This document shows positions 1 to 64,000 of a DNA stretch of 64,000 nucleotides, piece by piece (positions within the stretch are counted from its first letter, which is position 1; each line of letters opens with the position of its first letter). Source of the DNA: Tribonema minus (Eukaryota; Sar; Xanthophyceae; Tribonematales; Tribonemataceae); assembly GCA_017506865.1 (NCBI GenBank), contig JAFCMP010000113.1, positions 248,001-312,000 on the forward strand. The letters run 5' to 3'. Below the pieces are notes generated by a model. The model had not been told where the DNA came from, did not search any database, and saw nothing but the letters and a program-made list of their open reading frames with translations. The position numbers and the translations under genes are program-made.

Positions 1-1461
1 AGATCGGGTTTCATTGGGAAGAGGGGGGGGCTGAGGGGGGGGGGGGGGGGGGCACTTGTGCGGAGCACTGATGGCGACGCCCGCGTCGCCTCGCGCCCAG
101 GACGAAATGCCCGGGGGCGGTGAGGTCTGCCATGGGGAAGAGGGGGGGACGGGGAAGGTGCGGGGGGGGGTGGGGCGAAGGCAGCGTCAATATACTTTGC
201 CTCATGAGCTGCGATGCTGTGCCAGCGGACGCCGGTGCAGATGAGCCGTGCAGCGACTGTCCATCGACATGCCCGCCGCTGTCAGGGCATGCAAACCTCC
301 AGAATCGGGGTTGGGGGGTGCAAATGGGGGGAGAGGGGGGGGGGGGGGGTAATGCTGCGTGGCACCGCCACGCAGTGGATCTACGTGTCACAGTGGCGGC
401 AAGGTACGTGCAGGGCGCAAACACACGTGCCGTGCACAGACACACGCGCGATGCCGTGGTGCACGCAGGCGCCACAGCGGCAACGGCGTGCGCTTGCATC
501 AGCGCCTGTCTTCTCGGGTGAGCTGTTGCTGTGGCAGTCACGGGGGGGCGGTGCGCGCTGCGAACTACGGCCCCCTGGCGCGGCGCGGCCCAGAATCCCC
601 CAGGGTATACCCTAGGTAGCTTTTCACGCTAGAAGTAGGGTTAGGGCCAGGGTTAGGGGGGCCTCGTACACTGGGTCGTGCAACCTGCGCCGCGGCGTGC
701 GGGGTGGATGCCGGGGCGTGAACACGGCGCGCACGAGCGCTGCCGCGAGTCACAAGCAACGACAGCACCCGCACGCGCAGTGGGCTCGGGATCACTGGCG
801 TGCCCCCTGCTGATGCAGCGTGTGCAGCGCTGGCGGGTGCGGCGGTGCGCGGCGCTCGGCGCTCGAGCGCTGCCGCGACGGCCCTGCTGACGCCGTGCAT
901 CACACAGGCGCCGCGCGCGCACGCAACTGCACTGACACCACGCGCCCGCGTGCTCTCAACCCCTGTCGGCTCGTGCTTTGTCCGCTGCTGCCGTGCGTCC
1001 AACGCCCTGCCTCTCCCGTCGTTGTTCGCCTGGAGTTGCAGTTGGAGCCACTGGTCAGCATGGCCGTCGAGACAGTGCCTCTCACTCTTGCTCGCTCGCG
1101 CTGCTCTGCTGCTGCGTCTCACGCCCACTCGCCCTCGCATCCGTCGGCCCGCGCGCCTCCGCTGCCGCCGCACGTCGCCGCCCCCCGCGCACGCGCCGCC
1201 GCCGCCGCCGCCGCCTGCCGCGCAGCCTCACGCGACCGCTTTCCTATGCGTTCAATCCATACCTACTCGCTGCTCTCACCGCCGTGTTTTCTTGCATGCC
1301 GCGCCCGTCACGGCGTCTCTCGCAGGCGCCGTCGTCAAGATGGCGCACGAACGCACGCGCGAGAGCGCACGACTCATGCCTACTCGCGCCGCACACCTAT
1401 TCGCTGCTCTCACCGCCGTGCTCCCTCCCATGCGGCGTCGCTCGCAGGCGCCGTCGTCAAG
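1..1461. other. 5' flank with decayed copies of the first C2 exon
   Basis: No independent gene is supported here. The stretch has G-runs, a short telomere-like patch near 640-660, and two upstream copies of the start of the first recognised C2 exon. The nearer copy at about 1312-1345 repeats the acceptor (CTCGCAG) and the next 18 bases almost exactly. An older one at about 1015-1075 still reads VRLELQLEPLVSMAV against [16 protein letters not shown] in the real exon. Because the acceptor itself is copied, the exon beginning at 1448 is probably internal or follows a 5' UTR intron, so the gene may extend upstream of the window. Confidence 0.5.
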
Positions 1462-4400
1462 ATGGGCGTGCGGCTGGAGCTCATGTTCGAGGCGGCGCTG
1501 GTGGGCATGACCGTCGTCGCGGTGCACGAGGGGCGCGCGCTGCGCGTGGGCGAGCGCAGCAGCGCGGGCGTCGCGCTGCACCCCTACGTGTCATTGGAAA
1601 TGGGGCAGGGGTACACGAAGCGCAGCGCCACGGTATGTTCATGCACATGTATACACACATGAAGAATATATACAGACGCATGTTCCTCAGATGGGTTTAG
1701 GGCTAGGGTTTCAGCGAGCGCGGCAGCGCGGGCGTCGCGCTGCACCCCTATGTGGCGCTCGAGATGGCGCAGGGGTACACGAAGCGCAGCACCACGGTGC
1801 GTACATACATTCAGATAGACGATACACCTCGGTAGTGTTTTACAATGTAGGTGCAGGGTAGGTGTTGGGGGAGCGCAGCAGCGCGGGCGTCGCGCTGCGC
1901 CCCTATGTGGCGCTCGAGATGGGGCAGGGGTGCGAAGCGCAGCGCAGCGCAGCGCAGTGCAGCGCTCAGAAAGATGGCGCCACCGCGCTCAACAATCTGC
2001 TTTTTTTGGCAGTTCCAACCTCCATGTTGATGTTCTGATGCTGCTGCGCGCGCGCGGAAACGACGGCGCGATGGCATGACGCCCCGCGCTCAACACCGCA
2101 CCTTTCTGGCGTCGGCAGCCTCAATGTTGAAGTTTTTTGAAACTCGACTCCTATTCTGGCATTGGCAACCTCAATGTTGGTATTTTTTTCCCTTGCTTTT
2201 GCAGCCTCAATGTTGATGTGTTGTCAAATCCGACTTTCCTGTTTCGAATGCGCGCAGATCCGCGGCGGCGGCGCGACGGCATGACAACAACCCGCATTCT
2301 GACGTTTGCAACCTCAATGTTCAAGTTAATTGAAACTGACCTTCTCCATTGCGATGCGCGCAGATCCACTCAACGTTTTATTTTTTTTGAACTTAAACTA
2401 CTTTTCTGCGGACGCAGCGCAGATCCGCGACGGCGGCGCGATGACATGACGCCCCGCTCAACGACATGTTTTTCTGGTGTTGGCAACCTCAATGTTGGTG
2501 TTGTTCTTCAGCGTTTGCAGCCTCAATGTTGATGTGTTGTCAAATTCAACTGCGTTTCTGCGGACGCGCGCAGATCCGAAACAGCGGCGCGGTGACATGA
2601 CGCCCCCACACGACAACACGTTGTCCTGGTGTTGGCAACCTCAATATTGATGTTTCATTGGCGTTGGCCACCTCAACAATCAAGTTTTTCCAACTTCAAC
2701 TGCCTTTCGGCGGACACGGTGCAGATCCGCGACGGCGGCGCGGAGCCGCTGTGGCGCGGCGAGGAGGTGCTGCTGTGGGTGGACAGGGCCAACTGGACCA
2801 CGGATCTGAGCGTGAAGGTAGGTATTCGCGCAGCCCCAGGAATAGGGTTAGGGTTGGCACTGAGCGTTGACACCGGCAACGTCAAAATGCTCGGTGGACA
2901 GGGCCAACTGGACCACGGATCTGAGCATGAAGGTAAGTATTCGCGCAGCCCCAGGGTTAGTGTTAGGGTTGGCACTGAACGTTGACAACGGCACCCCACA
3001 TGCGGATCTGAGCGTGATAGGTATTCACGCAGCCCTAGCATTAGGGTTAGGGTTGGCACTGGGCGTTGACACCGTTAGCCTACGCGCTGCCGGCACTGGT
3101 CTAGCATCAAAAGCGCTCGGCAACACTCCTTTGTGTGCCTTCCATACACGGTGTCGCTGAGCATTCCTGCACGTGAACCATTCAATTGCGCCTCCCGCAC
3201 ACTCGTCTTTGTCCGTCCCCCCTTGAGCCATATGTGTGCCCGCGCACCGAGCGCCCCAGCGATGACACCGGCAGCCACACGCAGCGTGCCATACCTCATG
3301 CCCCATCTCTGTGTGTGTGTGTGTCGCGTGGGCTTTTCGATTACTGCACTCAGAATGACACATGCCCCTCCCTCCCCCGTTTTGCTCTCTCGCTCTCTCC
3401 CTCTCCCCCCCCCACCTGTGCATATGCGTGCGCGCGCAGTGCCTGAGCGAGGACACCGGCAGCCACACGCTGCTGGGGGCAGCGCTCGTCAGCCTGCTGC
3501 CGTACATGCGCGCACGCCCTGAGGACGCGTGCCCGGAGGCGCTGGCGCTCTCCGCAGGTGCGTCGCTCTTGAAATTGGCAATTGAAGTTCACGAAGTTGG
3601 CAATTGAAGTTCACGATTGAAGACTTTCAATGTCCTGACGGCAGTGGTGGCGCTTTCCGCAAGTGCGGCGACATGTCACCTCACTTGAAGTTTGTGTCCA
3701 AATATCGTTTTCGTGTCCGACGGCAGTGGCTGGATGCGTGCTGATTATCAAGGCTCAACAACGCGGAGAGAACTTGAAGTTTCAGTGCATGTGTAGCGCG
3801 CGGTTCCTGCCTCTGCGTGGCCGTTGCATGCGCGTCGCGATGCAGCGGCACACGCTGCGGCCATCGCCAAGGTGTGCTCTGGCCATGTTAAATTGCTGGC
3901 GCAGTGTGCTGCGTGATATTTCATGAAGCTTGCGACTTTTCATCTTGAACCTCTGGGATGCTGCAAGCTTCTGATAGCATGAACATGGCTAAAGGTAGGG
4001 TTAGGGTTAGGATTAGGGCAAGGTGCTCTGTGCGGGTGCACACTGCCTCAAGAGCATGCTCACGGTTTTGGAATAAAGATCAAGGGTCAGAGGAACGTCA
4101 AGTGGGGTTTTGGGGTCGGTATCAAGGCCAGACCACCCCTTACAATGAATTTGCACGGTACGCAGCGCTGCAGCGATGCCATGTGTGGCCGGGAGGGGGG
4201 GGGGGGCGGAGGGGGGGGGGCTCTGCAGTACCGGCGGCGACATGCGCACGCCTGTCCTCCTTCCGTGGACCGCGACAGCTCCCGGGCACAGGTGGCATGT
4301 GTTGGTATCGCGCACGCTCTTCGCCGACAGCAGCAGTGCTCAACGCACGACCGCGCAGCGCGCCCCGCCGCAGCGCCGCTGTGGAGGCCGCCGCGCAGCC

Positions 4401-6189
4401 TTGACGCCACGAGCATTGACATCTGCAAATTGCTCCGTTGCTGAGCGCTGCTGGGGCTCGGCTTTGGTGATATCAAATCGCTGCATTGTTGAGCACTGCT
4501 GCGTGCTCGGCTTTGCCTGTGCGCATGCCTCCGGGCACCTGCTGTCGGTGCCTCCGCTGCCGCGCGCGTTCAGCTCCCCCTCACTGTCGCGCTTCTCTCG
4601 CGTGGACGCGCCGTTTTGTTTGTTTCCGCATTTTGTGGTGAATAGATGGGCCCAAGGGCGAACTCCAAGAGCGAGGCCACCTGGTCATCACCACCACATT
4701 CCTCCCTGCGGGGCAGCTGACCATCACGTGAGCATATACCTACCCTACCGTGCTCTCACGGTGCAGTGAACAGGGTGCTATGAGGGCGACGGTCTGGGGC
4801 TACGTGCGTACATGTTCGCGGTATATACGTGTATCTGTATATTGGACGCATAGACACACAGAAAGACATATGTACATGCATGCATGCGCGCACGCTGACG
4901 TGCGCACTTTGAGAACGGAGCCTGTGATTCACAGATGCACATGTATGCATGCAGTTATGCATACGTACATGCATCGAAATGCCTACTTTGTGCATGCGGA
5001 TGTGCTCACAGATGTGCATGATGTGCGTACATGCGTACACGAGTGCACGCCATGACACAATCTTCAACTTCAACAAGCTATGGGTTGCAGGTGTCACATC
5101 AAGCGCCGTCTGAAGCTGGCTACATGCACACGTACATGCGTGCATTCATAGACTACACGCATGCTACGTCCATGAATGCCATAACTCATGGTTACACGCA
5201 TGCGTGATTGCAATGACACAATTCTCAAATTTCGTACACCGTTCAAGCGCACCTTGTAGTGCTCTTTGGTGACTTTCAGGCTGTTGGTCTGCTCTTGAGT
5301 GACATCTTCTACACAGAACACCGGCCGTGCGCTGCCTTCCAGGTGCCACGAGGGGCGCGATCACAAGCTCGCCGTCATACATACATGAATACCAGCATAC
5401 TTCGAAGTACATGAATACATGGACGTACATGCAAGACTACGTGCCTTGGCACAAGTCCAACTGCACATTGCTGCGCACTGCCCTTGCAGATGCCACGAGG
5501 GGCGCGGCCTCAAGCTGGCCGGCGGGGGCGGCGCTTCGGCCGCTCAGGTATACATATATAAATCACCGCTGTCTAGAAGTGGCTGTGTCAGTGCATTACC
5601 GTGCCGCTCGCGCCGCCGACGCCTTGGTGGCCTTGTTCTGAGATGACTGTGTCAACGCATTATGATGCCATTCGCACCGACGATGGCGTGCTGATCGACG
5701 CCTGAGCTGGTCCGGAAGCGTGGCTTTGCGGCTGTGGCTGCAAGCCTGCCGAGCACTGCTGTGACGGACAACGCCGCGCGGTCGTGACGGGCGCGCACGT
5801 ATCATTCTGGTCCAACCGCACTAGTCGGCAGATGATGTCGGCCCATTGCCGATGTGCAGCGCACGCCACCAGGAAAAAACTGCGCAATCATGACCACTCG
5901 ATGCTTTGGTTTCTGTCGCATGATGCCCCCCCCCCCCCTCACCCCCTCCCACCCCCTCCCCCACCCCCGCAGGACCCCTACCTCGTCTTCAGCGCGGAGG
6001 GGCAGGCCGCGGAGCTGCGGCGGCGCTCGCGCGTCGTCAAGGACGGCGGCAGCGCGCCCAGCTGGGGCAGCGAGGCGCTGCGCGTGGACGTGGTCGACCA
6101 GCACGCGCTGCGCGTCGAGTGCGTCGGGCACGACCTCGTGGGCCGCGACGCGCTCGTCGGCGCCGCGGACATCAGGTGCGCCGCCGCCG

Positions 6190-6229
<40 letters not shown>

Positions 6230-9200
6230 TGCTGCCGGCGCCGCTCGGCGCCATCGGCATGAGTTGTTTGCGCTCGGCTCATCTCTTGCACTCTCACAGC
6301 GGCATGATCTGAGCTCACGAGGTGCGACGCGCTTGTCGGCGCTGCGGACATCAGGTGCGCCGCGCTGCCGCCGCCGTCGCTGCCGGCGCAGCCGTGCGTT
6401 TTTGGCACGCTGCGCACCTCTTGCACATTTGCAATTCGCATGATCTGACCTCATGGGCCGCGACGCGCTCGTCGGCGCCGCGGACATCAGGTGCGCCGCG
6501 CTGCCGCCGCCGCCGCTGTTGCCGCTGCCAGCGCCGCCGGGCGTTGTTGGCACGCTGCGTGTCTCTTGCACATCCAAATGCGCGTTTGCAACGTGAATGA
6601 ATTGAGCTTGCGGGGTGCGGCGCGCTCCTTGGCGCTGCGGACATCAGGTGCGCGCCGCCGCCGCCGCCGCCGCCGCTGCTGCTGCTGCCAGCGCCGCGTT
6701 TGCCAGCGCCGCGTTTGCTAGCGCCGCCGGGCGTTTTGTCACGCTGCGCATCTCTTGCACATTTGCAACGTGCATATTCTGGGGCGCGACGCGCTCGTCG
6801 CAGCTGCGGACATCAGGTGCGCCGCGCCGCCGCCGCCGCCGCTGCCGCCACCACGCTCTGCTCGTGGCAGTATTGCGTGCGGCAGTCTGGGCCCCTACAT
6901 TGCGGCCTGCTGCGCATGGTCGAGCGTGTGTGCTTGCAAACACGCGGCTCACCACCGCATCAGCGCCTGGCACGTGAGAGTGAATGCCATCCGCTGTCAT
7001 TCCTCTGCAAGCCTCGTGCATATCAGAGCAGGTCCCCCGCGCGCTCCTTGCCGCCCCGAGCACCTGCCGCGGCCTGCTTCAAGCGTCACCCTGCCCTCGT
7101 GCTGCGCGGCAGCGGCAGCGACAGCACCAGCGCAGCCACACGGCCCACCACGGAAGCAGCGCTCAATTCGTGCCCAATTTGAACATCCCACTCCGCGCGG
7201 CATGCATGACACGAGTTTCCCTCACTTCGTTGCTTTCCCCGCCGCCGCAGCCTGCTGCCGGTGTTCAAGCGCGTGTGCGTCGGCACGTAAGTCACGCTGC
7301 GTGGCCGCGCTGCGCCGTACGACGTATCACGACGGCAGCGCTCAACTCATGCCCCATCCACACATCCCCCCCGCGCGGCATGCATGACACGAGTTTCCCT
7401 CACTTCGTTGCTTTTCCCGCCGCCGCAGCCTGCTGCCGATGTTCAAGCGCGGGCGCGTCAACGCGTGGGTCACGCTGCGCGGCGGCGCCAGGCCGTACGG
7501 CATAGCATACATGACGGCAGCTCTGAACTCGCGCCCCATCCATACGTTCCCCTCCGCGCAGCGCGCATGCCCTCACCTCTCTGTTGCTCCCCGCCGCCGC
7601 AGCCTGCTGCCGGTGTTCAAGCGCGGGCGCGTCGACACGTGGGTCACGCTGCGCGGCGGGGGCGGCGGCGGCGGCGGCGGCGGCGGCGAAGCGACCGGCG
7701 AGGTGCGGCTGACGCTGGAGTTCGCCGGGCCCGCCGGCGTTGCATACCCGCAGCACCGCCGCGGCATGGATGCGTTCGACGACACGGAGCGCGTCAACGT
7801 CGCCGGCAAGGTACTTTAGGAATGATTACTTCAAGATATTGCGAAGTATGCGCGGTTTCCAGTCTGATCATTGATAACGTCCACAGTTAGCCAGGTACTT
7901 TATGGTTGGGTACTTGAAGAAACTTCAAGGTACTTTGAAGTATGCGCGGTTCAGTCTGATCATCGATAACGTAGGAAGATTTCGGGCTGATTGCTGATAG
8001 CTTACAGCGATGTTTGCGTGTCGAGATCCTCAGGGTTAGGGTTAGGGTTAGGGTTAGGGTTAGGGTAACCCTAACCCTAACCCTAAGACATCAGACGGCA
8101 CCTGCGGGTTACGTAGACTGACCGTTGCGGCACCGCCCCGGCCTGGGCGCGTTCGACGACACGGAACGCGTCAACGTCGCTGGCCAGGTGCTTTAGGAAT
8201 GAGTACTTCAAGATATTGTGAGGTATACGCAATTCACAGTCTGACCATTGATGGTGAATGGGTCATTCGGTCTGGTTGTTGACAACTCACCTGGACGCAT
8301 GTGTGTTGCGAGATCCTCAAAATGATACACCTGGACGCATGTGTGTGGCGAGATCCTCAAAATGACGGGCAGGGTGGCACCTGTGGACTGCGCATGCAGC
8401 GTCGTCCTCGTCCTGGCGCTGTTGCTGGCCAGCGGCTGCTGCGCAAGGGCAGTCTGAGCGTCGTCAGCCTCACCCGTAATCATAGTTCAACATACCAATA
8501 GTCTACTTGACACCATCAAAACCTTCCATACCATTATGTCAATGACACGCCACCAGGCCGACGCCGCTGCGGCCACCGCCGGCCCGTCCTCCACAACACA
8601 CTACAACATATCATACCCAACATACCAATGCTCCCATCGACACCATCAATACCTAACATACCCATGATGTACATGACACGCCATCAGGCTGACGTCACCG
8701 CGGCGCCGTCCACCACCACGACGCTGGCGCTGGCCGGCGACGCCGCCGCCGCCGACGGCGCCGACGCCGCGGGGCCCGAGTTCAGCGAGGAGGAGATTTC
8801 CAGCGCGTTCCGCTTCATCGACCTCGACCGCAACGGCTTCATCGGCGCCGCGGAGATCCGCCACATCCTCATCTGCATGGGCGAGCTCATCACGGACGAG
8901 GAGGTGGACGCCATGATCGCGCTCGTCGACTTTGACGGGGACGGGCAGGTGCGTCACCACGCGTGCGCTTGTTGAAGTCTGTGGGAAGTTCCGTCTGGCC
9001 GTCGTAGGGGTGCGGGTGTTCTAATCGCGCTCTTGCGAGCGTATCGCGGACGAGGAGGTCGACGCCATGATCGCGGTCGTCGACTTTGACGGGGACGGGC
9101 AGGTGCGTCACATGCGCTTGAAGTTATCGTAAGTTCCGTCTGATCACGGACGAGGAGGTCGATGCCATGATTGCGCTCGCCGAGCGTCGACTTCCGCGGG

Positions 9201-11878
9201 GACGAGCAGGTGCGTCACATGCTTGAGGTTTGTGGAAGTTATCGTAAGTTCCGCTCCGGTCGTAGCGTGTGAGTGTTCTAATCACGCGCTTGCGAGCTCA
9301 TCACGGACGAGGAGGTCGACGCCATGATTGCGCTCGTCGACTTTCGACGGGGATGGGCAGGTGCGTCACGCGTCGCGCGCTTGGTGAAAGTTCTTGGAAG
9401 TTGTGTCTGGTCGTAGGCTGTGGGTGTTCGCATCGCGCTCGTGAAGCTTCTGGCGCGGTAAGTCGCGTAGCGCACTGGGCGCGGTGGCCTGGGCGCTTGT
9501 GCCGCCGCGTAAGCGCATCGCCGCGAGCGCGCGTGGTGAATCGCCACGGGCAGCTGCGCATCGGGTGGAGGCAGGCAAGGTGCATTGCGCTCCCGCACTT
9601 GGCGACGGGGGAGCAAAACGAATGTCATTTGCGGGGGCCGTCCTTGCAGAGTTAAAGTTGCATGGCCGTATTTGCCGCATCAGCGCGCGGGAGCCGCCGT
9701 CTGACGAGCAGACGTCACGCCCAGGCTACAGTTACCAAATTGAAGTTCTCAAGTTGAAGTGTCACGGCGAGGACCGCAACCAGGCGTCCGGTCTTCCGGA
9801 GGAAATCCCAGGCCCGTCACGCGCTTATCTGGCAAAGATGAAGTTGTGCTATCAGGATTGAAGTTTTTCGCTGCCGAGAGCACGTGGATGTGGGGCACTG
9901 CGCATGCCCCCTCTTTGCGCAACCCTGCGTCCGATGACTCGGCCGCTTCAATGGGCAGCGTCTTCGGAGACTGATGCGTGGCGGCGGATGCGGACGCACT
10001 GCAGAGCCCCCGCTCGCATCGCGAAGCCCGCAGTTGTGCAAGGCACGCGCGTGCAATGTTTGAAGGCTTGGGGCAAAATAGAGCCGGTGAGCGTTTGGGG
10101 CGAGGATCGGATGCGCGCACACAGCAGGCAAGTCCGCCATCAATGTGCTGCAGCAAATATTGTAGTGCGACACTCAAAGACCAGTTTCAAAGCGCAACGA
10201 GTGTTACAACAACCAGCGGCTTCTTCAACTTCCGAAACTTTGCAGCTTCACTTTCTGTATTTCGCCCACCCTCCGCGAACGTGATCATGTCTCTGCCCGA
10301 AACCCGCGCCCGGTGGTCCCTGTGACCAAAAATACAATTGTCCCTTTGATCGAAATGACAATTCAGCGACTGCCCGATTTTGAACCCGCTGCAGGTTAGT
10401 TTCGACGAGTTCAAAGCCATGGTCCTGTCACCCGACCCCGCGACCGCGATCATTGGACACGAAAACCAGGCGAAGGGGGCGCCAGAGGACAAGGTATTTA
10501 GTGACATTGATGTAGCCCTGACCCTATCCAAGGTATTTAGTGACATTGATGTAGCCCTGACCCTATCTTGACCTCTGCGTAGTGCTACTTCTTCCTCTGA
10601 CCCTGACCCTGAGGTACGGGCAGCGCATGCCGATCACTGCCGCCAAATGATTGACGCTTGCGGACTGCTGATGCCACTACTTCAAAGTGATTCAAGTACT
10701 TGAAGTCTGCGGTGCCGTGCGCCGGCGCGGCGCAGTCACCGCGCGCGCCCTTGACACGAGAATCAGGAGAGGAGGGGCGGCGCAGGACAAGGCAACCGTG
10801 TAGCTGTAGCACCGCGCACTGCGGCCGCTTTTGCGACCTGTGAGCGCTACGATTATCGTTCGTGGGCCGCCTATCGTGTGGGCCACGAGCGGACAACGGC
10901 TCGTCCACGGGGGTCAGCGCTGAGCGTTGCGGCGCACTCACAGCGTGCGCCGCCGCGCGCAGAAGCAGGTCGACGAGCTCGCCCGTGCGGTCCGAGTTGC
11001 AGCAGGGTGCCGCCGCCAGCGCCGCCGCCGGCAGACATCGCGCCGCCCCCCCCCCCAACCCCCACTCTGCACAGGCTACAGTTGCGCATCACGAAAGTGT
11101 CTGCCTGTGCAGGGCTGTATGGCGCTCAGAAGCATGGTACGCCGACGCCTTGTAGCGGAGAAAGCCTGAACATGCTTAGGGTTAGGGTTAGGGTTAGGGT
11201 TAGGGTTAGGCTGCAGTCACACGTCAGGGAGCAGTCGGTTCGCCCGCCTGCGCACGGGGCGATGCGGCTCCCCCTGTGCGCTCGCGGACCGCCCTGACTA
11301 GCTGCTCTGCAAACACGATCCGTTGTGAACTTCAACTTGCCGTAGAGCACCACCGCCACCACCGCGCGCACTCCAGTCCCATCCCCGCGCACAATACAGT
11401 GCCGACAGTTACGCCTCACAAAGCCGCCGAAACCACCGATCTGCGCAGGGACGAGGAGCAGCATCGCGCGCGCGCGGACTGTTTGTGAACTTCAACTAGC
11501 AGTAGGGCGCCACCGCCAGCGCCGCCGCTGTCGCCACATACACCAGTCCTGCCCCCGTGCACGCTGCAGTTGCGCCTCACGAAACCGCCAACATCGCCGT
11601 TCCGCGCAGGGCAACGCGGAGCGCCGCCGCGCGCTCGCGGACCGCGCATCCAATCTATTGAGGTTGTTACTGCCAGCGCCGCCGCCGCCGCCGCAGCACA
11701 CACCATTCCCGCCCCCGTGCAGCGCACAGCATAGCAGCTGCAGTTACGCCTCACGAACCCGCTAAAATCGCCATTCCGCGCCAAAGCGACGCGGAGCGGC
11801 GCCGCACGCTCGCGGACCACGCATCTGAGCTGTTGAGATTGTTTGTGAACTTCAACGTGCAGTAGGGCGCCACCGCCA

Positions 11879-11912
<34 letters not shown>

Positions 11913-14900
11913 AGCACACAATATTTCCGCCGCTGTGCAACGTACAGCACAGCAGCTGCACTTACGCCTCACCGAAACCACTGTGACCGCCATTCCGCGC
12001 CAGCAGGCAACGCCGAGCGCCGCCGCGCGCTCGCGGATCACGCATCTGAGCTGTTGAGGTTGTTTGTGAACTTCAACGTGCAGTAGGGCGCCACCGCCAG
12101 CGCCGCCGCCGTACACACACCAGTCCCACCCCCGCCGCAGCGTACAGTGCCTACAGCCAGTGCCTGACGAAACCGCCAAAATCGCCGTTCCGCGCAGGGC
12201 GACGCGGAGCGCCGCCGCGCGCTTGCGGACCGCGCCTCCAAGCGCGAGCTCCTGGAGGAATTCGTGCGCGAGGCGGAGTGGGGCGTCGCCGACCTACAGG
12301 CGGTCGTTGACCGCCACCGCCGCGCGCCGGGCGGCGGCGGGGGCGCTGCTGCCGCGGCGGCGGATGCGCCGCCAGGCTCGGCACGCGGGCCGCCTCCCAG
12401 CGCCACTGTCGGGTTCGATCGCTGGCTGGAGGTGAGTGCGGCGGTGTGGGTGGGTATGTAGGTAGGAGGTGTGTCTGTTGGTGCTTGGCGGGGGTCTGAT
12501 GGTTGATGAGAGTGCGGAGGCGCGGGGAGGGGGGGAGGGGGGAGGAGGGGGGAGGGGGGGAGGGGGGGGCAGGGGGGGAGGGAGGGGGGGGAGAGCTGCA
12601 GGCAGCGCTCTGAGCATTGCAGAGCCCCCGCCAGCGTGCGCCGCCGCCGCCTGTTTGGGCAGGTGACCGATTGCGGAGGTGCGCTTGTGTTTTCCGTTGT
12701 TGTAGTAATCACTGTGCTGGGAAGGGGGGGCCACGCTTATTGCACTCATCAGCGTTGGGCAAGTGTTAAAATTTTGTAGTCTCTCCACATGTACCTGCGT
12801 GGTGGAGCACCAGGTCAGTACTGCTCCTGCCGTTCATCACATTGATCATAGTGTTTTCACGCTGCTGCTACATTGATAATAACATCTACTACCGCAACAT
12901 TGTAAACAGAGTATACAACTACATACAAATAAACATACATAGTCTGTGCGTGCTGCCTTTGGGTCTCATCCAAGCACAACATGTATGATCTGCATTCATG
13001 TCCCTCGCCATTCCGTGCGCAGCTCACCGGCGTGGAAGCGACCGGGCAGTACCGCAAGCTCTTCAAGCTGTACAACGTCAAGGCGCCGGTGAGTGCTGCG
13101 CACAGCTCAGGCTTTGACTCAAATTCAGACTCAGAGTCAATCTTCATGCAGTTTGTATATATAGATTGATCCTTATACTTTGAGGTGCATGCCCCCGCAA
13201 CTTGATGCACAACAACACACGCACTTTGCAACGCGCAAAGCACGCAAGCATCTTGCAAGAGCATACAAATCAGCGATTGGGCAGGGGGCTGGCAGGGGCG
13301 TGCGCGTGCGTAAAAAATGAGTGCTCTGTCCTGTGAGCACACAGACTTGAGGTATCAAGAGTTGGAGACACACACCTGAATAGCAGCTCCTGCTGGAGTG
13401 GGTGGTGTTTGAGGCTCAGAGATGGAGGCCGATACTCCTTGGCACTCTATGCTGGATGATGCGGAGGTGGAACCTCCTCAGGGGTGGCGGTCTTGTTCAC
13501 AGACCTTGGAGTCGTATGGAGACTCTGGAGCGAGAGACCATGACTGATGCCAGTTGAGGGTATCCATCTGACTCAGACCACAGTTCATTCATGAACATGA
13601 TCCACAGTCAAACCCTAACCCTAGGAAATGTGTCCTATATGGTCAATCTGATTCAACTCCCCCTTCTTAGAATCAGCGTCGCCCTCGACGCTGCGCATCA
13701 TTGAGTGAACAGCCAGCACTGAGCTTGGCGTCTGCGCAAGAACCCAGTAGCATGCGCTCTCCGGGGACTCTGGCTTATGGCACACAAAAAGGGCCGACAC
13801 AATTTGTGTTTCATCTCATTGTTGGTCATCATCCAATGGCGCTTTACGGAGCGCCGAACGACACTCGAGTGTCATCCAAATCCGGCATGCACCTTAGAGT
13901 GGCAGGTGGCGAAGGTCCGCCTTCAGTGCCGTTGAGTGAGGGTCGCAGTCAGCATTGTGCATCTCCGCTCTTCCTGCCAAACGCAGACTCATGCTCTGGT
14001 GGCCCTCGGTACGAAGTGATAAAGCGTATCGCCGGTTACGACATAGCCGCAGCTGTAGCTGCTGGGTCTATCAATTGAGCCCTAGTGCATTAGCACACCT
14101 ACATCCCCACCAGCCTCATTAGCGAACACCGCCGGGGAACTCATGCACTAGGTGTGATAAAGCAAACAGGCGTGGCTTGGTGACGGTGTAAGCTTCAACG
14201 CTGCCGGTTGATAGTCTAAACGTCTCCCCACATTGGGCCAGTTGCTGTGTATGCACAACATCGCAACGGCGCACACTCATGCACACGCGGCACAACAATC
14301 TCGCCCGTTGAGCATCATTGAGATCCGCCGCCACGGGGCAAACCCATTATCCCGGAACACTCCAGTCACGCACCTGGCGTGGCAACTTCAACTTCACCTG
14401 CTGAGCGTCACCGGCAACTTCTTGCACTGCAGGGCGAGCCGGAGGCCATCGACCTGCGCGAGTTCCTGCTGGCGTGCAGCCAGTTCATAGACGTCGACCC
14501 CTCGATCAAGACGCAGTTCGTCTTCAACCTGTACGACGAGGACCGCAGGTAAGGGCGGCGCGTTGCTTTGCAGCGCACAACGCTCAGCTTGGGCCGTGAT
14601 GGTCAGCTTTGGTTAGCGTTAGGACAGGTAGAGTTGAGGTTAGGGTTACGGTTGGGGGGAACGGCCAGGGTGAGACACTTGCGTGAAGTGCGCGTTGTCG
14701 GGGTCAGCGCTGTGGCCGCGAGCAGCGGTAGTCAAGGTGGGACAGGCCAGCCGTGTTGTGCTGTTACGTTTGCGCTTTTGTAATCTGCGGACTTACTTGT
14801 GGTAAAGGCCCGCTGCCACAGTGAAATGCAACTGGAGCACGAGAATAGCCTTTTGATGCTTGTGGCCCTACGAGATGCGGAACATTCATATAACTGTACA

Positions 14901-15569
14901 AATCTACGAATCAGAATTCCACTATGTGCCATGCCTCGAATGTCGGCTGTCATGTGCTGGTGCCACCAATCAAGCATCGACATGCCGTGGACGGCATCAT
15001 CCATCGCGGCGGCAAGCTCAATTGTGATTTGGTGTAGCAGACATCATGCTGCCGCAGGGGCATGCAAACAGTGTGCAGGCAGTATTGTGTCACCTACTGC
15101 ACATGTGAGGCACCTATGCGTTTCTCAGCCTGCTGAGCCAGGCTGCGCGACAAGCGCACGCATCAGCGAAGCAAACGCAACCACCTGCTTCCTTCTGCCC
15201 CCCAACACTTACAACAGCCGGTCCGTGCGCACCACACATTGCCTTCAAACCCAAACCCCACCCCTCACCCTGAACGTTGCATCGCGGCCGTCACGTTCAC
15301 TTGTTGCATCTGCTGCTGCGCCGCGCAACTGTGCTCGCGCCGACAGCGGCTTCCTGAGCACCGCGGAGCTCATCGAGGTCCTCAAGGCCAACCACATGCA
15401 GAGCGCGGCGGCGGTCGCCAAGAAGGCGGCGACGATCATGCGCCAGGCCGACGCCGACGGCAGCGGCACGCTCAGCTACGAGGATTTTGTGACCGTTGTT
15501 CGTCGTTTCCCCAACATCTGCTTCCCGAACGTGCGGCGGCAGGGCGAGATCGTCGCCGCCGCCGAGTAG
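1462..15569 (+). CDS. Double-C2, four-EF-hand calcium-sensor protein (13 exons)
   Basis: Exons: 1462-1632, 2725-2817, 3440-3557, 4646-4727, 5490-5547, 5973-6175, 7603-7810, 8688-8948, 10395-10493, 12198-12431, 13023-13088, 14433-14548, 15347-15569. All junctions are GT-AG and in phase, giving 643 residues and a TAG stop. Residues 1-155 form one C2 domain ([35 protein letters not shown]) and about 150-300 a second ([26 protein letters not shown]). EF-hand loops lie at 356-367 ([12 protein letters not shown]), 392-403 (split by an intron), 566-577 ([12 protein letters not shown]) and 605-616 ([12 protein letters not shown]); all keep acidic positions 1, 3 and 12. The last pair plus an RRFPNICFP tail resembles EF-hand tails of LPCAT-type proteins, but no acyltransferase or decarboxylase domain is present. 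Likely role: calcium-dependent membrane-binding adaptor. The start is the first ATG of the exon; an internal acceptor 14 nt upstream means N-terminal exons could be missing. Confidence 0.85.
1719..1939 (+). repeat. Two tandem copies of C2 exon 1 3' edge plus donor
   Basis: At about 1719-1797 and 1869-1932 the intron repeats the end of the preceding exon (GTCGCGCTGCACCCCTA onward). The nearer copy runs through the exon-intron junction (CACGGTGCGTAC against CACGGTATGTTC). The further copy has lost the last bases. They look like serial duplications of an exon edge and are not separate exons. Confidence 0.75.
2250..2620 (+). repeat. Three upstream copies of the C2 exon 2 acceptor edge
   Basis: CAGATCCGCGGCGGCGGCG-like segments at about 2256, 2420 and 2571 precede the real exon start at 2725. 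Spacing is about 150-165 nt, and the first two carry the same GATG/GGCATGAC continuation. Phrases such as CAACCTCAATGTTG recur between them, so the repeating unit includes intron plus the first bases of the exon. Confidence 0.7.
2886..3060 (+). repeat. Two copies of C2 exon 2 donor edge with telomere-like tails
   Basis: At about 2892-2975 the exon end (GGACAGGGCCAACTGGACC) plus its donor and the following intron (CGCAGCCCCAGGG...TTAGGGTTGGCACTG) is repeated. A shorter, more decayed copy follows at 2999-3060. Each copy ends in a TTAGGGTTGGCACTG phrase and so carries a telomere-type hexamer with it. Confidence 0.75.
5328..5365 (+). repeat. Decayed copy of C2 exon 5 start
   Basis: CAGGTGCCACGAGGGGCGCG at 5339-5358 matches the start of the real exon at 5490 (CAGATGCCACGAGGGGCGCG) with its acceptor, about 150 nt upstream. 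The remainder has diverged. It is part of the same exon-edge pattern seen in the other introns of this gene. Confidence 0.6.
6318..6835 (+). repeat. Four copies of C2 exon 6 3' edge and donor
   Basis: The last 30 or so bases of the exon ending at 6175 (GACGCGCTCGTCGGCGCCGC, then GGACATCAG and the donor GTGCGCC) recur at about 6322-6360, 6449-6497, 6618-6653 and 6785-6822. The (GCC)n intron start follows each time. Spacer phrases (CACGCTGCGCACCTCTTGCAC) recur too, giving a unit of about 125-170 nt. Each copy offers a potential alternative 5' splice site. Confidence 0.85.
7240..7500 (+). repeat. Two upstream copies of C2 exon 7 acceptor edge
   Basis: GCCGCCGCAGCCTGCTGCCG with its following exon bases occurs at about 7241 and 7421 before the real exon at 7603, at a spacing of about 180 nt. 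The second copy stays open across the duplicated part ([15 protein letters not shown] against [15 protein letters not shown]), so it could act as an alternative acceptor or partial exon. The intron phrase GGCAGCGCTCAACTC is repeated with each unit. Confidence 0.85.
8032..8086. repeat. Head-to-head telomere-type repeat island
   Basis: About six TTAGGG units run directly into about three and a half CCCTAA units (GGGTTAGGGTAACCCTAACC at the junction), making a perfect inverted arrangement inside the intron after exon 7 of the C2/EF-hand gene. This is the signature expected of a telomere-telomere join or a two-sided insertion of telomeric DNA. A decayed copy of the exon 7 3' edge follows at about 8110-8195 (GCGTTCGACGACACGGA). 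Confidence 0.9.
8555..8600 (+). repeat. Copy of EF-hand exon 8 acceptor edge
   Basis: GACACGCCACCAGGCCGACG at 8546-8565 repeats the region around the real acceptor at 8687 (GACACGCCATCAGGCTGACG), about 130 nt upstream. The shared phrase CATACC(A)AT with ACACCATCAA recurs in both units. Confidence 0.65.
9040..9370 (+). repeat. Three copies of EF-hand exon 8 3' edge and donor
   Basis: The exon end ending at 8948 (GACGAGGAGGTGGACGCCAT onward, with GGGGACGGGCAG and donor GTGCGTCAC) recurs at about 9047-9110, 9147-9220 and 9303-9370. Spacers share AAGTT-TCGTAAGTTCCG phrases. The first copy is nearly exact and the later ones are progressively altered. Each retains a GT donor in the right place. 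Confidence 0.88.
10491..10571 (+). repeat. 39-bp tandem duplication at the exon 9 donor
   Basis: The sequence beginning AAGGTATTTAGTGACATTGA, which includes the 5' splice site of the exon ending at 10493, is immediately repeated 39 bp further on, almost without change. It is the youngest and simplest instance of the edge duplications in this gene: exon tip, donor and intron start copied once. Confidence 0.9.
11176..11210 (+). repeat. Telomere-type (TTAGGG)n island
   Basis: Five and a half perfect TTAGGG units sit within the intron between exons 9 and 10 of the C2/EF-hand gene. Looser TTAGGG or CCCTAA runs occur in other introns, for example near 3993-4018, 14620-14650, 41543-41580 and 42965-43018. 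Confidence 0.9.
11425..12065 (+). repeat. About four upstream copies of exon 10 acceptor edge
   Basis: Segments like GCGACGCGGAGCGCCGCCGC preceded by a CCGTTCCGCGCAG-type acceptor occur at about 11440, 11600, 11780 and 12005 before the real exon at 12198. They are separated by repeated intron phrases (TTTGTGAACTTCAAC followed by GTAGGGCGCCACCGCCAGCG). Spacing is about 165-225 nt. The copies contain only the first 40 or so bases of the exon. Confidence 0.85.
13701..14152 (+). other. Lower-GC intron segment with a 125-aa ORF and short inverted repeat
   Basis: Within the intron between exons 11 and 12 of the C2/EF-hand gene lies an open frame (13701-14078, 125 residues) of more balanced composition than the surrounding intron. 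I recognise no family; it contains [20 protein letters not shown]. Just after it a perfect 10-bp inverted repeat (CCTAGTGCAT at 14081-14090, ATGCACTAGG at 14143-14152) brackets 52 nt. It could be an inserted element remnant or chance; confidence that it encodes protein is low. Confidence 0.25.
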
Positions 15570-15984
15570 CGCGCGCGAGTGCGGCGCGCGCGGGTGCGGC
15601 GCGGTTGCCAACGTTGTTGTCATTGCATTTGGTCAGCGTCCTTGGTGAAAGGATATAGTGACCTGGATGTGAAAGCGGCCCGCTTCATGCATGCCGTCTG
15701 CTTGTCTGTCGTTGTCATTAGTCGTTGTCAGCGTTGGCACGCAAGCATGGTCACACGTGCAACATGCGATGGCACCAGGATGTAAGTTGTTGCACTCGCC
15801 ATCTGAGTCAACGGATACTTCGGAACGAGCAGAATTTTACGGAGGAAATGTTAGAAAAAGCAGGCTCGCTCCGAAGGGGCGCTCTAAACATCGAGGGCTG
15901 CACACAACCTCCCGAAGCTTCGCAAACTAGCAAGCAGCAAACTAGCAAGCAGCAGACAGCAAGAGTTCAACCAGCACCAGCAAC

Positions 15985-17768
15985 ATGAGCGGCAGATGGG
16001 CAATGCTGACCGCGGTATGTCTCACGCTCCTGAGTAGTGCAGCCTTGGCTCGGGAGGAACAACATCGTTCCCCACAACGACACCTGCGCGGTGGCAGACG
16101 CCTGCCGGTAGCTGCGCCTACTGTTCCCACATCACGGCTGCCGGTGCCGCCGCAGCTGTACGATGTAGCGATTCTAGATCTCATGGAGCCAGGTCACCGC
16201 GAGCAGGAGCTAGGCGGCGCACAGTTCCAGACCGTGGTCAAGTTTGGCGAGATCAAGACGCTGCGGTACCCGAACCTCGTCAAGGGCTATCTAGACCAGG
16301 GCTTTGAGGTACGCGCTACTTGAGTGTTTTGCAGAGGGCTCGCAATCCACTGCACTGCATGAAGCACATTGCAGCACCCGCCAATGCACATGAGTACCTT
16401 GAACTGACACCCAGAGATGTCTGTGCAAGCACCGGCACCCCTTGCATATTGTTGGTATTGTGCTAACTGCACCACTTTTCTTTCCTCCTGTGCAGGTTGT
16501 CATGGTGATGGAGTTCCTGGACGACGAGGTGAAGACCAACCTGGACCTCATCGCAGATGGCTACTACGACGACTACCTCTACCGCTTCATCGACGAGATG
16601 ATAGACGACGGCAACAGGGCCGTCACCATCCGCCCGCTCCACGAGTTCAACGGCGACTGGTACGCCTGGGGCACGCAGGCGGGCGGCAACAACGACATCC
16701 CCACCTTCATCGCGGCGTGGCAGCACATCCACAGGGTCTTCACGTCCAAGCGCGCCAACGTCCAGTTTCAGCTCGCCTACAACTGCAAGAACGGGCAGAA
16801 CGACGACACGCCCTTCACGGCGTGGTGGCCGGGCGCGCAGTACGTGGACATGGTGGTCTGCAGCGGCTACAACCGTGCCGGCTCGCCCGGCTACGAGGAC
16901 GTAGAGTGGCAGTCGTTCGAGGACATGTTCGCGCCCGCCTACGCGCAGATGGCAGCGCTCAACCCGACTGTGCCGCTAGGCATCGGCGAGACGAGCACCG
17001 TGGAGCTGGCGGGCTACGACAAGGCGCAGTGGATCCGCGACGCGTTCGCCTCCATGGCCACCGCCTTCCCACGCCTGCGCCAAGCGTGAGTGCCACCTCA
17101 TGCTTCTATTGCCTTAGCATCAAACAGCGTGTTTCTGCCATGAAGCTATATGTGTGGCGACCATCGTCCTGCGCGCACGCCAAGCGAGAGTCACAGGCAG
17201 CGTTGTTGGACCAAGCGTCTCGCGTGTCAGGTGTCTGCGTTGTGAGCTACCACAGCTGTGGAGCAGAGCTGCGGTAACCACAGTAGCCTCTGCGTGCGTG
17301 TACTGGTAGATGGCCTGTGAGACATTTACGTCTGTAACATCAGCATTTGAGACGGGTACATATGTCCTGCGAGTGCGGGCACAACACACACCAATGAGCT
17401 GTTGCCACGCAAAAGTCAGCCTCTGACCTCACCCCCCCCCTTATCCCCCCCCCAACAGCACCTGGTTCCTCCAGAACAAGGACGACGGCGAGTGGGACCT
17501 CAACTCCGAGGAGCAGATCACCGCCTTCAGCAAGGGCCTCCTGCAGTACACCCCCCAGGGTCTCGCGCAGACGCCCTTCAACTACCTGCCGCTCTCTGAC
17601 ACGAACGGCGACGGCATCATCAACGGCGACGACGCGCCGCCGCCGCCGCTGGCCATCGACGTCAACAACAACGGTGTCATAGACGCCGCCGAGGTGCTGC
17701 CTGCCACTGGTGTTGCGCCTGTGGTGGTGGTGCCCACGGCTCAGCGGATGGCGGCAGCACTGCCTTAA
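15985..17768 (+). CDS. Secreted GH26-type beta-mannanase with C-terminal calcium loops
   Basis: Three exons (15985-16308, 16496-17085, 17459-17768), in phase, encode 407 residues ending in TAA. Residues 1-22 are a signal peptide (MSGRWAMLTAVCLTLLSSAALA), so the enzyme is predicted to enter the secretory pathway. The domain matches glycoside hydrolase family 26: RPLHEFNGDWYAWG holds the expected acid/base Glu158 (known HEMN-type motif) and GIGETSTVEL the expected nucleophile Glu273, with TWFLQNKDDGEWDLN near the end of the barrel. Two EF-hand or dockerin-like loops follow at about 352-363 (DTNGDGIINGDD) and 372-383 (DVNNNGVIDAAE). Expected activity is hydrolysis of beta-1,4-mannan-type or related glycans; exact substrate cannot be read. 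The gene starts 416 bp after the C2/EF-hand stop on the same strand. A paralogue lies inverted at the right end of the window. Confidence 0.87.
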
Positions 17769-18715
17769 GGGCTTGTTGGGGGGGCAGCGGGGCTGTTGTG
17801 TGATTGTGGCGGCGCAGCTGGGCTGCGTCGCATTGTGTTTGGGTCTATCTGTCTTGCGCGGTTCTGGAACCGCTTGCTCGTGTAGATGTGGAGGCCGGAG
17901 TCATTGTGTGCACCTCATGCGCTGCAGTACAGGTTATCATATTCGGGGTTTGCGGCTCTCATCATAGCAATTTTCACAGGACTGGTGGTAAGCACAGGGG
18001 TTTGTTCACCCTCTGTTCCACCACATTATATGGCTGAAACACACCCCGGTTCGGGATTCAGCGGCGCACTAGCTGCAATGTGCAAGTTTTGATTCACAAA
18101 GCCGCATGCGCAGGTCGATTTCAATTGCGGACCATCAGTTCGCTTTTTGTGCTCGCGTGTGTACGGTATCCGATCCGCCGCCATGTGACACTCGTGCATA
18201 TGGCGAAGGGTAGAGGGGTGCCGCACACAGCAGCCCTCATTTGTTCTTCTTTTTCACGGTTTTGATGCTGTGAGCCGCCCTTGGGCGGTTGAGCTCGGAG
18301 AGCACATGGTCACTGGCCATCACAATCGCTCTCCTGTGTGTGTGCTCGTAATGTCAATACACAGCAGTGGTGTTTGAACTGGTACAGCTCCTGTCTCTTT
18401 CTTAATGTGCTTGCATTGCCTGTGCTTGGAATGCGCGTGATTCCGCATTTTTGCACGATTCATGATTCACAGGTTTGGCATGCACGCCCATGTGTTTGCT
18501 GACCACTTGTTCACTGGCCACAGCAATGTTTTATGTGCTTCATTGGGCAAGGGATGTATGAGCTTTTGAGATGCATCATCATACAGGGTGCTTGTCATGT
18601 TGATGTCACCATCAGCCTCCCAATGATTGGCACCTGGTTTGCAAGATAGAAGTATCTTACTCCATGCTGCGGACGGCGTTGGGCCCTGCTCATTATGTAC
18701 TAGTCGAGATGCCAC
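17110..18715 (+). repeat. Left copy of a 1.6-kb inverted duplication
   Basis: From GH26 intron 2 through its last exon to about 18715, the sequence is matched in reverse orientation at about 62523-64000. Matches include the intron (AAGCTATATGTGTGGCGACC), the 3' flank (ACTGCAGCGCATGAGGTGCA in the other strand) and the end (TTGGGCCCTGCTCA). The right copy has internal deletions and point differences. Bases 15497-15720 are matched separately at about 62285-62522. Confidence 0.88.
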
Positions 18716-19034
18716 TTTTGCGCGAGTAAACTACGTGTAGTACTAGTACTGTAATGTAAAAACTTCCGCCCCTCCAGCGGAAAAAAAATACCTTCGAGAA
18801 GGGAGAACATACCCTGCCGGCTTCGGTCATCAGGGCGCCAAAATTCAAAAAAGTGTCGCTCGCGCCAAGCACGCACACAGCTGAGCCCCCAGTGGCTCTG
18901 GACGCAAGCAAAGGGGGCAATCTGGCAGCAGCAGTGGCAAGAAGCGACCTAAAACTCTGCAGACGCTTCCGAAGTGGTTTCGGGAGCTCAAGGCACCCCG
19001 GAGGACGGATAGTCCTGGCACTGGCGACACTGAG
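17769..19034. other. Intergenic, no gene recognised
   Basis: Apart from the duplicated 3' flank of GH26 (up to about 18715) I see no convincing coding exon. From about 18885 to 19034 the frame leading into ORC4 is open (for example KKRPKTLQTLPKWFRELK) with a possible acceptor CCCCCAG just upstream, so an additional N-terminal part of ORC4 may lie here. Confidence 0.5.
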
Positions 19035-22000
19035 ATGCCGCATGCTCAGAGTGACTCAAGAACAGGTGCATCTCCAAAGGCATCTGCTGCACGACTCGAT
19101 GCGGTGTTGGCAACGCCGGGCATTGTATTGGCGAGAGGTGTGAGCGCTCGCTCCGCAAAGAGAGCCGCAGCTGCAGCAGCTCAGGCTTCAACCGCAAGGA
19201 GCTCAGGCAAGAGGCAGAGGAGCGCACCACGCAACAGAAATGAAGGGCGCAGTGATGCCGCCAGTACTGCAACTCCGTCAGCAGCAGCTTTGGCAGAAGC
19301 AGGTGATGCAGCAGCTGCACCATCAGCGACACACGGCAGCAGTGCGCGACGCTCCGGCAGCAAGCGTGGCCGTGGTACTCCTGCGACAGGTGGCGGTCGC
19401 AAAAGCAGGCGTGAACCCCTCTCACCAGTTCATGAAACCAGTGGCGACGGCACTGGTGTCGCGACTGCTGCGCAAGCGGCAGCGGAGCCAGCGGCGAGCA
19501 TTGAGGTCGCCGACGCAGCAGCAGCGACCAGCAGCCGCAAAAGCAGCAGCAAGCGCCCAAGGACCACAACAAGGCTAGCCACGGGCAGTCCAAGCGGCGC
19601 TACGGCTGCGCCGCCTAAATATCGTGCGCCCGACGCGCCAGAAGGCGGCGACGCGGACACAGGGAGCCCCAGCACGAAGAGGGCGCGCACAGACAGCGGG
19701 GGCACCAGCAGCGCTCACCCCCCCCAGGCTGGCTCCGCTGGCAGCGCGCCGGCCGCGGCCGCTGGTACCGCTGCTGCCAACAGAGCTGCCACGCCGCAGC
19801 ACGCGCCGGCTGACGCAGGGCAAGCGGTGCGCCGGAGCGCTGCGGCGGGCGGCGGCTCCGGCAGAAAAGCCCGGAAGGGCAGGACGCCTGCGACTCATGC
19901 TGTCAGCGTCAGCAGCGAACCGCAAGATGCAGCAGAAGCTGGTGGCGAGGATCAGGCGTGTGATGGCATTGCTGTCGCTGCCGCTGCTCCTGCTGCTGCT
20001 GCTGCGGCGGCGGCAACTGGTGGCGAGGATCAGGCGTGTGATGGTGTTGCTGTAGCTGCTGCTGCTGCTGCTGCTGCAGCGGCGGCGGCGGCGGCGGAAA
20101 CTGCTGGTGAGGATCAGGCGTGCGATGGTGTTGCTGTAGCTGTAGCTGCCGCTGCTCCTGCTGCTGCGGCGGAAGCTGGTGGTGAGGATCAGGAGTGTGA
20201 CGGCATCGCTGGCGCTGCCGCTGCTCCTGCTGCTGCTGCTGCGGCGGCGGCGGCGGCGGCGGCGTCGCCGCAGCCGCCGCCGGCGACGCCGCCGCCACCG
20301 CCGGCTGGACAGGCACACACACCCAGCCCTGCAACAACCGTGGTCTTCAGCACCGGCGGCGGTGGCAGCGGCGGCGGCAGCAGCAGCGGCGGCGGTGGCG
20401 GCAGCAGCAGCGACGACGATGACGGTGCCGACAGCGGCCATGAATCTAGAGCGTCGCAAGCCGCCGGCAGGCAACGGCCGTTGGGCGCTTCGCAGTCGCC
20501 GCCGTCGCCGCTGGCGAGCATGGCGGAGCAGGTGAGGGCGTGCCGCGCGGTGGTACGGAGCCAGCTGATGGCGGGGGGGAGCGCGGAGTGCGTGGGGGCG
20601 CCGCCCGGGGCGCAGCAGCCGTACGACCTGCTGTACAGCAGCCTCAAGACAGTGGTGAGCAGCGCGAATGAATTCCGTTTGAGCAGGGCGCACTCGCGTC
20701 GGCGGCGCGCGCACCTGTCTAACGTCGGGACTGAGTGCTGCTGGGCCATGCGTGGAACAGGCTCATTATGTCCCTGGCGCTTGCTGGCCTTCCGCGCAAT
20801 GTGATGGCGAGGCCGGACACACCTGCCTTGCGGTGCCGCTGCCGCGCGACAGCGCACATTGTGCTCTGTGCTTTGCTGCATCGTTGAAGACTTGCGGCGG
20901 CGTTGGTTGCGATAGCAGCGCCTGAGAAAGGCACGCACAGAGTCGGCGCCCGTGCACACAAGGCACATTGCATGCAGCACTGCTCTGGGCCATCAGACTG
21001 CCTAGGCGATGTCGATAAGGACATGATGCGCAACTCTGCACGTTGTCCATCGGACATGATGCGCAACTCGGCATGTTGTCAATGTGGCATGTCGCACATC
21101 GTTGCAGGTACTGGCATATGTACGCTATGTAGAAGCATCCGGTGCCATCATCACAGGATTGGTTCTGATTCGCGACGGTACATGAGGCACGTCGTGCGTG
21201 CACATGCTTTGCAGCAGCTGGCGCAGCACACGCGTCCCGGCAGGCCTGAGCGCTGGTGCCCGTTGCTGAGTGCTGTTGCCCGTCGCTGAGCGCTGATGCC
21301 CGTCGCTGAGCACCGATGCCAGTTGCTGAGCGCTGATGCCCGTTGCTGAGCACTGATGCCGGTGCCGCGCGCCGCGCTCCTCCTTTTTCCCAAATTTGGG
21401 CATGCCCCCAGTAATAGGTGCCTGCGATGCATGCTTCTGCTGGTCTGCTTCAAGGACCGAGGTAATGATGGAGCGCTGCGGCGCTGCAACGGACCGGCGC
21501 GCCAGGTCACCTGCACTCCTCATCGCACAAGCAGCCCGAGGCTCGTACTGTACTGCTTGCCCGCGCGCATGCCCATCGCTGAGGGCTGTTGCCCATCGCC
21601 GCCGCGCGCGCGCCGCGCAGGTGCACGGGCGCCAGAGCATCAACGTCCTGCTGGTCGGCTACCCCGGGTGCGGCAAGACGCTGCTCGTGAGGCGCGTGCT
21701 CGCCGACCTGGCGCGGAGCCGTGCTGCTGCTGCTGGTGCCGCAACGGCGACTTCAGAATCTGCTGAGGGCGATGACGCTCAGCGCAGCGGCGATGGGGAA
21801 GGGGGTGGCGATGCGGAAGGGGGTGGCAATGGGGGAGGGGGGGGCGATGGGGGAGGGGGCGGCAACGGGGGAGGGGGCGGCGATGGGGGAGGGGGCGGCG
21901 ATGGGGGAGGGGGCGGCGATGAGGAAGGGGGCGGCGATGGGCAGGGGGGCGGTGGGGGAGGGGGGGGCAATGGGGGAGGGGGCAGCGATGGGGGAGGGGG

Positions 22001-24585
22001 CGGCGGCGGGGGGGCGGAGCAGCGCGGTGCCGCGGGCAGCACGGCGGCGCCGCTGCGCGTGGTGTGGGTGGACGGCGCGATGGTGTCGGACGACGCCGCG
22101 GCGCTGCAGGAGGTGAGCGCAGCGGCGACGGTCGCGATGGCTGAAGTTATGAGACGTTTGCGCCTTGCGGTGCGTAACTGACAGTTCGTGACGTCGCGCG
22201 GTAGTGCTTCCACGAGGTGTTGCAGAGCGTGCTGATGGGGAGCGCGCGTGCCTCCAACTTCAAGATTGAAGTATGTCAGACAGTGACATGGGCCAGTGCT
22301 GGCGAACGCCGTGCCAGCACACGCCCAGGTGCATGGTCGGCCTGCGGTCAATGCAAGACCTCAACATCGACTTTAAGCAAGTGGCCCTGAGCAACAGCGT
22401 CGGCAGCACCGATATTTTGATCCCCCCCCCACACAAGCCCTCTCTCCGCCAGAGTCAGCAACCCCTCTTGAGACGCTTCATCATGTGATGGAGCACAGAC
22501 GCAGAGAGCAGCATGTGCTGCACGCCGCAGGTGGCGTCGGCGGCGGCGGCGGCCGCACCGGCGCAAAGTCTCAATACAGCACCCCCCTACATGCACACCT
22601 GCCCACTTGCGCAGCAGGCGTCGGGTCCCTTTCGGCGGCTGTCAGCACTCACTCGAGTCTGCCGCCGCTCGCAGTTGCGCCGAGTTGCAGCACATTTGCG
22701 CAGATCGCCGTTGAACAACGGACCGCGCATCTCAGCGCGTGCCGCGCGCGAACGCGGCACGCGGCTGAGGTGACGCTCCCAGTCACTGAGCGCTGCTGCC
22801 GCTGCCGCCGCCGCCGCCGCCGCTGCTGCCGCGCGCGCAGGTCGCGGACCAGCTGTCCGGGCACGCCGCGCGCCGCCACGCCGCCGGCAACCACAACGCC
22901 AATCTGGCGCTTGTCATGGACTCGATCAGACTCGCGGCGCTCGAGGGCGCCCCCGTCGTGTTCGTGCTACGCAACTTCGACGCGTTCGCCAAGACGTACA
23001 GGGCGGCAGGGAGCGGCGGCGCCGGCGCCGGCGCCGGCGCCGGCGGCGGCACGGCGCGGCTGCAGCGCCAGAGCCTGCTGTATGCGCTGCTGGACGTTGC
23101 GCAGGTGCCGTGCGCATGCTCCGTGACCACGCAGGATTCCGCTCCGTGCGTGGCAGCGCTAGCCCCAGGGTTAGGGTTCGGGCTGGGTGCCCTGCGCAGG
23201 CCTGCAACCCTAGTCCGCTGCTCTTCAGGTCTCTCATCACCAGCACCTTTGCAACGAGCGTGCGCATCTCACGTCGCGGCAGCCGCGGTGATGACGTTCA
23301 TTCGAAGCGCATGAGGTCATTCATGGCACTCCCCTGGTCTCATGCTGCGTTTCCACGCGCGTAATCAGCGCCTTGCGCACGACCGCCGCGCGCATGTTCT
23401 GTTGAGCATTACCATATCATGAGCACAGACACCCCCCCCCTGTGTGGTGCACGGCTGCAGGACACTGTCGCTGAGCACTGACGCGCGCTCCTCCCGCGCT
23501 CGCGCAGGACCCCGCCGCGTGCGCCGCCGTGGTGGGCCTGTCCTCACGCCTCAACGCGCTGGACCGCCTCGAGAAGCGCCTGGCGTCGCGCTTTAGCAGC
23601 AAACAGGTGTGTGCGCGCGCAATTGCCTGTTGAAGTTGAAGTTGCAACGCCACGCAACGCCTCGAGAAGCGCCTGCGGTCGCACTTCAGCAAGCGGGTGC
23701 GTACGGTGCGCGCGCGCGATTTTTTGCGGCGCGCTGAAGTTGAAGTTGAAACTGCAGCGGTAGCGCCACGCACCGCCTCGAGAAACGCCTGCAGCCGCGC
23801 CTTCAGCAGTGAGCAGGTGCGTACGGTGCGCGCGCGCGATCGCGTGCTGAAGTTGAAGTTGAAGTTGTAGCGGCAGCGCCACGCACCGCCTCGAGAAACG
23901 CCTGCAGCCGCGCTTCAGCAGCGAGCAGGTGCGTATGGTGCGTGCGCGCGATCGCGCGCTGAAGTTGAAGTTGAAGTTGTGGCGGCAGCGCCACGCACCG
24001 CCTCGAGAAGCGCCTGCAGTCGCGCTTCAGCAGCAAGCGGGTGCATATGGCATGCCTGCGCAATCGCTTGTGGAAGTTGAAGTTGTGGTTGCGGTCGCCT
24101 TCAGAGGCGGGGGCGAGCTTTCAGTCTAGCGCTGAAACAGCTTGTCTCGTGGCTGGGGCAGAGCGAGACCAGGCAGCGAGCCGCGCAGTGCAGCGGGCGC
24201 AGCCAATGGCGCACCCCTGCAGCGTTCTGGCGTGTCATCTGTCGAAGTTAGTCCTCAACTACACCATGATCGAATTCCCCTTCCCTCCCTCCCCTCCCCC
24301 CCCCCCCCCCCCCCCCCGCGCGCCGCGAATGCCAGATTTACATGCCGCCGCCGCAGCCGCAGGACGTGGCGCACGCCCTTGCCCTCACGCTCACACTGCC
24401 GGCGGCGGATGACGGCGCCACCAGCGGCGGCGCTGCGCGCAGCCCTATTTCCGCCAAATACCGCAGTGCCTGGAACAGCCGCATTGCCGCGCTCTTTCCG
24501 TTTGAGGACAGCGACAACAGCGCGGCTACGGCGCGCATCCAAGATGGCGGCGGCGGCAGCAGCGGCGGCGGCGGCCGCCGCGACG

Positions 24586-24616
<31 letters not shown>

Positions 24617-26700
24617 CGGCGGCAGGGCCAACGGCGGCAGTGGGAGCACGGCAGGAGCCAGTGCTCTTGGCGGCGGCGGCGGCGGCAGCACTGGCGGCGG
24701 CAGCAGCAGCAGCGGCGGCAGCTTGACGCGCGAGCTGCGGCAGTGGGTTTGGTCCGGGTACTCCATGCAGTGGCTGTGCCACTTGCTGGATGTGGCGGTG
24801 GCCACGCAGGTGAGCGAGTGCGCCGCGACTGCTGCTGATGCTGCTGCTGCTCCTGCTGCTGCTGCAGCTGCTGCTGTTGCTTCAACTTGAAAAGCGGCGC
24901 GCTTGCGCCAGCTCTGGGGACATGTTCGTATATGCTTCAAAGCACATGCTTTCAAGTAAATGCATGCACTGGGCCCCTCGCCGGCATGCCCTTGTGCAGT
25001 CCCGTTTGCGACTGGTCACGTGGTCGACGTTGTTTGTGGTGTGGCAGCTGGATAGCACTGGAAGTGCTGTATAATGATAGCTACGCCACTCAAGCCCTGC
25101 ATCACAAGTCACATGCCGACGCCCGCCTGCCCGCCTTTTCTAGGCTTAGGTTTCAGGGTTTACAGTCACGGTCAGGGGGTGTCATCCCAAGCGGCCGCCA
25201 CCACCTAGGTGCGCGCCTCCGATCTCATGGAAACCGATCTCAAGCTGCACACTCCCGCTCTCATTATTAAGCTCACTTTGTATTCAACGTCGAAGCAGTT
25301 GATTTTGAAGTACATGGGAAGTATAAATCATGTGAAGGTTATTGTCTTGATGCGGCGCAGGCGACTGCCTTGCGCCTGCACCTGACGGCGGCGGCGGCGC
25401 GCGCGGCGGTGCTCATGCTGGCGCTCGACTACGAATTTAAAACGAAGCAGTCAATGTTGAACTATATGTGTATAATGTTGAAGTTACTATCTTGATGTGG
25501 CGCAGGTGACTGCAGCGCACCCGCACCTGACGGCGGCGGCGGTGCGCGCGGCGGCGCACATGCTGGCGCCCGACCACGAGCTGGAGGCCGTGCAGTCGCT
25601 GCCGCAGCTGCAGCTGCTCGTGCTCGTGGCGATGCTGCGCATGGAGCGGCGCCGCAAGCGCGCGTACACGTTTGCAGGTGATGACTGTTGCGCTGCTGCG
25701 TGTGCTGCTGCTGCGCTCTGTGCGATTCGCGGAGGTTCCTGCGTCGTGCGTGTGAATGAGAAAGTAGTGGTGTCATGAACATGCGAGGTCGTTCAAAGTG
25801 TGTACTTTGAGGTATTCGTGCATATTGGGGCATGACCTGGTCGAGGCGCTCCAACATTAATGCGGCTGAAAGCAGCAGTTGCTTGCAGTGCGTGTGCCTG
25901 CAGTCATGCGGTTTCAGATGCCAGCGGCGGGTGCCTCCCAGTGGAGCGCAGCGAACCAATCTTGCGCGCAACCCAGCAACAGCAACACTGCCCGCAGGTG
26001 TGCGAACATGCATGCCTGTCAGTCTGTCCCTTGAAGCAGCGTCAAGCCACGTCTCATCAGGTTCCCACCTTGCTGAGCGTTTGCTGTCGCCCTCTACCCC
26101 CTCCCCCCTCCCCCCCCCCCGACGTCCCGAGCTGCCATGTGTGCAAATACAATATGCTTCAGAGAAGCTGTGTAAGGTCCAAACGAGTACGGAAAAGAGC
26201 ACAGGTAGCTAGCCTGCAGCCACAACTGTCAGCTCGTTGGAAGCCTTGTGACATGGCGCGACCCTGTACGCTGTGTACGACTCATGGGGCTTCCCACCCC
26301 TCGAGCAGCAGCAAACAACGCACGAAATGCCACAGACGCACAACATACAAGCGTCAAAATCACACTTCATGTAGAAGTATGTGTTTACAAAGTACATTTT
26401 TCCTCATGTCCTGCCGACTCACTCTCGACAGGCGTCTACGCCGAGTACGAGTCACTCGGGGCGCGCCAGGGCCTCGGCGCCGCGCGCTACACGCGCGACA
26501 CCATCGCGCACGCCTTTGCGCAGCTGCTGCAGGCCGGCCTCATCACGCCCGTGCGCAGCGGCGGCGGCGGCGGCGGCGCGCCGCTGCAGGCGATCGTGTC
26601 GCTGGCGGTGGACCCTGACGCGCTGTCAGAAGCGCTCAAGGACGGGACCGTCGAGTGCCCGATGGCCATCGTGCAGTGGTGCACGCAGTGGGTGGAGTAG
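19035..26700 (+). CDS. ORC4: Origin recognition complex subunit 4 (ORC4), 8 exons
   Basis: Exons 19035-20654, 21621-22112, 22205-22270, 22841-23104, 23508-23606, 24336-24809, 25506-25677 and 26432-26700 join in phase to 1,151 residues. After about 490 residues of Ala/Ser/Gly-rich disorder, the ORC4 order appears: an N-terminal helix before the AAA+ core, Walker A GYPGCGKT (553-560), a Walker B-like strand VVFVLRNFDAFA (about 765-776), the sensor-1 segment GLSSRLNALDRLEKRLASRF (known ORC4 motif GLTCRLD..ELLEKRVKSRF), and a C-terminal winged helix ending in FAQLLQAGLITPV. The acidic DE usual after the Walker B hydrophobic strand reads RN here, suggesting weak or no hydrolysis. A glycine-rich insert of about 75 residues interrupts the core after Walker A. 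The protein acts in the nucleus in the ORC complex that loads the MCM helicase. The start could lie slightly upstream, since the frame is open to about 18885. Confidence 0.88.
21255..21361 (+). repeat. About 20-bp tandem repeat in ORC4 intron 1
   Basis: GCTGAGCGCTGATGCCCGT-type units (GTTGCTGAGTGCT, GTCGCTGAGCGCTGATGCC, GTTGCTGAGCACTGATGCC) repeat five times. The unit is the same CTGAGC-containing word found before several acceptors elsewhere in the window, here amplified as a minisatellite. Confidence 0.8.
23607..24040 (+). repeat. Four tandem copies of ORC4 exon 5 3' edge and donor
   Basis: The end of the exon finishing at 23606 (CGCCTCGAGAAGCGCCTGGC, then CGCTTTAGCAGCAAACAG and its GT donor) is followed by four copies at about 23655, 23774, 23885 and 23996. 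They are spaced 110-120 nt apart, each with GTGCGTACGGTGCGCGCGCG and a TTGAAGTTGAAGTT word. The copies keep LEKRLQSRFSS-like coding and a donor-like GT, so they are competing 5' splice sites that would lengthen or duplicate the sensor-1 region. Confidence 0.92.
25360..25505 (+). repeat. Upstream copy of ORC4 exon 7 acceptor edge
   Basis: At 25348-25435 the acceptor (TCTTGATGCGGCGCAG) and about 70 nt of following exon are a diverged copy of the real exon at 25506 (TCTTGATGTGGCGCAG). The copy reads LRLHLTAAAARAAVLMLALD against AHPHLTAAAVRAAAHMLAPD. It stays open for that span, then enters intron sequence shared with the real acceptor (GTTGAAGTTACTATC-like). Confidence 0.85.
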
Positions 26701-28367
26701 GCGACGCGCTCCACATCGTACTTCAAGTAGTGATGTGACCACGTTGTAGTTGAAGTAGGTAGCAGGGAGTTCAAAGGGTGTGTTTTGAAGTGGTGTGTGG
26801 GTGTCGATCCAGAGCTGTTGGAGCTCTTTGGCACGCAGCGGTACAGTTGACGACTGAAGCCTGCTTTCAGCTTAAAATTTTCCGCAGCATCAGCAGCAGC
26901 TCTTGAGTCCGCTGGCGCAGAAGTCATGCTGTATCGGCAGAGGCAGCAGCTTAATGTTGCCGAACATAGAGGGCGGCATCAATGCACCACGATGGTGTGC
27001 TATCTGGTTCAATGTCACTGTGTTGATGACCTGCATTTTGGATTTCTCAACATGTGTGATTTTCATCGAGCCTGCCACCTGTCTGATGAGGCGCTCCCAT
27101 GGTCACCATAGTTGTGCACAACTGCTGATGATTGTTCATGTTGTTGATGGTGCTTCGCTCGCTCGCCAGCATCACTTACCTACAGCGCTGTCTTCCCCTT
27201 GCAACTATGCAGACACTGTTGCAGCACAGTTTCCTACACAAGTTCACTATGCACTTCAGTAACTTTCAGCTTGCATTCATACACAATGACGCTACTTGCA
27301 CCACTGGTGCAAGAACTTCAATTTATATTTTGCCTGGTAAAGCGCTATGTAGTTTCATCGCCTCGCCTCTTCCCCCCCCATGAATTGACACTTTATTCAT
27401 TCTGGAAGTCCTGGCGGTTGATCGCTTTGAGATGACGACGGCGGCGTTGTTGCGCTCCTTCTTGACGCGCGCCGCTTGACGGCAGCGTCAAACGCGGTCA
27501 AGTGCATGATCTCAGTGTCAAGGGCAGCGAGCCGACTGATGTCAGCATCAAGCTGAGGCGGCAGGGCGCTTGAGGCGGGGGGTCCGGCACGGGGTCTGAC
27601 CTGCGCCGAGGGGCCGGCACTCTGCGCTATGATGGCTGCAAGAGGAGCGGCACGCTGAGCTTTTGCAGCGCGAGGCCAGGTCATTTATGTATATATATAT
27701 GGGCTGCTCATCGTGTTTGGCGATTGCTACATTTGTGGTCTGGAAGCACGCTCCCAGAACTGTGCACGCTATTTGGTTACTTACAGTGCAGGGACCAACA
27801 TTCTGCGTGCATCAGGCTTCGCAGGCTCTGCCTGCGCTGGTGTCATGCAGAACACAGCGCAAAATGTCAGTTGCAGAAAGAGCAGGAGTGGTGGACACTG
27901 GCAGACTATCATTGCATGGGCGCCTAAACATCTCTGATCGCAACACAAGGGTCTGCGGACGCTACAGGGGCCTCTGTAAGGGGTACGGCGCGAAGGAATC
28001 ACAACCATCAAGTTTTTATTTCAAGGCTACTCACATTGGCAGCTACTCGAGTTCTGCTGGGGCCTGCTGAGCATAGGATGCGTGCATAGCACACGAGACC
28101 TAGGTCACACAAAGTGTTGTACAGCCAGTGTTGCCACATGCGGGTACACACCATAGTGCAGGCACATGAGCATGTGGGTACACTCATTCCCACTCAAGCC
28201 AAAAGCATCACTGGCACAATTGTGCGCGCAACAGAGCAAAGCCGGAACACTTCACAGCGATGGCGATTGCCTGTGCACGAAAAGTGTGAAATCAACAGTG
28301 CATGTACATGTGCGGTCAGGGCCACCAAGTCGGCGCCGGGCACTGCTGTGCGCGTCTGCAACAACCG
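26701..28367. other. Intergenic, mostly without recognisable genes
   Basis: No exon with family similarity found, except the decayed coiled-coil copy listed separately. Composition is closer to 50% GC than in the neighbouring genes. It contains several TTGAAGT-type words just after the ORC4 stop. Confidence 0.5.
27397..27684 (-). pseudogene. Decayed partial copy of the coiled-coil of the Smr-like gene
   Basis: A minus-strand frame reads LDADISRLAALDTEIMHLTA followed by FDAAVKR, which aligns with LAALDAEIEQLEALDTGIKD and LEAVIKR in the neighbouring 28368-29687 gene. The DNA is also alignable around 27480-27560 against 28886-28970. The coil segment is followed by unrelated sequence and no Smr-like part. 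I read it as a duplicated and truncated fragment lying downstream of the parent on the same strand. Confidence 0.65.
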
Positions 28368-29687
28368 TCACGCAGCAAAGCCAGGCGCCGGCGCCGCGAA
28401 GGTGATGCCACGCTCAAGGGCCTGCTTGTAGAGTTCGTGTGTAATGACCAGCATCACCCCCGGGCTGCTGGCGTAGTAGGTTACGCCCACCCCCCTCATC
28501 CGCGCAACCTTGAGCACATGCCGCTTTAGCGCCGTCAGCGCCCCCTCCCTGACCTGCTGGGGCGTCAGCTCCTTGCTATGGGCGCCCCTCCCCGTAATTA
28601 GGACGACCCAGCCGTAGAGGCTGAGGAACACCTCCGCAAAGGTGCGGAAGATGAGGTTCACGCGCTCCGCGGACTGATTGTGCAGGTCTATATGCGCCAG
28701 CAGATCCAGGGGCGATTTGTTGCGTCGGTTGCCGCGAGGGTCCGCAAAGGAGTCCGGGTACCTGTTCTGAACCACCAGCTTCCCCGGGCCGCGCAGGAGA
28801 AAGTGCCACCGGGGAGCGATGAACTTGCGCTTGTTGACGGCTTTGAAGTTTTCAACAGCGGCATCTTCGCTCTCCCTCTTGATGACGGCCTCCAGCGCGG
28901 CGAGGTCCTTGATGCCAGTGTCAAGCGCTTCGAGCTGCTCGATCTCGGCATCAAGAGCAGCAAGCTGCTTACCGGCGTTGGCGCCCTCCTTCCTGATGGC
29001 GTCGCAGAGAGCAGCACGCTGAGCTTGCAGGCCGCGCAAGACGTCGGCGGGCTGCTTGGAGGGCTCCTCGCCAGGGAGTACCAAGGCGCTGACAAAGGCC
29101 TTCTGCTGGCACTGGACCTGCTGGGTAAGCTGCTGGCGCTGCCGCCTCAACAATGTCACCGTTTTCATTGTTTCTTTGTAGATGACTTCGTTTTCCGCAT
29201 GCTGGGCAGCGGTCCAGTGGTTGCTTTTGGTCAGGAAGGTCTCCATCCGCCAAAACCCGTTGGCGGTGTCCGCAAAGAGTGACTTGCAGACGACCGGGGG
29301 CTGCGCACCAGCTGCAAGGGGAGCGCCGGCGACAGGCGGCGGACGCGGTGTCACCTACAACATCCCCCCTGCATGAACGACGTTTGCCGCAGCAGGCACA
29401 GCGGGTCTGGGCCTCTGGATCGCTGGCGGAGCAGCAGCGGCAGCAGCAGCGGAGGCGCGATTGGATTCGCTGCCAGAGGAAGCGGCTCCTTTCACGCCGC
29501 TAGCAGGCGGTGGCAGCCCAGCATGCCGTCGCTTGCTGCCCTGAGACGGGGGCGCTGGACCACCCTCCTCGACGCCTTCGTCGGGCGCTGGCTGTACAGC
29601 AGCGTGCGCTCTCTTCGCGCCCCGGGATTCCGCGACAACTTCGTCCTCCTCGTCGTCTGTGAGCGCGTAATCTACTAGGCCCACCAT
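28368..29687 (-). CDS. Coiled-coil protein with C-terminal Smr-like domain
   Basis: Two open stretches in the same frame: 29687-29358 (110 residues from ATG: acidic start MVGLVDYALTDDEEDEV, then low complexity) and 29354-28368 (328 residues). They are separated only by an in-frame TAG at 29357-29355. The larger part has a helical coiled coil (about residues 50-165, rich in Gln/Leu/Ala heptads, LDAEIEQLEALDTGI) and then the pattern of an Smr domain: IDLH at about 222-225, LITGRGAHSK at about 252-261, and YYASSPGVMLVI near the end. The known Smr fold uses DLHG and TGxGxHS motifs and often has DNA or RNA endonuclease activity; here that is inference. The TAG could be an unrecognised small intron, a readthrough site, a real break, or the end of a separate upstream ORF. 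I found no in-phase GT-AG pair that removes it. Confidence 0.6.
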
Positions 29688-32051
29688 GGTAGTATACGAC
29701 GACGCCCTCTGCTACTGCCGCTGTCTAAGGCTGTTTGTGCGTTGTGTTCGAGATGTGCTTGATGAAGATGGGTTCGAACGTGCCGTCCCGCAGCACAGCT
29801 TTCGAAAAAAGGATGCATATGTGCCTGCTGTCATACTATGACAGTCAGGGCAAGTAGCATCATAGCCAGGGCAAAGCGTAGCATCAAGAAAGAGAGGGCC
29901 CCGCGGCGACGGCGGTTCAGGAACCCTCGGTTCAACCGGCCTCCACGAAAGTCAGAACTGCTCTCAGTTGTAGGGGATACCGGGGCTGCTGGCCTCGACC
30001 AAACATGTGACATACCCAAACTACGTGTAGATTGCCGTGTGGCTCTTACGGAGCCAGCAGGTATCAGCAGTGCACGGAAATGAAAAAATTCTCAGCAAAT
30101 GGCTCAAAATTCAAACTTATCCAGAGGAAAGCACACACATGCAGCAACAGCAGCAAAATTGAACGTGGTGGGCACTGAATGAGGCATACGCATTGTCTTG
30201 CTTTCACCTGCCGTTATGTGCGTATTTTGGACAGCAAGCCAAAGTCAGAATAAAGAAGCGGCGGGACATTGTTGGAGAAGTTCATCTGGACTGGGCATCT
30301 GGACCTCTCTCGAAGCTGTCATGAGCTCCCGTCAAGGTCACAAATCTTCACTGCAAAAAACACAACTAGAGCAGCAATGGACAGGGAGCGACACACATCA
30401 AGTGCTAGGCCAGCGAGGAGAGGAGCGTGCGTCAACAGGAGTGCACCAGGTGAGCACGCCGAAGAAGACGCGTGAAGATGCTTTTGTTGATCCCGCATGA
30501 TGACCTGAATCAGTGCGCGATCCATCCTGCGCGCATCGTGTTCGTGCGCTGTTTCTTGTTTGACACACGTGATCTGACTGCGCTCGCTCTGTCCGCTCCT
30601 CTTCTATGTACGTGCTCGATCATGCCATCAAGGATCAAGTCGTCACAGGGCTTCGGCTGCCGTCGGGGGCACGCAGGAGGGGCTCGCGGCGAGGGACGAG
30701 CAGTCCGTCTGGCGGTCGCTGAAGCTCTGTAGTTTTGGCTGGCCATGCGAGTGAATCGGCATGGCATGCGCACCAACCGCACAGCCTGGTTACAAACTGC
30801 AACGCAAGCGCCTGCTTATCGCAAGCGTTCGTTGACTGGATGGCCACCGGCCAGGCCACGGCGACAGTGCGGCACTGGTGAAGCGGCGCCCCCCAGGGCT
30901 CATGAGCTCGCATGTGCCGGCCTCTGCAACTTCGGAGACAGCCAGAGCGGACTGCGTGCCCCTTGCCCGACGCCTCCTCCTGACGTGCCAGCGGGTTTCA
31001 GAGTCCACGTCTACTTGTGCCATCAGGTCGGTACCCCCTACACCCCCCTTTGCAGATGCAGCCATTTTCATTCGCCGTTCACGATTTGCTTTTTGGTAAG
31101 CATCACCCAAACTGGACTCGTGCCACTGCATGTACTCACAATGCTATGTGCTTTCGCTGTCCCTTTCTCCTCTTGCGCGTGCATGCTTTGGCGCTGTGCA
31201 TGGCCCCGACGCTGCCGGCAGCATCAAGCCCTCGGGGCCTGTGGGCCCCGCACGAAGGAGTGCAATGCGCACGACAGGCGCCTCGGCGGTCTTGTAGAGC
31301 TCCGCAGTTTGGCTGGCCACGCTCAGTGCTCGGCCGGCTTGACCAGGCGTCACCGGTTTGTTTGTGCTAGCGCTGCCGGTCTCTGCGCCTCCGGATGCAG
31401 TCAGGGGGGCGGCTGTTTGCGAGCGCGCACTCCTTCTTGCTCGCTGCGTGTCTTCCCACGCTATGCAGGTCAGTGGGCTAAGGGTAGACAGGTTGGCGCT
31501 CGCCTTGTCTGTGTCTTGTCTGGTTGCTCTGAGGCTGCGCGCACAGCGATTTATGGACTCACCGTGCTGTGTGTTTCGTTGCTCTCTGCTGCAAATGCAT
31601 TGGCAATGGGCATGAACCTGAGTCTGCGGGCGGCAACATCAAGTGCGGGAGCCCCCTGGGCCGCAGCGCTCAAGCAAGAAACACGCTACGACAATGGCCC
31701 CTACCATGCGGTTCCCGTGGGTGCGGGGACCACCTCTGCCCACCGTCGGGCAGGTCAGCACCCGCGTTGTGCCCCTTCTGACACGTGTCAACGTCCTCTG
31801 CTACATCACCGTATCTCTGTGTGTTTTGCGTGCTCGTAGTGAGCTACCTGCTGGCACTTGTGCTCGTTGCAGTGATTCTTGTAGTTGTACATAAAAGTAC
31901 GCAATACGCTGTGTTGCGGCATGAAGACGTGCCAGCACTCTTCTTCGACACGTGCTGACTGAGCGCTGCTGCCTCTGCTGTCCCCCCCCTTTGTGCATGT
32001 GTGCTTCTGCGACGGACATTACTTCAAGTTTGAAGGTGGCACATACTTCAA

Positions 32052-32084
32052 GGTCCCGCGGGCTCTCTGCCCGCCCGCGGGACC
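32052..32084. repeat. Strong 12-bp GC hairpin
   Basis: GGTCCCGCGGGC at 32052-32063 and its exact reverse complement GCCCGCGGGACC at 32073-32084 are separated by 9 nt. It lies within the exon-like segment reading FKVPRALCPPAGPP. No U-tract or other terminator signal follows, so I only record it as a stem-loop. Confidence 0.8.
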
Positions 32085-32807
32085 GCCAAGCCTCTGCTTC
32101 AGGCTGCATGAGCCAAGGGCACATCTTTCTGTGGCAGCATTGCGCCATCTGCTTCGCATGTTCAGGTTGTTGCAGTTGTTTCTTGACGTGTATTGTCTCC
32201 TATCCATTCAGTCAACACAGTGCTTGTAGCGTGCTGTTGCAAAGCATGTAGCATCAGCTCAGCATGCCCTCGAGGTTATCCTCGTAAATACATGTTTGAT
32301 TTTTTGCTTCTTGTTCGGGTTTTCAGGGCTTTTGTGTTGTGGTGTTTGTCAATTTGCATCTGCCTTGTGCTCTGCCTCTGCCATGTGATGTTGTTCATGT
32401 GTGCCTGCATCATGCTGTGTATAGGCGTGCCGTGCATGGAATGCTACACATCGATGTATGATGGCATCACGCTGTTCAGACGTGCAGCGCATGAAATGCT
32501 ATACCTCAGCATGGTCGCTGGTGCCAGTGATTGTCCACAAACAGTCACAACAAACTTCAAACGCATACTGCATGTACAGATGCAGCCAGGGCAGCTACAC
32601 TCTGGCCGCAATGAAATGGATGATAATGTGCCAAGAATATTGTCACAACTGTAGCTGCAGAGCTCGGATACTTTGCACGCAGCCACAACCTGCAGCATGC
32701 ACAACAGTACTTGAAGTTATCATGAGCTGTGCACAGCACGCTCCAGCGGCCCCTGCTCATGATGCTGCAAGAATGAGTTCAGCACAGCTGACAGTGGACT
32801 TCTGGGT

Positions 32808-33044
32808 GTGACGTTTGTCACCTGCATTTTACAAGCTAAGGTAGGTATGTACTGGTTCACGTTGACAGTTTTACCCGCTCGTGTACTTCCCATTGACAAT
32901 GCGCTCTCGCACGCCGCGCAACAGAAAGCGCCACCGGTCAGCAAGGAGATGCCCGTCGTTTACACCTCTGAAGATGTTGACCGCGGCAACGTCGCTCTTG
33001 CTCTCAATGACCTTGTCAAGGACGGCGGGCTGCTAGAACCTTAG
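32808..33044 (+). CDS. Possible terminal exon of an unassigned gene
   Basis: An open frame of 78 residues ends in TAG. Its second half, after an AG at about 32925 (GCGCAACAG), reads like folded protein (EMPVVYTSEDVDRGNVALAL and NDLVKDGGLLEP), with codon use like the other exons. The first half is AT-richer and is probably intron. No homologous family is recognised and no certain upstream exon was found. Confidence 0.3.
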   Translation: MTFVTCILQAKVGMYWFTLTVLPARVLPIDNALSHAAQQKAPPVSKEMPVVYTSEDVDRGNVALALNDLVKDGGLLEP

Positions 33045-33521
33045 CGTTGAGCTCGACCAGCTGCGTGCGTCCCGAATCGCTCTTATATCGACCAGTCCCG
33101 TGTTCAGCCGTCAGACCGCTGTTATACTGTGACTGCTCTTATATCGAGCGCTCTTATACCGTGGTCCCCCCTGTATTCGGTCATCAATGTCGGTCAGCTT
33201 AAATGTCAGTCAGCAAGGAATGGTTAAGGGGCGGCCGCAAGACAAAGGGCAGGCCATAGTGCATGCAAATGCCGTTTCAGGATTCTTCGCGCTACCACTA
33301 CACTGCCCCACGCCAGTTCAACGAAGTTCATGTTCAACCCACTTTTCCACACTTTTCAAAAGTATACTATAACTGCACAGAGTTGCAGACAACAACAACC
33401 AGCAGCGGCGGCAGCGCCGGCAGCACCTACAGCAGCACGTGAATCAGCACAAGCAGCAGACCACCAAAAGCGCAGCACCTCAGACGGAAAGAATCAACCG
33501 CAATTTGATTTTTAAAAAACA

Positions 33522-33814
33522 TCACGCGCACGCCGAGCGCTGCAACGGCGCACTCCCCCCATCGCGAGGCGACACACGCGCGCCGCCGCTCAGCAGGCCC
33601 TCCAAGTGGCGCAGCCGTTGCCGCAGCGCCGCCACCACGGGGTCGCCGTCGAAGTCGCGGCAGCGCAGCAGCACCGCCACCGCCTCGTCGCCGAGCTGAG
33701 AGCGGCCCTGCAGCAGCAGCGTCGCAGCAGTCGCCGCGTGCGCTGCCGCAGCGCTCGCGGAGCCCGCCGCGGCGTCGTCGCGCACCGAGAAGTGCCGCGG
33801 CGAGCTGCTGCCGC

Positions 33815-33859
<45 letters not shown>

Positions 33860-35466
33860 CACTGTGCGAGAGCGCTCGTTGTACACGTGCTTCCGCCGTC
33901 GCCGCCGCTGCTGCCGCCGCTGCTGCTGCGGATGGCGGCTCTGGCTGTGCCGCCGTCGCACTCACGCCGGACAAGCGGTCAGCAGCAGCGGCGTCCTGAG
34001 AGTCAGCATGTGCAGCTAAATCCTCCTCCCGCGGCGGCGGCGCTGGCAGATGCTGTGTTTCGGCACCGCCCACCAGGCTACCTACGAGGGGTGTAGAACA
34101 ACCCTGATGTGGGCTGCTGCCAGTGCTGTCTCTGAGCCCCCTAGCATTGCGCACTGTCGAGCTTGTCTGCTCGTCCGTCCCCTCTGCCCACACTCCCGCG
34201 CTGCTGCCCCCCCTGGTGGACAAAGCATCGCTCCGCGCCTGCCACGCGCCGCCCCGCCCCTCGCCTGCGGCAGCGCCGCCATATGCCGCACCAAAGGTCC
34301 GCTCGTCGCTGCCCCCAACTGCACTTGCGCTGGCAGCAGTTGAGGCATGCTGCTCGTACCGGTGCACCGCTCGATGAGCGCTGCTGCTGCTGTCGCCGCT
34401 GCTCCACGCATCAGCGCCGCCGTCGCCAAGCGCCCGGAACGACAGCCCGGCGCTGTGCTCGGGGAACAGTTCTGAGAACGGTCCCAGCGCCTGCGCCACG
34501 AGCTCGTCCACCGACGCGGCGCCGCCAACGAGCGGCGGCGCGTTCATGGAACTTCCTGTTGAAGTTCGGTCTGCCGCAGGGAGCACTGCCGCCTCCTCCT
34601 CGTGCGGCGATGCACGCCGCGAGATGGCATCGCCGTCGCTGTCGCCGTAGCCGAGCGCGCCCTCAAGAGCGCGTGTCACTAGCTCGTCAGCGCTCAGGTC
34701 GTCGTCGCGCTGCGGACGATTTCTGTTGCCGCTGCGAGCGTCGGCTTGTCCTGGCGCAGCGGATGCAGACGCTGCGAGATCCGCGTCAGCAGCAGCAGCA
34801 GCGGCGGCGGCGACGGGTGGTGTTGGTATTGAAATGCCGGACATGATGTCATGGCTACGGTCTTGCGATGCCTCTGAAGCAATGCTCAGCTCTTGTTGTT
34901 GCGGCGGCGGAGGCGGCAGCAGCGACACCGCATCGCTCTCTTGCGCCGGCGCTGCTGCTGCCGCAGACTGCCACGGCGGCGACAGCGGCGGCAGCACCGG
35001 CGCCAATGACAGCTGCTGCTGCGGCGGCGGCGGCGGCAGCGACATAGCGTCAGCACCAGCAGACCGGCGCCCCTCTGCTGCGACATGCTCCGCCGCCGCA
35101 GCAGCAAGCAGCCCCTTGCCCTCCACAGACTCCACCAGCAGGCTGAGGCCCGTCCTCTCCGGCACCCCCAGCCGCGCGCGTAACCGCCGAATGGTCTCCT
35201 CGGGGTCCTCCTGCGGCGACGGCGGCTGCTCCGCGATGAGCGAGAACCTCCGCAGGATGCGCGCCTTGTCCGCGGCGCGGCGCTGCTGCGCCGTCGCTTC
35301 TGCTGCTGCTGATGCGGTGTGCCGTTGCTGCGCATGACGATCAGGGTGAGCGATGTCGTGTGGCGGCTCGGGTTCAGCGCTGTACTCCGCATCAGTGCTC
35401 AGGTCACTGAGGACCGGCGCAGCGGCAATGGTCGGCAGTTCATGGGATTTCGCCTTTTGCGGGCGC

Positions 35467-35499
<33 letters not shown>

Positions 35500-36239
35500 G
35501 CTATTGGCGCTTCCGGCGTCGCGCCAGCAGCCCCAAGGTCAGCAGCAGCACCAGGTATCGCATCAGCCGCAGGGGACGAAGGCAGCAGTGGCTGCAGCAG
35601 CAGCGGCGCGCGCTCCAGCACGGCATGCTCCTGATCGGGGTCCTCGCCAAGCGTCAGTGGCAGTGGCGGCGGAGGCGGCGGCGACTGACGCGCATTGATG
35701 TCAGCCGCAGCGGTGGCACCCGTCAAGTTGTCAGGGGTTGAATTGGAGGCAGGGCTGCTGGTGACGGCAGCGGCGTTGTCAGTGGCAGCCTCTCCTGCTA
35801 CTGCAGATTGCTGCTGTGGCAGAGACGCCGTGGTCGCTGTTGCGGTCGCTGTGCCGTGCGGGGGGCTGGGTTTTAGCAACGGTGACACACTTGCGTCTGC
35901 ATGCGCCATCGGCTGCACTGTCAAAGATGCACCGTCAGAACCAGCTGCATCCTGTGCCGACTGGACGACGGTAGTTGCCACCTTGTTGACATGGCCGCCC
36001 TTGCTTGAACTGCCATCGCTGTCAACACTTGCGAATACGAGGCCGCCGCCACTGCCGCCGCTGGTGCTGCAGGCATCAGCACTTTTGAGCCACCAAAACT
36101 CCGACTCCAACACCCGCCGCTGTCGCTCCCGCTGTTGTGGAGGCGCTGGTGCCTCAGTCCTAAAACGGCGTATGCATCTCGCTATCGTGGATTCTTCTCG
36201 TTGCGTTCTCTCTGCATGGAGCTGACATTCTCCAAGCAT
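33522..36239 (-). CDS. 905-aa disordered, low-complexity protein (unknown)
   Basis: One uninterrupted ATG-to-stop frame of 905 codons, by far the longest in the window. The protein is rich in Ala, Ser, Pro, Gln and Gly, with a poly-Gln tract (about residues 247-256), a poly-Ser tract (about 794-806), proline runs (SPPPPPPLPL) and repeated PPPPPQQQ(L/E)LS(L/I)A segments. Less biased islands are ADKARILRRFSLIAEQPPSP, EETIRRLRARLGVPERTG, SADELVTRALEGALGYGDSD with a related SVDELVAQALGPFSELFPEH, and a C-terminal helix ALRQRLRHLEGLL. The paired (S)xDELVxxAL segments look like an internal repeat. I recognise no domain. It lacks introns, unlike its neighbours, so it may be a single large exon. Competing frames on the other strand are broken. 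Confidence 0.5.
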
Positions 36240-37581
36240 TCTGCTTGCATGAGACGGCTGACTGTGTGTTCAGCGAAATCCTATAAATGTTTGACTGGAT
36301 GCTTACTTTTTTTCAACTATCCGCTGCTGTGCCTTCCAAGCAAGGGCCTCTCACCTTTCTCTTTCCAGCGAGCCCAACTTCAAGGCGGCAAATTCAAACC
36401 TTGGTTGAACTAACACGTGGGAATCATGATCCGGATCCTGCACAGATCCTACTAGTTCCTCGTCTGCTATTTTGCAGCAGAACAGGCGCGCTGAATAAAG
36501 GAGAGTAATCGTAAGCAGGCACACTGTATCAAAATAAGATCATGATCATACTGCTAGCCTAGTAGCTGCCCAATTACAAAAACTGTGTGCGGTAGAAATG
36601 GCGCCTCACATGGAACCTTCATCACAGACAGAGCAGAAGTTGTGGCCACATTCAGAGAGGCATTATGCAGCGAAGGCACAGAAAAGATCTGCGTTTCTGC
36701 ACCAGTTGTCCATTTCTAGGTGGTACTAGTTTGTTAACGTTCATCACAACAAGAGCACATCAGACATGCTGGACATCCAAGGTAAGCGTTGTTTGTGTCC
36801 AGCTGACCGATGCAATGAAACAACACACCATGCGCGCTTCTTTCGTGCTCGCGCAGCGATAACACACGTGCACATGCACGCTGGCCGCGGCACACCTGTG
36901 CACGACAACGGCAACATTCTGTGATCTGTGCAGCATCGCTCAGGACGGCCGCCAGGCAGTCCCCCCCCCCCCTCGCCGATCAAAGGCGGCGAGAAGCGAC
37001 AACACGAGCTCAATGCGCGGACAGTTGCGCGCAGTCCAAAGTGCACCAGAGCGCTGCTCACACCGGGCCGAACGCCAGCGGTGTGGAGCGCTGCCGCATG
37101 CCCTGCGCCCGCCTATGCAACACCGCACTGGCAGCGACTGCTTTGCCATCCCAGGCTTCACAGCAATGCTGGCTCAAACCAGACGGCTGGTCCTGGTGCC
37201 GGGACTCTAGCAGTAGCTATAGCAGGGGGCAGCTGAGGGCGGGGGATAAGGGTGAAGCACATGTCACCGACTCCAAGCTGCTGTGCAATCTCCCCTGGTG
37301 CCACAGTCGCCAGTGGAAACGGCTGGGCATCGAAACCTACGTGCACTGTGCGAAGATCGCCTCGCAGTAACAGCGGTCTCAGTAGATGGGTGTTGAGCGC
37401 TGCTGCTCAGCAGGAAGGGGGGGGCGGGAGGGTTGCATGGCTGCATCTGCCGAGCGCGCATCGCTCGGCAGATGGGCGCGGGGCGTCGCTGCGATACGCG
37501 GATGCACAACCACTTGGCTGAGCGATGATGCAACTCTCTGGCCGTCACAATGCTCAGCACGGGGTCCGTCAAGCGTTGCTG
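36240..37581. other. Intergenic, nothing recognised
   Basis: No exon with family similarity. Short frames only. Near 37505-37530 there is a GGCTGAGCGATGATGC phrase that recurs at 37616-37631 inside and beyond the last sulfotransferase exon's 3' end, suggesting the 3' UTR region has also been locally duplicated. Confidence 0.5.
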
Positions 37582-40500
37582 CTATGCAGCAGGGACGCCG
37601 GCGCGATTGTCGCTGGGCTGAGCGATGATGCCGAGGGCGGCGTAGCGGCGCGTCAGCGTCACGACCTGCATCTGCGCCTCAAAGCGTGCGCGCGCGTGCG
37701 CGTAGAGCGCCTGCGAGAGAGAGGGGGGCGGTACGAGACATCAGTCAGCGCCAGTGCCAGGGGCAGCCGCAGATGGCGAGCGTGAGTGCTTGTGTGTGTG
37801 TGTGTGTTTGGGGGGGGGGGGGGGGGGGGCACGCAGCAGGCCCGTTGCGGCCTGTATATGGGAACGGTGGAACGGCGGGAGCCGCGTAGAACACAGCGCG
37901 TGTTGCCAACGCACTCACAGAGGGGGCGATGCGTGATGACTGGGGTTACGGGAGAACGTCAAGCGCGCGCGCCGCGCGGCACGTTTGGCGTTGCGCAAGC
38001 CGCTGCCGTCACAGCCGCACGTTTGTGGAGCACCGCGTACTAAGCTTGGCATCATCTGGTTAAGGAGTTGCTGCAAGCACACAACCCTAGCCCGAAGCTG
38101 GGCCGATGCGAGGGCTGAAGAAAGCGCCGCGCGCCGCGATGGCCTGCAAGAGATGCAGCTGCTGGCAACATGGTCCAGCCTTGGCTGCACAGCGCCAAAA
38201 ATGTGCCAGACAGGAACAAAGTGCTTGCGCTACCTGTGGCGTAGTGGAAGAAAAGTGCCCTGCTGGGACCCCACACGCACAGTTCACAAGTAACATTTGC
38301 ATGGATACCTGCCAGCCAACAGTCCGCCCCGCCACGCTGTCATTGCCCCGCCACAATGCCGTGTTCATGTGCAGACACAATAGCCTGACCTGAGGCTGAC
38401 GCCTCTTAGTGCACATGCTGGTGCAGTGTTAAAAGCAGGGCATAGAATTTAATTTGGGTTCGGTCAGGACCTTTGAGCAGCGGACGCTCATCGCGAGAAG
38501 AACCAGACGCGCAGCTGTTGCGTACTTCTACGCGACAGCAGAAATCACTTGTGGTCGCACATCGGGTTCTGGCGCGACCATTGCATTCTGCAGTGCCGCA
38601 GCGATGCCGATCCTCACCATGTCGCACGGGTTGAGCATCTCCACACCAGGCTTACCGGCTCCAGGTTCCACACTGACCCCATATGCATTTGAGACAAGTG
38701 TCCATCGATCTTGTTGCCAAATGTCACTCAAGGTTTGAGGCTCACCATGTCGCACGGGTTGAGCATCTCCACAACAGCGCGCAGCTCCGGCCTGAGGCTG
38801 GTCAACGTCTCCTTTTCTGCCTTGGACCTGGGCCACGAAGACAAGCGCACTCATTTGCATTAGTATAGTCATGAAGGGAGGGGGGGGGGCGCAATAGGTA
38901 CATAGTCATGTTCAGGAGGACCTGGGCCATGAAGACAAATGCACTGCTATAGGTACATAGTCATGTGCAGGAGCTCGTGGTGCAGTGAGTCAATGCGCAG
39001 CATTTCGAGCGGCACTGCCTCACTGAAGGCCTTCGCACGTAACCTTTGCGCGCAGGATGCCTGCCGCGCCCGCTTCCTCTCTTGCACTGTGGGTGCTGCG
39101 GCTGCATGGAGCGGGAGCAGATCGTCTGCAGCAGGAGCAGATGGTCTGGGCTCTCAGTGCTAACCACAGAAGTGTTGTGCGACTCACCACAATACATGAG
39201 GCGGCACCAGTAGGCTCTGACAAAGCGTGCATGGCGGCGCTCGATGCAACACATCTTTGTCCAGCGCACGGTGCTGTGCCAATGAGCGACATTCTGCGCA
39301 ACTGCAGTACGCTAAAACCAGGATCTCAACGTTCTCTGCTGTCACAGCTGGTACTGCAGCAGCGCTCAGGGTGGCGGCGTGCTGCTCTTGGTGCGCTCCA
39401 AAATAGCGCTGTACGACCTGCATGAAGTGGCACCGGGCGGCCCTGACAAAGCGTGCATGGCGGTGCTCGTTGCAACATATACATTTGTCCAGTGCACTGT
39501 ACTGTGCCAATGAGCAACATGCGGCTCGATCGTAGCACGTTCAAACCAGGATCTCAAGGTCCTTTGCAGTCACAGCTGGCACAACGGCAGCGCTCAGGAT
39601 CATGATGGCGGCGTGCCGCATGCGCTTGCGAGCACGACAGACAGCGTGCGCAAATGTGAAGCGCGCGCGCAGACGGCGCGGGTTCGTTGAGCCGTGAATG
39701 CCACGGAGAGTCAACTTCAACATGTGCGTGAAATACATCGCAGCGGAGAGCAGAGAGCTCCGCACATGCCTCGGCACCTGCTGCAGCCCTACTTCAACTC
39801 CAAACCCGAGGAGGTGGCACGGCTCCATTGTTGCAGTGCTCAGATCCCCTGGCGTCTCCCCCACGTGGTTCTTCATGCTGTGTCGCACAGATACACGGAG
39901 AGGGGGCATGGCGGCCGCGTTGTTGACCTAACCCTAGTTACTAATCCTAGCCCTAAGCGTCAGCGCTCAGAAACATCGTCGCCGCCGCTCACCTGTGGTT
40001 GACGATGTCGATCTCATACACCATCCTGCGCCGAAATGCGGCACACACACAGTCGGGAACGGTTGCGGTGAGCGCAAGTGTCAGAGTTGCCAAGAAGTGC
40101 AGAAAGGTGTGAAGTCAGCAGGCGCGGCGACGCATTCGTAAGACAAGTGCGCAGCCGTAACCTTAACACCAATTCTAGCTTTGCTCCTAGACCCACTTCT
40201 TCAACAAGCAGGCGGATGGTCCGCAAGACTGCGGATCCGGACACAAGCATGGCGGCAGCAAGGTGAAGCTATAACCCTTGTCCTAACTCTAAGCCTGACT
40301 CCTAACCCTAGCTTGAAGCGACGCGGGCAGACAGTGGTGTCCAGTGGGACACATGGCATGCGCGGTTGCGCCCTTTCCTCTGCCGCAACAGGCATGCGAG
40401 TACGGTGTACAATGGCGGTGATTGCAGAGGCCCATTGCTGTGTCCGAACAAGTGACATGGGTCCCAGTGTTGGCAATGTGGCTCGCGCTTGCAGTTGAGC

Positions 40501-43500
40501 GCTGCTGCGACATGTGTCAGCGTGGTGGCAGCATTGGCGCGCCGTGTGCCTTCACATGGAGTGGAAAGCATCGTCAAGGCCGTGATCAACACTATTGTAC
40601 ATTTTGCTGGCAGGAGAAAGCCAAAACGACACTGCTGTACCTTTCGCTGGCAAGAGAAAGCCAGCACAGGCGCATGTCAACAAAACGGTTTACAAAGCGA
40701 TGTTGACGGCGAGGCAGCAACGGACGATGCGTCGCGTCCGCCCCCTGCGAACACGCAGGCGGGTGCTGCTGAGCACTGACTGCCAAAGGCAAAACGGCTT
40801 GGCCGCCGTCGCGCGCTGCCACTGGCGATTTGGTCAGCTTGCAGTTCTGCAACATATGATGACACGTTGTAAACATGCTCGTAAATCAGGAGGCATGTGC
40901 ACACTACGTCCACAAGTGCACTTGTGTTAAGCACTGCGCACACTTGTGACGCTTGGCTACCCAGGTGTACATCAACAATCTGATTAAAGCATTTCTGCGC
41001 CCAGACACTCACCACGGGAACCACTTGGCCAGCGCCGCCTTGGTGTCGTCCCATCTGTCCAGCAGACCCACGACACAGCGGTTCAGTCTGGACTGAGCCA
41101 GTTCAAGGGTGTACGGCAGCGCGTGTACTGGCTCCTGCGTGAACTTGTTGATCTCTCGTCCTGCGTTGCGTGCGCGTGCACGGGGGGGGGGGGGGGGCAT
41201 ACGCATGGGCATACGCATGGGTGTAAGCAGCAGGGATGGCATGGAGCTAGGTCACTCGCATTGCGCGGGGGGGCATGCGTGAGGGGGGTGGGGTGCGCGC
41301 AGGACGATGGTATGTCACCAATTGAGGCCGCGATACTTCAAGTAGCACCAGGGCAGGCGCCTAGACGGACGGCTGTCATTCAATCAATCAGGGCGCATCA
41401 ATGAAGACACGATTGACGTAGAGCACTGCTTCTGGCCACAAGCTACAGATCCGAAGCTTCGGCCTTTGAGCGGAACTGACACACAATTGATCCCCCTGCG
41501 CCTGCGCCAGCCGGCAGGCCGACGTGCGCAGCTGTCAGCAGGGACCCTAACCCTAACCCTAATCCTAACCCTGACCCTAATCTGGCCATCATACGGCCTC
41601 GCGCCGTTGCGGGGGCACACGGTTTGAACTGGGGCCATGAAGATATTCTGATGAACAAGCCCCACATATAGGGTAGGCTGGGAGAACACCTAGTGACAAC
41701 TTTTCATTTCGAGAGTGCTAGTATGTCTGTGGACAACGACCGCGCAATCACTGGACTTTTGAGCACGAGGTACAGCGCGACCCCCTGCGTTGGCGACGGC
41801 CCCGCAAATAGCACACTTCTGGGTGCCAGAAAAGTGCCATCACCAGTGGCCCCACAAACAGCGCAGTACTAGGCACCAAAGTGTGCCCATCACCTGTGTG
41901 CACGACGGCCTCGTTGAGCAGCTTGCAGCCCGCGTCCACCATGCCCTCGTCCTGCGGCAGCGATCAGCGGAAGGAGGGCGCGTCAGGTGCGTCACTGCTG
42001 CTGAGCATCGTTGCGGATCAGCGGAAGAGGAGCGTCACCTCTGCTGAGCATCGCTGCTGAGCATAGCTGCGGATCAGCCGAAGAGGAGCGCCACCTCTGC
42101 TGAGCATCGCTGCCGAGCACCGGCCGCCACCAAGCTGCTGTGGCATCGCCTCGTGATTGCAGCGTGTGTGCGTACAAGGGTTCACAAGGGAGCGTCCACA
42201 GTTGAAGATGGGCTCGTGAAACCGCCGCCGCTCGGGGCGCCTCCCCCACATGGCATGCGCATGATCCACAGGGATCGTTTGGAGATCATTGAAAGGTACT
42301 CCGGTCAAAGATTGCGCTGGGACAAGTCCTCGTACACTTTGTCCGGATTTTGCACTACTGCAGTCAGCTAGCGAGGCACGGACATGAGCAACGGTAGCGC
42401 ATGCAAGCCTGAAGCGCCCTGAGTTCCGCGCAGCCACTACTGTGATGGGAACTGCAGCACAGCGCCCGGCGCCGGTAGCAACACCAACTCTCGCATTGCT
42501 CTAGGCGCACCGGCAGCTGATGGTCGCTCGCCGTGAAATACAGCGGCGCCGTCGCCGAACTCGGCGGCGCTCGCGCCCTGCAAATTGTGCGCCCGGGCGA
42601 TGTCGATACAATGTCGCACAGGTATCTTGAGATGCGTTGGACAGTGTCGTACAGGTGCCGAGATGCGCTGTATCGACAACACCTGGGCGCACAACAACAC
42701 TTTTCAATCAGTGCTTGAGCCAGGTACGGGCGTCGCTCGCAGCGCATGGCGCAAGAGCGCATCCGCCACCCCGCGAGTTCGGCAAGGCTCTTGCGCTGGC
42801 TGATGTCATAGCCACCCGAGCCCCCCGGGGGGGGGGCGGCTTCAATTTTCAACGCTCCCTGCTCCAGTGAAACTTCAAGAGTGCGCTGCGGTGCCATCAC
42901 CAACATCAACTTTCATTGGCAGCGACGCCCCGGCTCCGCTTGGCATTGGGGTCAGCGTCGGGGTTGAGACTAGGGTGAGGGTTAGGCAAGTGAGGCAGCC
43001 CTAGGGTTAGGGTTAGGCAAGCGCTGCCTCACCGTGAAGAACGGCGGCGTGCCGTCGTCGAGCTTGGCGGCGCTGGTGCCGTACGTGGTGAGCATCACGT
43101 CGCGCAGCGCTGCGGGCGACAGCGCGTTGAGGCGCGGCTCGCTGAGCGTTGTGGCGACGCGATCATAGTAGTAGCTGCGCGGCGGAGGCAGAGGCGGCAG
43201 CGATGATGCTCAGGTGAACTTCAATGGAAAGTTGAATTCGGAGGCAACTCTGCAGCGGGTGACAGCGCGTTGAGGCGCGGCTCGCTGAGCGTTGTCGCGA
43301 CGCGATCGTAGTAGTAGCTGCGCGGCGGAGGTGGGGGCAGAGGCAGTGATGCTCAGCTGCATTTCCAGCTGCACTTCAAGCCTTTCCTCCAGAGTGCTGT
43401 TGGCTCTATTGAGCTTTTCGTGACACTACTTGGAAGCCTCGTGTGAAGCGCCTTCGTCGCAGCTCAGCTGCACTTCAATTTGAAGTCGGAGGCAACAAGT

Positions 43501-46500
43501 CGGGGGCAACTCTTCAGCAGCGGCAGTTGGTGCACCTTCAACGCTGGTTCATTGACACGAAGTGAGTCCAGGGCGAACTCAAGGCCTGCTGCACACCTGC
43601 GTAACGTGCTGCTGTAGGTTGCGCTGCTAGTACAACCGCTTCTTTGCATCTGCGCGCACCTGCATTGCCATGTTCTGCCAGATGCGCCACCGATGCAATG
43701 TGCCTTACCATCGCCCTGGTGGGCGCGAATGGCGTACCTGATGTATGTACAATTTCCCGGAGCATAGGCCATTCATGTAGTACTATGTAAGTCTGACAAG
43801 TATTGACTCATTGTGCACTTCAACAGGGAAAGGACGGGATGTACAGCGCACCTGAGGACAGCATGCTTTTATCTATGCTCTGCGTATATGGTGCAAGTAC
43901 TGCGCACCTGATGACCCTCCTCACGAGGTGCCGCACCATGAAGAAGCACGACACGTCGGCCTCTGAGTTTGTATGACCCACTACATGTACAAACACAGTC
44001 AAAGTAATCCATTCCATTCGTACATGCTTTGACAGCAACAGGGCGGAATGCGCAGCGCACCCGATGACCCTCTCCACGCAATGCCGCACTTCCAAGGATG
44101 CGCCCAAGTGTTACCTCAAGTTCGAGCGCGTGCATGTATGCATCTGTGCGTGCATCTCGTAGAAGCATGCCATAATGTATGGTATGCATGTCTTTGCGTG
44201 CATGGACTGCGCACCTGATGACCCTCTCCACGGGATGCCGCATCATGAAGAAGCACGACACGTCGACCTCTGAGTTTGTATGACCCACTGCATGTACAAA
44301 CACAGTCAAAGTAATCCATTCCATTTGTACATGCTTTGACAGCAACAGCGCGGGATGCGCAGCGCACCTGATGACCCGCTCCACGGGCTGTCGCACTCTC
44401 AAGCATGCACCCCATAAAGTACGTACCTGTACGCATGTATGCGTGCATCTCATGACAGCACATTTGTTTGTATGGCATGCATGTATGGTGTGCATGTATG
44501 TACCTACTGCGCACCTGATGACCCGCTCTACGGGGTGCCGCACTTCCAAGAATGCGCCCAAGTATCACCTTAAGTACTTTTGTGCGTGCGAGTATGCATC
44601 TGTGCGTGCATCTTGTAGAAGCACGCCTTAATGTGTGGTATGCATGTATTGTGTGCATGGACTGCGCACCTGACGACCCTCTCCACGGGGTGCCGCACCA
44701 TGAAGAAGCACGACACGTCGGCCTCCGAGGCGACCGCGGGCAGCTCGCGCCATGCGCCCCAGCCGTGCCGCGGGTGCAGCGCTGCTCAGACGAAAGGGGG
44801 GGGGGGGGGGGGGGGCAGCGCTCAGCACTCTGAATTGTGCCCATGCTCAGCGGTAAAGCGAGGTGATGCTCAGAAAACATCACAAGGGGGTGATGTTCAG
44901 GTGATGATGCTCAGCGCCTAGCGCCCCAGTCGTGCCGCGGGTGCAGCGCTGCTCAGACGAAAGGGGGGGGGGGGGGTGATGCTCAGCACCTTGAGCTAGT
45001 CGATGCTCAGAAATCATCACAAGCAAGCGATGCTCAGGTGATGATGCTCAGCGCCAAGCGCCCCAGCCGTGCCGCCGGGTGCAGCGCTGCTCAGACTCGC
45101 AGGAGAGTGGCAGTGCTCAGCACTCTGAATAGCGCTGATGCTCAGCGGCCGCGGATGCAGCAGTGCTCAGACGTCCCAGGAGAGTGATTGCACTTTGACC
45201 GTGGTGATGCTCAGCGGTAATGTAAGGTGATTGCTCACATATCAGACAGGGGTGTGACGTGCAGCGCTGCTCAGAAGCCACGAGAGGGGGGGGAGGGGAG
45301 GGCTTGGGTGCAGCGCTCGGCTGGCGACATGCGAGTGTGGCGCATTGCTTCAAAAGCGTGGCACACACGTATACATATGTATACTTGACATACATATATG
45401 TATATTGTGTTGATCCTCCGGCACTGCAAAGGAACAGACCACCGGCATCTCGCGTCGCTCTGTGTGTCTCAAATACACCGTCGCCTGCTATCGGCATCAG
45501 TCAACATCCAATGGTGACGGTCCCAAAGTTCACAGGTGTCAGAGGCTGACGCTCATCTGTGACCTCCAAGTGTAGTTGCCGCTGGTTGGTCGCATTTGCA
45601 AGGTCAGAGTGCAGGCAGCTCTTCGGTCTAACAAGCGATGCTCAGGTGATGATGCTCAGCGCCAAGCGCCCCAGCCGTGCCGCCGGGTGCAGCGCTGCTC
45701 AGACTCGCAGGAGAGTGGCAGTGCTCAGCACTCTGAATAGTGCTGATGCTCAGCGGCCGCGGGTGCAGCAGTGCTCAGACGTCCCAGGAGAGTGATTGCA
45801 CTTTGACTGTGGTGATGCTCAGCGGTAATGTAAGGTGATTACTCACATATCAGACAGGGGTGTGACGTGCAGCGCTGCTCAGAAGCCACGAGAGGGGGGG
45901 GAGGGGAGGGCTTGGGTGCAGCGCTCGGCTGGCGACATGCGAGTGTGGCGCATTGCTTCAAAAGTGTGGCACACATGTATACATATGTATACTTGACATA
46001 CATATATGTATATTGTGTTGATCCTCCGGCACTGCAAAGGAACAGACCACCGGCATCTCGCGTCGCTCTGTGTGTCGCAAATACACCGTCGCCTGCTATC
46101 GGCATCAGTCAACATCCAATGGTGACGGTCCCAAAGTTCACAGGTGTCAGAGGGTGACGCTCATCTGTGACCTCCAAGTGTAGTTGCCGCTCGTTGGTCG
46201 CATTTGCAAGGTCAGAGTGCAGGCAGCTCTTCGGTCTAATAGTACTTCAATGCAATCTCAACAGGTGACCCTCACCCACACCTCCACTGCGCACGCCGCT
46301 CCATTGTCGCGGTGGCAACGTCGAAGTGTAGGCAGCTCTATGGTGTGTTCCACGGCATAGTGCTTCAGCTTCAAACGGTGATACTCACCTATGACCTCCA
46401 ACTGCGTGCGTTGATTCTCCGGCACGGTGGCGAGCTTGAAGCGCAGGCAGCTCTTTGGTATTCTTCAAGGCATAGTGCTTCAGTGCAACTACAACGTGTG

Positions 46501-49500
46501 ACGCTTACTGACAACCTCAACACGCCGCAACTGAGGCGCAGTGGCGACGTCGAAGTGGCAGCTCTCGATATATTCCAAGGCAACTTCAAAGGGTGACGCT
46601 CACCTATGACCTCCAACTTCGCGCGTTGCTCCTCTGTCACCGTGGCGAGGTCAAATCGCAGGCAGCTCTTTGGTCTATTTCATGTATACTCTTCAGTGCA
46701 ACTTCAAATGGTGACGCTCACCTACGACCTCCAACTTCGCGCGTTGCTCCTCTGGCACGGTGGCGAGGTCAAATCGCAGGCAGCTTTTGGGCGTTGGGTT
46801 GTACTGGTAGCCGTCAAAGCAGGGGCCAAAGTAGGTGAGCCCGCTGAGAAGGGCGCCCTGCATGACCAGCCTGAAACAACGGCGGCACCGATATATTTCC
46901 TCAGCACTCGGGACGTGCACGCATGACATCTGTACATATGATACTGACGTTAGCCACTTCTCCCATAACCGCCCACCCCGCGGCATGGCTGTTGGCCGGC
47001 CTCGAGTATTGCACAGTAAAGTAAAGCGAGCTTATCAGTTGCATTTTAAAGAATACGAAATGGGTGAAATTGGTGTGTGACTTCATGTTTGTCGAAGTTG
47101 CTCGCCAGCGCCGCACCAGCTGCCAACTTCAACTGCAAGTGCAGACGTGCCTCACACTACAATCAGCTCCCGTTCGCCTATAAGCCCGTCGGCACGGGCA
47201 TTCGCCCTTTGGTCACCGTTGCCGTTTTGCTTGCGACCTTCTATCGTCGGTGCCAATGCTGCTATGCCCGGGTGCAGACACAAAGTTCCGAGGAAGCGGG
47301 GCACTTGCTCACAGGCCTGCCGCTGGGCTTATCTATAGCCAAAAACGTGGCGCCAAATCAGTGCTCTACAGCGCTTTCCGTCAAAAAAGCTCGAAGCAGT
47401 GAATTCCAGAACTCCCGATCAAAAAGTGTTCACTTCTTGATGGAGCTGGCTTAAGGCAGTCAGAAGGCGCTCAATTTCTGATGGAGCTGACTACGGCAGT
47501 GACTTTCAGAGATCCCGATCAAAGGCACTCACTTCCTGATGGAGCTGCCGCCGCACTTGTCCAGGTGCAGGAACACAAATGGCCGCTGCGGCGTGGGCCG
47601 CTGCTGCACGCCCGGCAGCCCTAATAGCGCCGTTCTGGCCTCCAGAACGGCCAGCGCGGCGAGGCTCTGGCAGCGCGAGTCCAGACGACAACGGCGGCAG
47701 CGAGCAAGGCGGTGAGCATCATCACCTGGCTATCAAATCCACACTTGTCCAGGTGCAGGAACACAAACGGCCGCTGCGGCGTGGGCCGCTGCTGCACGCC
47801 CGGCAGCCCTAATAGCGCCGTTCTGGCCTCCAGAACGGCCAGCGCGGCGAGGCTCTGGGAACGCGAGGCCGAACGAAAACGGCGGCAGCGAGCAAGAGCT
47901 GAGCATCATCGCCTGGCGCACCAGTTGCTCAGGTCCAGTGCCAGCCGAGGAGTATGATTGCGTGACACAGGGTCTCCGGCTGCGCCAACGGTTGTCTGAG
48001 CTCATCCGGAAGCGCAAGACCAAAAAACAACGGCGTCATTGCCTGGCCAACGACGCTGCAGCACGGGAGCACTTGTTGCAGTCGGTCGTGCGCACGCTTA
48101 GCACCACAAGAAGCGCTGAAAAAGCGTGAATGAGACCCAGCGAGACACTAGTCAGACGCACACGCAGCGGTGGCGGCCAGCGAGGCGCTGAGTGCGAGCG
48201 TGTGTCAGCATGCGTCCCCCGTGGCTGCAATTTCAGCAAGTGAGCACTGCCGCCGGGGCTGTCGCTTGGCACTCACGGCAGCCGAAGCGACGGCCTGACC
48301 TCAATGGCAGAAGGGCTGCAGCAAGACTCCCTGTTACCAGTACCAGACGGCGCCGGCAGTGAGCCATGTGCCGAACGCGGTACGATCTTAAGTACATAGG
48401 GCGAGAGTCATGCGGCATGCTGCATTGCTGGAAGCGTGTCGCTCGCTGCCGCACGAGAGCACTGCTGCCGCGCATGCAGTCACTTGCGCCTCCGCGACAA
48501 ATCAGGCTGCCAGGCCTGAATGTGTCGGCGAGGAGCTCGTGGTGCACGGATGATACACATGCAGTTCGTGGAAGGGGGGGGGGGGAGTGCCCCGGCGTGC
48601 AGCGGCAGCAACGAACGTGCGTCGCTGCTACGCAACCGATGAGCGCCGCGCTGCATGGAACACACGCGCGCCATACAGAATTTGGCGCGGCGCGAGAGGG
48701 GGCGGAGACGCCCCGCATCGCTCCTGTGCCGCGCAGCGCGGAAGCACAGCACGCCCATGATAGCTGCTGCAGGCGGCAGCAGCGCCCTGATGCCGGCTCT
48801 GCAGCAGCATGCCCCGAGGCGCGCGGCGCGCCGCAGCCGTGCGCTGCTGCGCCGTGCCCACCACGTCCGCACGCGTGCCATGATTGGCACTCGGAACCTC
48901 GCTGCTACGTGTTGCCACTCTTCGGCACCCGAACCCTGACTCCAGTTCTGACCATCAACACTCGCCGCGCTCAGCGCGCTGCGCTCTGCACACGCATGCA
49001 TACAACAGCCACGCGCGCCGCTGTGATGATCAAGGAGCGTCACCGACCGCCAAGCAATGCGCGACGAGACAGACATGCCGCAGCACAAACCGTCGGAGCG
49101 CTGCTGTGGTCTATTTGAGCGATGCGCGCGGCGCGCACCTGCGAGACGGCCACGCACTGCGGCGTCGCCACGGCGCGCGCCGCGCACAGCTCCGCGGCGG
49201 CGCGCTGCTGCGCCATGTCGTCCCCCACGTCAGCGCTCAGCACCACGACTTCATCTTCAACTGCGCCGCCGCCGCTGCCGCCGCCGCCGCCGCTGCCATC
49301 GCCGGCGAACGTGACGTGCAGGTTGACGGTGCGGGCGGGGATGAGGACGGGGAGGTGCCCCCCGCCGCCCCCCCTGTGCCATTCCACGCCGGCCAGGCCG
49401 ACCTGCTTGATATAAGGCCGCAGAAGGGGGGGATTCAGCACACTTAGCCCCGCTGGGTAAAATGCTTGTGCTGGCGTGCAGCAGGCCATTGGTGCATGCA

Positions 49501-51795
49501 GTATGCGCGTCAGTGCTCAGCATGTGTCAACTCCCCAAGAGGGGGGTGGGGGTGAGGGGGGGGCATTTGTGGCGGGCGGTGCGGAACGCTCCGCAAGTCG
49601 AGCCCTGCACTTTTACGCCCTCCGAGCCGCGTCGTGGCGACCTGTTCCTGAATTGCAGGTGATCTGCACCAGCAGCAAATTGGGGGTGTAGGATATGCAA
49701 AAGGTGCAAGGGAGGGCGGAGGGGGGGGGGTTCCGCGCAGCATGCAGGATGTCGAACGTTTGAGCCATGCGCTCGGTGCGCATCAGTCAGCGCTGAGGAA
49801 CTGGAGGTGAAGTCAATGAGTATCGAGGTGATGAAGTTGACGAGTGTCGGCCAGCAGTGCGCACGCCGCCATTACATGACACATCAACGATGCATCTTTG
49901 CCTCCAACATCCGCACCACCGTGGTGACCTGGTGCTAGGGTTTGGGCTACGCATGCGTACTCACCGGCGGGAACCCGGGAGGGCCCGGCAGGGTGAGGGA
50001 GGCGTACGTCACGGAGCCTTCCAGAGGGACACCCCCCTCGCTGAGCCATGCCTTGATGGTCAGTATGTCGCCCGCCTGGTGCACGCGCGCGCAAGGACAG
50101 TCAAGCAGCATTGCTCAGGACGAGTGTAACAACAGTAGCTGTTGCGCATGCGGCGCGGGCACACAAAAGGCAGCAAAGCAGCAGTGCTCAGGATGACCCT
50201 GATAAAGCGGCTGTCTTGCGGGCCTACGTCGCCGCATGCGGTCTGACATCCCGGCGGCAGACCTGCGAGCGTATTCTGTACAGCGCGAGCGCGGGCTGCG
50301 TTGCGTGCGTGCGGTGGCAACGCTCAGCCCGCGCTGCGCGCGGTGGCAGTGCTCAGCAGCTACAGCGCGCGTGGTGGCAGGGCTCAGGGCTGCTGTGTGT
50401 GCAGTGCGGCAGCGCTCTCGCGCTCAGAGGTGCCCGTCGTCGCGACGCACCGCTGAGACGGATGATGCACCGCTGTGTGCAGCGGCGCTTTGCGTGCAGC
50501 GAAAGAGCGTATCGCCGCCGCCGAGACGTGCCTCTGTGTGCCGACAAATAGCGCGCCGACTCACTGAGCCCTGACTCTGTGCTGCTAACGCTCACACCAG
50601 CCCCAGTCCTCGCGACGTCCGCCGCTACTGACCAGGGCGCACCGACCGGGCTCCAAACGCAACCGACAGAATGGCAGCTGGTAGCACGCGCTCTCTGCGC
50701 ACGACAAGTGGGCTCCAGCTTAAAATGACAACAACGCTAGCCACCTGACAGCATGAGCGCTGTTGCAGTCAGGAACCATCTCAAACTTTGTGACATGACC
50801 TCTCAGACGGCTACCTGCGTACCTGTGATGAGGGCCCGTACACCTATGCCTTTGTCAGTGACCTCTCCCTACTACCCGTGCAAACGAGTCATACCAGACA
50901 TGACAGCCTCCTATGCCTTTGTCAGCGACCAGTCAGACGGGTGACTGCGTACCTGTGCTGAGGGTACGTACACCTTTGCCTTCGTCAGTGACCAGTCAGA
51001 TGGGTACGTAGATACCTGTGCAGAGGGCACGTACACCTATGCCTCTGTCAGTGACCTCTCCTACGGGTATATAGGTACCTGTGCAGAGGGCACGTACACC
51101 TCGGTGACGGTGTGCTCCGCGGTCTCGTCCATGCGCACGCACAGCGCGCGGCCGCCGCGCTCGCCGCGCCGCAGCGGCTGCAGGCACATCTGCACCTGCG
51201 CGCAAAGCAGACAGCAACGAGAACGCGCTTCAGTGCAACGCTTGACGAAGGCGACGGCCGGCGCTAGGCGGCAGCTGATCCACGGTGCGACACGCGAAGC
51301 ACGCCGCACTTGAAGTGCGTTTCTGCGAGCTAGGGTGGCGTTTCAATAAGCCTGCGTGGCGACTCGGCGGCCCGCCGTTATGCGCCGCGTGCATGTGCGT
51401 GCGCCAGCGCCGCCACATTGCATCAACGTACTTCAGCCGCAGTTGAGGATCACCCCTCCACACACACACACATCTCCCCCTCGGGCTAGCTCTGCATGCC
51501 CCGGCAGCGCCAACTGCTATCATCCACAGACAGGTTTCGCCGAAACTGCCGGATGAATGCGGTCAGCTCAATGCTCGCTCACATCGCGGCCGCGGAAGAA
51601 AGCCGCGGGGTCCACGTTGGTCACTGCCTCCATGCGCACGCCCACGATCGTGCCGCCGCCGCCGCCATAGTCACTGTCACCGCCACCATCGGCGCCGTCA
51701 ATTCCAATACTGCCGTTGCCGCCACCGCCGCCATTGCCGACGCCGCCACCGCCACCGCTACTGCTGCCGTCATCGCTGCTGCCGCCACCGCCGCC

Positions 51796-51847
<52 letters not shown>

Positions 51848-54800
51848 CCGCCACCGCCGCCGCCGCCGCTGCCACCGCCGCCGCCGCCGCCGCCGCCGTG
51901 CCGCTGCCGCCAGCGCCGCCCGTCCGCAATCAGCCGCGCCTCCGCCACATGCGCAAAGGCCAGCACGGGGGCGTTGTCGGCAACCGCGCGCGACAGCCAC
52001 GGGTGCGGCGGCGTCGCCAGCGTGATGACGTCGCTCAGTTGGGGGGCCGGGGGCGCGGCGGCGGCGTCGGTGGCTGCGCGGCTTGTGAGAGTCAGCGCGC
52101 GGCGCAGGAGCGTCGCTAGCGACGCCGGCGGCACGGTGTGGGATGTTTCTTTGCTGCCGTAGGGGCCTGCGGGGTGGGGGCAGCGTGATTCAGTGTCAGT
52201 AATGGAGGGGGGAAGGGGGGGGGGGCACACTCGCCACAGTTTTCCGCTGGCAGAGCGGCATGGTATGCTGCAGCACAGGAAAATCGCGAGCTAGTGAGTT
52301 GCTAGCATATGCGCTTCATACTAACATGCAAACACAAGTACTGTGCAGCAAAGCTACACAACGCAGTTCTGGAAACACGTTGCTGCGTGCGCCCCCCCCC
52401 TCCAGCCCCTCCCCCCCCCGCACCCTCTGACCCCCTAACCCTCACTCACCCTGAAGCCATGCGCGTCTAGAGAAGTTGAAGCGGTGCCACCGCCGCGCAC
52501 CGCTCGCCACGGCCACCTCCTGGCAGTGCGCGAGCACGTGCTGACCCGCGGCGATCGCCTGGTTGGCCATGTGCCACAGGAACTGCGGGCGCGGGGGTTT
52601 AACAGGTGAAGTTAGGGGTAAAAATTCAGCTGCGCCGCGATGATTAGGGTTTGGGTGCAGGGCAGGTGGGGAGATCCCCCATACTGGCATGCAGTGGTGG
52701 GCAAAGCGGACGGCGAGGGCGTGCGGCGTTAACTAGGGTTTGGCAGATGAGCGCTGCTGTGGCGCTGCACTAGGGTTCAGTTCTTTGGCAAGTATGGGCA
52801 AAGCGCACACATGCGCGCTGGCCCGAAGCGATGCCCTAACCCTGAACCCAGGTTTACCCGCGGTGTCCATGTGCACACAGGTAGTGAGATACCGGCAGAA
52901 GGAATGGCACGTACATCAGCAACGTGATGAGGCTGGGGCTAGGGTCAGGAAACATGAAGGTGCTGAGCCATGATGACACCCCGGAGGTTTTGTGAGGTAC
53001 AATGGAGCGGCCGACATGCATACATTCAATACGTACATACTTTCATGACCTTTGCAGCCTTCTGAGCAGTCACCCACGGTTGCCGACCGTACTGCCGGAC
53101 GTGCGCTGACACAACTTCAACTTTGAAGTTCTCACCTCGCACCAGCCGGGCATGACGAGCACGATCACGGCGCCCCCGGGGGGCATCAGGGGGACGTTGT
53201 GCAGGCCCGTCCCGTACTGACCAATCAGAACGCGCGTGTTGGCCAGCACGTCGGCCTGCTCCCGGAACCCCATCGCGGCCAGGTCGACCTGAACGCGCGC
53301 GGGGGGGGGGGGGGGGATGGTGGGTATGTGAGAGGGGTATGTGTCCGAGAGGGGCATGTAGTGTGTCTTGACAAGCATGTCGGCCTCTCCTATCCCCGTC
53401 AGGTCCAGCTGAGGGGGGGGGAGGGCGGGGATACGTTTGCGAGAGGGCATGTATCTGAGAGGGGTGCAAAGTGCACGTTGGCGAGCACATCAGCCTGCTC
53501 CCGGACTCCCATCCCGGCCACGTCACCTTGAGCTCCCAGACTCAAGCACGCAGGGGGGAAGGGGGGGGGGGTGGGTGTGCGAGAGGAACATGTAGAAGTA
53601 TGCGATAGGGTATGCATGTGTATGCATGTACGCACGTGCTGTCACTGCGGACCGCGTGGCACCAGTCGACGCCGCAGCCACGAGCCACGGGTGCTGTCAT
53701 GCGCTTCGTTGGTGAAGAATGCGCTCTCACCTGGATGACCCGGCAGCGCTCGACGGCGCACGCGCGCTGCGCCGTCGCAACGAGCGTCGCCTGGTTCTCG
53801 AGCGCGCGCGCGCCGCCACGCACGACGAACGTCACGAGCTGCGGCGCGTCCTGCTGCTGCTGCTGCTGCTGCCGCTGCTGTTGTTGAGCGTCGGGCCATG
53901 CCGCCCGGTGCTGCTGCAATGGTAGCTCTGCTGAGCCGTGCTGCGGCGCTGCAGCGCCGCGCAGGAAGCGCGCGAACGCCGTGTAGCGCTGCTGCAGCTC
54001 CCAGTCCTCCTGGGCGGCCGCGGAGCAGTGGGGAGTTGGCCAGTCAGGAATTGTGTGCGCTGCAGAATACGCAGCGCCCCGTGGCGCCCTCATACCATCT
54101 TCACGACCACAACTGAATGTTTCAGTACTTCAGAAGTACACAAGTTCAATAATATACTTCATATACTTCAACTTCAAGTATAGTGAATCTGACACACACC
54201 AACTCCTATCCGTGCCCAAGCTCTTCACAAGTGTTTCAAGAAGATGCGCTGTGGAAACAACACACCGCTGTCTGGGGGGCTCAGGTCTGCACAGGCATGC
54301 TGCGCGAAATGGGTTGCAAAAGCAAACAGTCTAGGCGCTCACCGTTGAAGCTTCATATTCACAGACTTCAGACGCGATGAATGCGCATGGGAAGCGTACG
54401 TACCGCCCGCCTCTGGCGCAGCACCAGGCTACAACAGTAACTTCAAAAAACTGCCACACTCCGACAAACTCACCCGCAAACAGTAACTTGAACACCTGTG
54501 CCAGACTCCGACAATAGCACCTGCTCACGTGCACTTCACCAATGAACACTTGCTAACTTGAACTATGCTGGTCTAGTAGAACGTCTTTTTTTACCAGATC
54601 TTGGTGCTTTATAATATTGATTAATTGTGGGCATTTTTCTGATTTATTTCTTTTTATTTATGGGCTTATAACTCAGTTGGTTAGAGTGTACGCCTGGTAA
54701 CTGCTTGCACCTGCGACGTCGGCGGCGCGAGCACCGCGGGGTGCCGCGCCTGCCCGCGCGCGTAGTACGAGCCGCTTGTATCGAGGCCGACGTGCAGCTG

Positions 54801-57011
54801 CCTGAAGCACGTGAGGCCGTCCAGCGCCGCCAGCGCGCCCATGGAGTGTATCGGGTGCGCGGTGAAGGCCTGGCGCGGAGGGACGTAGAGCAGCGGCAGC
54901 GGCGGCGGCGGCGGCGCATGAAGCATCGGGCTGCGCTGCTGCCACTCAGCGCTGACTGTTCCTGACAGAGCACTTAGCGCCTGTCGTTACGGCTGTATGT
55001 ATCCCCTCGGCGAAGCGCAGAGGTCCAGTTACCATGCGCGCACGCGAAGCGCGAGCTGGAATGCATGAGGTGCTGAGCGCGATGCGCTTCCCCGCGCGGC
55101 CGGCGCCTACCCCTAACCCTACCATTGGAAGTGTGCAGTTCTAGAGTCGTACGTGCACGCTGTGCTTCTGTACATGCACGCGCGCTATGTACACGCGCGT
55201 GTTGCCAAGCGCGCCTGTGGCGTGTGCCAGGCGCACAGCTCGCAGGGCAGTGGCAGCAGCAGTGCTCAATTCGGAGAGATCGAACGCTTCGAGCGCCAGA
55301 CATCGCCAGCATACTTGAAGGGGCAGATGCGAAATTATTGGGAAGTCCTGCTGTCTGCCGCATTTGTCTGGCTTCCGGGTTCTCTCTGCTGGCTGTCCGT
55401 TGCAGCGGCAGCATGCAGAGAAGAGAACATGCAATGGACAGCACGCGGAACCAGCCCCCCCCCGATAGTTGTTCGTGAGAGGGCATCACCCGCTACCCCG
55501 CGTGGATAATGTTCTTACCCCTCACCTGACACGGCATGTACTCATCGCGACAAATACCTCACTTGAAGTGGCAAATACCTCACTTGAAGTGGCATGTACG
55601 ACAAATACGCACATAGGTACCCTTCATCAGGACCCACCCACATGCTCACCCCCACAACAACGAGCAGCCAGAACAGCGCCTGCGCCTCACCTGGAGCAGC
55701 AAGAATGGCGTGTCTGTGTACATCGTCTGCAGCATGCACCGGTGGTTTGCTTCTGCGACTCCATGTTCAGGAGCATACCTACATGCTCACTTCATCACCA
55801 TACATGTGTGCCCCCCCTCACCTGCAGCAGCGAGAACGGCGTGTCCGCGTAGACCGCCAGCAGCACGCGCCGGTGGTGCCCGACGCGCTGCTCCTGCTCG
55901 TCCATATCCACGATCATACCTACATACTCACTTCAGCACCATATATACATACCATCCCCTCACCTGCAGCAGCGAGAACGGCGTGTCCGCGTACACCGTC
56001 CGCAGCACGCGCCGGTGGTGCGTGACGCGCTGCTCCTGCGAATCAATGTCCAGGACGAGGATCACGTCGCGCGGGTCGCGCGCGCCAGAGCGCTGACGCG
56101 CATCCGCCGAGCACTGCTGCGCCTCGGACGAGCGCTGCTGCGCCTCCGCGTCGGCGGTCGAGCGCTGCTGCTGCTGCTGAAGCCAGCGCCCCCCGTAGAG
56201 CATGTCGTAGAGCGGCTCGAGGACGTCCACAATGAGGTGCCCCACCTGCGCCCGCCCCCCAGATGTCCCCCAAGAACAGCACGCGCGGGCAGGCGTGATG
56301 AACTTGAGTTGCGCATGCGGACACGGGTGAAAGGGACATGCGGCCTCAAGTGCTGCAGCAGGGGCGTGCGCGCAGCTGATGCGTGGTGGGTGATTTAATC
56401 CAAACCCAAACCCTGATCCTAGCCCTAAATGCAGTCTGAGACAGGATCACGTAAACAAATACACACACATCTGCAGCTGCAAGCGGAGCTGACGCGCGCT
56501 CACATGCCAGTCAGCACGTGCAGCAGAGTCGGCGCCACGTGACTTCAACTTCAACTTCAGCCCGTGTGGCCTTTTTGAAGTAAGCAGATCACTAACATGG
56601 CTGCACGCTTTCTCTCTCTTCTCTCCATCTCTCTTTCCCGCTCTCCCTGATGCACACACACACGTCAACACAAACGCGCGCAACCGCAGTGCGATCGGGC
56701 CTGACGCCACGCACATTCACTCATGTGCCATGTGAGCACGTGCAGCACGAAATAATGGCGTCTCTATGTTACTCTAACTCTGGACTGAACCCTCACACAC
56801 CGCTCATCAGCTCCTGCACAACCACTTTGCGTCTGCAGCTGCGAGCGCGCAAGGCCCTGCGTCGCGTGCGCACACTCACATGCCACGTCAGCACGTGCAG
56901 CACGACGGTCGACGTCTCCACGTAGCGTAGCGCGCGCACGCCGCCCCGTCGTTCCAACTTCAATGCCCGTATAGATCTGCTGTTTGCACAGCCCCATCGC
57001 TAACATGCTGC

Positions 57012-57046
<35 letters not shown>

Positions 57047-58141
57047 CTCTCGCTCATGCACGCACATGCACAAGCAATCAGGTGCAAGTGGGTCACTGGC
57101 AAGCACTTACGTGCCACGTAAGCACGTGCAGCACGATGGTCGGCGTCTCCACGTAGCGCGCGCACGCCGCCCCGTCAAACGCGTCGCGCGTAACGCGCCC
57201 GCGCACGCGCGACCATGGATTCGTGTGCGTGTCCTTGAAGAACACGGACCAGCGCAGCTCCGACAGCACCATGTCATTGGGATCGCTGGCGCCATCGCCG
57301 CTGATGTCCCCCTGCATCGGTAGGCACATAAGTTATCAAAACGGAGAGGGTGTTTGTGACACCTTCTGGGGGCGTAGCACCCACAGTGGATCCAGCGAGA
57401 CATGGTACACTTTCTGGTGAACGTGTAGAAGCTGTGGGGGGCAACGTTAAACAATATTGGCAGTACCTACGTACTGGCTGGATTCCGTGGTGGGCTCCCT
57501 GCCTGCGCAAAGTATGACCTTCCGCTTCCAAGGTACCACTCAGCGGGGGGAGGTGATGCGCCAGCCTCAGCTGATGTCTCGTCACGAGCCAAGCACCCAT
57601 CCTAAAAAACAGCTACAGAAGAATTCCAGCTGTGACAGCCGGCTCACGAGCGTTGATGCTAATTGTGACCGCAGCCGCTCACCTCTGGGTCAAACAGCAC
57701 CCCTCGCAGGATTGGCTGTCCCAGCGGCCCGGCCGTGCCCTCCAAAGCGCAGCTCTCGCACGACGCCCATTTGTCCGGCCCTGGCACTTGGGACACCACT
57801 CCACGCCGCAGCACGCTGCTCCTGGGATGTATCTCTCCGGCCGCGCCCCTCTCTGTTTGCTGATCAGTGTCCTGGTGGCAATGCGGCACCCTGGATCTCC
57901 CGTGGGTGCGCTGCAGCAGCGGGGCCTGGGTGCTGCATTCGCACTGCAGGTCGGAGCCGGTGCCGAAGCAGGCATCGTCCGAAAATGCAGAGGCACTCTT
58001 GCTGGTGTCCAGGAAGGTGCCAAACCCCTGGCTAAGAGGCAAACAGCTGCTGCTGTTGTTGCTGGCATTTGCTGTTGCGGCCAAGATCAGGATGCAAATG
58101 AAGCTAGCAAGTGGATGCCATAATGTGGCGCTGCATGGCAT
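37582..58141 (-). CDS. GT61-type glycosyltransferase fused to a sulfotransferase (19 exons)
   Basis: Exons (minus strand): 58141-57683, 57311-57111, 56245-55964, 54869-54711, 54009-53731, 53288-53136, 52582-52450, 52166-51583, 51195-51100 (or to 51079), 50075-49965, 49402-49139, 47666-47533 (or from 47585), 46870-46722, 44781-44670, 43174-43033, 41951-41894, 41160-41013, 38827-38746, 37710-37582. Every junction is GT-AG and agrees in phase (0, 1 and 2 introns all occur), giving about 1,200 residues with one stop, TAG. The N-terminus is a signal peptide or anchor (ASFICILILAATANA), so a Golgi or secretory location is likely. A GT61 module, a linker of about 400 residues and a complete sulfotransferase follow. 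Probable task: add a sugar and sulfate to an extracellular glycan. The alternative is two genes divided somewhere in 49.1-47.7 kb, but no stop or start marks a boundary, and exon 11 (CVAVSQ) runs naturally into exon 12 (SLAALAVLEA). Confidence 0.75.
38615..38965 (-). repeat. Copies flanking sulfotransferase exon 18
   Basis: GAGATGCTCAACCCGTGCGA with its donor (ACATGGTGAG), the 3' edge of exon 18, recurs at about 38617-38645 downstream in gene orientation. On the acceptor side, TGACTATGTACCTAT and CTTCATGGCCCAG (or CTTCGTGGCCCAG) recur at about 38888-38960, so the acceptor edge has been duplicated as well. Confidence 0.75.
39203..39660 (-). repeat. 226-bp intronic tandem repeat
   Basis: Two units starting at 39203 and 39429 (GGCACC..., TGACAAAGCGTGCATGGCGG, then GTGCCAATGAGC and AACCAGGATCTCAA) lie in the intron between sulfotransferase exons 17 and 18. 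On the minus strand both units keep an open VPAVTAENVEILV-like frame, and a third, related frame (VPAVTAKDLEILV then stop) lies at about 39541-39580. They may be duplicated edges of an exon I could not place. Confidence 0.75.
39541..39909 (-). CDS. Unassigned 122-aa ORF nested in an intron
   Basis: An open frame on the gene's own strand (RHSMKNHVGETPGDLSTATM, then HLLGFGVEVGLQQVPRHVRS, ending VPAVTAKDLEILV). No family recognised. It could be an optional exon with a stop codon, an inserted element's ORF, or chance. Its tail being shared with the adjacent 226-bp repeat favours a real coding history. Confidence 0.25.
   Translation of the reverse strand: MPPLRVSVRHSMKNHVGETPGDLSTATMEPCHLLGFGVEVGLQQVPRHVRSSLLSAAMYFTHMLKLTLRGIHGSTNPRRLRARFTFAHAVCRARKRMRHAAIMILSAAVVPAVTAKDLEILV
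41543..41580 (-). repeat. Telomere-type CCCTAA island in sulfotransferase intron
   Basis: CCCTAACCCTAACCCTAATC followed by CTAACCCTGACCCTAATC: about six partly degenerate units. In gene orientation this is TTAGGG, the same orientation relative to transcription as most islands in the plus-strand C2/EF-hand gene. Confidence 0.85.
41800..42125 (-). repeat. Edge duplications on both sides of sulfotransferase exon 16
   Basis: On the donor side, GGCACCAAAGTGTGCCCATC ACC near 41872-41893 is repeated in altered form (GGTGCCAGAAAAGTGCCATC ACC) near 41822-41843. On the acceptor side, GCGGATCAGCGGAAGAGGAGCG-type units, each followed or preceded by GCTGAGCATCG, recur at about 41960, 42012 and 42070, at roughly 55-60 bp spacing. 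Confidence 0.7.
42585..42694. repeat. 110-nt imperfect palindrome with 26-bp arms
   Basis: Left arm 42585-42610 (starting TTGTGCGCCC) and right arm 42669-42694 (ending GGGCGCACAA) are reverse complements with about three mismatches in 26. The interior itself holds a 25-nt direct repeat (TGTCG[C/T]ACAGGT...GAGATGCG). It lies in an intron of the fusion gene, between exons 15 and 16. It could be a MITE-like insertion, a fold-back duplication or a small-RNA hairpin precursor; the sequence alone does not decide. Confidence 0.8.
43255..43335 (-). repeat. Copy of sulfotransferase exon 15 acceptor edge
   Basis: In gene orientation, CGCGCAGCTACTACTACGAT and the following 45 or so bases repeat the start of the real exon at 43174 (CGCGCAGCTACTACTATGAT) about 150 nt upstream. 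The copy breaks off after CTGTCACCCGCTG and rejoins intron sequence. Confidence 0.88.
43890..44640 (-). repeat. Array of about six copies of sulfotransferase exon 14 3' edge
   Basis: Downstream of the real edge (RHPVERVV, donor at 44669) the minus strand carries, in order, related segments at about 44525, 44385, 44270-44210, 44080 and 43960-43900 that read LEVRHPVERVIR, LRVRQPVERVIR, SCFFMMRHPVERVIR, LEVRHCVERVIG and SCFFMVRHLVRRVIR. Each is followed by GTGCGCAGT-type donors. Long spacers (GTTTGTATGACCCACT; CATTCCATTTGTACATGC in one strand) alternate, so the array is compound, with short and long units. Confidence 0.92.
44840..45022 (-). repeat. Copy of sulfotransferase exon 14 acceptor edge
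   Basis: AGCGCCCCAGTCGTGCCGCG GGTGCAGCGCTGCTCAGACG at about 44919-44960 on the plus strand repeats the acceptor region of exon 14 at 44750-44790 (TCTGAGCAG|CGCTGCACC in gene orientation), G-run included. Related copies start the two 608-bp units that follow. Confidence 0.85.
45023..46238 (-). repeat. Recent 608-bp tandem duplication
   Basis: 45023-45630 and 45631-46238 are nearly identical (a handful of differences, for example ACACACGTATAC against ACACATGTATAC). Each unit contains a decayed copy of exon 14's acceptor edge at one end and of exon 13's donor edge at the other (GTGACGGTCCCAAAGTTCAC to GGCAGCTCTTCGGTCTA on plus), with microsatellite-like TATACATATGTATACTTGAC between. It shows how multi-copy units are themselves re-duplicated. 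Confidence 0.93.
46270..46670 (-). repeat. Three or more copies of sulfotransferase exon 13 donor edge
   Basis: On the plus strand, GGTGACGCTCACCTATGACC TCCAACTTCGCGCGTTGCTC and similar segments at about 46590-46665, 46375-46460 and 46495-46560 copy the end of the exon at 46722 (EEQRAKLEVV then donor). The nearest copy reads EEQRAKLEVI in frame; distant ones are decayed. Each carries TTGAAGTTG or TTTGAAG just after the donor. Confidence 0.9.
47740..47885 (-). repeat. Copy of sulfotransferase exon 12 5' part
   Basis: The segment reading VLEARTALLGLPGVQQRPTP and FVFLHLDKCG is repeated almost exactly about 210 nt upstream of the real exon (47533-47666). The copy ends inside the nucleotide-binding motif, losing GSSIR. 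If spliced, it would give a defective motif. Confidence 0.92.
50820..51078 (-). repeat. Four copies of exon 9 3' edge
   Basis: In gene orientation GGTGTACGTGCCCTCTGCAC followed by AGGTA recurs about every 60-70 nt at roughly 51097, 51034, 50975 and 50845, with spacers of the type TCACTGACAGAGGCATAG. Because the unit contains two candidate donors (GAG|GTGTAC and CACAG|GTACC) the true exon 9 end is uncertain, but both keep phase. Confidence 0.85.
51779..51898. repeat. Long (GCC)n run coding poly-Gly in exon 8
   Basis: About 120 nt of CCGCCG/CCACCG repeats on plus, encoding an almost unbroken glycine run in the linker of the fusion protein. It may form strong G-rich structures on the coding strand and is likely to vary in length. 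Confidence 0.9.
53380..53535 (-). repeat. Two copies of GT61 exon 6 acceptor edge
   Basis: In gene orientation, copies of the start of exon 6 (real start 53288, GTCGACCTGGCCGCGATGGG) occur at about 53529-53485 (GTGACGTGGCCGGGATGGGA, then REQADVLANVH in frame) and about 53410-53375 (CTGGACCTGACGGGGATAGG). All share the following phrase ACACATGCCCTCTC/CCCCTCTCGGAC in the intron. Confidence 0.85.
54583..54700 (+). other. AT-rich insertion ending in the 5' half of an organelle-type tRNA
   Basis: About 80 nt of very AT-rich DNA (TTTATAATATTGATTAATTG) are followed at 54662-54700 by GGGCTTATAACTCAGTTGGT then TAGAGTGTACGCCTGGTAA. This is the 5' acceptor strand, an intact D-arm (ACTC paired with GAGT) and the 5' side of the anticodon arm of a tRNA resembling bacterial or organellar tRNA-Ile. 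The 3' half is absent, so it is not a functional tRNA. It lies antisense in the intron after exon 4, about 10 nt from that donor. Most likely a small nuclear insertion of mitochondrial or plastid DNA. Confidence 0.65.
55690..55905 (-). repeat. Two copies of GT61 exon 3 3' edge
   Basis: In gene orientation the exon end (GTGTACGCGGACACGCCGTT, CTCGCTGCTGCAG, donor) recurs at about 55905-55825 (GTCTACGCGGACACGCCGTT) and 55750-55690 (GTACACAGACACGCCATTCT). The intron phrase TGCTGAAGTGAGTATGTAGG (with variants) occurs between them. The first copy is nearly perfect. Confidence 0.9.
56495..56945 (-). repeat. Three copies of GT61 exon 2 3' edge
   Basis: Downstream of the exon ending at 57111, segments with GTGCTGCACGTGCTNACGTG-type sequence recur at about 56935-56880, 56750-56715 and 56545-56500, spaced about 190 nt. 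Each is followed by repeated spacers (CTCTCT-rich runs, TTGAAGTTGGA/TTGAAGTTGAAGT). Confidence 0.85.
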
Positions 58142-59100
58142 TGCCTGAAGGCTGCTCGTATTTGCGTGACAGCAAGGACTCAGCTCCGCTCAGCTCAGCT
58201 CCGGGATCCCGAGTTGCACGATCTTTCCACGGTGAAAACATCAACTGCAACTTGAAGTGTGGGTTTATTCTCGATGGATCCATCCTTCGCCGTAGCTGCC
58301 AGCTACCCAGGACCTACCTGCAACCCAGGCTCTTCAGACAGCTTTACATGGGGATCAGACAGACAGTGTGCAAGATATCAGCTTTCCGATACTGCAACCA
58401 GGCATTTTGGCAGCCGGGCCCACACATCGTACACAACGAATCCACTGTCGATAGTTCATCGAATTGTAGCACAGCTACTTCAGTTCAATCCACGCAACAA
58501 CATCAGGCTGACAATGTGTGCGGGAGAAGAATTCAATTATCCACACAGAGGAGAGGGACGACGGTGCAAGAAGGGGGCCACGGGGATACGCATTGACTTG
58601 CGAGCCAGTGGCGACGCTGACATGATGCATTGCTGGCCGGATGCTGGTGGATGAAGTGGTGAAGCAGAGAATGTGACGTTGCACAACATCTGCCTGCTGG
58701 CAACTGTGGGATGAGCAAGTCCATTTCCACATCCCTGGAGCAGCAATGAGGCCATTCGCGGATCCTTCCCAACAGAGTGGATGCTTTAATGCCTGAGGGT
58801 AAATGGAGGCAATCACATAACATACGCGCAACAGTCACTGAACAGTGTTGTCAGATCGAGGCAGAGCGTGGCATGAGTGTAAAGTCATCCATCGTGTCAA
58901 AAACAGTCCAAGTGCTTAAATGAATATAATCCTTGAGCAGCCCAAGCCCAAGCCCCGCAACTAAACCTACCTAAATCATACCAATTAGGCAAGGTACTCG
59001 CCGCTACAGCATGATGCTGGTCCTTTCAGGAGTTCCGCGCTCTGAGCAAGGATTAAAGAACGTGAACGCCCCCCCCCCGCATGTCCTTGCTCCATCGTAA
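58142..59100. other. Upstream flank of the fusion gene, no gene recognised
   Basis: Short frames only. The segment should contain the promoter of the minus-strand fusion gene, but I cannot identify a TATA box or initiator with confidence. The retrotransposon copy begins just beyond it, on the opposite strand. Confidence 0.45.
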
Positions 59101-61890
59101 TCTGCGTTCATGACCCGGAGGGACGCACCAATGCACAGGTGCTCGCGCACTGCTCGTCACCTATCTTCTGCAACCTCTGGACCAGGTGCAACGATATCAT
59201 TGAGTTGGAGGACGCATCTGCAACCAAGCTTGAGCAACAGCTCTTGCAGGTGGCTGCAGCTCACCACCCAAACAGCGAGTTCAGCTACGCTGCAACCGCG
59301 GCGCTGCGAGCAATTGCATTGGAGAAGGCTGCTGGTACCTATGGTGCTGCTGATGTGTCTGCTGCTACACCAGGCACAGAACGCACTCGTACCACACAGG
59401 AACCCTGCACTGAGGCAGAGCTACGCGAGATGCTACCCACCAAAGGTGACCTTCATGATATGAAAGCCCCCGATGGTAGGCCATATGCTGAGCATCTGAT
59501 GGATGTGTTCAACGAATTCGCGAGCGTGTTTGCAAAGGACCCCAAAAATCCCACAGTGACAAACCTCATGGAGTTTGAGATTGACACTGGTGATGCAATG
59601 CCCATCGCTGAAAAGGCTAGGAGGTGGGCGCAAAAGGAGGCAGAGTACATCAAGGAACATGTCAAGGCCATGCATGTGCGCAAGCAAGTGGAGCCTAGCA
59701 ATGGTCCATGGGCATGCAACCCAGTACTAGCAAGGCAAGGTGATAAGATACGATTTTGCGTGGACTTTCGCCGTCTCAACGCTGTTACGAAGCGCGACAG
59801 CAGAGGTCTAGGCAACATCGATGATATGGTGCATCAAATAAAGGGCGCACGGTACGTGTCCTCAGTCGACATGGCCGCAGGCTACCATCAGATACCATTG
59901 CGCGAAAGTGACAAGCCTAAAACGGCATTCCGCACACCTGATGGAGGGCTATGGCAGTACACAATGGCACTTTTTGGGCTTGTGAACTTGCCTGCGCAAT
60001 TCACACGCTTGATGCACAACACTTTGGGCGCTGCTCTAGGTGCATATGCCATGGTTTACGTCGACGCCGTCTTGATATATGATGACTCCATGGAAACGCA
60101 CCTTGCGCATGTCCGTGACGTCCTATCACGCATCAAAGACGCTGGTCTAAGTGTGTCGCAGCACAACTGCCAATGGTTTCAAACTGAGATCGAGTTCCTT
60201 GGTCACATTGTGGGATCAGGGGGCATTCGTCCAGACCCAGAAAAAAAAGGTTCAGGCAATGTCTGACATGAGCGCACCATTGAATGCCAAAGGGAGAGCT
60301 GACAAGGGGCTAGTACGTACAGTACTGGGCTGCTTCAACTATTACCGGCGGTATGTTCAAGATTTGCCACATTGGCAGCCCCACTTGTGGAGCTGACCAA
60401 AAGTGATGCAGAAATGGTATAGGCGTAGGCGCGATGCCTTTGAGGCATTAAAAAAGGCAATGTTTGAGGCAAAACTGGTTTCACACGCAGACTTCTCACT
60501 ACCATTTGTGCTGTACACTGATGCATCTCAAACTGCCACTAGTGGCATTTTGACGCAATTTAAACCAGTGCAGGCACTTAGTGGCAAAGAAGCTGCCCCC
60601 GCGGCAGGCCGCAGGCGCACAGTAAATGGGAAGGAGGAAAAATGGAAGTGGTAGTGGGTTACTTTTCACGCGCTTTACGAGTTGAAGCATGTGAATGACA
60701 TGCCTGACTACGCCATGAGGATACCACGGGAGGACCGGCGCGTAGCCACGAAAGAGGCTGCGCTGGCCCTATTCCCGAGAGGTACTAAGGTGGTGCGTGA
60801 GGAGCGCGGCGCGCTTAAGCAACAAGTCAAGTACCTATGGGGAACCATCACTGGTTACCTCGCACCGTACTGGCGCGTGCGCTATGAGGATGGTGACTGG
60901 GAGGACTTCACAAAGCGGCAGTTGCAATGCGCAATTGCGTTGGCTGAAGCTACTCAGCAGCGCGCAAAGGATCTGGGCGTCACGGTTTCTAGCCCCAAGG
61001 TGGTGCAGGAAATGTGCCCTGGGATCCCACCAGACTTTGGTGCGACTTACCTTGGTCAGACCGTGAGAGTCAAGAGTGCAACTGGTGGAGCCGTGCAGTG
61101 CTCAAGGAATACTTGCCCCGATCCGGCAAGTTTCGCGTGCATTACAACGGGCACCCAGTCACGCGTTTAACCACCGTGCGGCTGAGGCCTGACTACTACA
61201 GCACCGCAGTTACTAGCGAGCAGGCTGAGGCAGACCCTATGTCCAGTTGGAACCTACTGCTGACCGCGGTCGCAGAAGAGGTTCCCTTGGGCCAGGAGTC
61301 TGGTCAGGGAGGTTATGATTCATCCAGTGGAGGCGATGACATGGAACTGAGCGATGGTGATGTGAGGTAGCTACACCACGCATGTGCTCAGTGGCTGGCC
61401 GGCGCTGTGACATGAAGCTATCCTCGAGCTGTGCAGCGGCGCCTTAAACGAATATTGCGCTGCACAGTACCTATGTGGATACTCTATACGAGGGTCTGTA
61501 AAGGTTGGGTGTGGAGGTGAGGTAAATTAAATTACACATGCGCTAACGTAGAACTGTAGCAACGTTGATCCCTGTGGTGCTATGCGTTTCTCTGGGGACA
61601 GAGAAATCATGAGAAGGGGGAGTTGACACGGGCAGCTGTATGTAAAGTAAACTATTTATGTAGCCTTCAGGCTTATGATGTTTCAACTCTATTATATTCG
61701 GCCGTTATTAGGGCCCAGGGCAATTGGTTTGAACTAGGGGGACATTGCAGGAAAACCCCTTAACCGGTGAGACTCTTGAGTCTCCCCAGATGAAGGGTTG
61801 TGCTTGCAAGGCCTCAGTTCTTCTCAGTCAGCTAGGATACCACGGCTTCAGGATAGAGACAACTGAAGCCAACAACCATCAACCATCATG
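59100..61890 (+). mobile_element. Broken Ty3/Gypsy LTR retrotransposon copy
   Basis: Fossil element. Parts seen in order: a stretch before the polymerase, a Ty3/Gypsy-type reverse transcriptase (about 59460-60240; FCVDFRRLNAVTKRD, SVDMAAGYHQIPLRESDKPK), an RNase H-type segment (about 60430-60560) and a Tudor/chromo-like tail (about 60780-60930; YWRVRYEDGDWEDF). A purine-rich tract at about 61611-61622 is followed by a TG that may begin a 3' LTR (from about 61624 to roughly 61880). No matching 5' LTR, gag or integrase core was recognised. It is broken, with roughly four or more interruptions by eye. The age cannot be measured without paired LTRs; the still readable domains suggest moderate rather than ancient. 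Confidence 0.8.
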
Positions 61891-62284
61891 GACCCTTCTA
61901 CATCAGCCCAAGCCAACGCTGCCCCATCCACAAGTAAGACAGGCTTAGCATATAACAAATATAACCCCAACTCCTTTTCACTCTCATCACACAGACTGCG
62001 CCTGACACACACTGAGATGAGACGCCTGACGGTGCAGCAGGGTGCTGTAGTACTTGCTGCATGGACTGCCAGAAGGAAGCGGTCGCGCGTGCAGCAATAC
62101 GACGCAATCCCCTGTTTTTGCAAAAGAGGGCGTTTTTTTTCGGCAGTCACAATTTTTCTTGGAGACCCATGACAGCGCCATGGTCTCACCAATTCAGGTC
62201 GGGTGATTTTTTTATCTCAGGGAGACCTGAGGCCCAGGAAAATCAGCGGGGGCCCCCTTTTTGGTGGAGAGCACACACACACAG
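61890..62284. other. Segment between the retrotransposon and the inverted duplication
   Basis: About 300 nt directly after the putative LTR has a short open frame starting MDPSTSAQANAAPSTSKTGL that looks like a leader or gag-type beginning, possibly from a second truncated element of the same kind. The rest is unassigned up to the breakpoint of the inverted duplication near 62285. Confidence 0.35.
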
Positions 62285-62447
62285 GATGACAACGACAGAC
62301 AAGCAGACGGCATGCATGGCGGTGCCGCTTTCACATCCAGGTCACTATATACTTGCTTCCTTTCACCATGCGCTCAAGGACGCTGACCAAATGCAATGAC
62401 AACAACGTTGCAACCGCGCCGCACCCGCGCGCGCCGCACTGCGCTCG

Positions 62448-62522
62448 CTACTCGGCGGCGGCAACGATCTCGCCCTGCCGCCGCACGTTCGGGAGACAGA
62501 TGTTAGGAAACATGTCAACTAG
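62448..62522 (-). pseudogene. 3'-terminal fragment of a C2/EF-hand gene copy
   Basis: Reads [20 protein letters not shown] then stop, against [20 protein letters not shown] at the end of the plus-strand gene. Only the last 20 or so codons are present before the breakpoint, joined to GH26 3' flank, so it is a cut-off fragment. The downstream flank matches 15570-15720. Confidence 0.85.
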
Positions 62523-63353
62523 TACATAGTGAGCAGGGCAGTCATAGAGGGCCCAACGGCTTCCGCAACACGGAGCAAGATATCTTGCAGACAAGGTGCC
62601 AACCGTTGTGTGAAGCCGATGGTAACGGTCACCAGCATGGGCGCACATGCCAGACCTTAATCATGAATCGTGCATCAATGCAAAGGCATGCGCATTTGCG
62701 AACACAGGCAGCGCAAGCGCATTCAAGAGAAAGACAGGAGCTGTACCAGTTCAACAGCCACTGCTGTGTATTGACATTACGAGCACACACACAGGCGTTG
62801 TGATGGAGGCTGACCACTTGCTCGCCAAGCTCAGCCGCCCAAGGGCGGCTTGCAGCGTCAAAACCGTGAAAAAGAAGAGAACACATGAGGGCTGCTGTGT
62901 GCGGCACACCTCTACATACCGCCATGCACGAGTGTCGCATGGCGGCGGATGGGGCGCCGTACACACGCGAGCACAAAACGTGGACTGATGGTCCGCAACT
63001 GAAGTCGACTTGTGATTCCGGCTTATGTGAATCAAAACTTACACAGTGCAGCTAGTGCGTCGCTGAATCCCATTGCGGGGTGTGTTTCGGCCATATAATG
63101 AGGACACAGGGTGAACAAATCCCTGTGCTCCTTCGCCACCAGCCCAGTGAAAACTGCTGTGATGAGAGCCGCAACACCGAATATGATAACCTGTACTGCA
63201 GCGCATGAGGTGCACACAATGACTCCGGCCTCCACATCTACACGAGCAAGCGGCTCAGGAGCCGCACATGACATATAGACCCAAACGAAATGCGACGCAG
63301 CCCAGCTGCGCCGCCGTAATCACACAACAGGCTCGCTGCCCCTCAACGAGCCC

Positions 63354-64000
63354 TTAAGGCAGTGCTGCCGCCGTTGGCTGAGCCGTGGGTACTGCCACCG
63401 CAGGCGCAGCACCAGCGGCAGGCAGCACCTCAGCGGCGTCTATGACGCCATTGGCATTGACGTCGATGGCCAGCGGCGGCGGAGGCGCGTCGTCGCCGTT
63501 GATGATGCCGTCGCCGTTCGCGTCGGTGAGCGGCAGGTAGTTGAAGGGCGTCTGCGCGAGGCCCTGGGGGGTGTACTGCAGGAGGCCCTCGCTGAAGGCG
63601 GCGATCTGCTCCTCGGAGTTGAGGTCCCACTCACCGTCGTCCTTGTTCTGGAGAAACCAGGTGCTGTGGGGGGGGGGGTCAGAGGGGGGGGGGGGGGTCA
63701 GTGGCTGAATTTTGCCTGGCAACAGCTCATTGGTGCGTGTTGTGCCCGCACTCGCAGGACATATGTACCCGTCTCAAATCCTGATGTTACAGACGTAAAT
63801 GTCTCACAGGCCATGCTACCAGTACACGCACGCAGAGGCTACTGTGGTTACCGCAGCTCTGCTCCACAGCTGTGGTAGCTCACAACGCAGACACCTGACA
63901 TGCGAGACGCTTGGTCCAACAACGCTGCTGGTGACTCTCGCTTGGTGTACGCGCAGGACGATGGTCGCCACACATATAGCTTCATGGCAGAAACACGCTG
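63354..64000 (-). CDS. GH26 mannanase paralogue, last exon (runs off the window)
   Basis: The exon 63663-63354 is exactly as long as the last exon of the 15985-17768 gene (310 nt), has the same acceptor phase and ends in TAA. It encodes TWFLQNKDDGEWDLNSEEQI and both calcium loops (DANGDGIINGDD, DVNANGVIDAAE). About 11 of 103 residues differ, all by substitution, with no frame damage, which favours a working second gene over a dead copy. 63664 to 64000 is intron 2, homologous to about 17110-17450. The catalytic exons should lie beyond 64000. A secreted glycan-cleaving role as for its sister is inferred. Confidence 0.8.

Follow-up and report, generated by a model that had tools for sequence, protein, structure and literature searches.

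Existing introns in Tribonema minus probably grow through local tandem duplications that span a splice site, the exon-proximal site being kept in use. We analyzed a window of 64,000 nucleotides (GenBank assembly GCA_017506865.1, contig JAFCMP010000113.1, positions 248,001 to 312,000; coordinates below are those of the window). Here, exon edges were repeated within the adjoining introns as ladders of copies that are local, direct in orientation, positioned at the edge and decaying nearly as neutral DNA. The reading frame of gene A runs through the exon-proximal sites, which fits the lengthening of one intron. Long introns are commonly attributed to transposons. The ladders are real and also occur beyond the window, and the observation made in a first-pass annotation of this DNA was confirmed in part.

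Gene models and exon-edge ladders in the window

Three genes of the window were modeled as follows.

1449 to 15569, plus strand: gene A, 13 exons, C2 and EF-hand protein; the first exon may sit upstream
1449-1632, 2725-2817, 3440-3557, 4646-4727, 5490-5547, 5973-6175, 7603-7810, plus strand: gene A exons 1 to 7
8688-8948, 10395-10493, 12198-12431, 13023-13088, 14433-14548, 15347-15569, plus strand: gene A exons 8 to 13
21621 to 26700, plus strand: gene C, AAA+ protein, with the AAA model over its cut-off in the scanned part
21621-22112, 22841-23104, 23508-23606, 24336-24809, 25506-25677, 26432-26700, plus strand: gene C exons, with one or more further exons upstream
49139 to 58144, minus strand: gene E, modeled from splice-site scoring and the open frames of single exons
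57683-58144, 57111-57311, 55964-56245, 54711-54869, 53731-54009, 53136-53288, minus strand: gene E, first six exons
52450-52582, 51583-52166, 51100-51195, 49965-50075, 49139-49402, minus strand: gene E, last five exons

We take gene C to be ORC4-like from a motif judged by eye. In another gene, gene B, one exon matched GH26. Splice sites are predictions that combine reading frames and homology with the scores of a matrix trained on 19 introns. The 13 joined exons of gene A form a single open frame; Pfam C2 and EF-hand pairs continue over the exon joins, and both domains are intact with exon-proximal splice sites. In particular, exons 8688-8948 and 10395-10493 jointly complete one EF-hand, which is unbroken if the exon-proximal donor of the intervening ladder is used, and that donor is therefore favored by homology as well as by scoring. 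All 12 gene A introns, as modeled, begin with GT and end with AG, and U2 snRNA gave four matches over the cut-off in the genome; with these borders and this snRNA, the introns are of the U2-type spliceosomal class.

The exon-edge copies placed in the window were the following.

1547 to 1945, plus strand: donor ladder of exon 1449-1632, 2 intronic copies
2057 to 2743, plus strand: acceptor ladder of exon 2725-2817, exon part about 19 nt
2778 to 3074, plus strand: donor ladder of exon 2725-2817, 115-bp unit
3229 to 3473, plus strand: acceptor copy of exon 3440-3557
5335 to 5521, plus strand: acceptor copy of exon 5490-5547, weak
6132 to 6848, plus strand: donor ladder of exon 5973-6175, 4 intronic copies
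7156 to 7659, plus strand: acceptor ladder of exon 7603-7810, 178-bp unit
7750 to 8252, plus strand: donor ladder of exon 7603-7810
8488 to 8704, plus strand: acceptor copy of exon 8688-8948, exon part 17 nt
8881 to 9443, plus strand: donor ladder of exon 8688-8948 (EF-hand), 3 intronic copies
10490 to 10567, plus strand: perfect 39-bp tandem pair across the donor of exon 10395-10493, with 4 nt of exon
11323 to 12241, plus strand: acceptor ladder of exon 12198-12431
23552 to 24094, plus strand: donor ladder of exon 23508-23606 (gene C), 4 intronic copies
25291 to 25579, plus strand: acceptor copy of exon 25506-25677 (gene C)
56873 to 57176, minus strand: donor ladder of exon 57111-57311 (gene E), 3 copies in its intron, two of them weak
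55685 to 56055, minus strand: donor ladder of exon 55964-56245 (gene E), 2 copies
53238 to 53586, minus strand: acceptor copy of exon 53136-53288 (gene E)
47551 to 47917, minus strand: acceptor copy of putative exon 47534-47620, 188-bp unit
46147 to 46790, minus strand: donor ladder of exon 46722-46870, 3 copies at a score of at least 36
43860 to 44729, minus strand: donor ladder of a putative exon ending at 44669, 4 copies at a score of at least 36
43109 to 43365, minus strand: acceptor copy of putative exon 43033-43178

Comparison of the window with itself yielded 63 matches, 58 direct and 5 inverted, and all 58 direct matches lay less than 1.5 kb apart. Among the 38 exon edges of genes A, B and C, 11 had a same-strand copy in their own intron (local score of at least 40), compared to 0/38 reverse-complement matches and 0/612 matches between an edge and other introns at that score. 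In gene E, on the minus strand, 3 of 20 exon edges matched their own intron (score of at least 36; controls at this score, 0/20 reverse complement and 0/144 other introns). Five extra edges, chosen for their adjoining arrays and counted in no rate, included four on the minus strand that matched and the acceptor at 1449, which did not. Most exon edges have no detectable ladder. Long-unit tandem copies make up 35% of the intron sequence of gene A and 21% of that of gene C.

These results bear out the first-pass description of serial same-strand copies of exon tails with their donors, and of exon heads with their acceptors, in several genes on both strands. Other parts of that description did not hold as given. 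It counted at least 20 ladder introns, whereas 16 could be placed in the window (7 in gene A, 2 in gene C and 7 on the minus strand), and it gave 20 to 130 nt of copied exon, whereas we measured 14 to 95 nt in 27 arrays (4 nt in the pair at 10490). The statement that copies nearer the exon are better preserved was not supported: the pairs were split 14 against 15, with one tie (rho = 0.03; P = 0.83).

Several repeats of other kinds were also observed. Positions 15507-18711 and 62286-64000 are inverted segments, 88 to 89% identical (70% in one short piece); the former extends from the end of gene A over the 3' portion of gene B (GH26-like), and the second copy reaches the window end. A 608-bp tandem duplication at 45024-46239 (98.5% identity) is larger and younger looking than the ladders. 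Repeat units of ∼78 bp occupy 19928-20256, inside an apparently coding frame open from 18927 to 20654, and units of ∼18 bp occupy 21787-22005, within a modeled gene C exon. Across the assembly, eleven psaA/psaB-like fragments (on C168, C490, C107 and others), some with stops, look like plastid DNA in the nucleus. Two psaA fragments that were compared lie closest to the red-lineage-type PsaA chains 9m4f and 9ygv; the latter features in a giant kelp paper, which makes an ochrophyte-like alga a likely source.

Concentration of long-unit arrays at exon edges

We quantified the position of long-unit arrays in introns with both flanking exons known, which left out arrays beside an unseen exon, including some in contact with a known one (parts of L066, L067, L070-L072 and L074-L076). 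In 62 introns of 17 genes (53.7 kb), 35 of 41 arrays reached at least 4 nt into the exon (minimum spacing, 60 bp), compared to 9.2 (standard deviation, 2.6; maximum, 19 in 5,000 trials) when the arrays were relocated at random. In this respect the first-pass interpretation was supported: in many of the genome's intron-rich genes, exon edges anchor recurrent tandem duplication. For set 1 (35 introns), 27 of 29 arrays reached at least 4 nt into the exon at a minimum spacing of 40 bp (relocation null, 6.4; maximum, 15), and a clean copy extending to the splice site was present at 25 of 70 edges. To remove the detection advantage of the conserved exon, arrays were also scored with both copies intronic; an edge was then touched by 21/23 arrays at a raw score of at least 50 and by 15/15 at a score of at least 100. 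Under this intron-only test, two-copy arrays numbered 3 at edges and 2 in interiors, compared to 18 and 0 for arrays with more copies. Distances of the six non-edge arrays to the splice site were 83, 20, −2 (2 nt inside the exon), 219, 326 and 0 nt; four were within 83 nt, and two, at 219 and 326 nt, stood farther off. Array coverage in exons was 0.28 at the edge and had dropped to 0.02 by 80 to 90 nt. No long-unit pair was found in a 2.7-kb open exon or in the 14.1 kb of the window outside modeled genes, a region that may contain an unmodeled gene and part of the gene B copy. Unlike the long-unit arrays, short-period repeats (12 to 44) were interior in 24 of 29 rows, with overlapping rows counted. 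Inverted pairs numbered 3 in the 62 introns, and the 3 of set 1 all represent one telomere-like palindrome.

The pattern is widespread yet gene dependent. In 178.8 kb of tubulin and kinesin loci, with overlapping loci multiply counted, 180 pairs were direct and 3 inverted; 14 of 30 kinesin loci had no pair. Five of six intron-rich kinesin genes carried arrays at several modeled exon edges, and the sixth, L068, had no array. Kinesin exon borders were picked from the matrix score and homology, as were those of the CCT chaperonin gene, and several kinesin edges are uncertain by about 9 to 40 nt. In six further kinesin genes, 20 arrays placed by eye comprised 9 at edges, 2 interior, 1 ambiguous and 8 unplaced. 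The CCT gene (L077) had one array in 7 introns, which ended exactly at an acceptor and held no exon sequence. By set, edge arrays were 28/30 in set 1, 3/4 in gene E, 4/6 in the second kinesin set and 0/1 in CCT; the last two values, together with the absence of arrays from L068, count against growth of introns from their edges. Since L068 has no array and the CCT gene (GC, 0.53) no ladder, gene GC content or intron length may matter.

Two sequence features of the introns were observed alongside the arrays. Interstitial clusters of the telomere hexamer (TTAGGG) numbered 19 in the window and 0 to 1 in five Markov resamples; there were 10 in the 16.0 kb of gene A, B and C introns, 21 in the 33.0 kb of set 1 introns and 0 in the 14.1 kb outside modeled genes. 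Examples are as follows.

2842-3056, 3994-4018, 8030-8087, 11174-11212, 14611-14653: TTAGGG stretches in introns of the window
42971-43018: a further TTAGGG stretch

These stretches are possibly a second repair scar, a suggestion that rests on correlation. In addition, ACTTCAA/TTGAAGT was the 7-mer most over-represented relative to base composition (154 compared to 9.4 expected in 140 kb, comprising the window and L065-L076). ACTTCAA was absent from the exons of genes A, B and C and was denser in array-covered intron (30 in 10.3 kb) than in other intron sequence (21 in 22.7 kb). Because arrays themselves multiply ACTTCAA and both orientations occur, no conclusion was drawn about a role as a breakpoint motif.

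Ageing of the copies and alternative explanations

Most copies differ from one another by several to about 30%. Between exon and copy, mismatch at codon positions 1, 2 and 3 was 7.9, 7.5 and 15.3%, respectively (45 copies). The equal mismatch at positions 1 and 2 fits a copy without coding constraint, which argues against coding use of the copies, and the excess at position 3 fits an exon changing mainly at synonymous sites; the copies thus decay roughly as neutral DNA. Frame-breaking indels were present in two of the three copies of one aligned ladder, and unit length was a multiple of three in 11/27 cases, showing no clear preference. In 24 strong cases, the copied span took up no more than 54% of the exon. 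The length of the exon part fits random placement of the unit if the splice site must stay (mean, 49.7 compared to 54.6 nt; P = 0.21), although the longest exon part was below the prediction of the random model (P = 0.007). The splice dinucleotide (GT/GC or AG) was kept in 36 of 41 copies, compared to about 31 predicted from exon-part identity, consistent with the first-pass view that copies bring potential decoy splice sites. In intronic copies, the identity of the exon part exceeded that of the intron part (0.83 versus 0.72 for donors; 0.85 versus 0.77 for acceptors), a figure that is biased since copies were found via the exon part and that we do not read as constraint. Plain duplication of whole units does not predict better-kept exon parts; possible causes are a bias of detection, constraint, or gene conversion templated by the exon.

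Edge arrays could predominate if arrays arise evenly and those at edges last longer, the selection-held exon continually re-seeding its array. We simulated this situation with constant exons, neutral introns and uniform seeding, including homology-dependent slippage in nine of eleven settings; the settings were limited and of our own choosing (eleven uniform and four edge biased). With uniform seeding, 33 of 123 arrays fell at edges across the eleven settings, far from the 28/30 observed in set 1, and a constant exon anchor as the sole cause was therefore insufficient in the settings tried. When an edge excess of 15-, 30-, 60- or 100-fold was imposed, 23/32, 14/17, 81/92 and 55/58 arrays were at edges, respectively, suggesting that roughly a 30- to 100-fold excess would be needed. 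Longer survival at edges is compatible with the interior location of most short-period repeats and with the contrast between two-copy and higher-copy arrays in the intron-only test; given that two-copy arrays favor edges by only 3:2, part of the edge bias could stem from persistence rather than origin. As a full account it appears unlikely, since arrays with less than 4 nt of exon also tend to lie near splice sites and long-unit arrays are missing from the sequence outside modeled genes.

Selection might instead favor edge copies outright if extra splice sites or exon-edge enhancers aid splicing or regulated alternative splicing. The slight surplus of retained splice dinucleotides and the better-kept exon parts (biased by the detection route) would agree with this, and weak selection could, with no mutational hot spot involved, strongly skew which duplications become fixed. 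We nevertheless give it a low probability, because mismatch is equal at codon positions 1 and 2, indels break the frame and unit lengths show no clear multiple of three. Lower still is the probability that the introns were born by duplication of AGGT-containing exonic segments, with the ladders as birth relics. At a score of at least 26, the 5' part of one intron of 57 (2818-3439) weakly resembles the next exon (score, 28), and the 3' part of two resembles the previous exon (scores, 41 and 26; the first is a gene E intron with a donor ladder). Over all 57 introns, however, neither comparison exceeded its control (P = 0.16 each), and the units include intron sequence beyond the splice site. AGGT intron birth was accordingly rejected as a general cause, and the first-pass suggestion of intron birth by exon duplication was not sustained. 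An artifact of assembly or GC-rich low complexity would suit a GC-rich window with many simple repeats, but it is very improbable considering the divergence among copies, their neutral-like codon pattern, the empty reverse-complement and cross-intron controls (0/38 and 0/612) and the recurrence of the same pattern on many contigs. The least probable reading, that the arrays are mobile intron elements, either introners or another transposon family, draws on the occurrence of introners in a stramenopile and other aquatic lineages, as given in PMC9860276 and PMC7789003. Two ladder-intron probes searched against the 158-Mb assembly of 554 contigs (very common words skipped) matched only themselves or their own neighborhood, the probe from the 8881-9443 donor ladder matching that array alone, and the units hold exon sequence of the host gene; a mobile element was rejected for these two probes.

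Proposed edge growth of introns and comparison with known systems

Growth of existing introns by boundary-spanning duplication would proceed as follows. A small tandem duplication, mostly of 75 to 280 bp, would span the splice site of an existing GT-AG intron, the duplicated unit carrying about 15 to 95 nt of exon edge and enough intron for a working splice site. The exon-proximal site would remain in use after each duplication, leaving the protein unchanged, while the extra copy would become intron and decay roughly neutrally; repeated events would build ladders. Such duplications may arise, or become fixed, some 30 to 100 times more often at edges than in intron interiors. The cause may be, as a guess, staggered breaks in transcribed introns, followed by fill-in and end joining, possibly at the ends of RNA:DNA hybrids. 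That exon-intron boundaries in this lineage are hot spots where DNA breaks and duplicates in tandem, in connection with transcription or splicing (for instance at mRNA:DNA hybrid ends), is a tentative proposal that we hold at somewhat less than even chances. If it is true, splicing itself would mark growth points and introns would lengthen from their edges; should the bias lie in origin and not in survival, DNA breakage would be linked to exon-intron structure. In addition, rows of potential decoy splice sites beside real ones are useful for studying spliceosome choice.

The tandem genomic duplication (AGGT) model of intron gain, reviewed in PMC3443670, shares with the ladders a local direct duplication within a gene, the extra copy being concealed by splicing; here, pre-existing introns seem to be lengthened, and there is no overall footprint of exon-only duplication. 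In potato RdRp (PMC4974935), the duplicated segment likewise straddles an exon-intron boundary and carries its splicing signals along, as in the 35/41 boundary-spanning arrays; that case is a single event producing a new intron, whereas here serial events lengthen introns at many edges. Novel introns in Drosophila (PMC2891723) also show duplicated exonic (coding) sequence becoming intronic, in few cases and at new intron positions, compared to the serial, edge-biased and partial-exon copies in T. minus. Fill-in of overhanging breaks gives small tandem duplications in human and mouse cells by a route employing a complex that also acts at telomeres (PMC8355091). Those duplications are direct and local as well, at a break; the breaks there were induced and the insertions short (<100 bp), whereas break site and enzyme are hypothetical here. 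Introners (PMC9860276; PMC7789003) resemble the ladders in their large-scale effect on introns of aquatic protists and differ in that no dispersed family was found here by two probes and the units carry host-exon sequence. Among the matches listed from a literature search that leaves most subscription journals outside, none describes serial exon-edge ladders. Duplication-driven intron gain is known (PMC3443670; PMC4974935; PMC2891723); relative to these accounts, the difference here lies in serial ladders at both exon edges, in many genes, with a measured edge bias.
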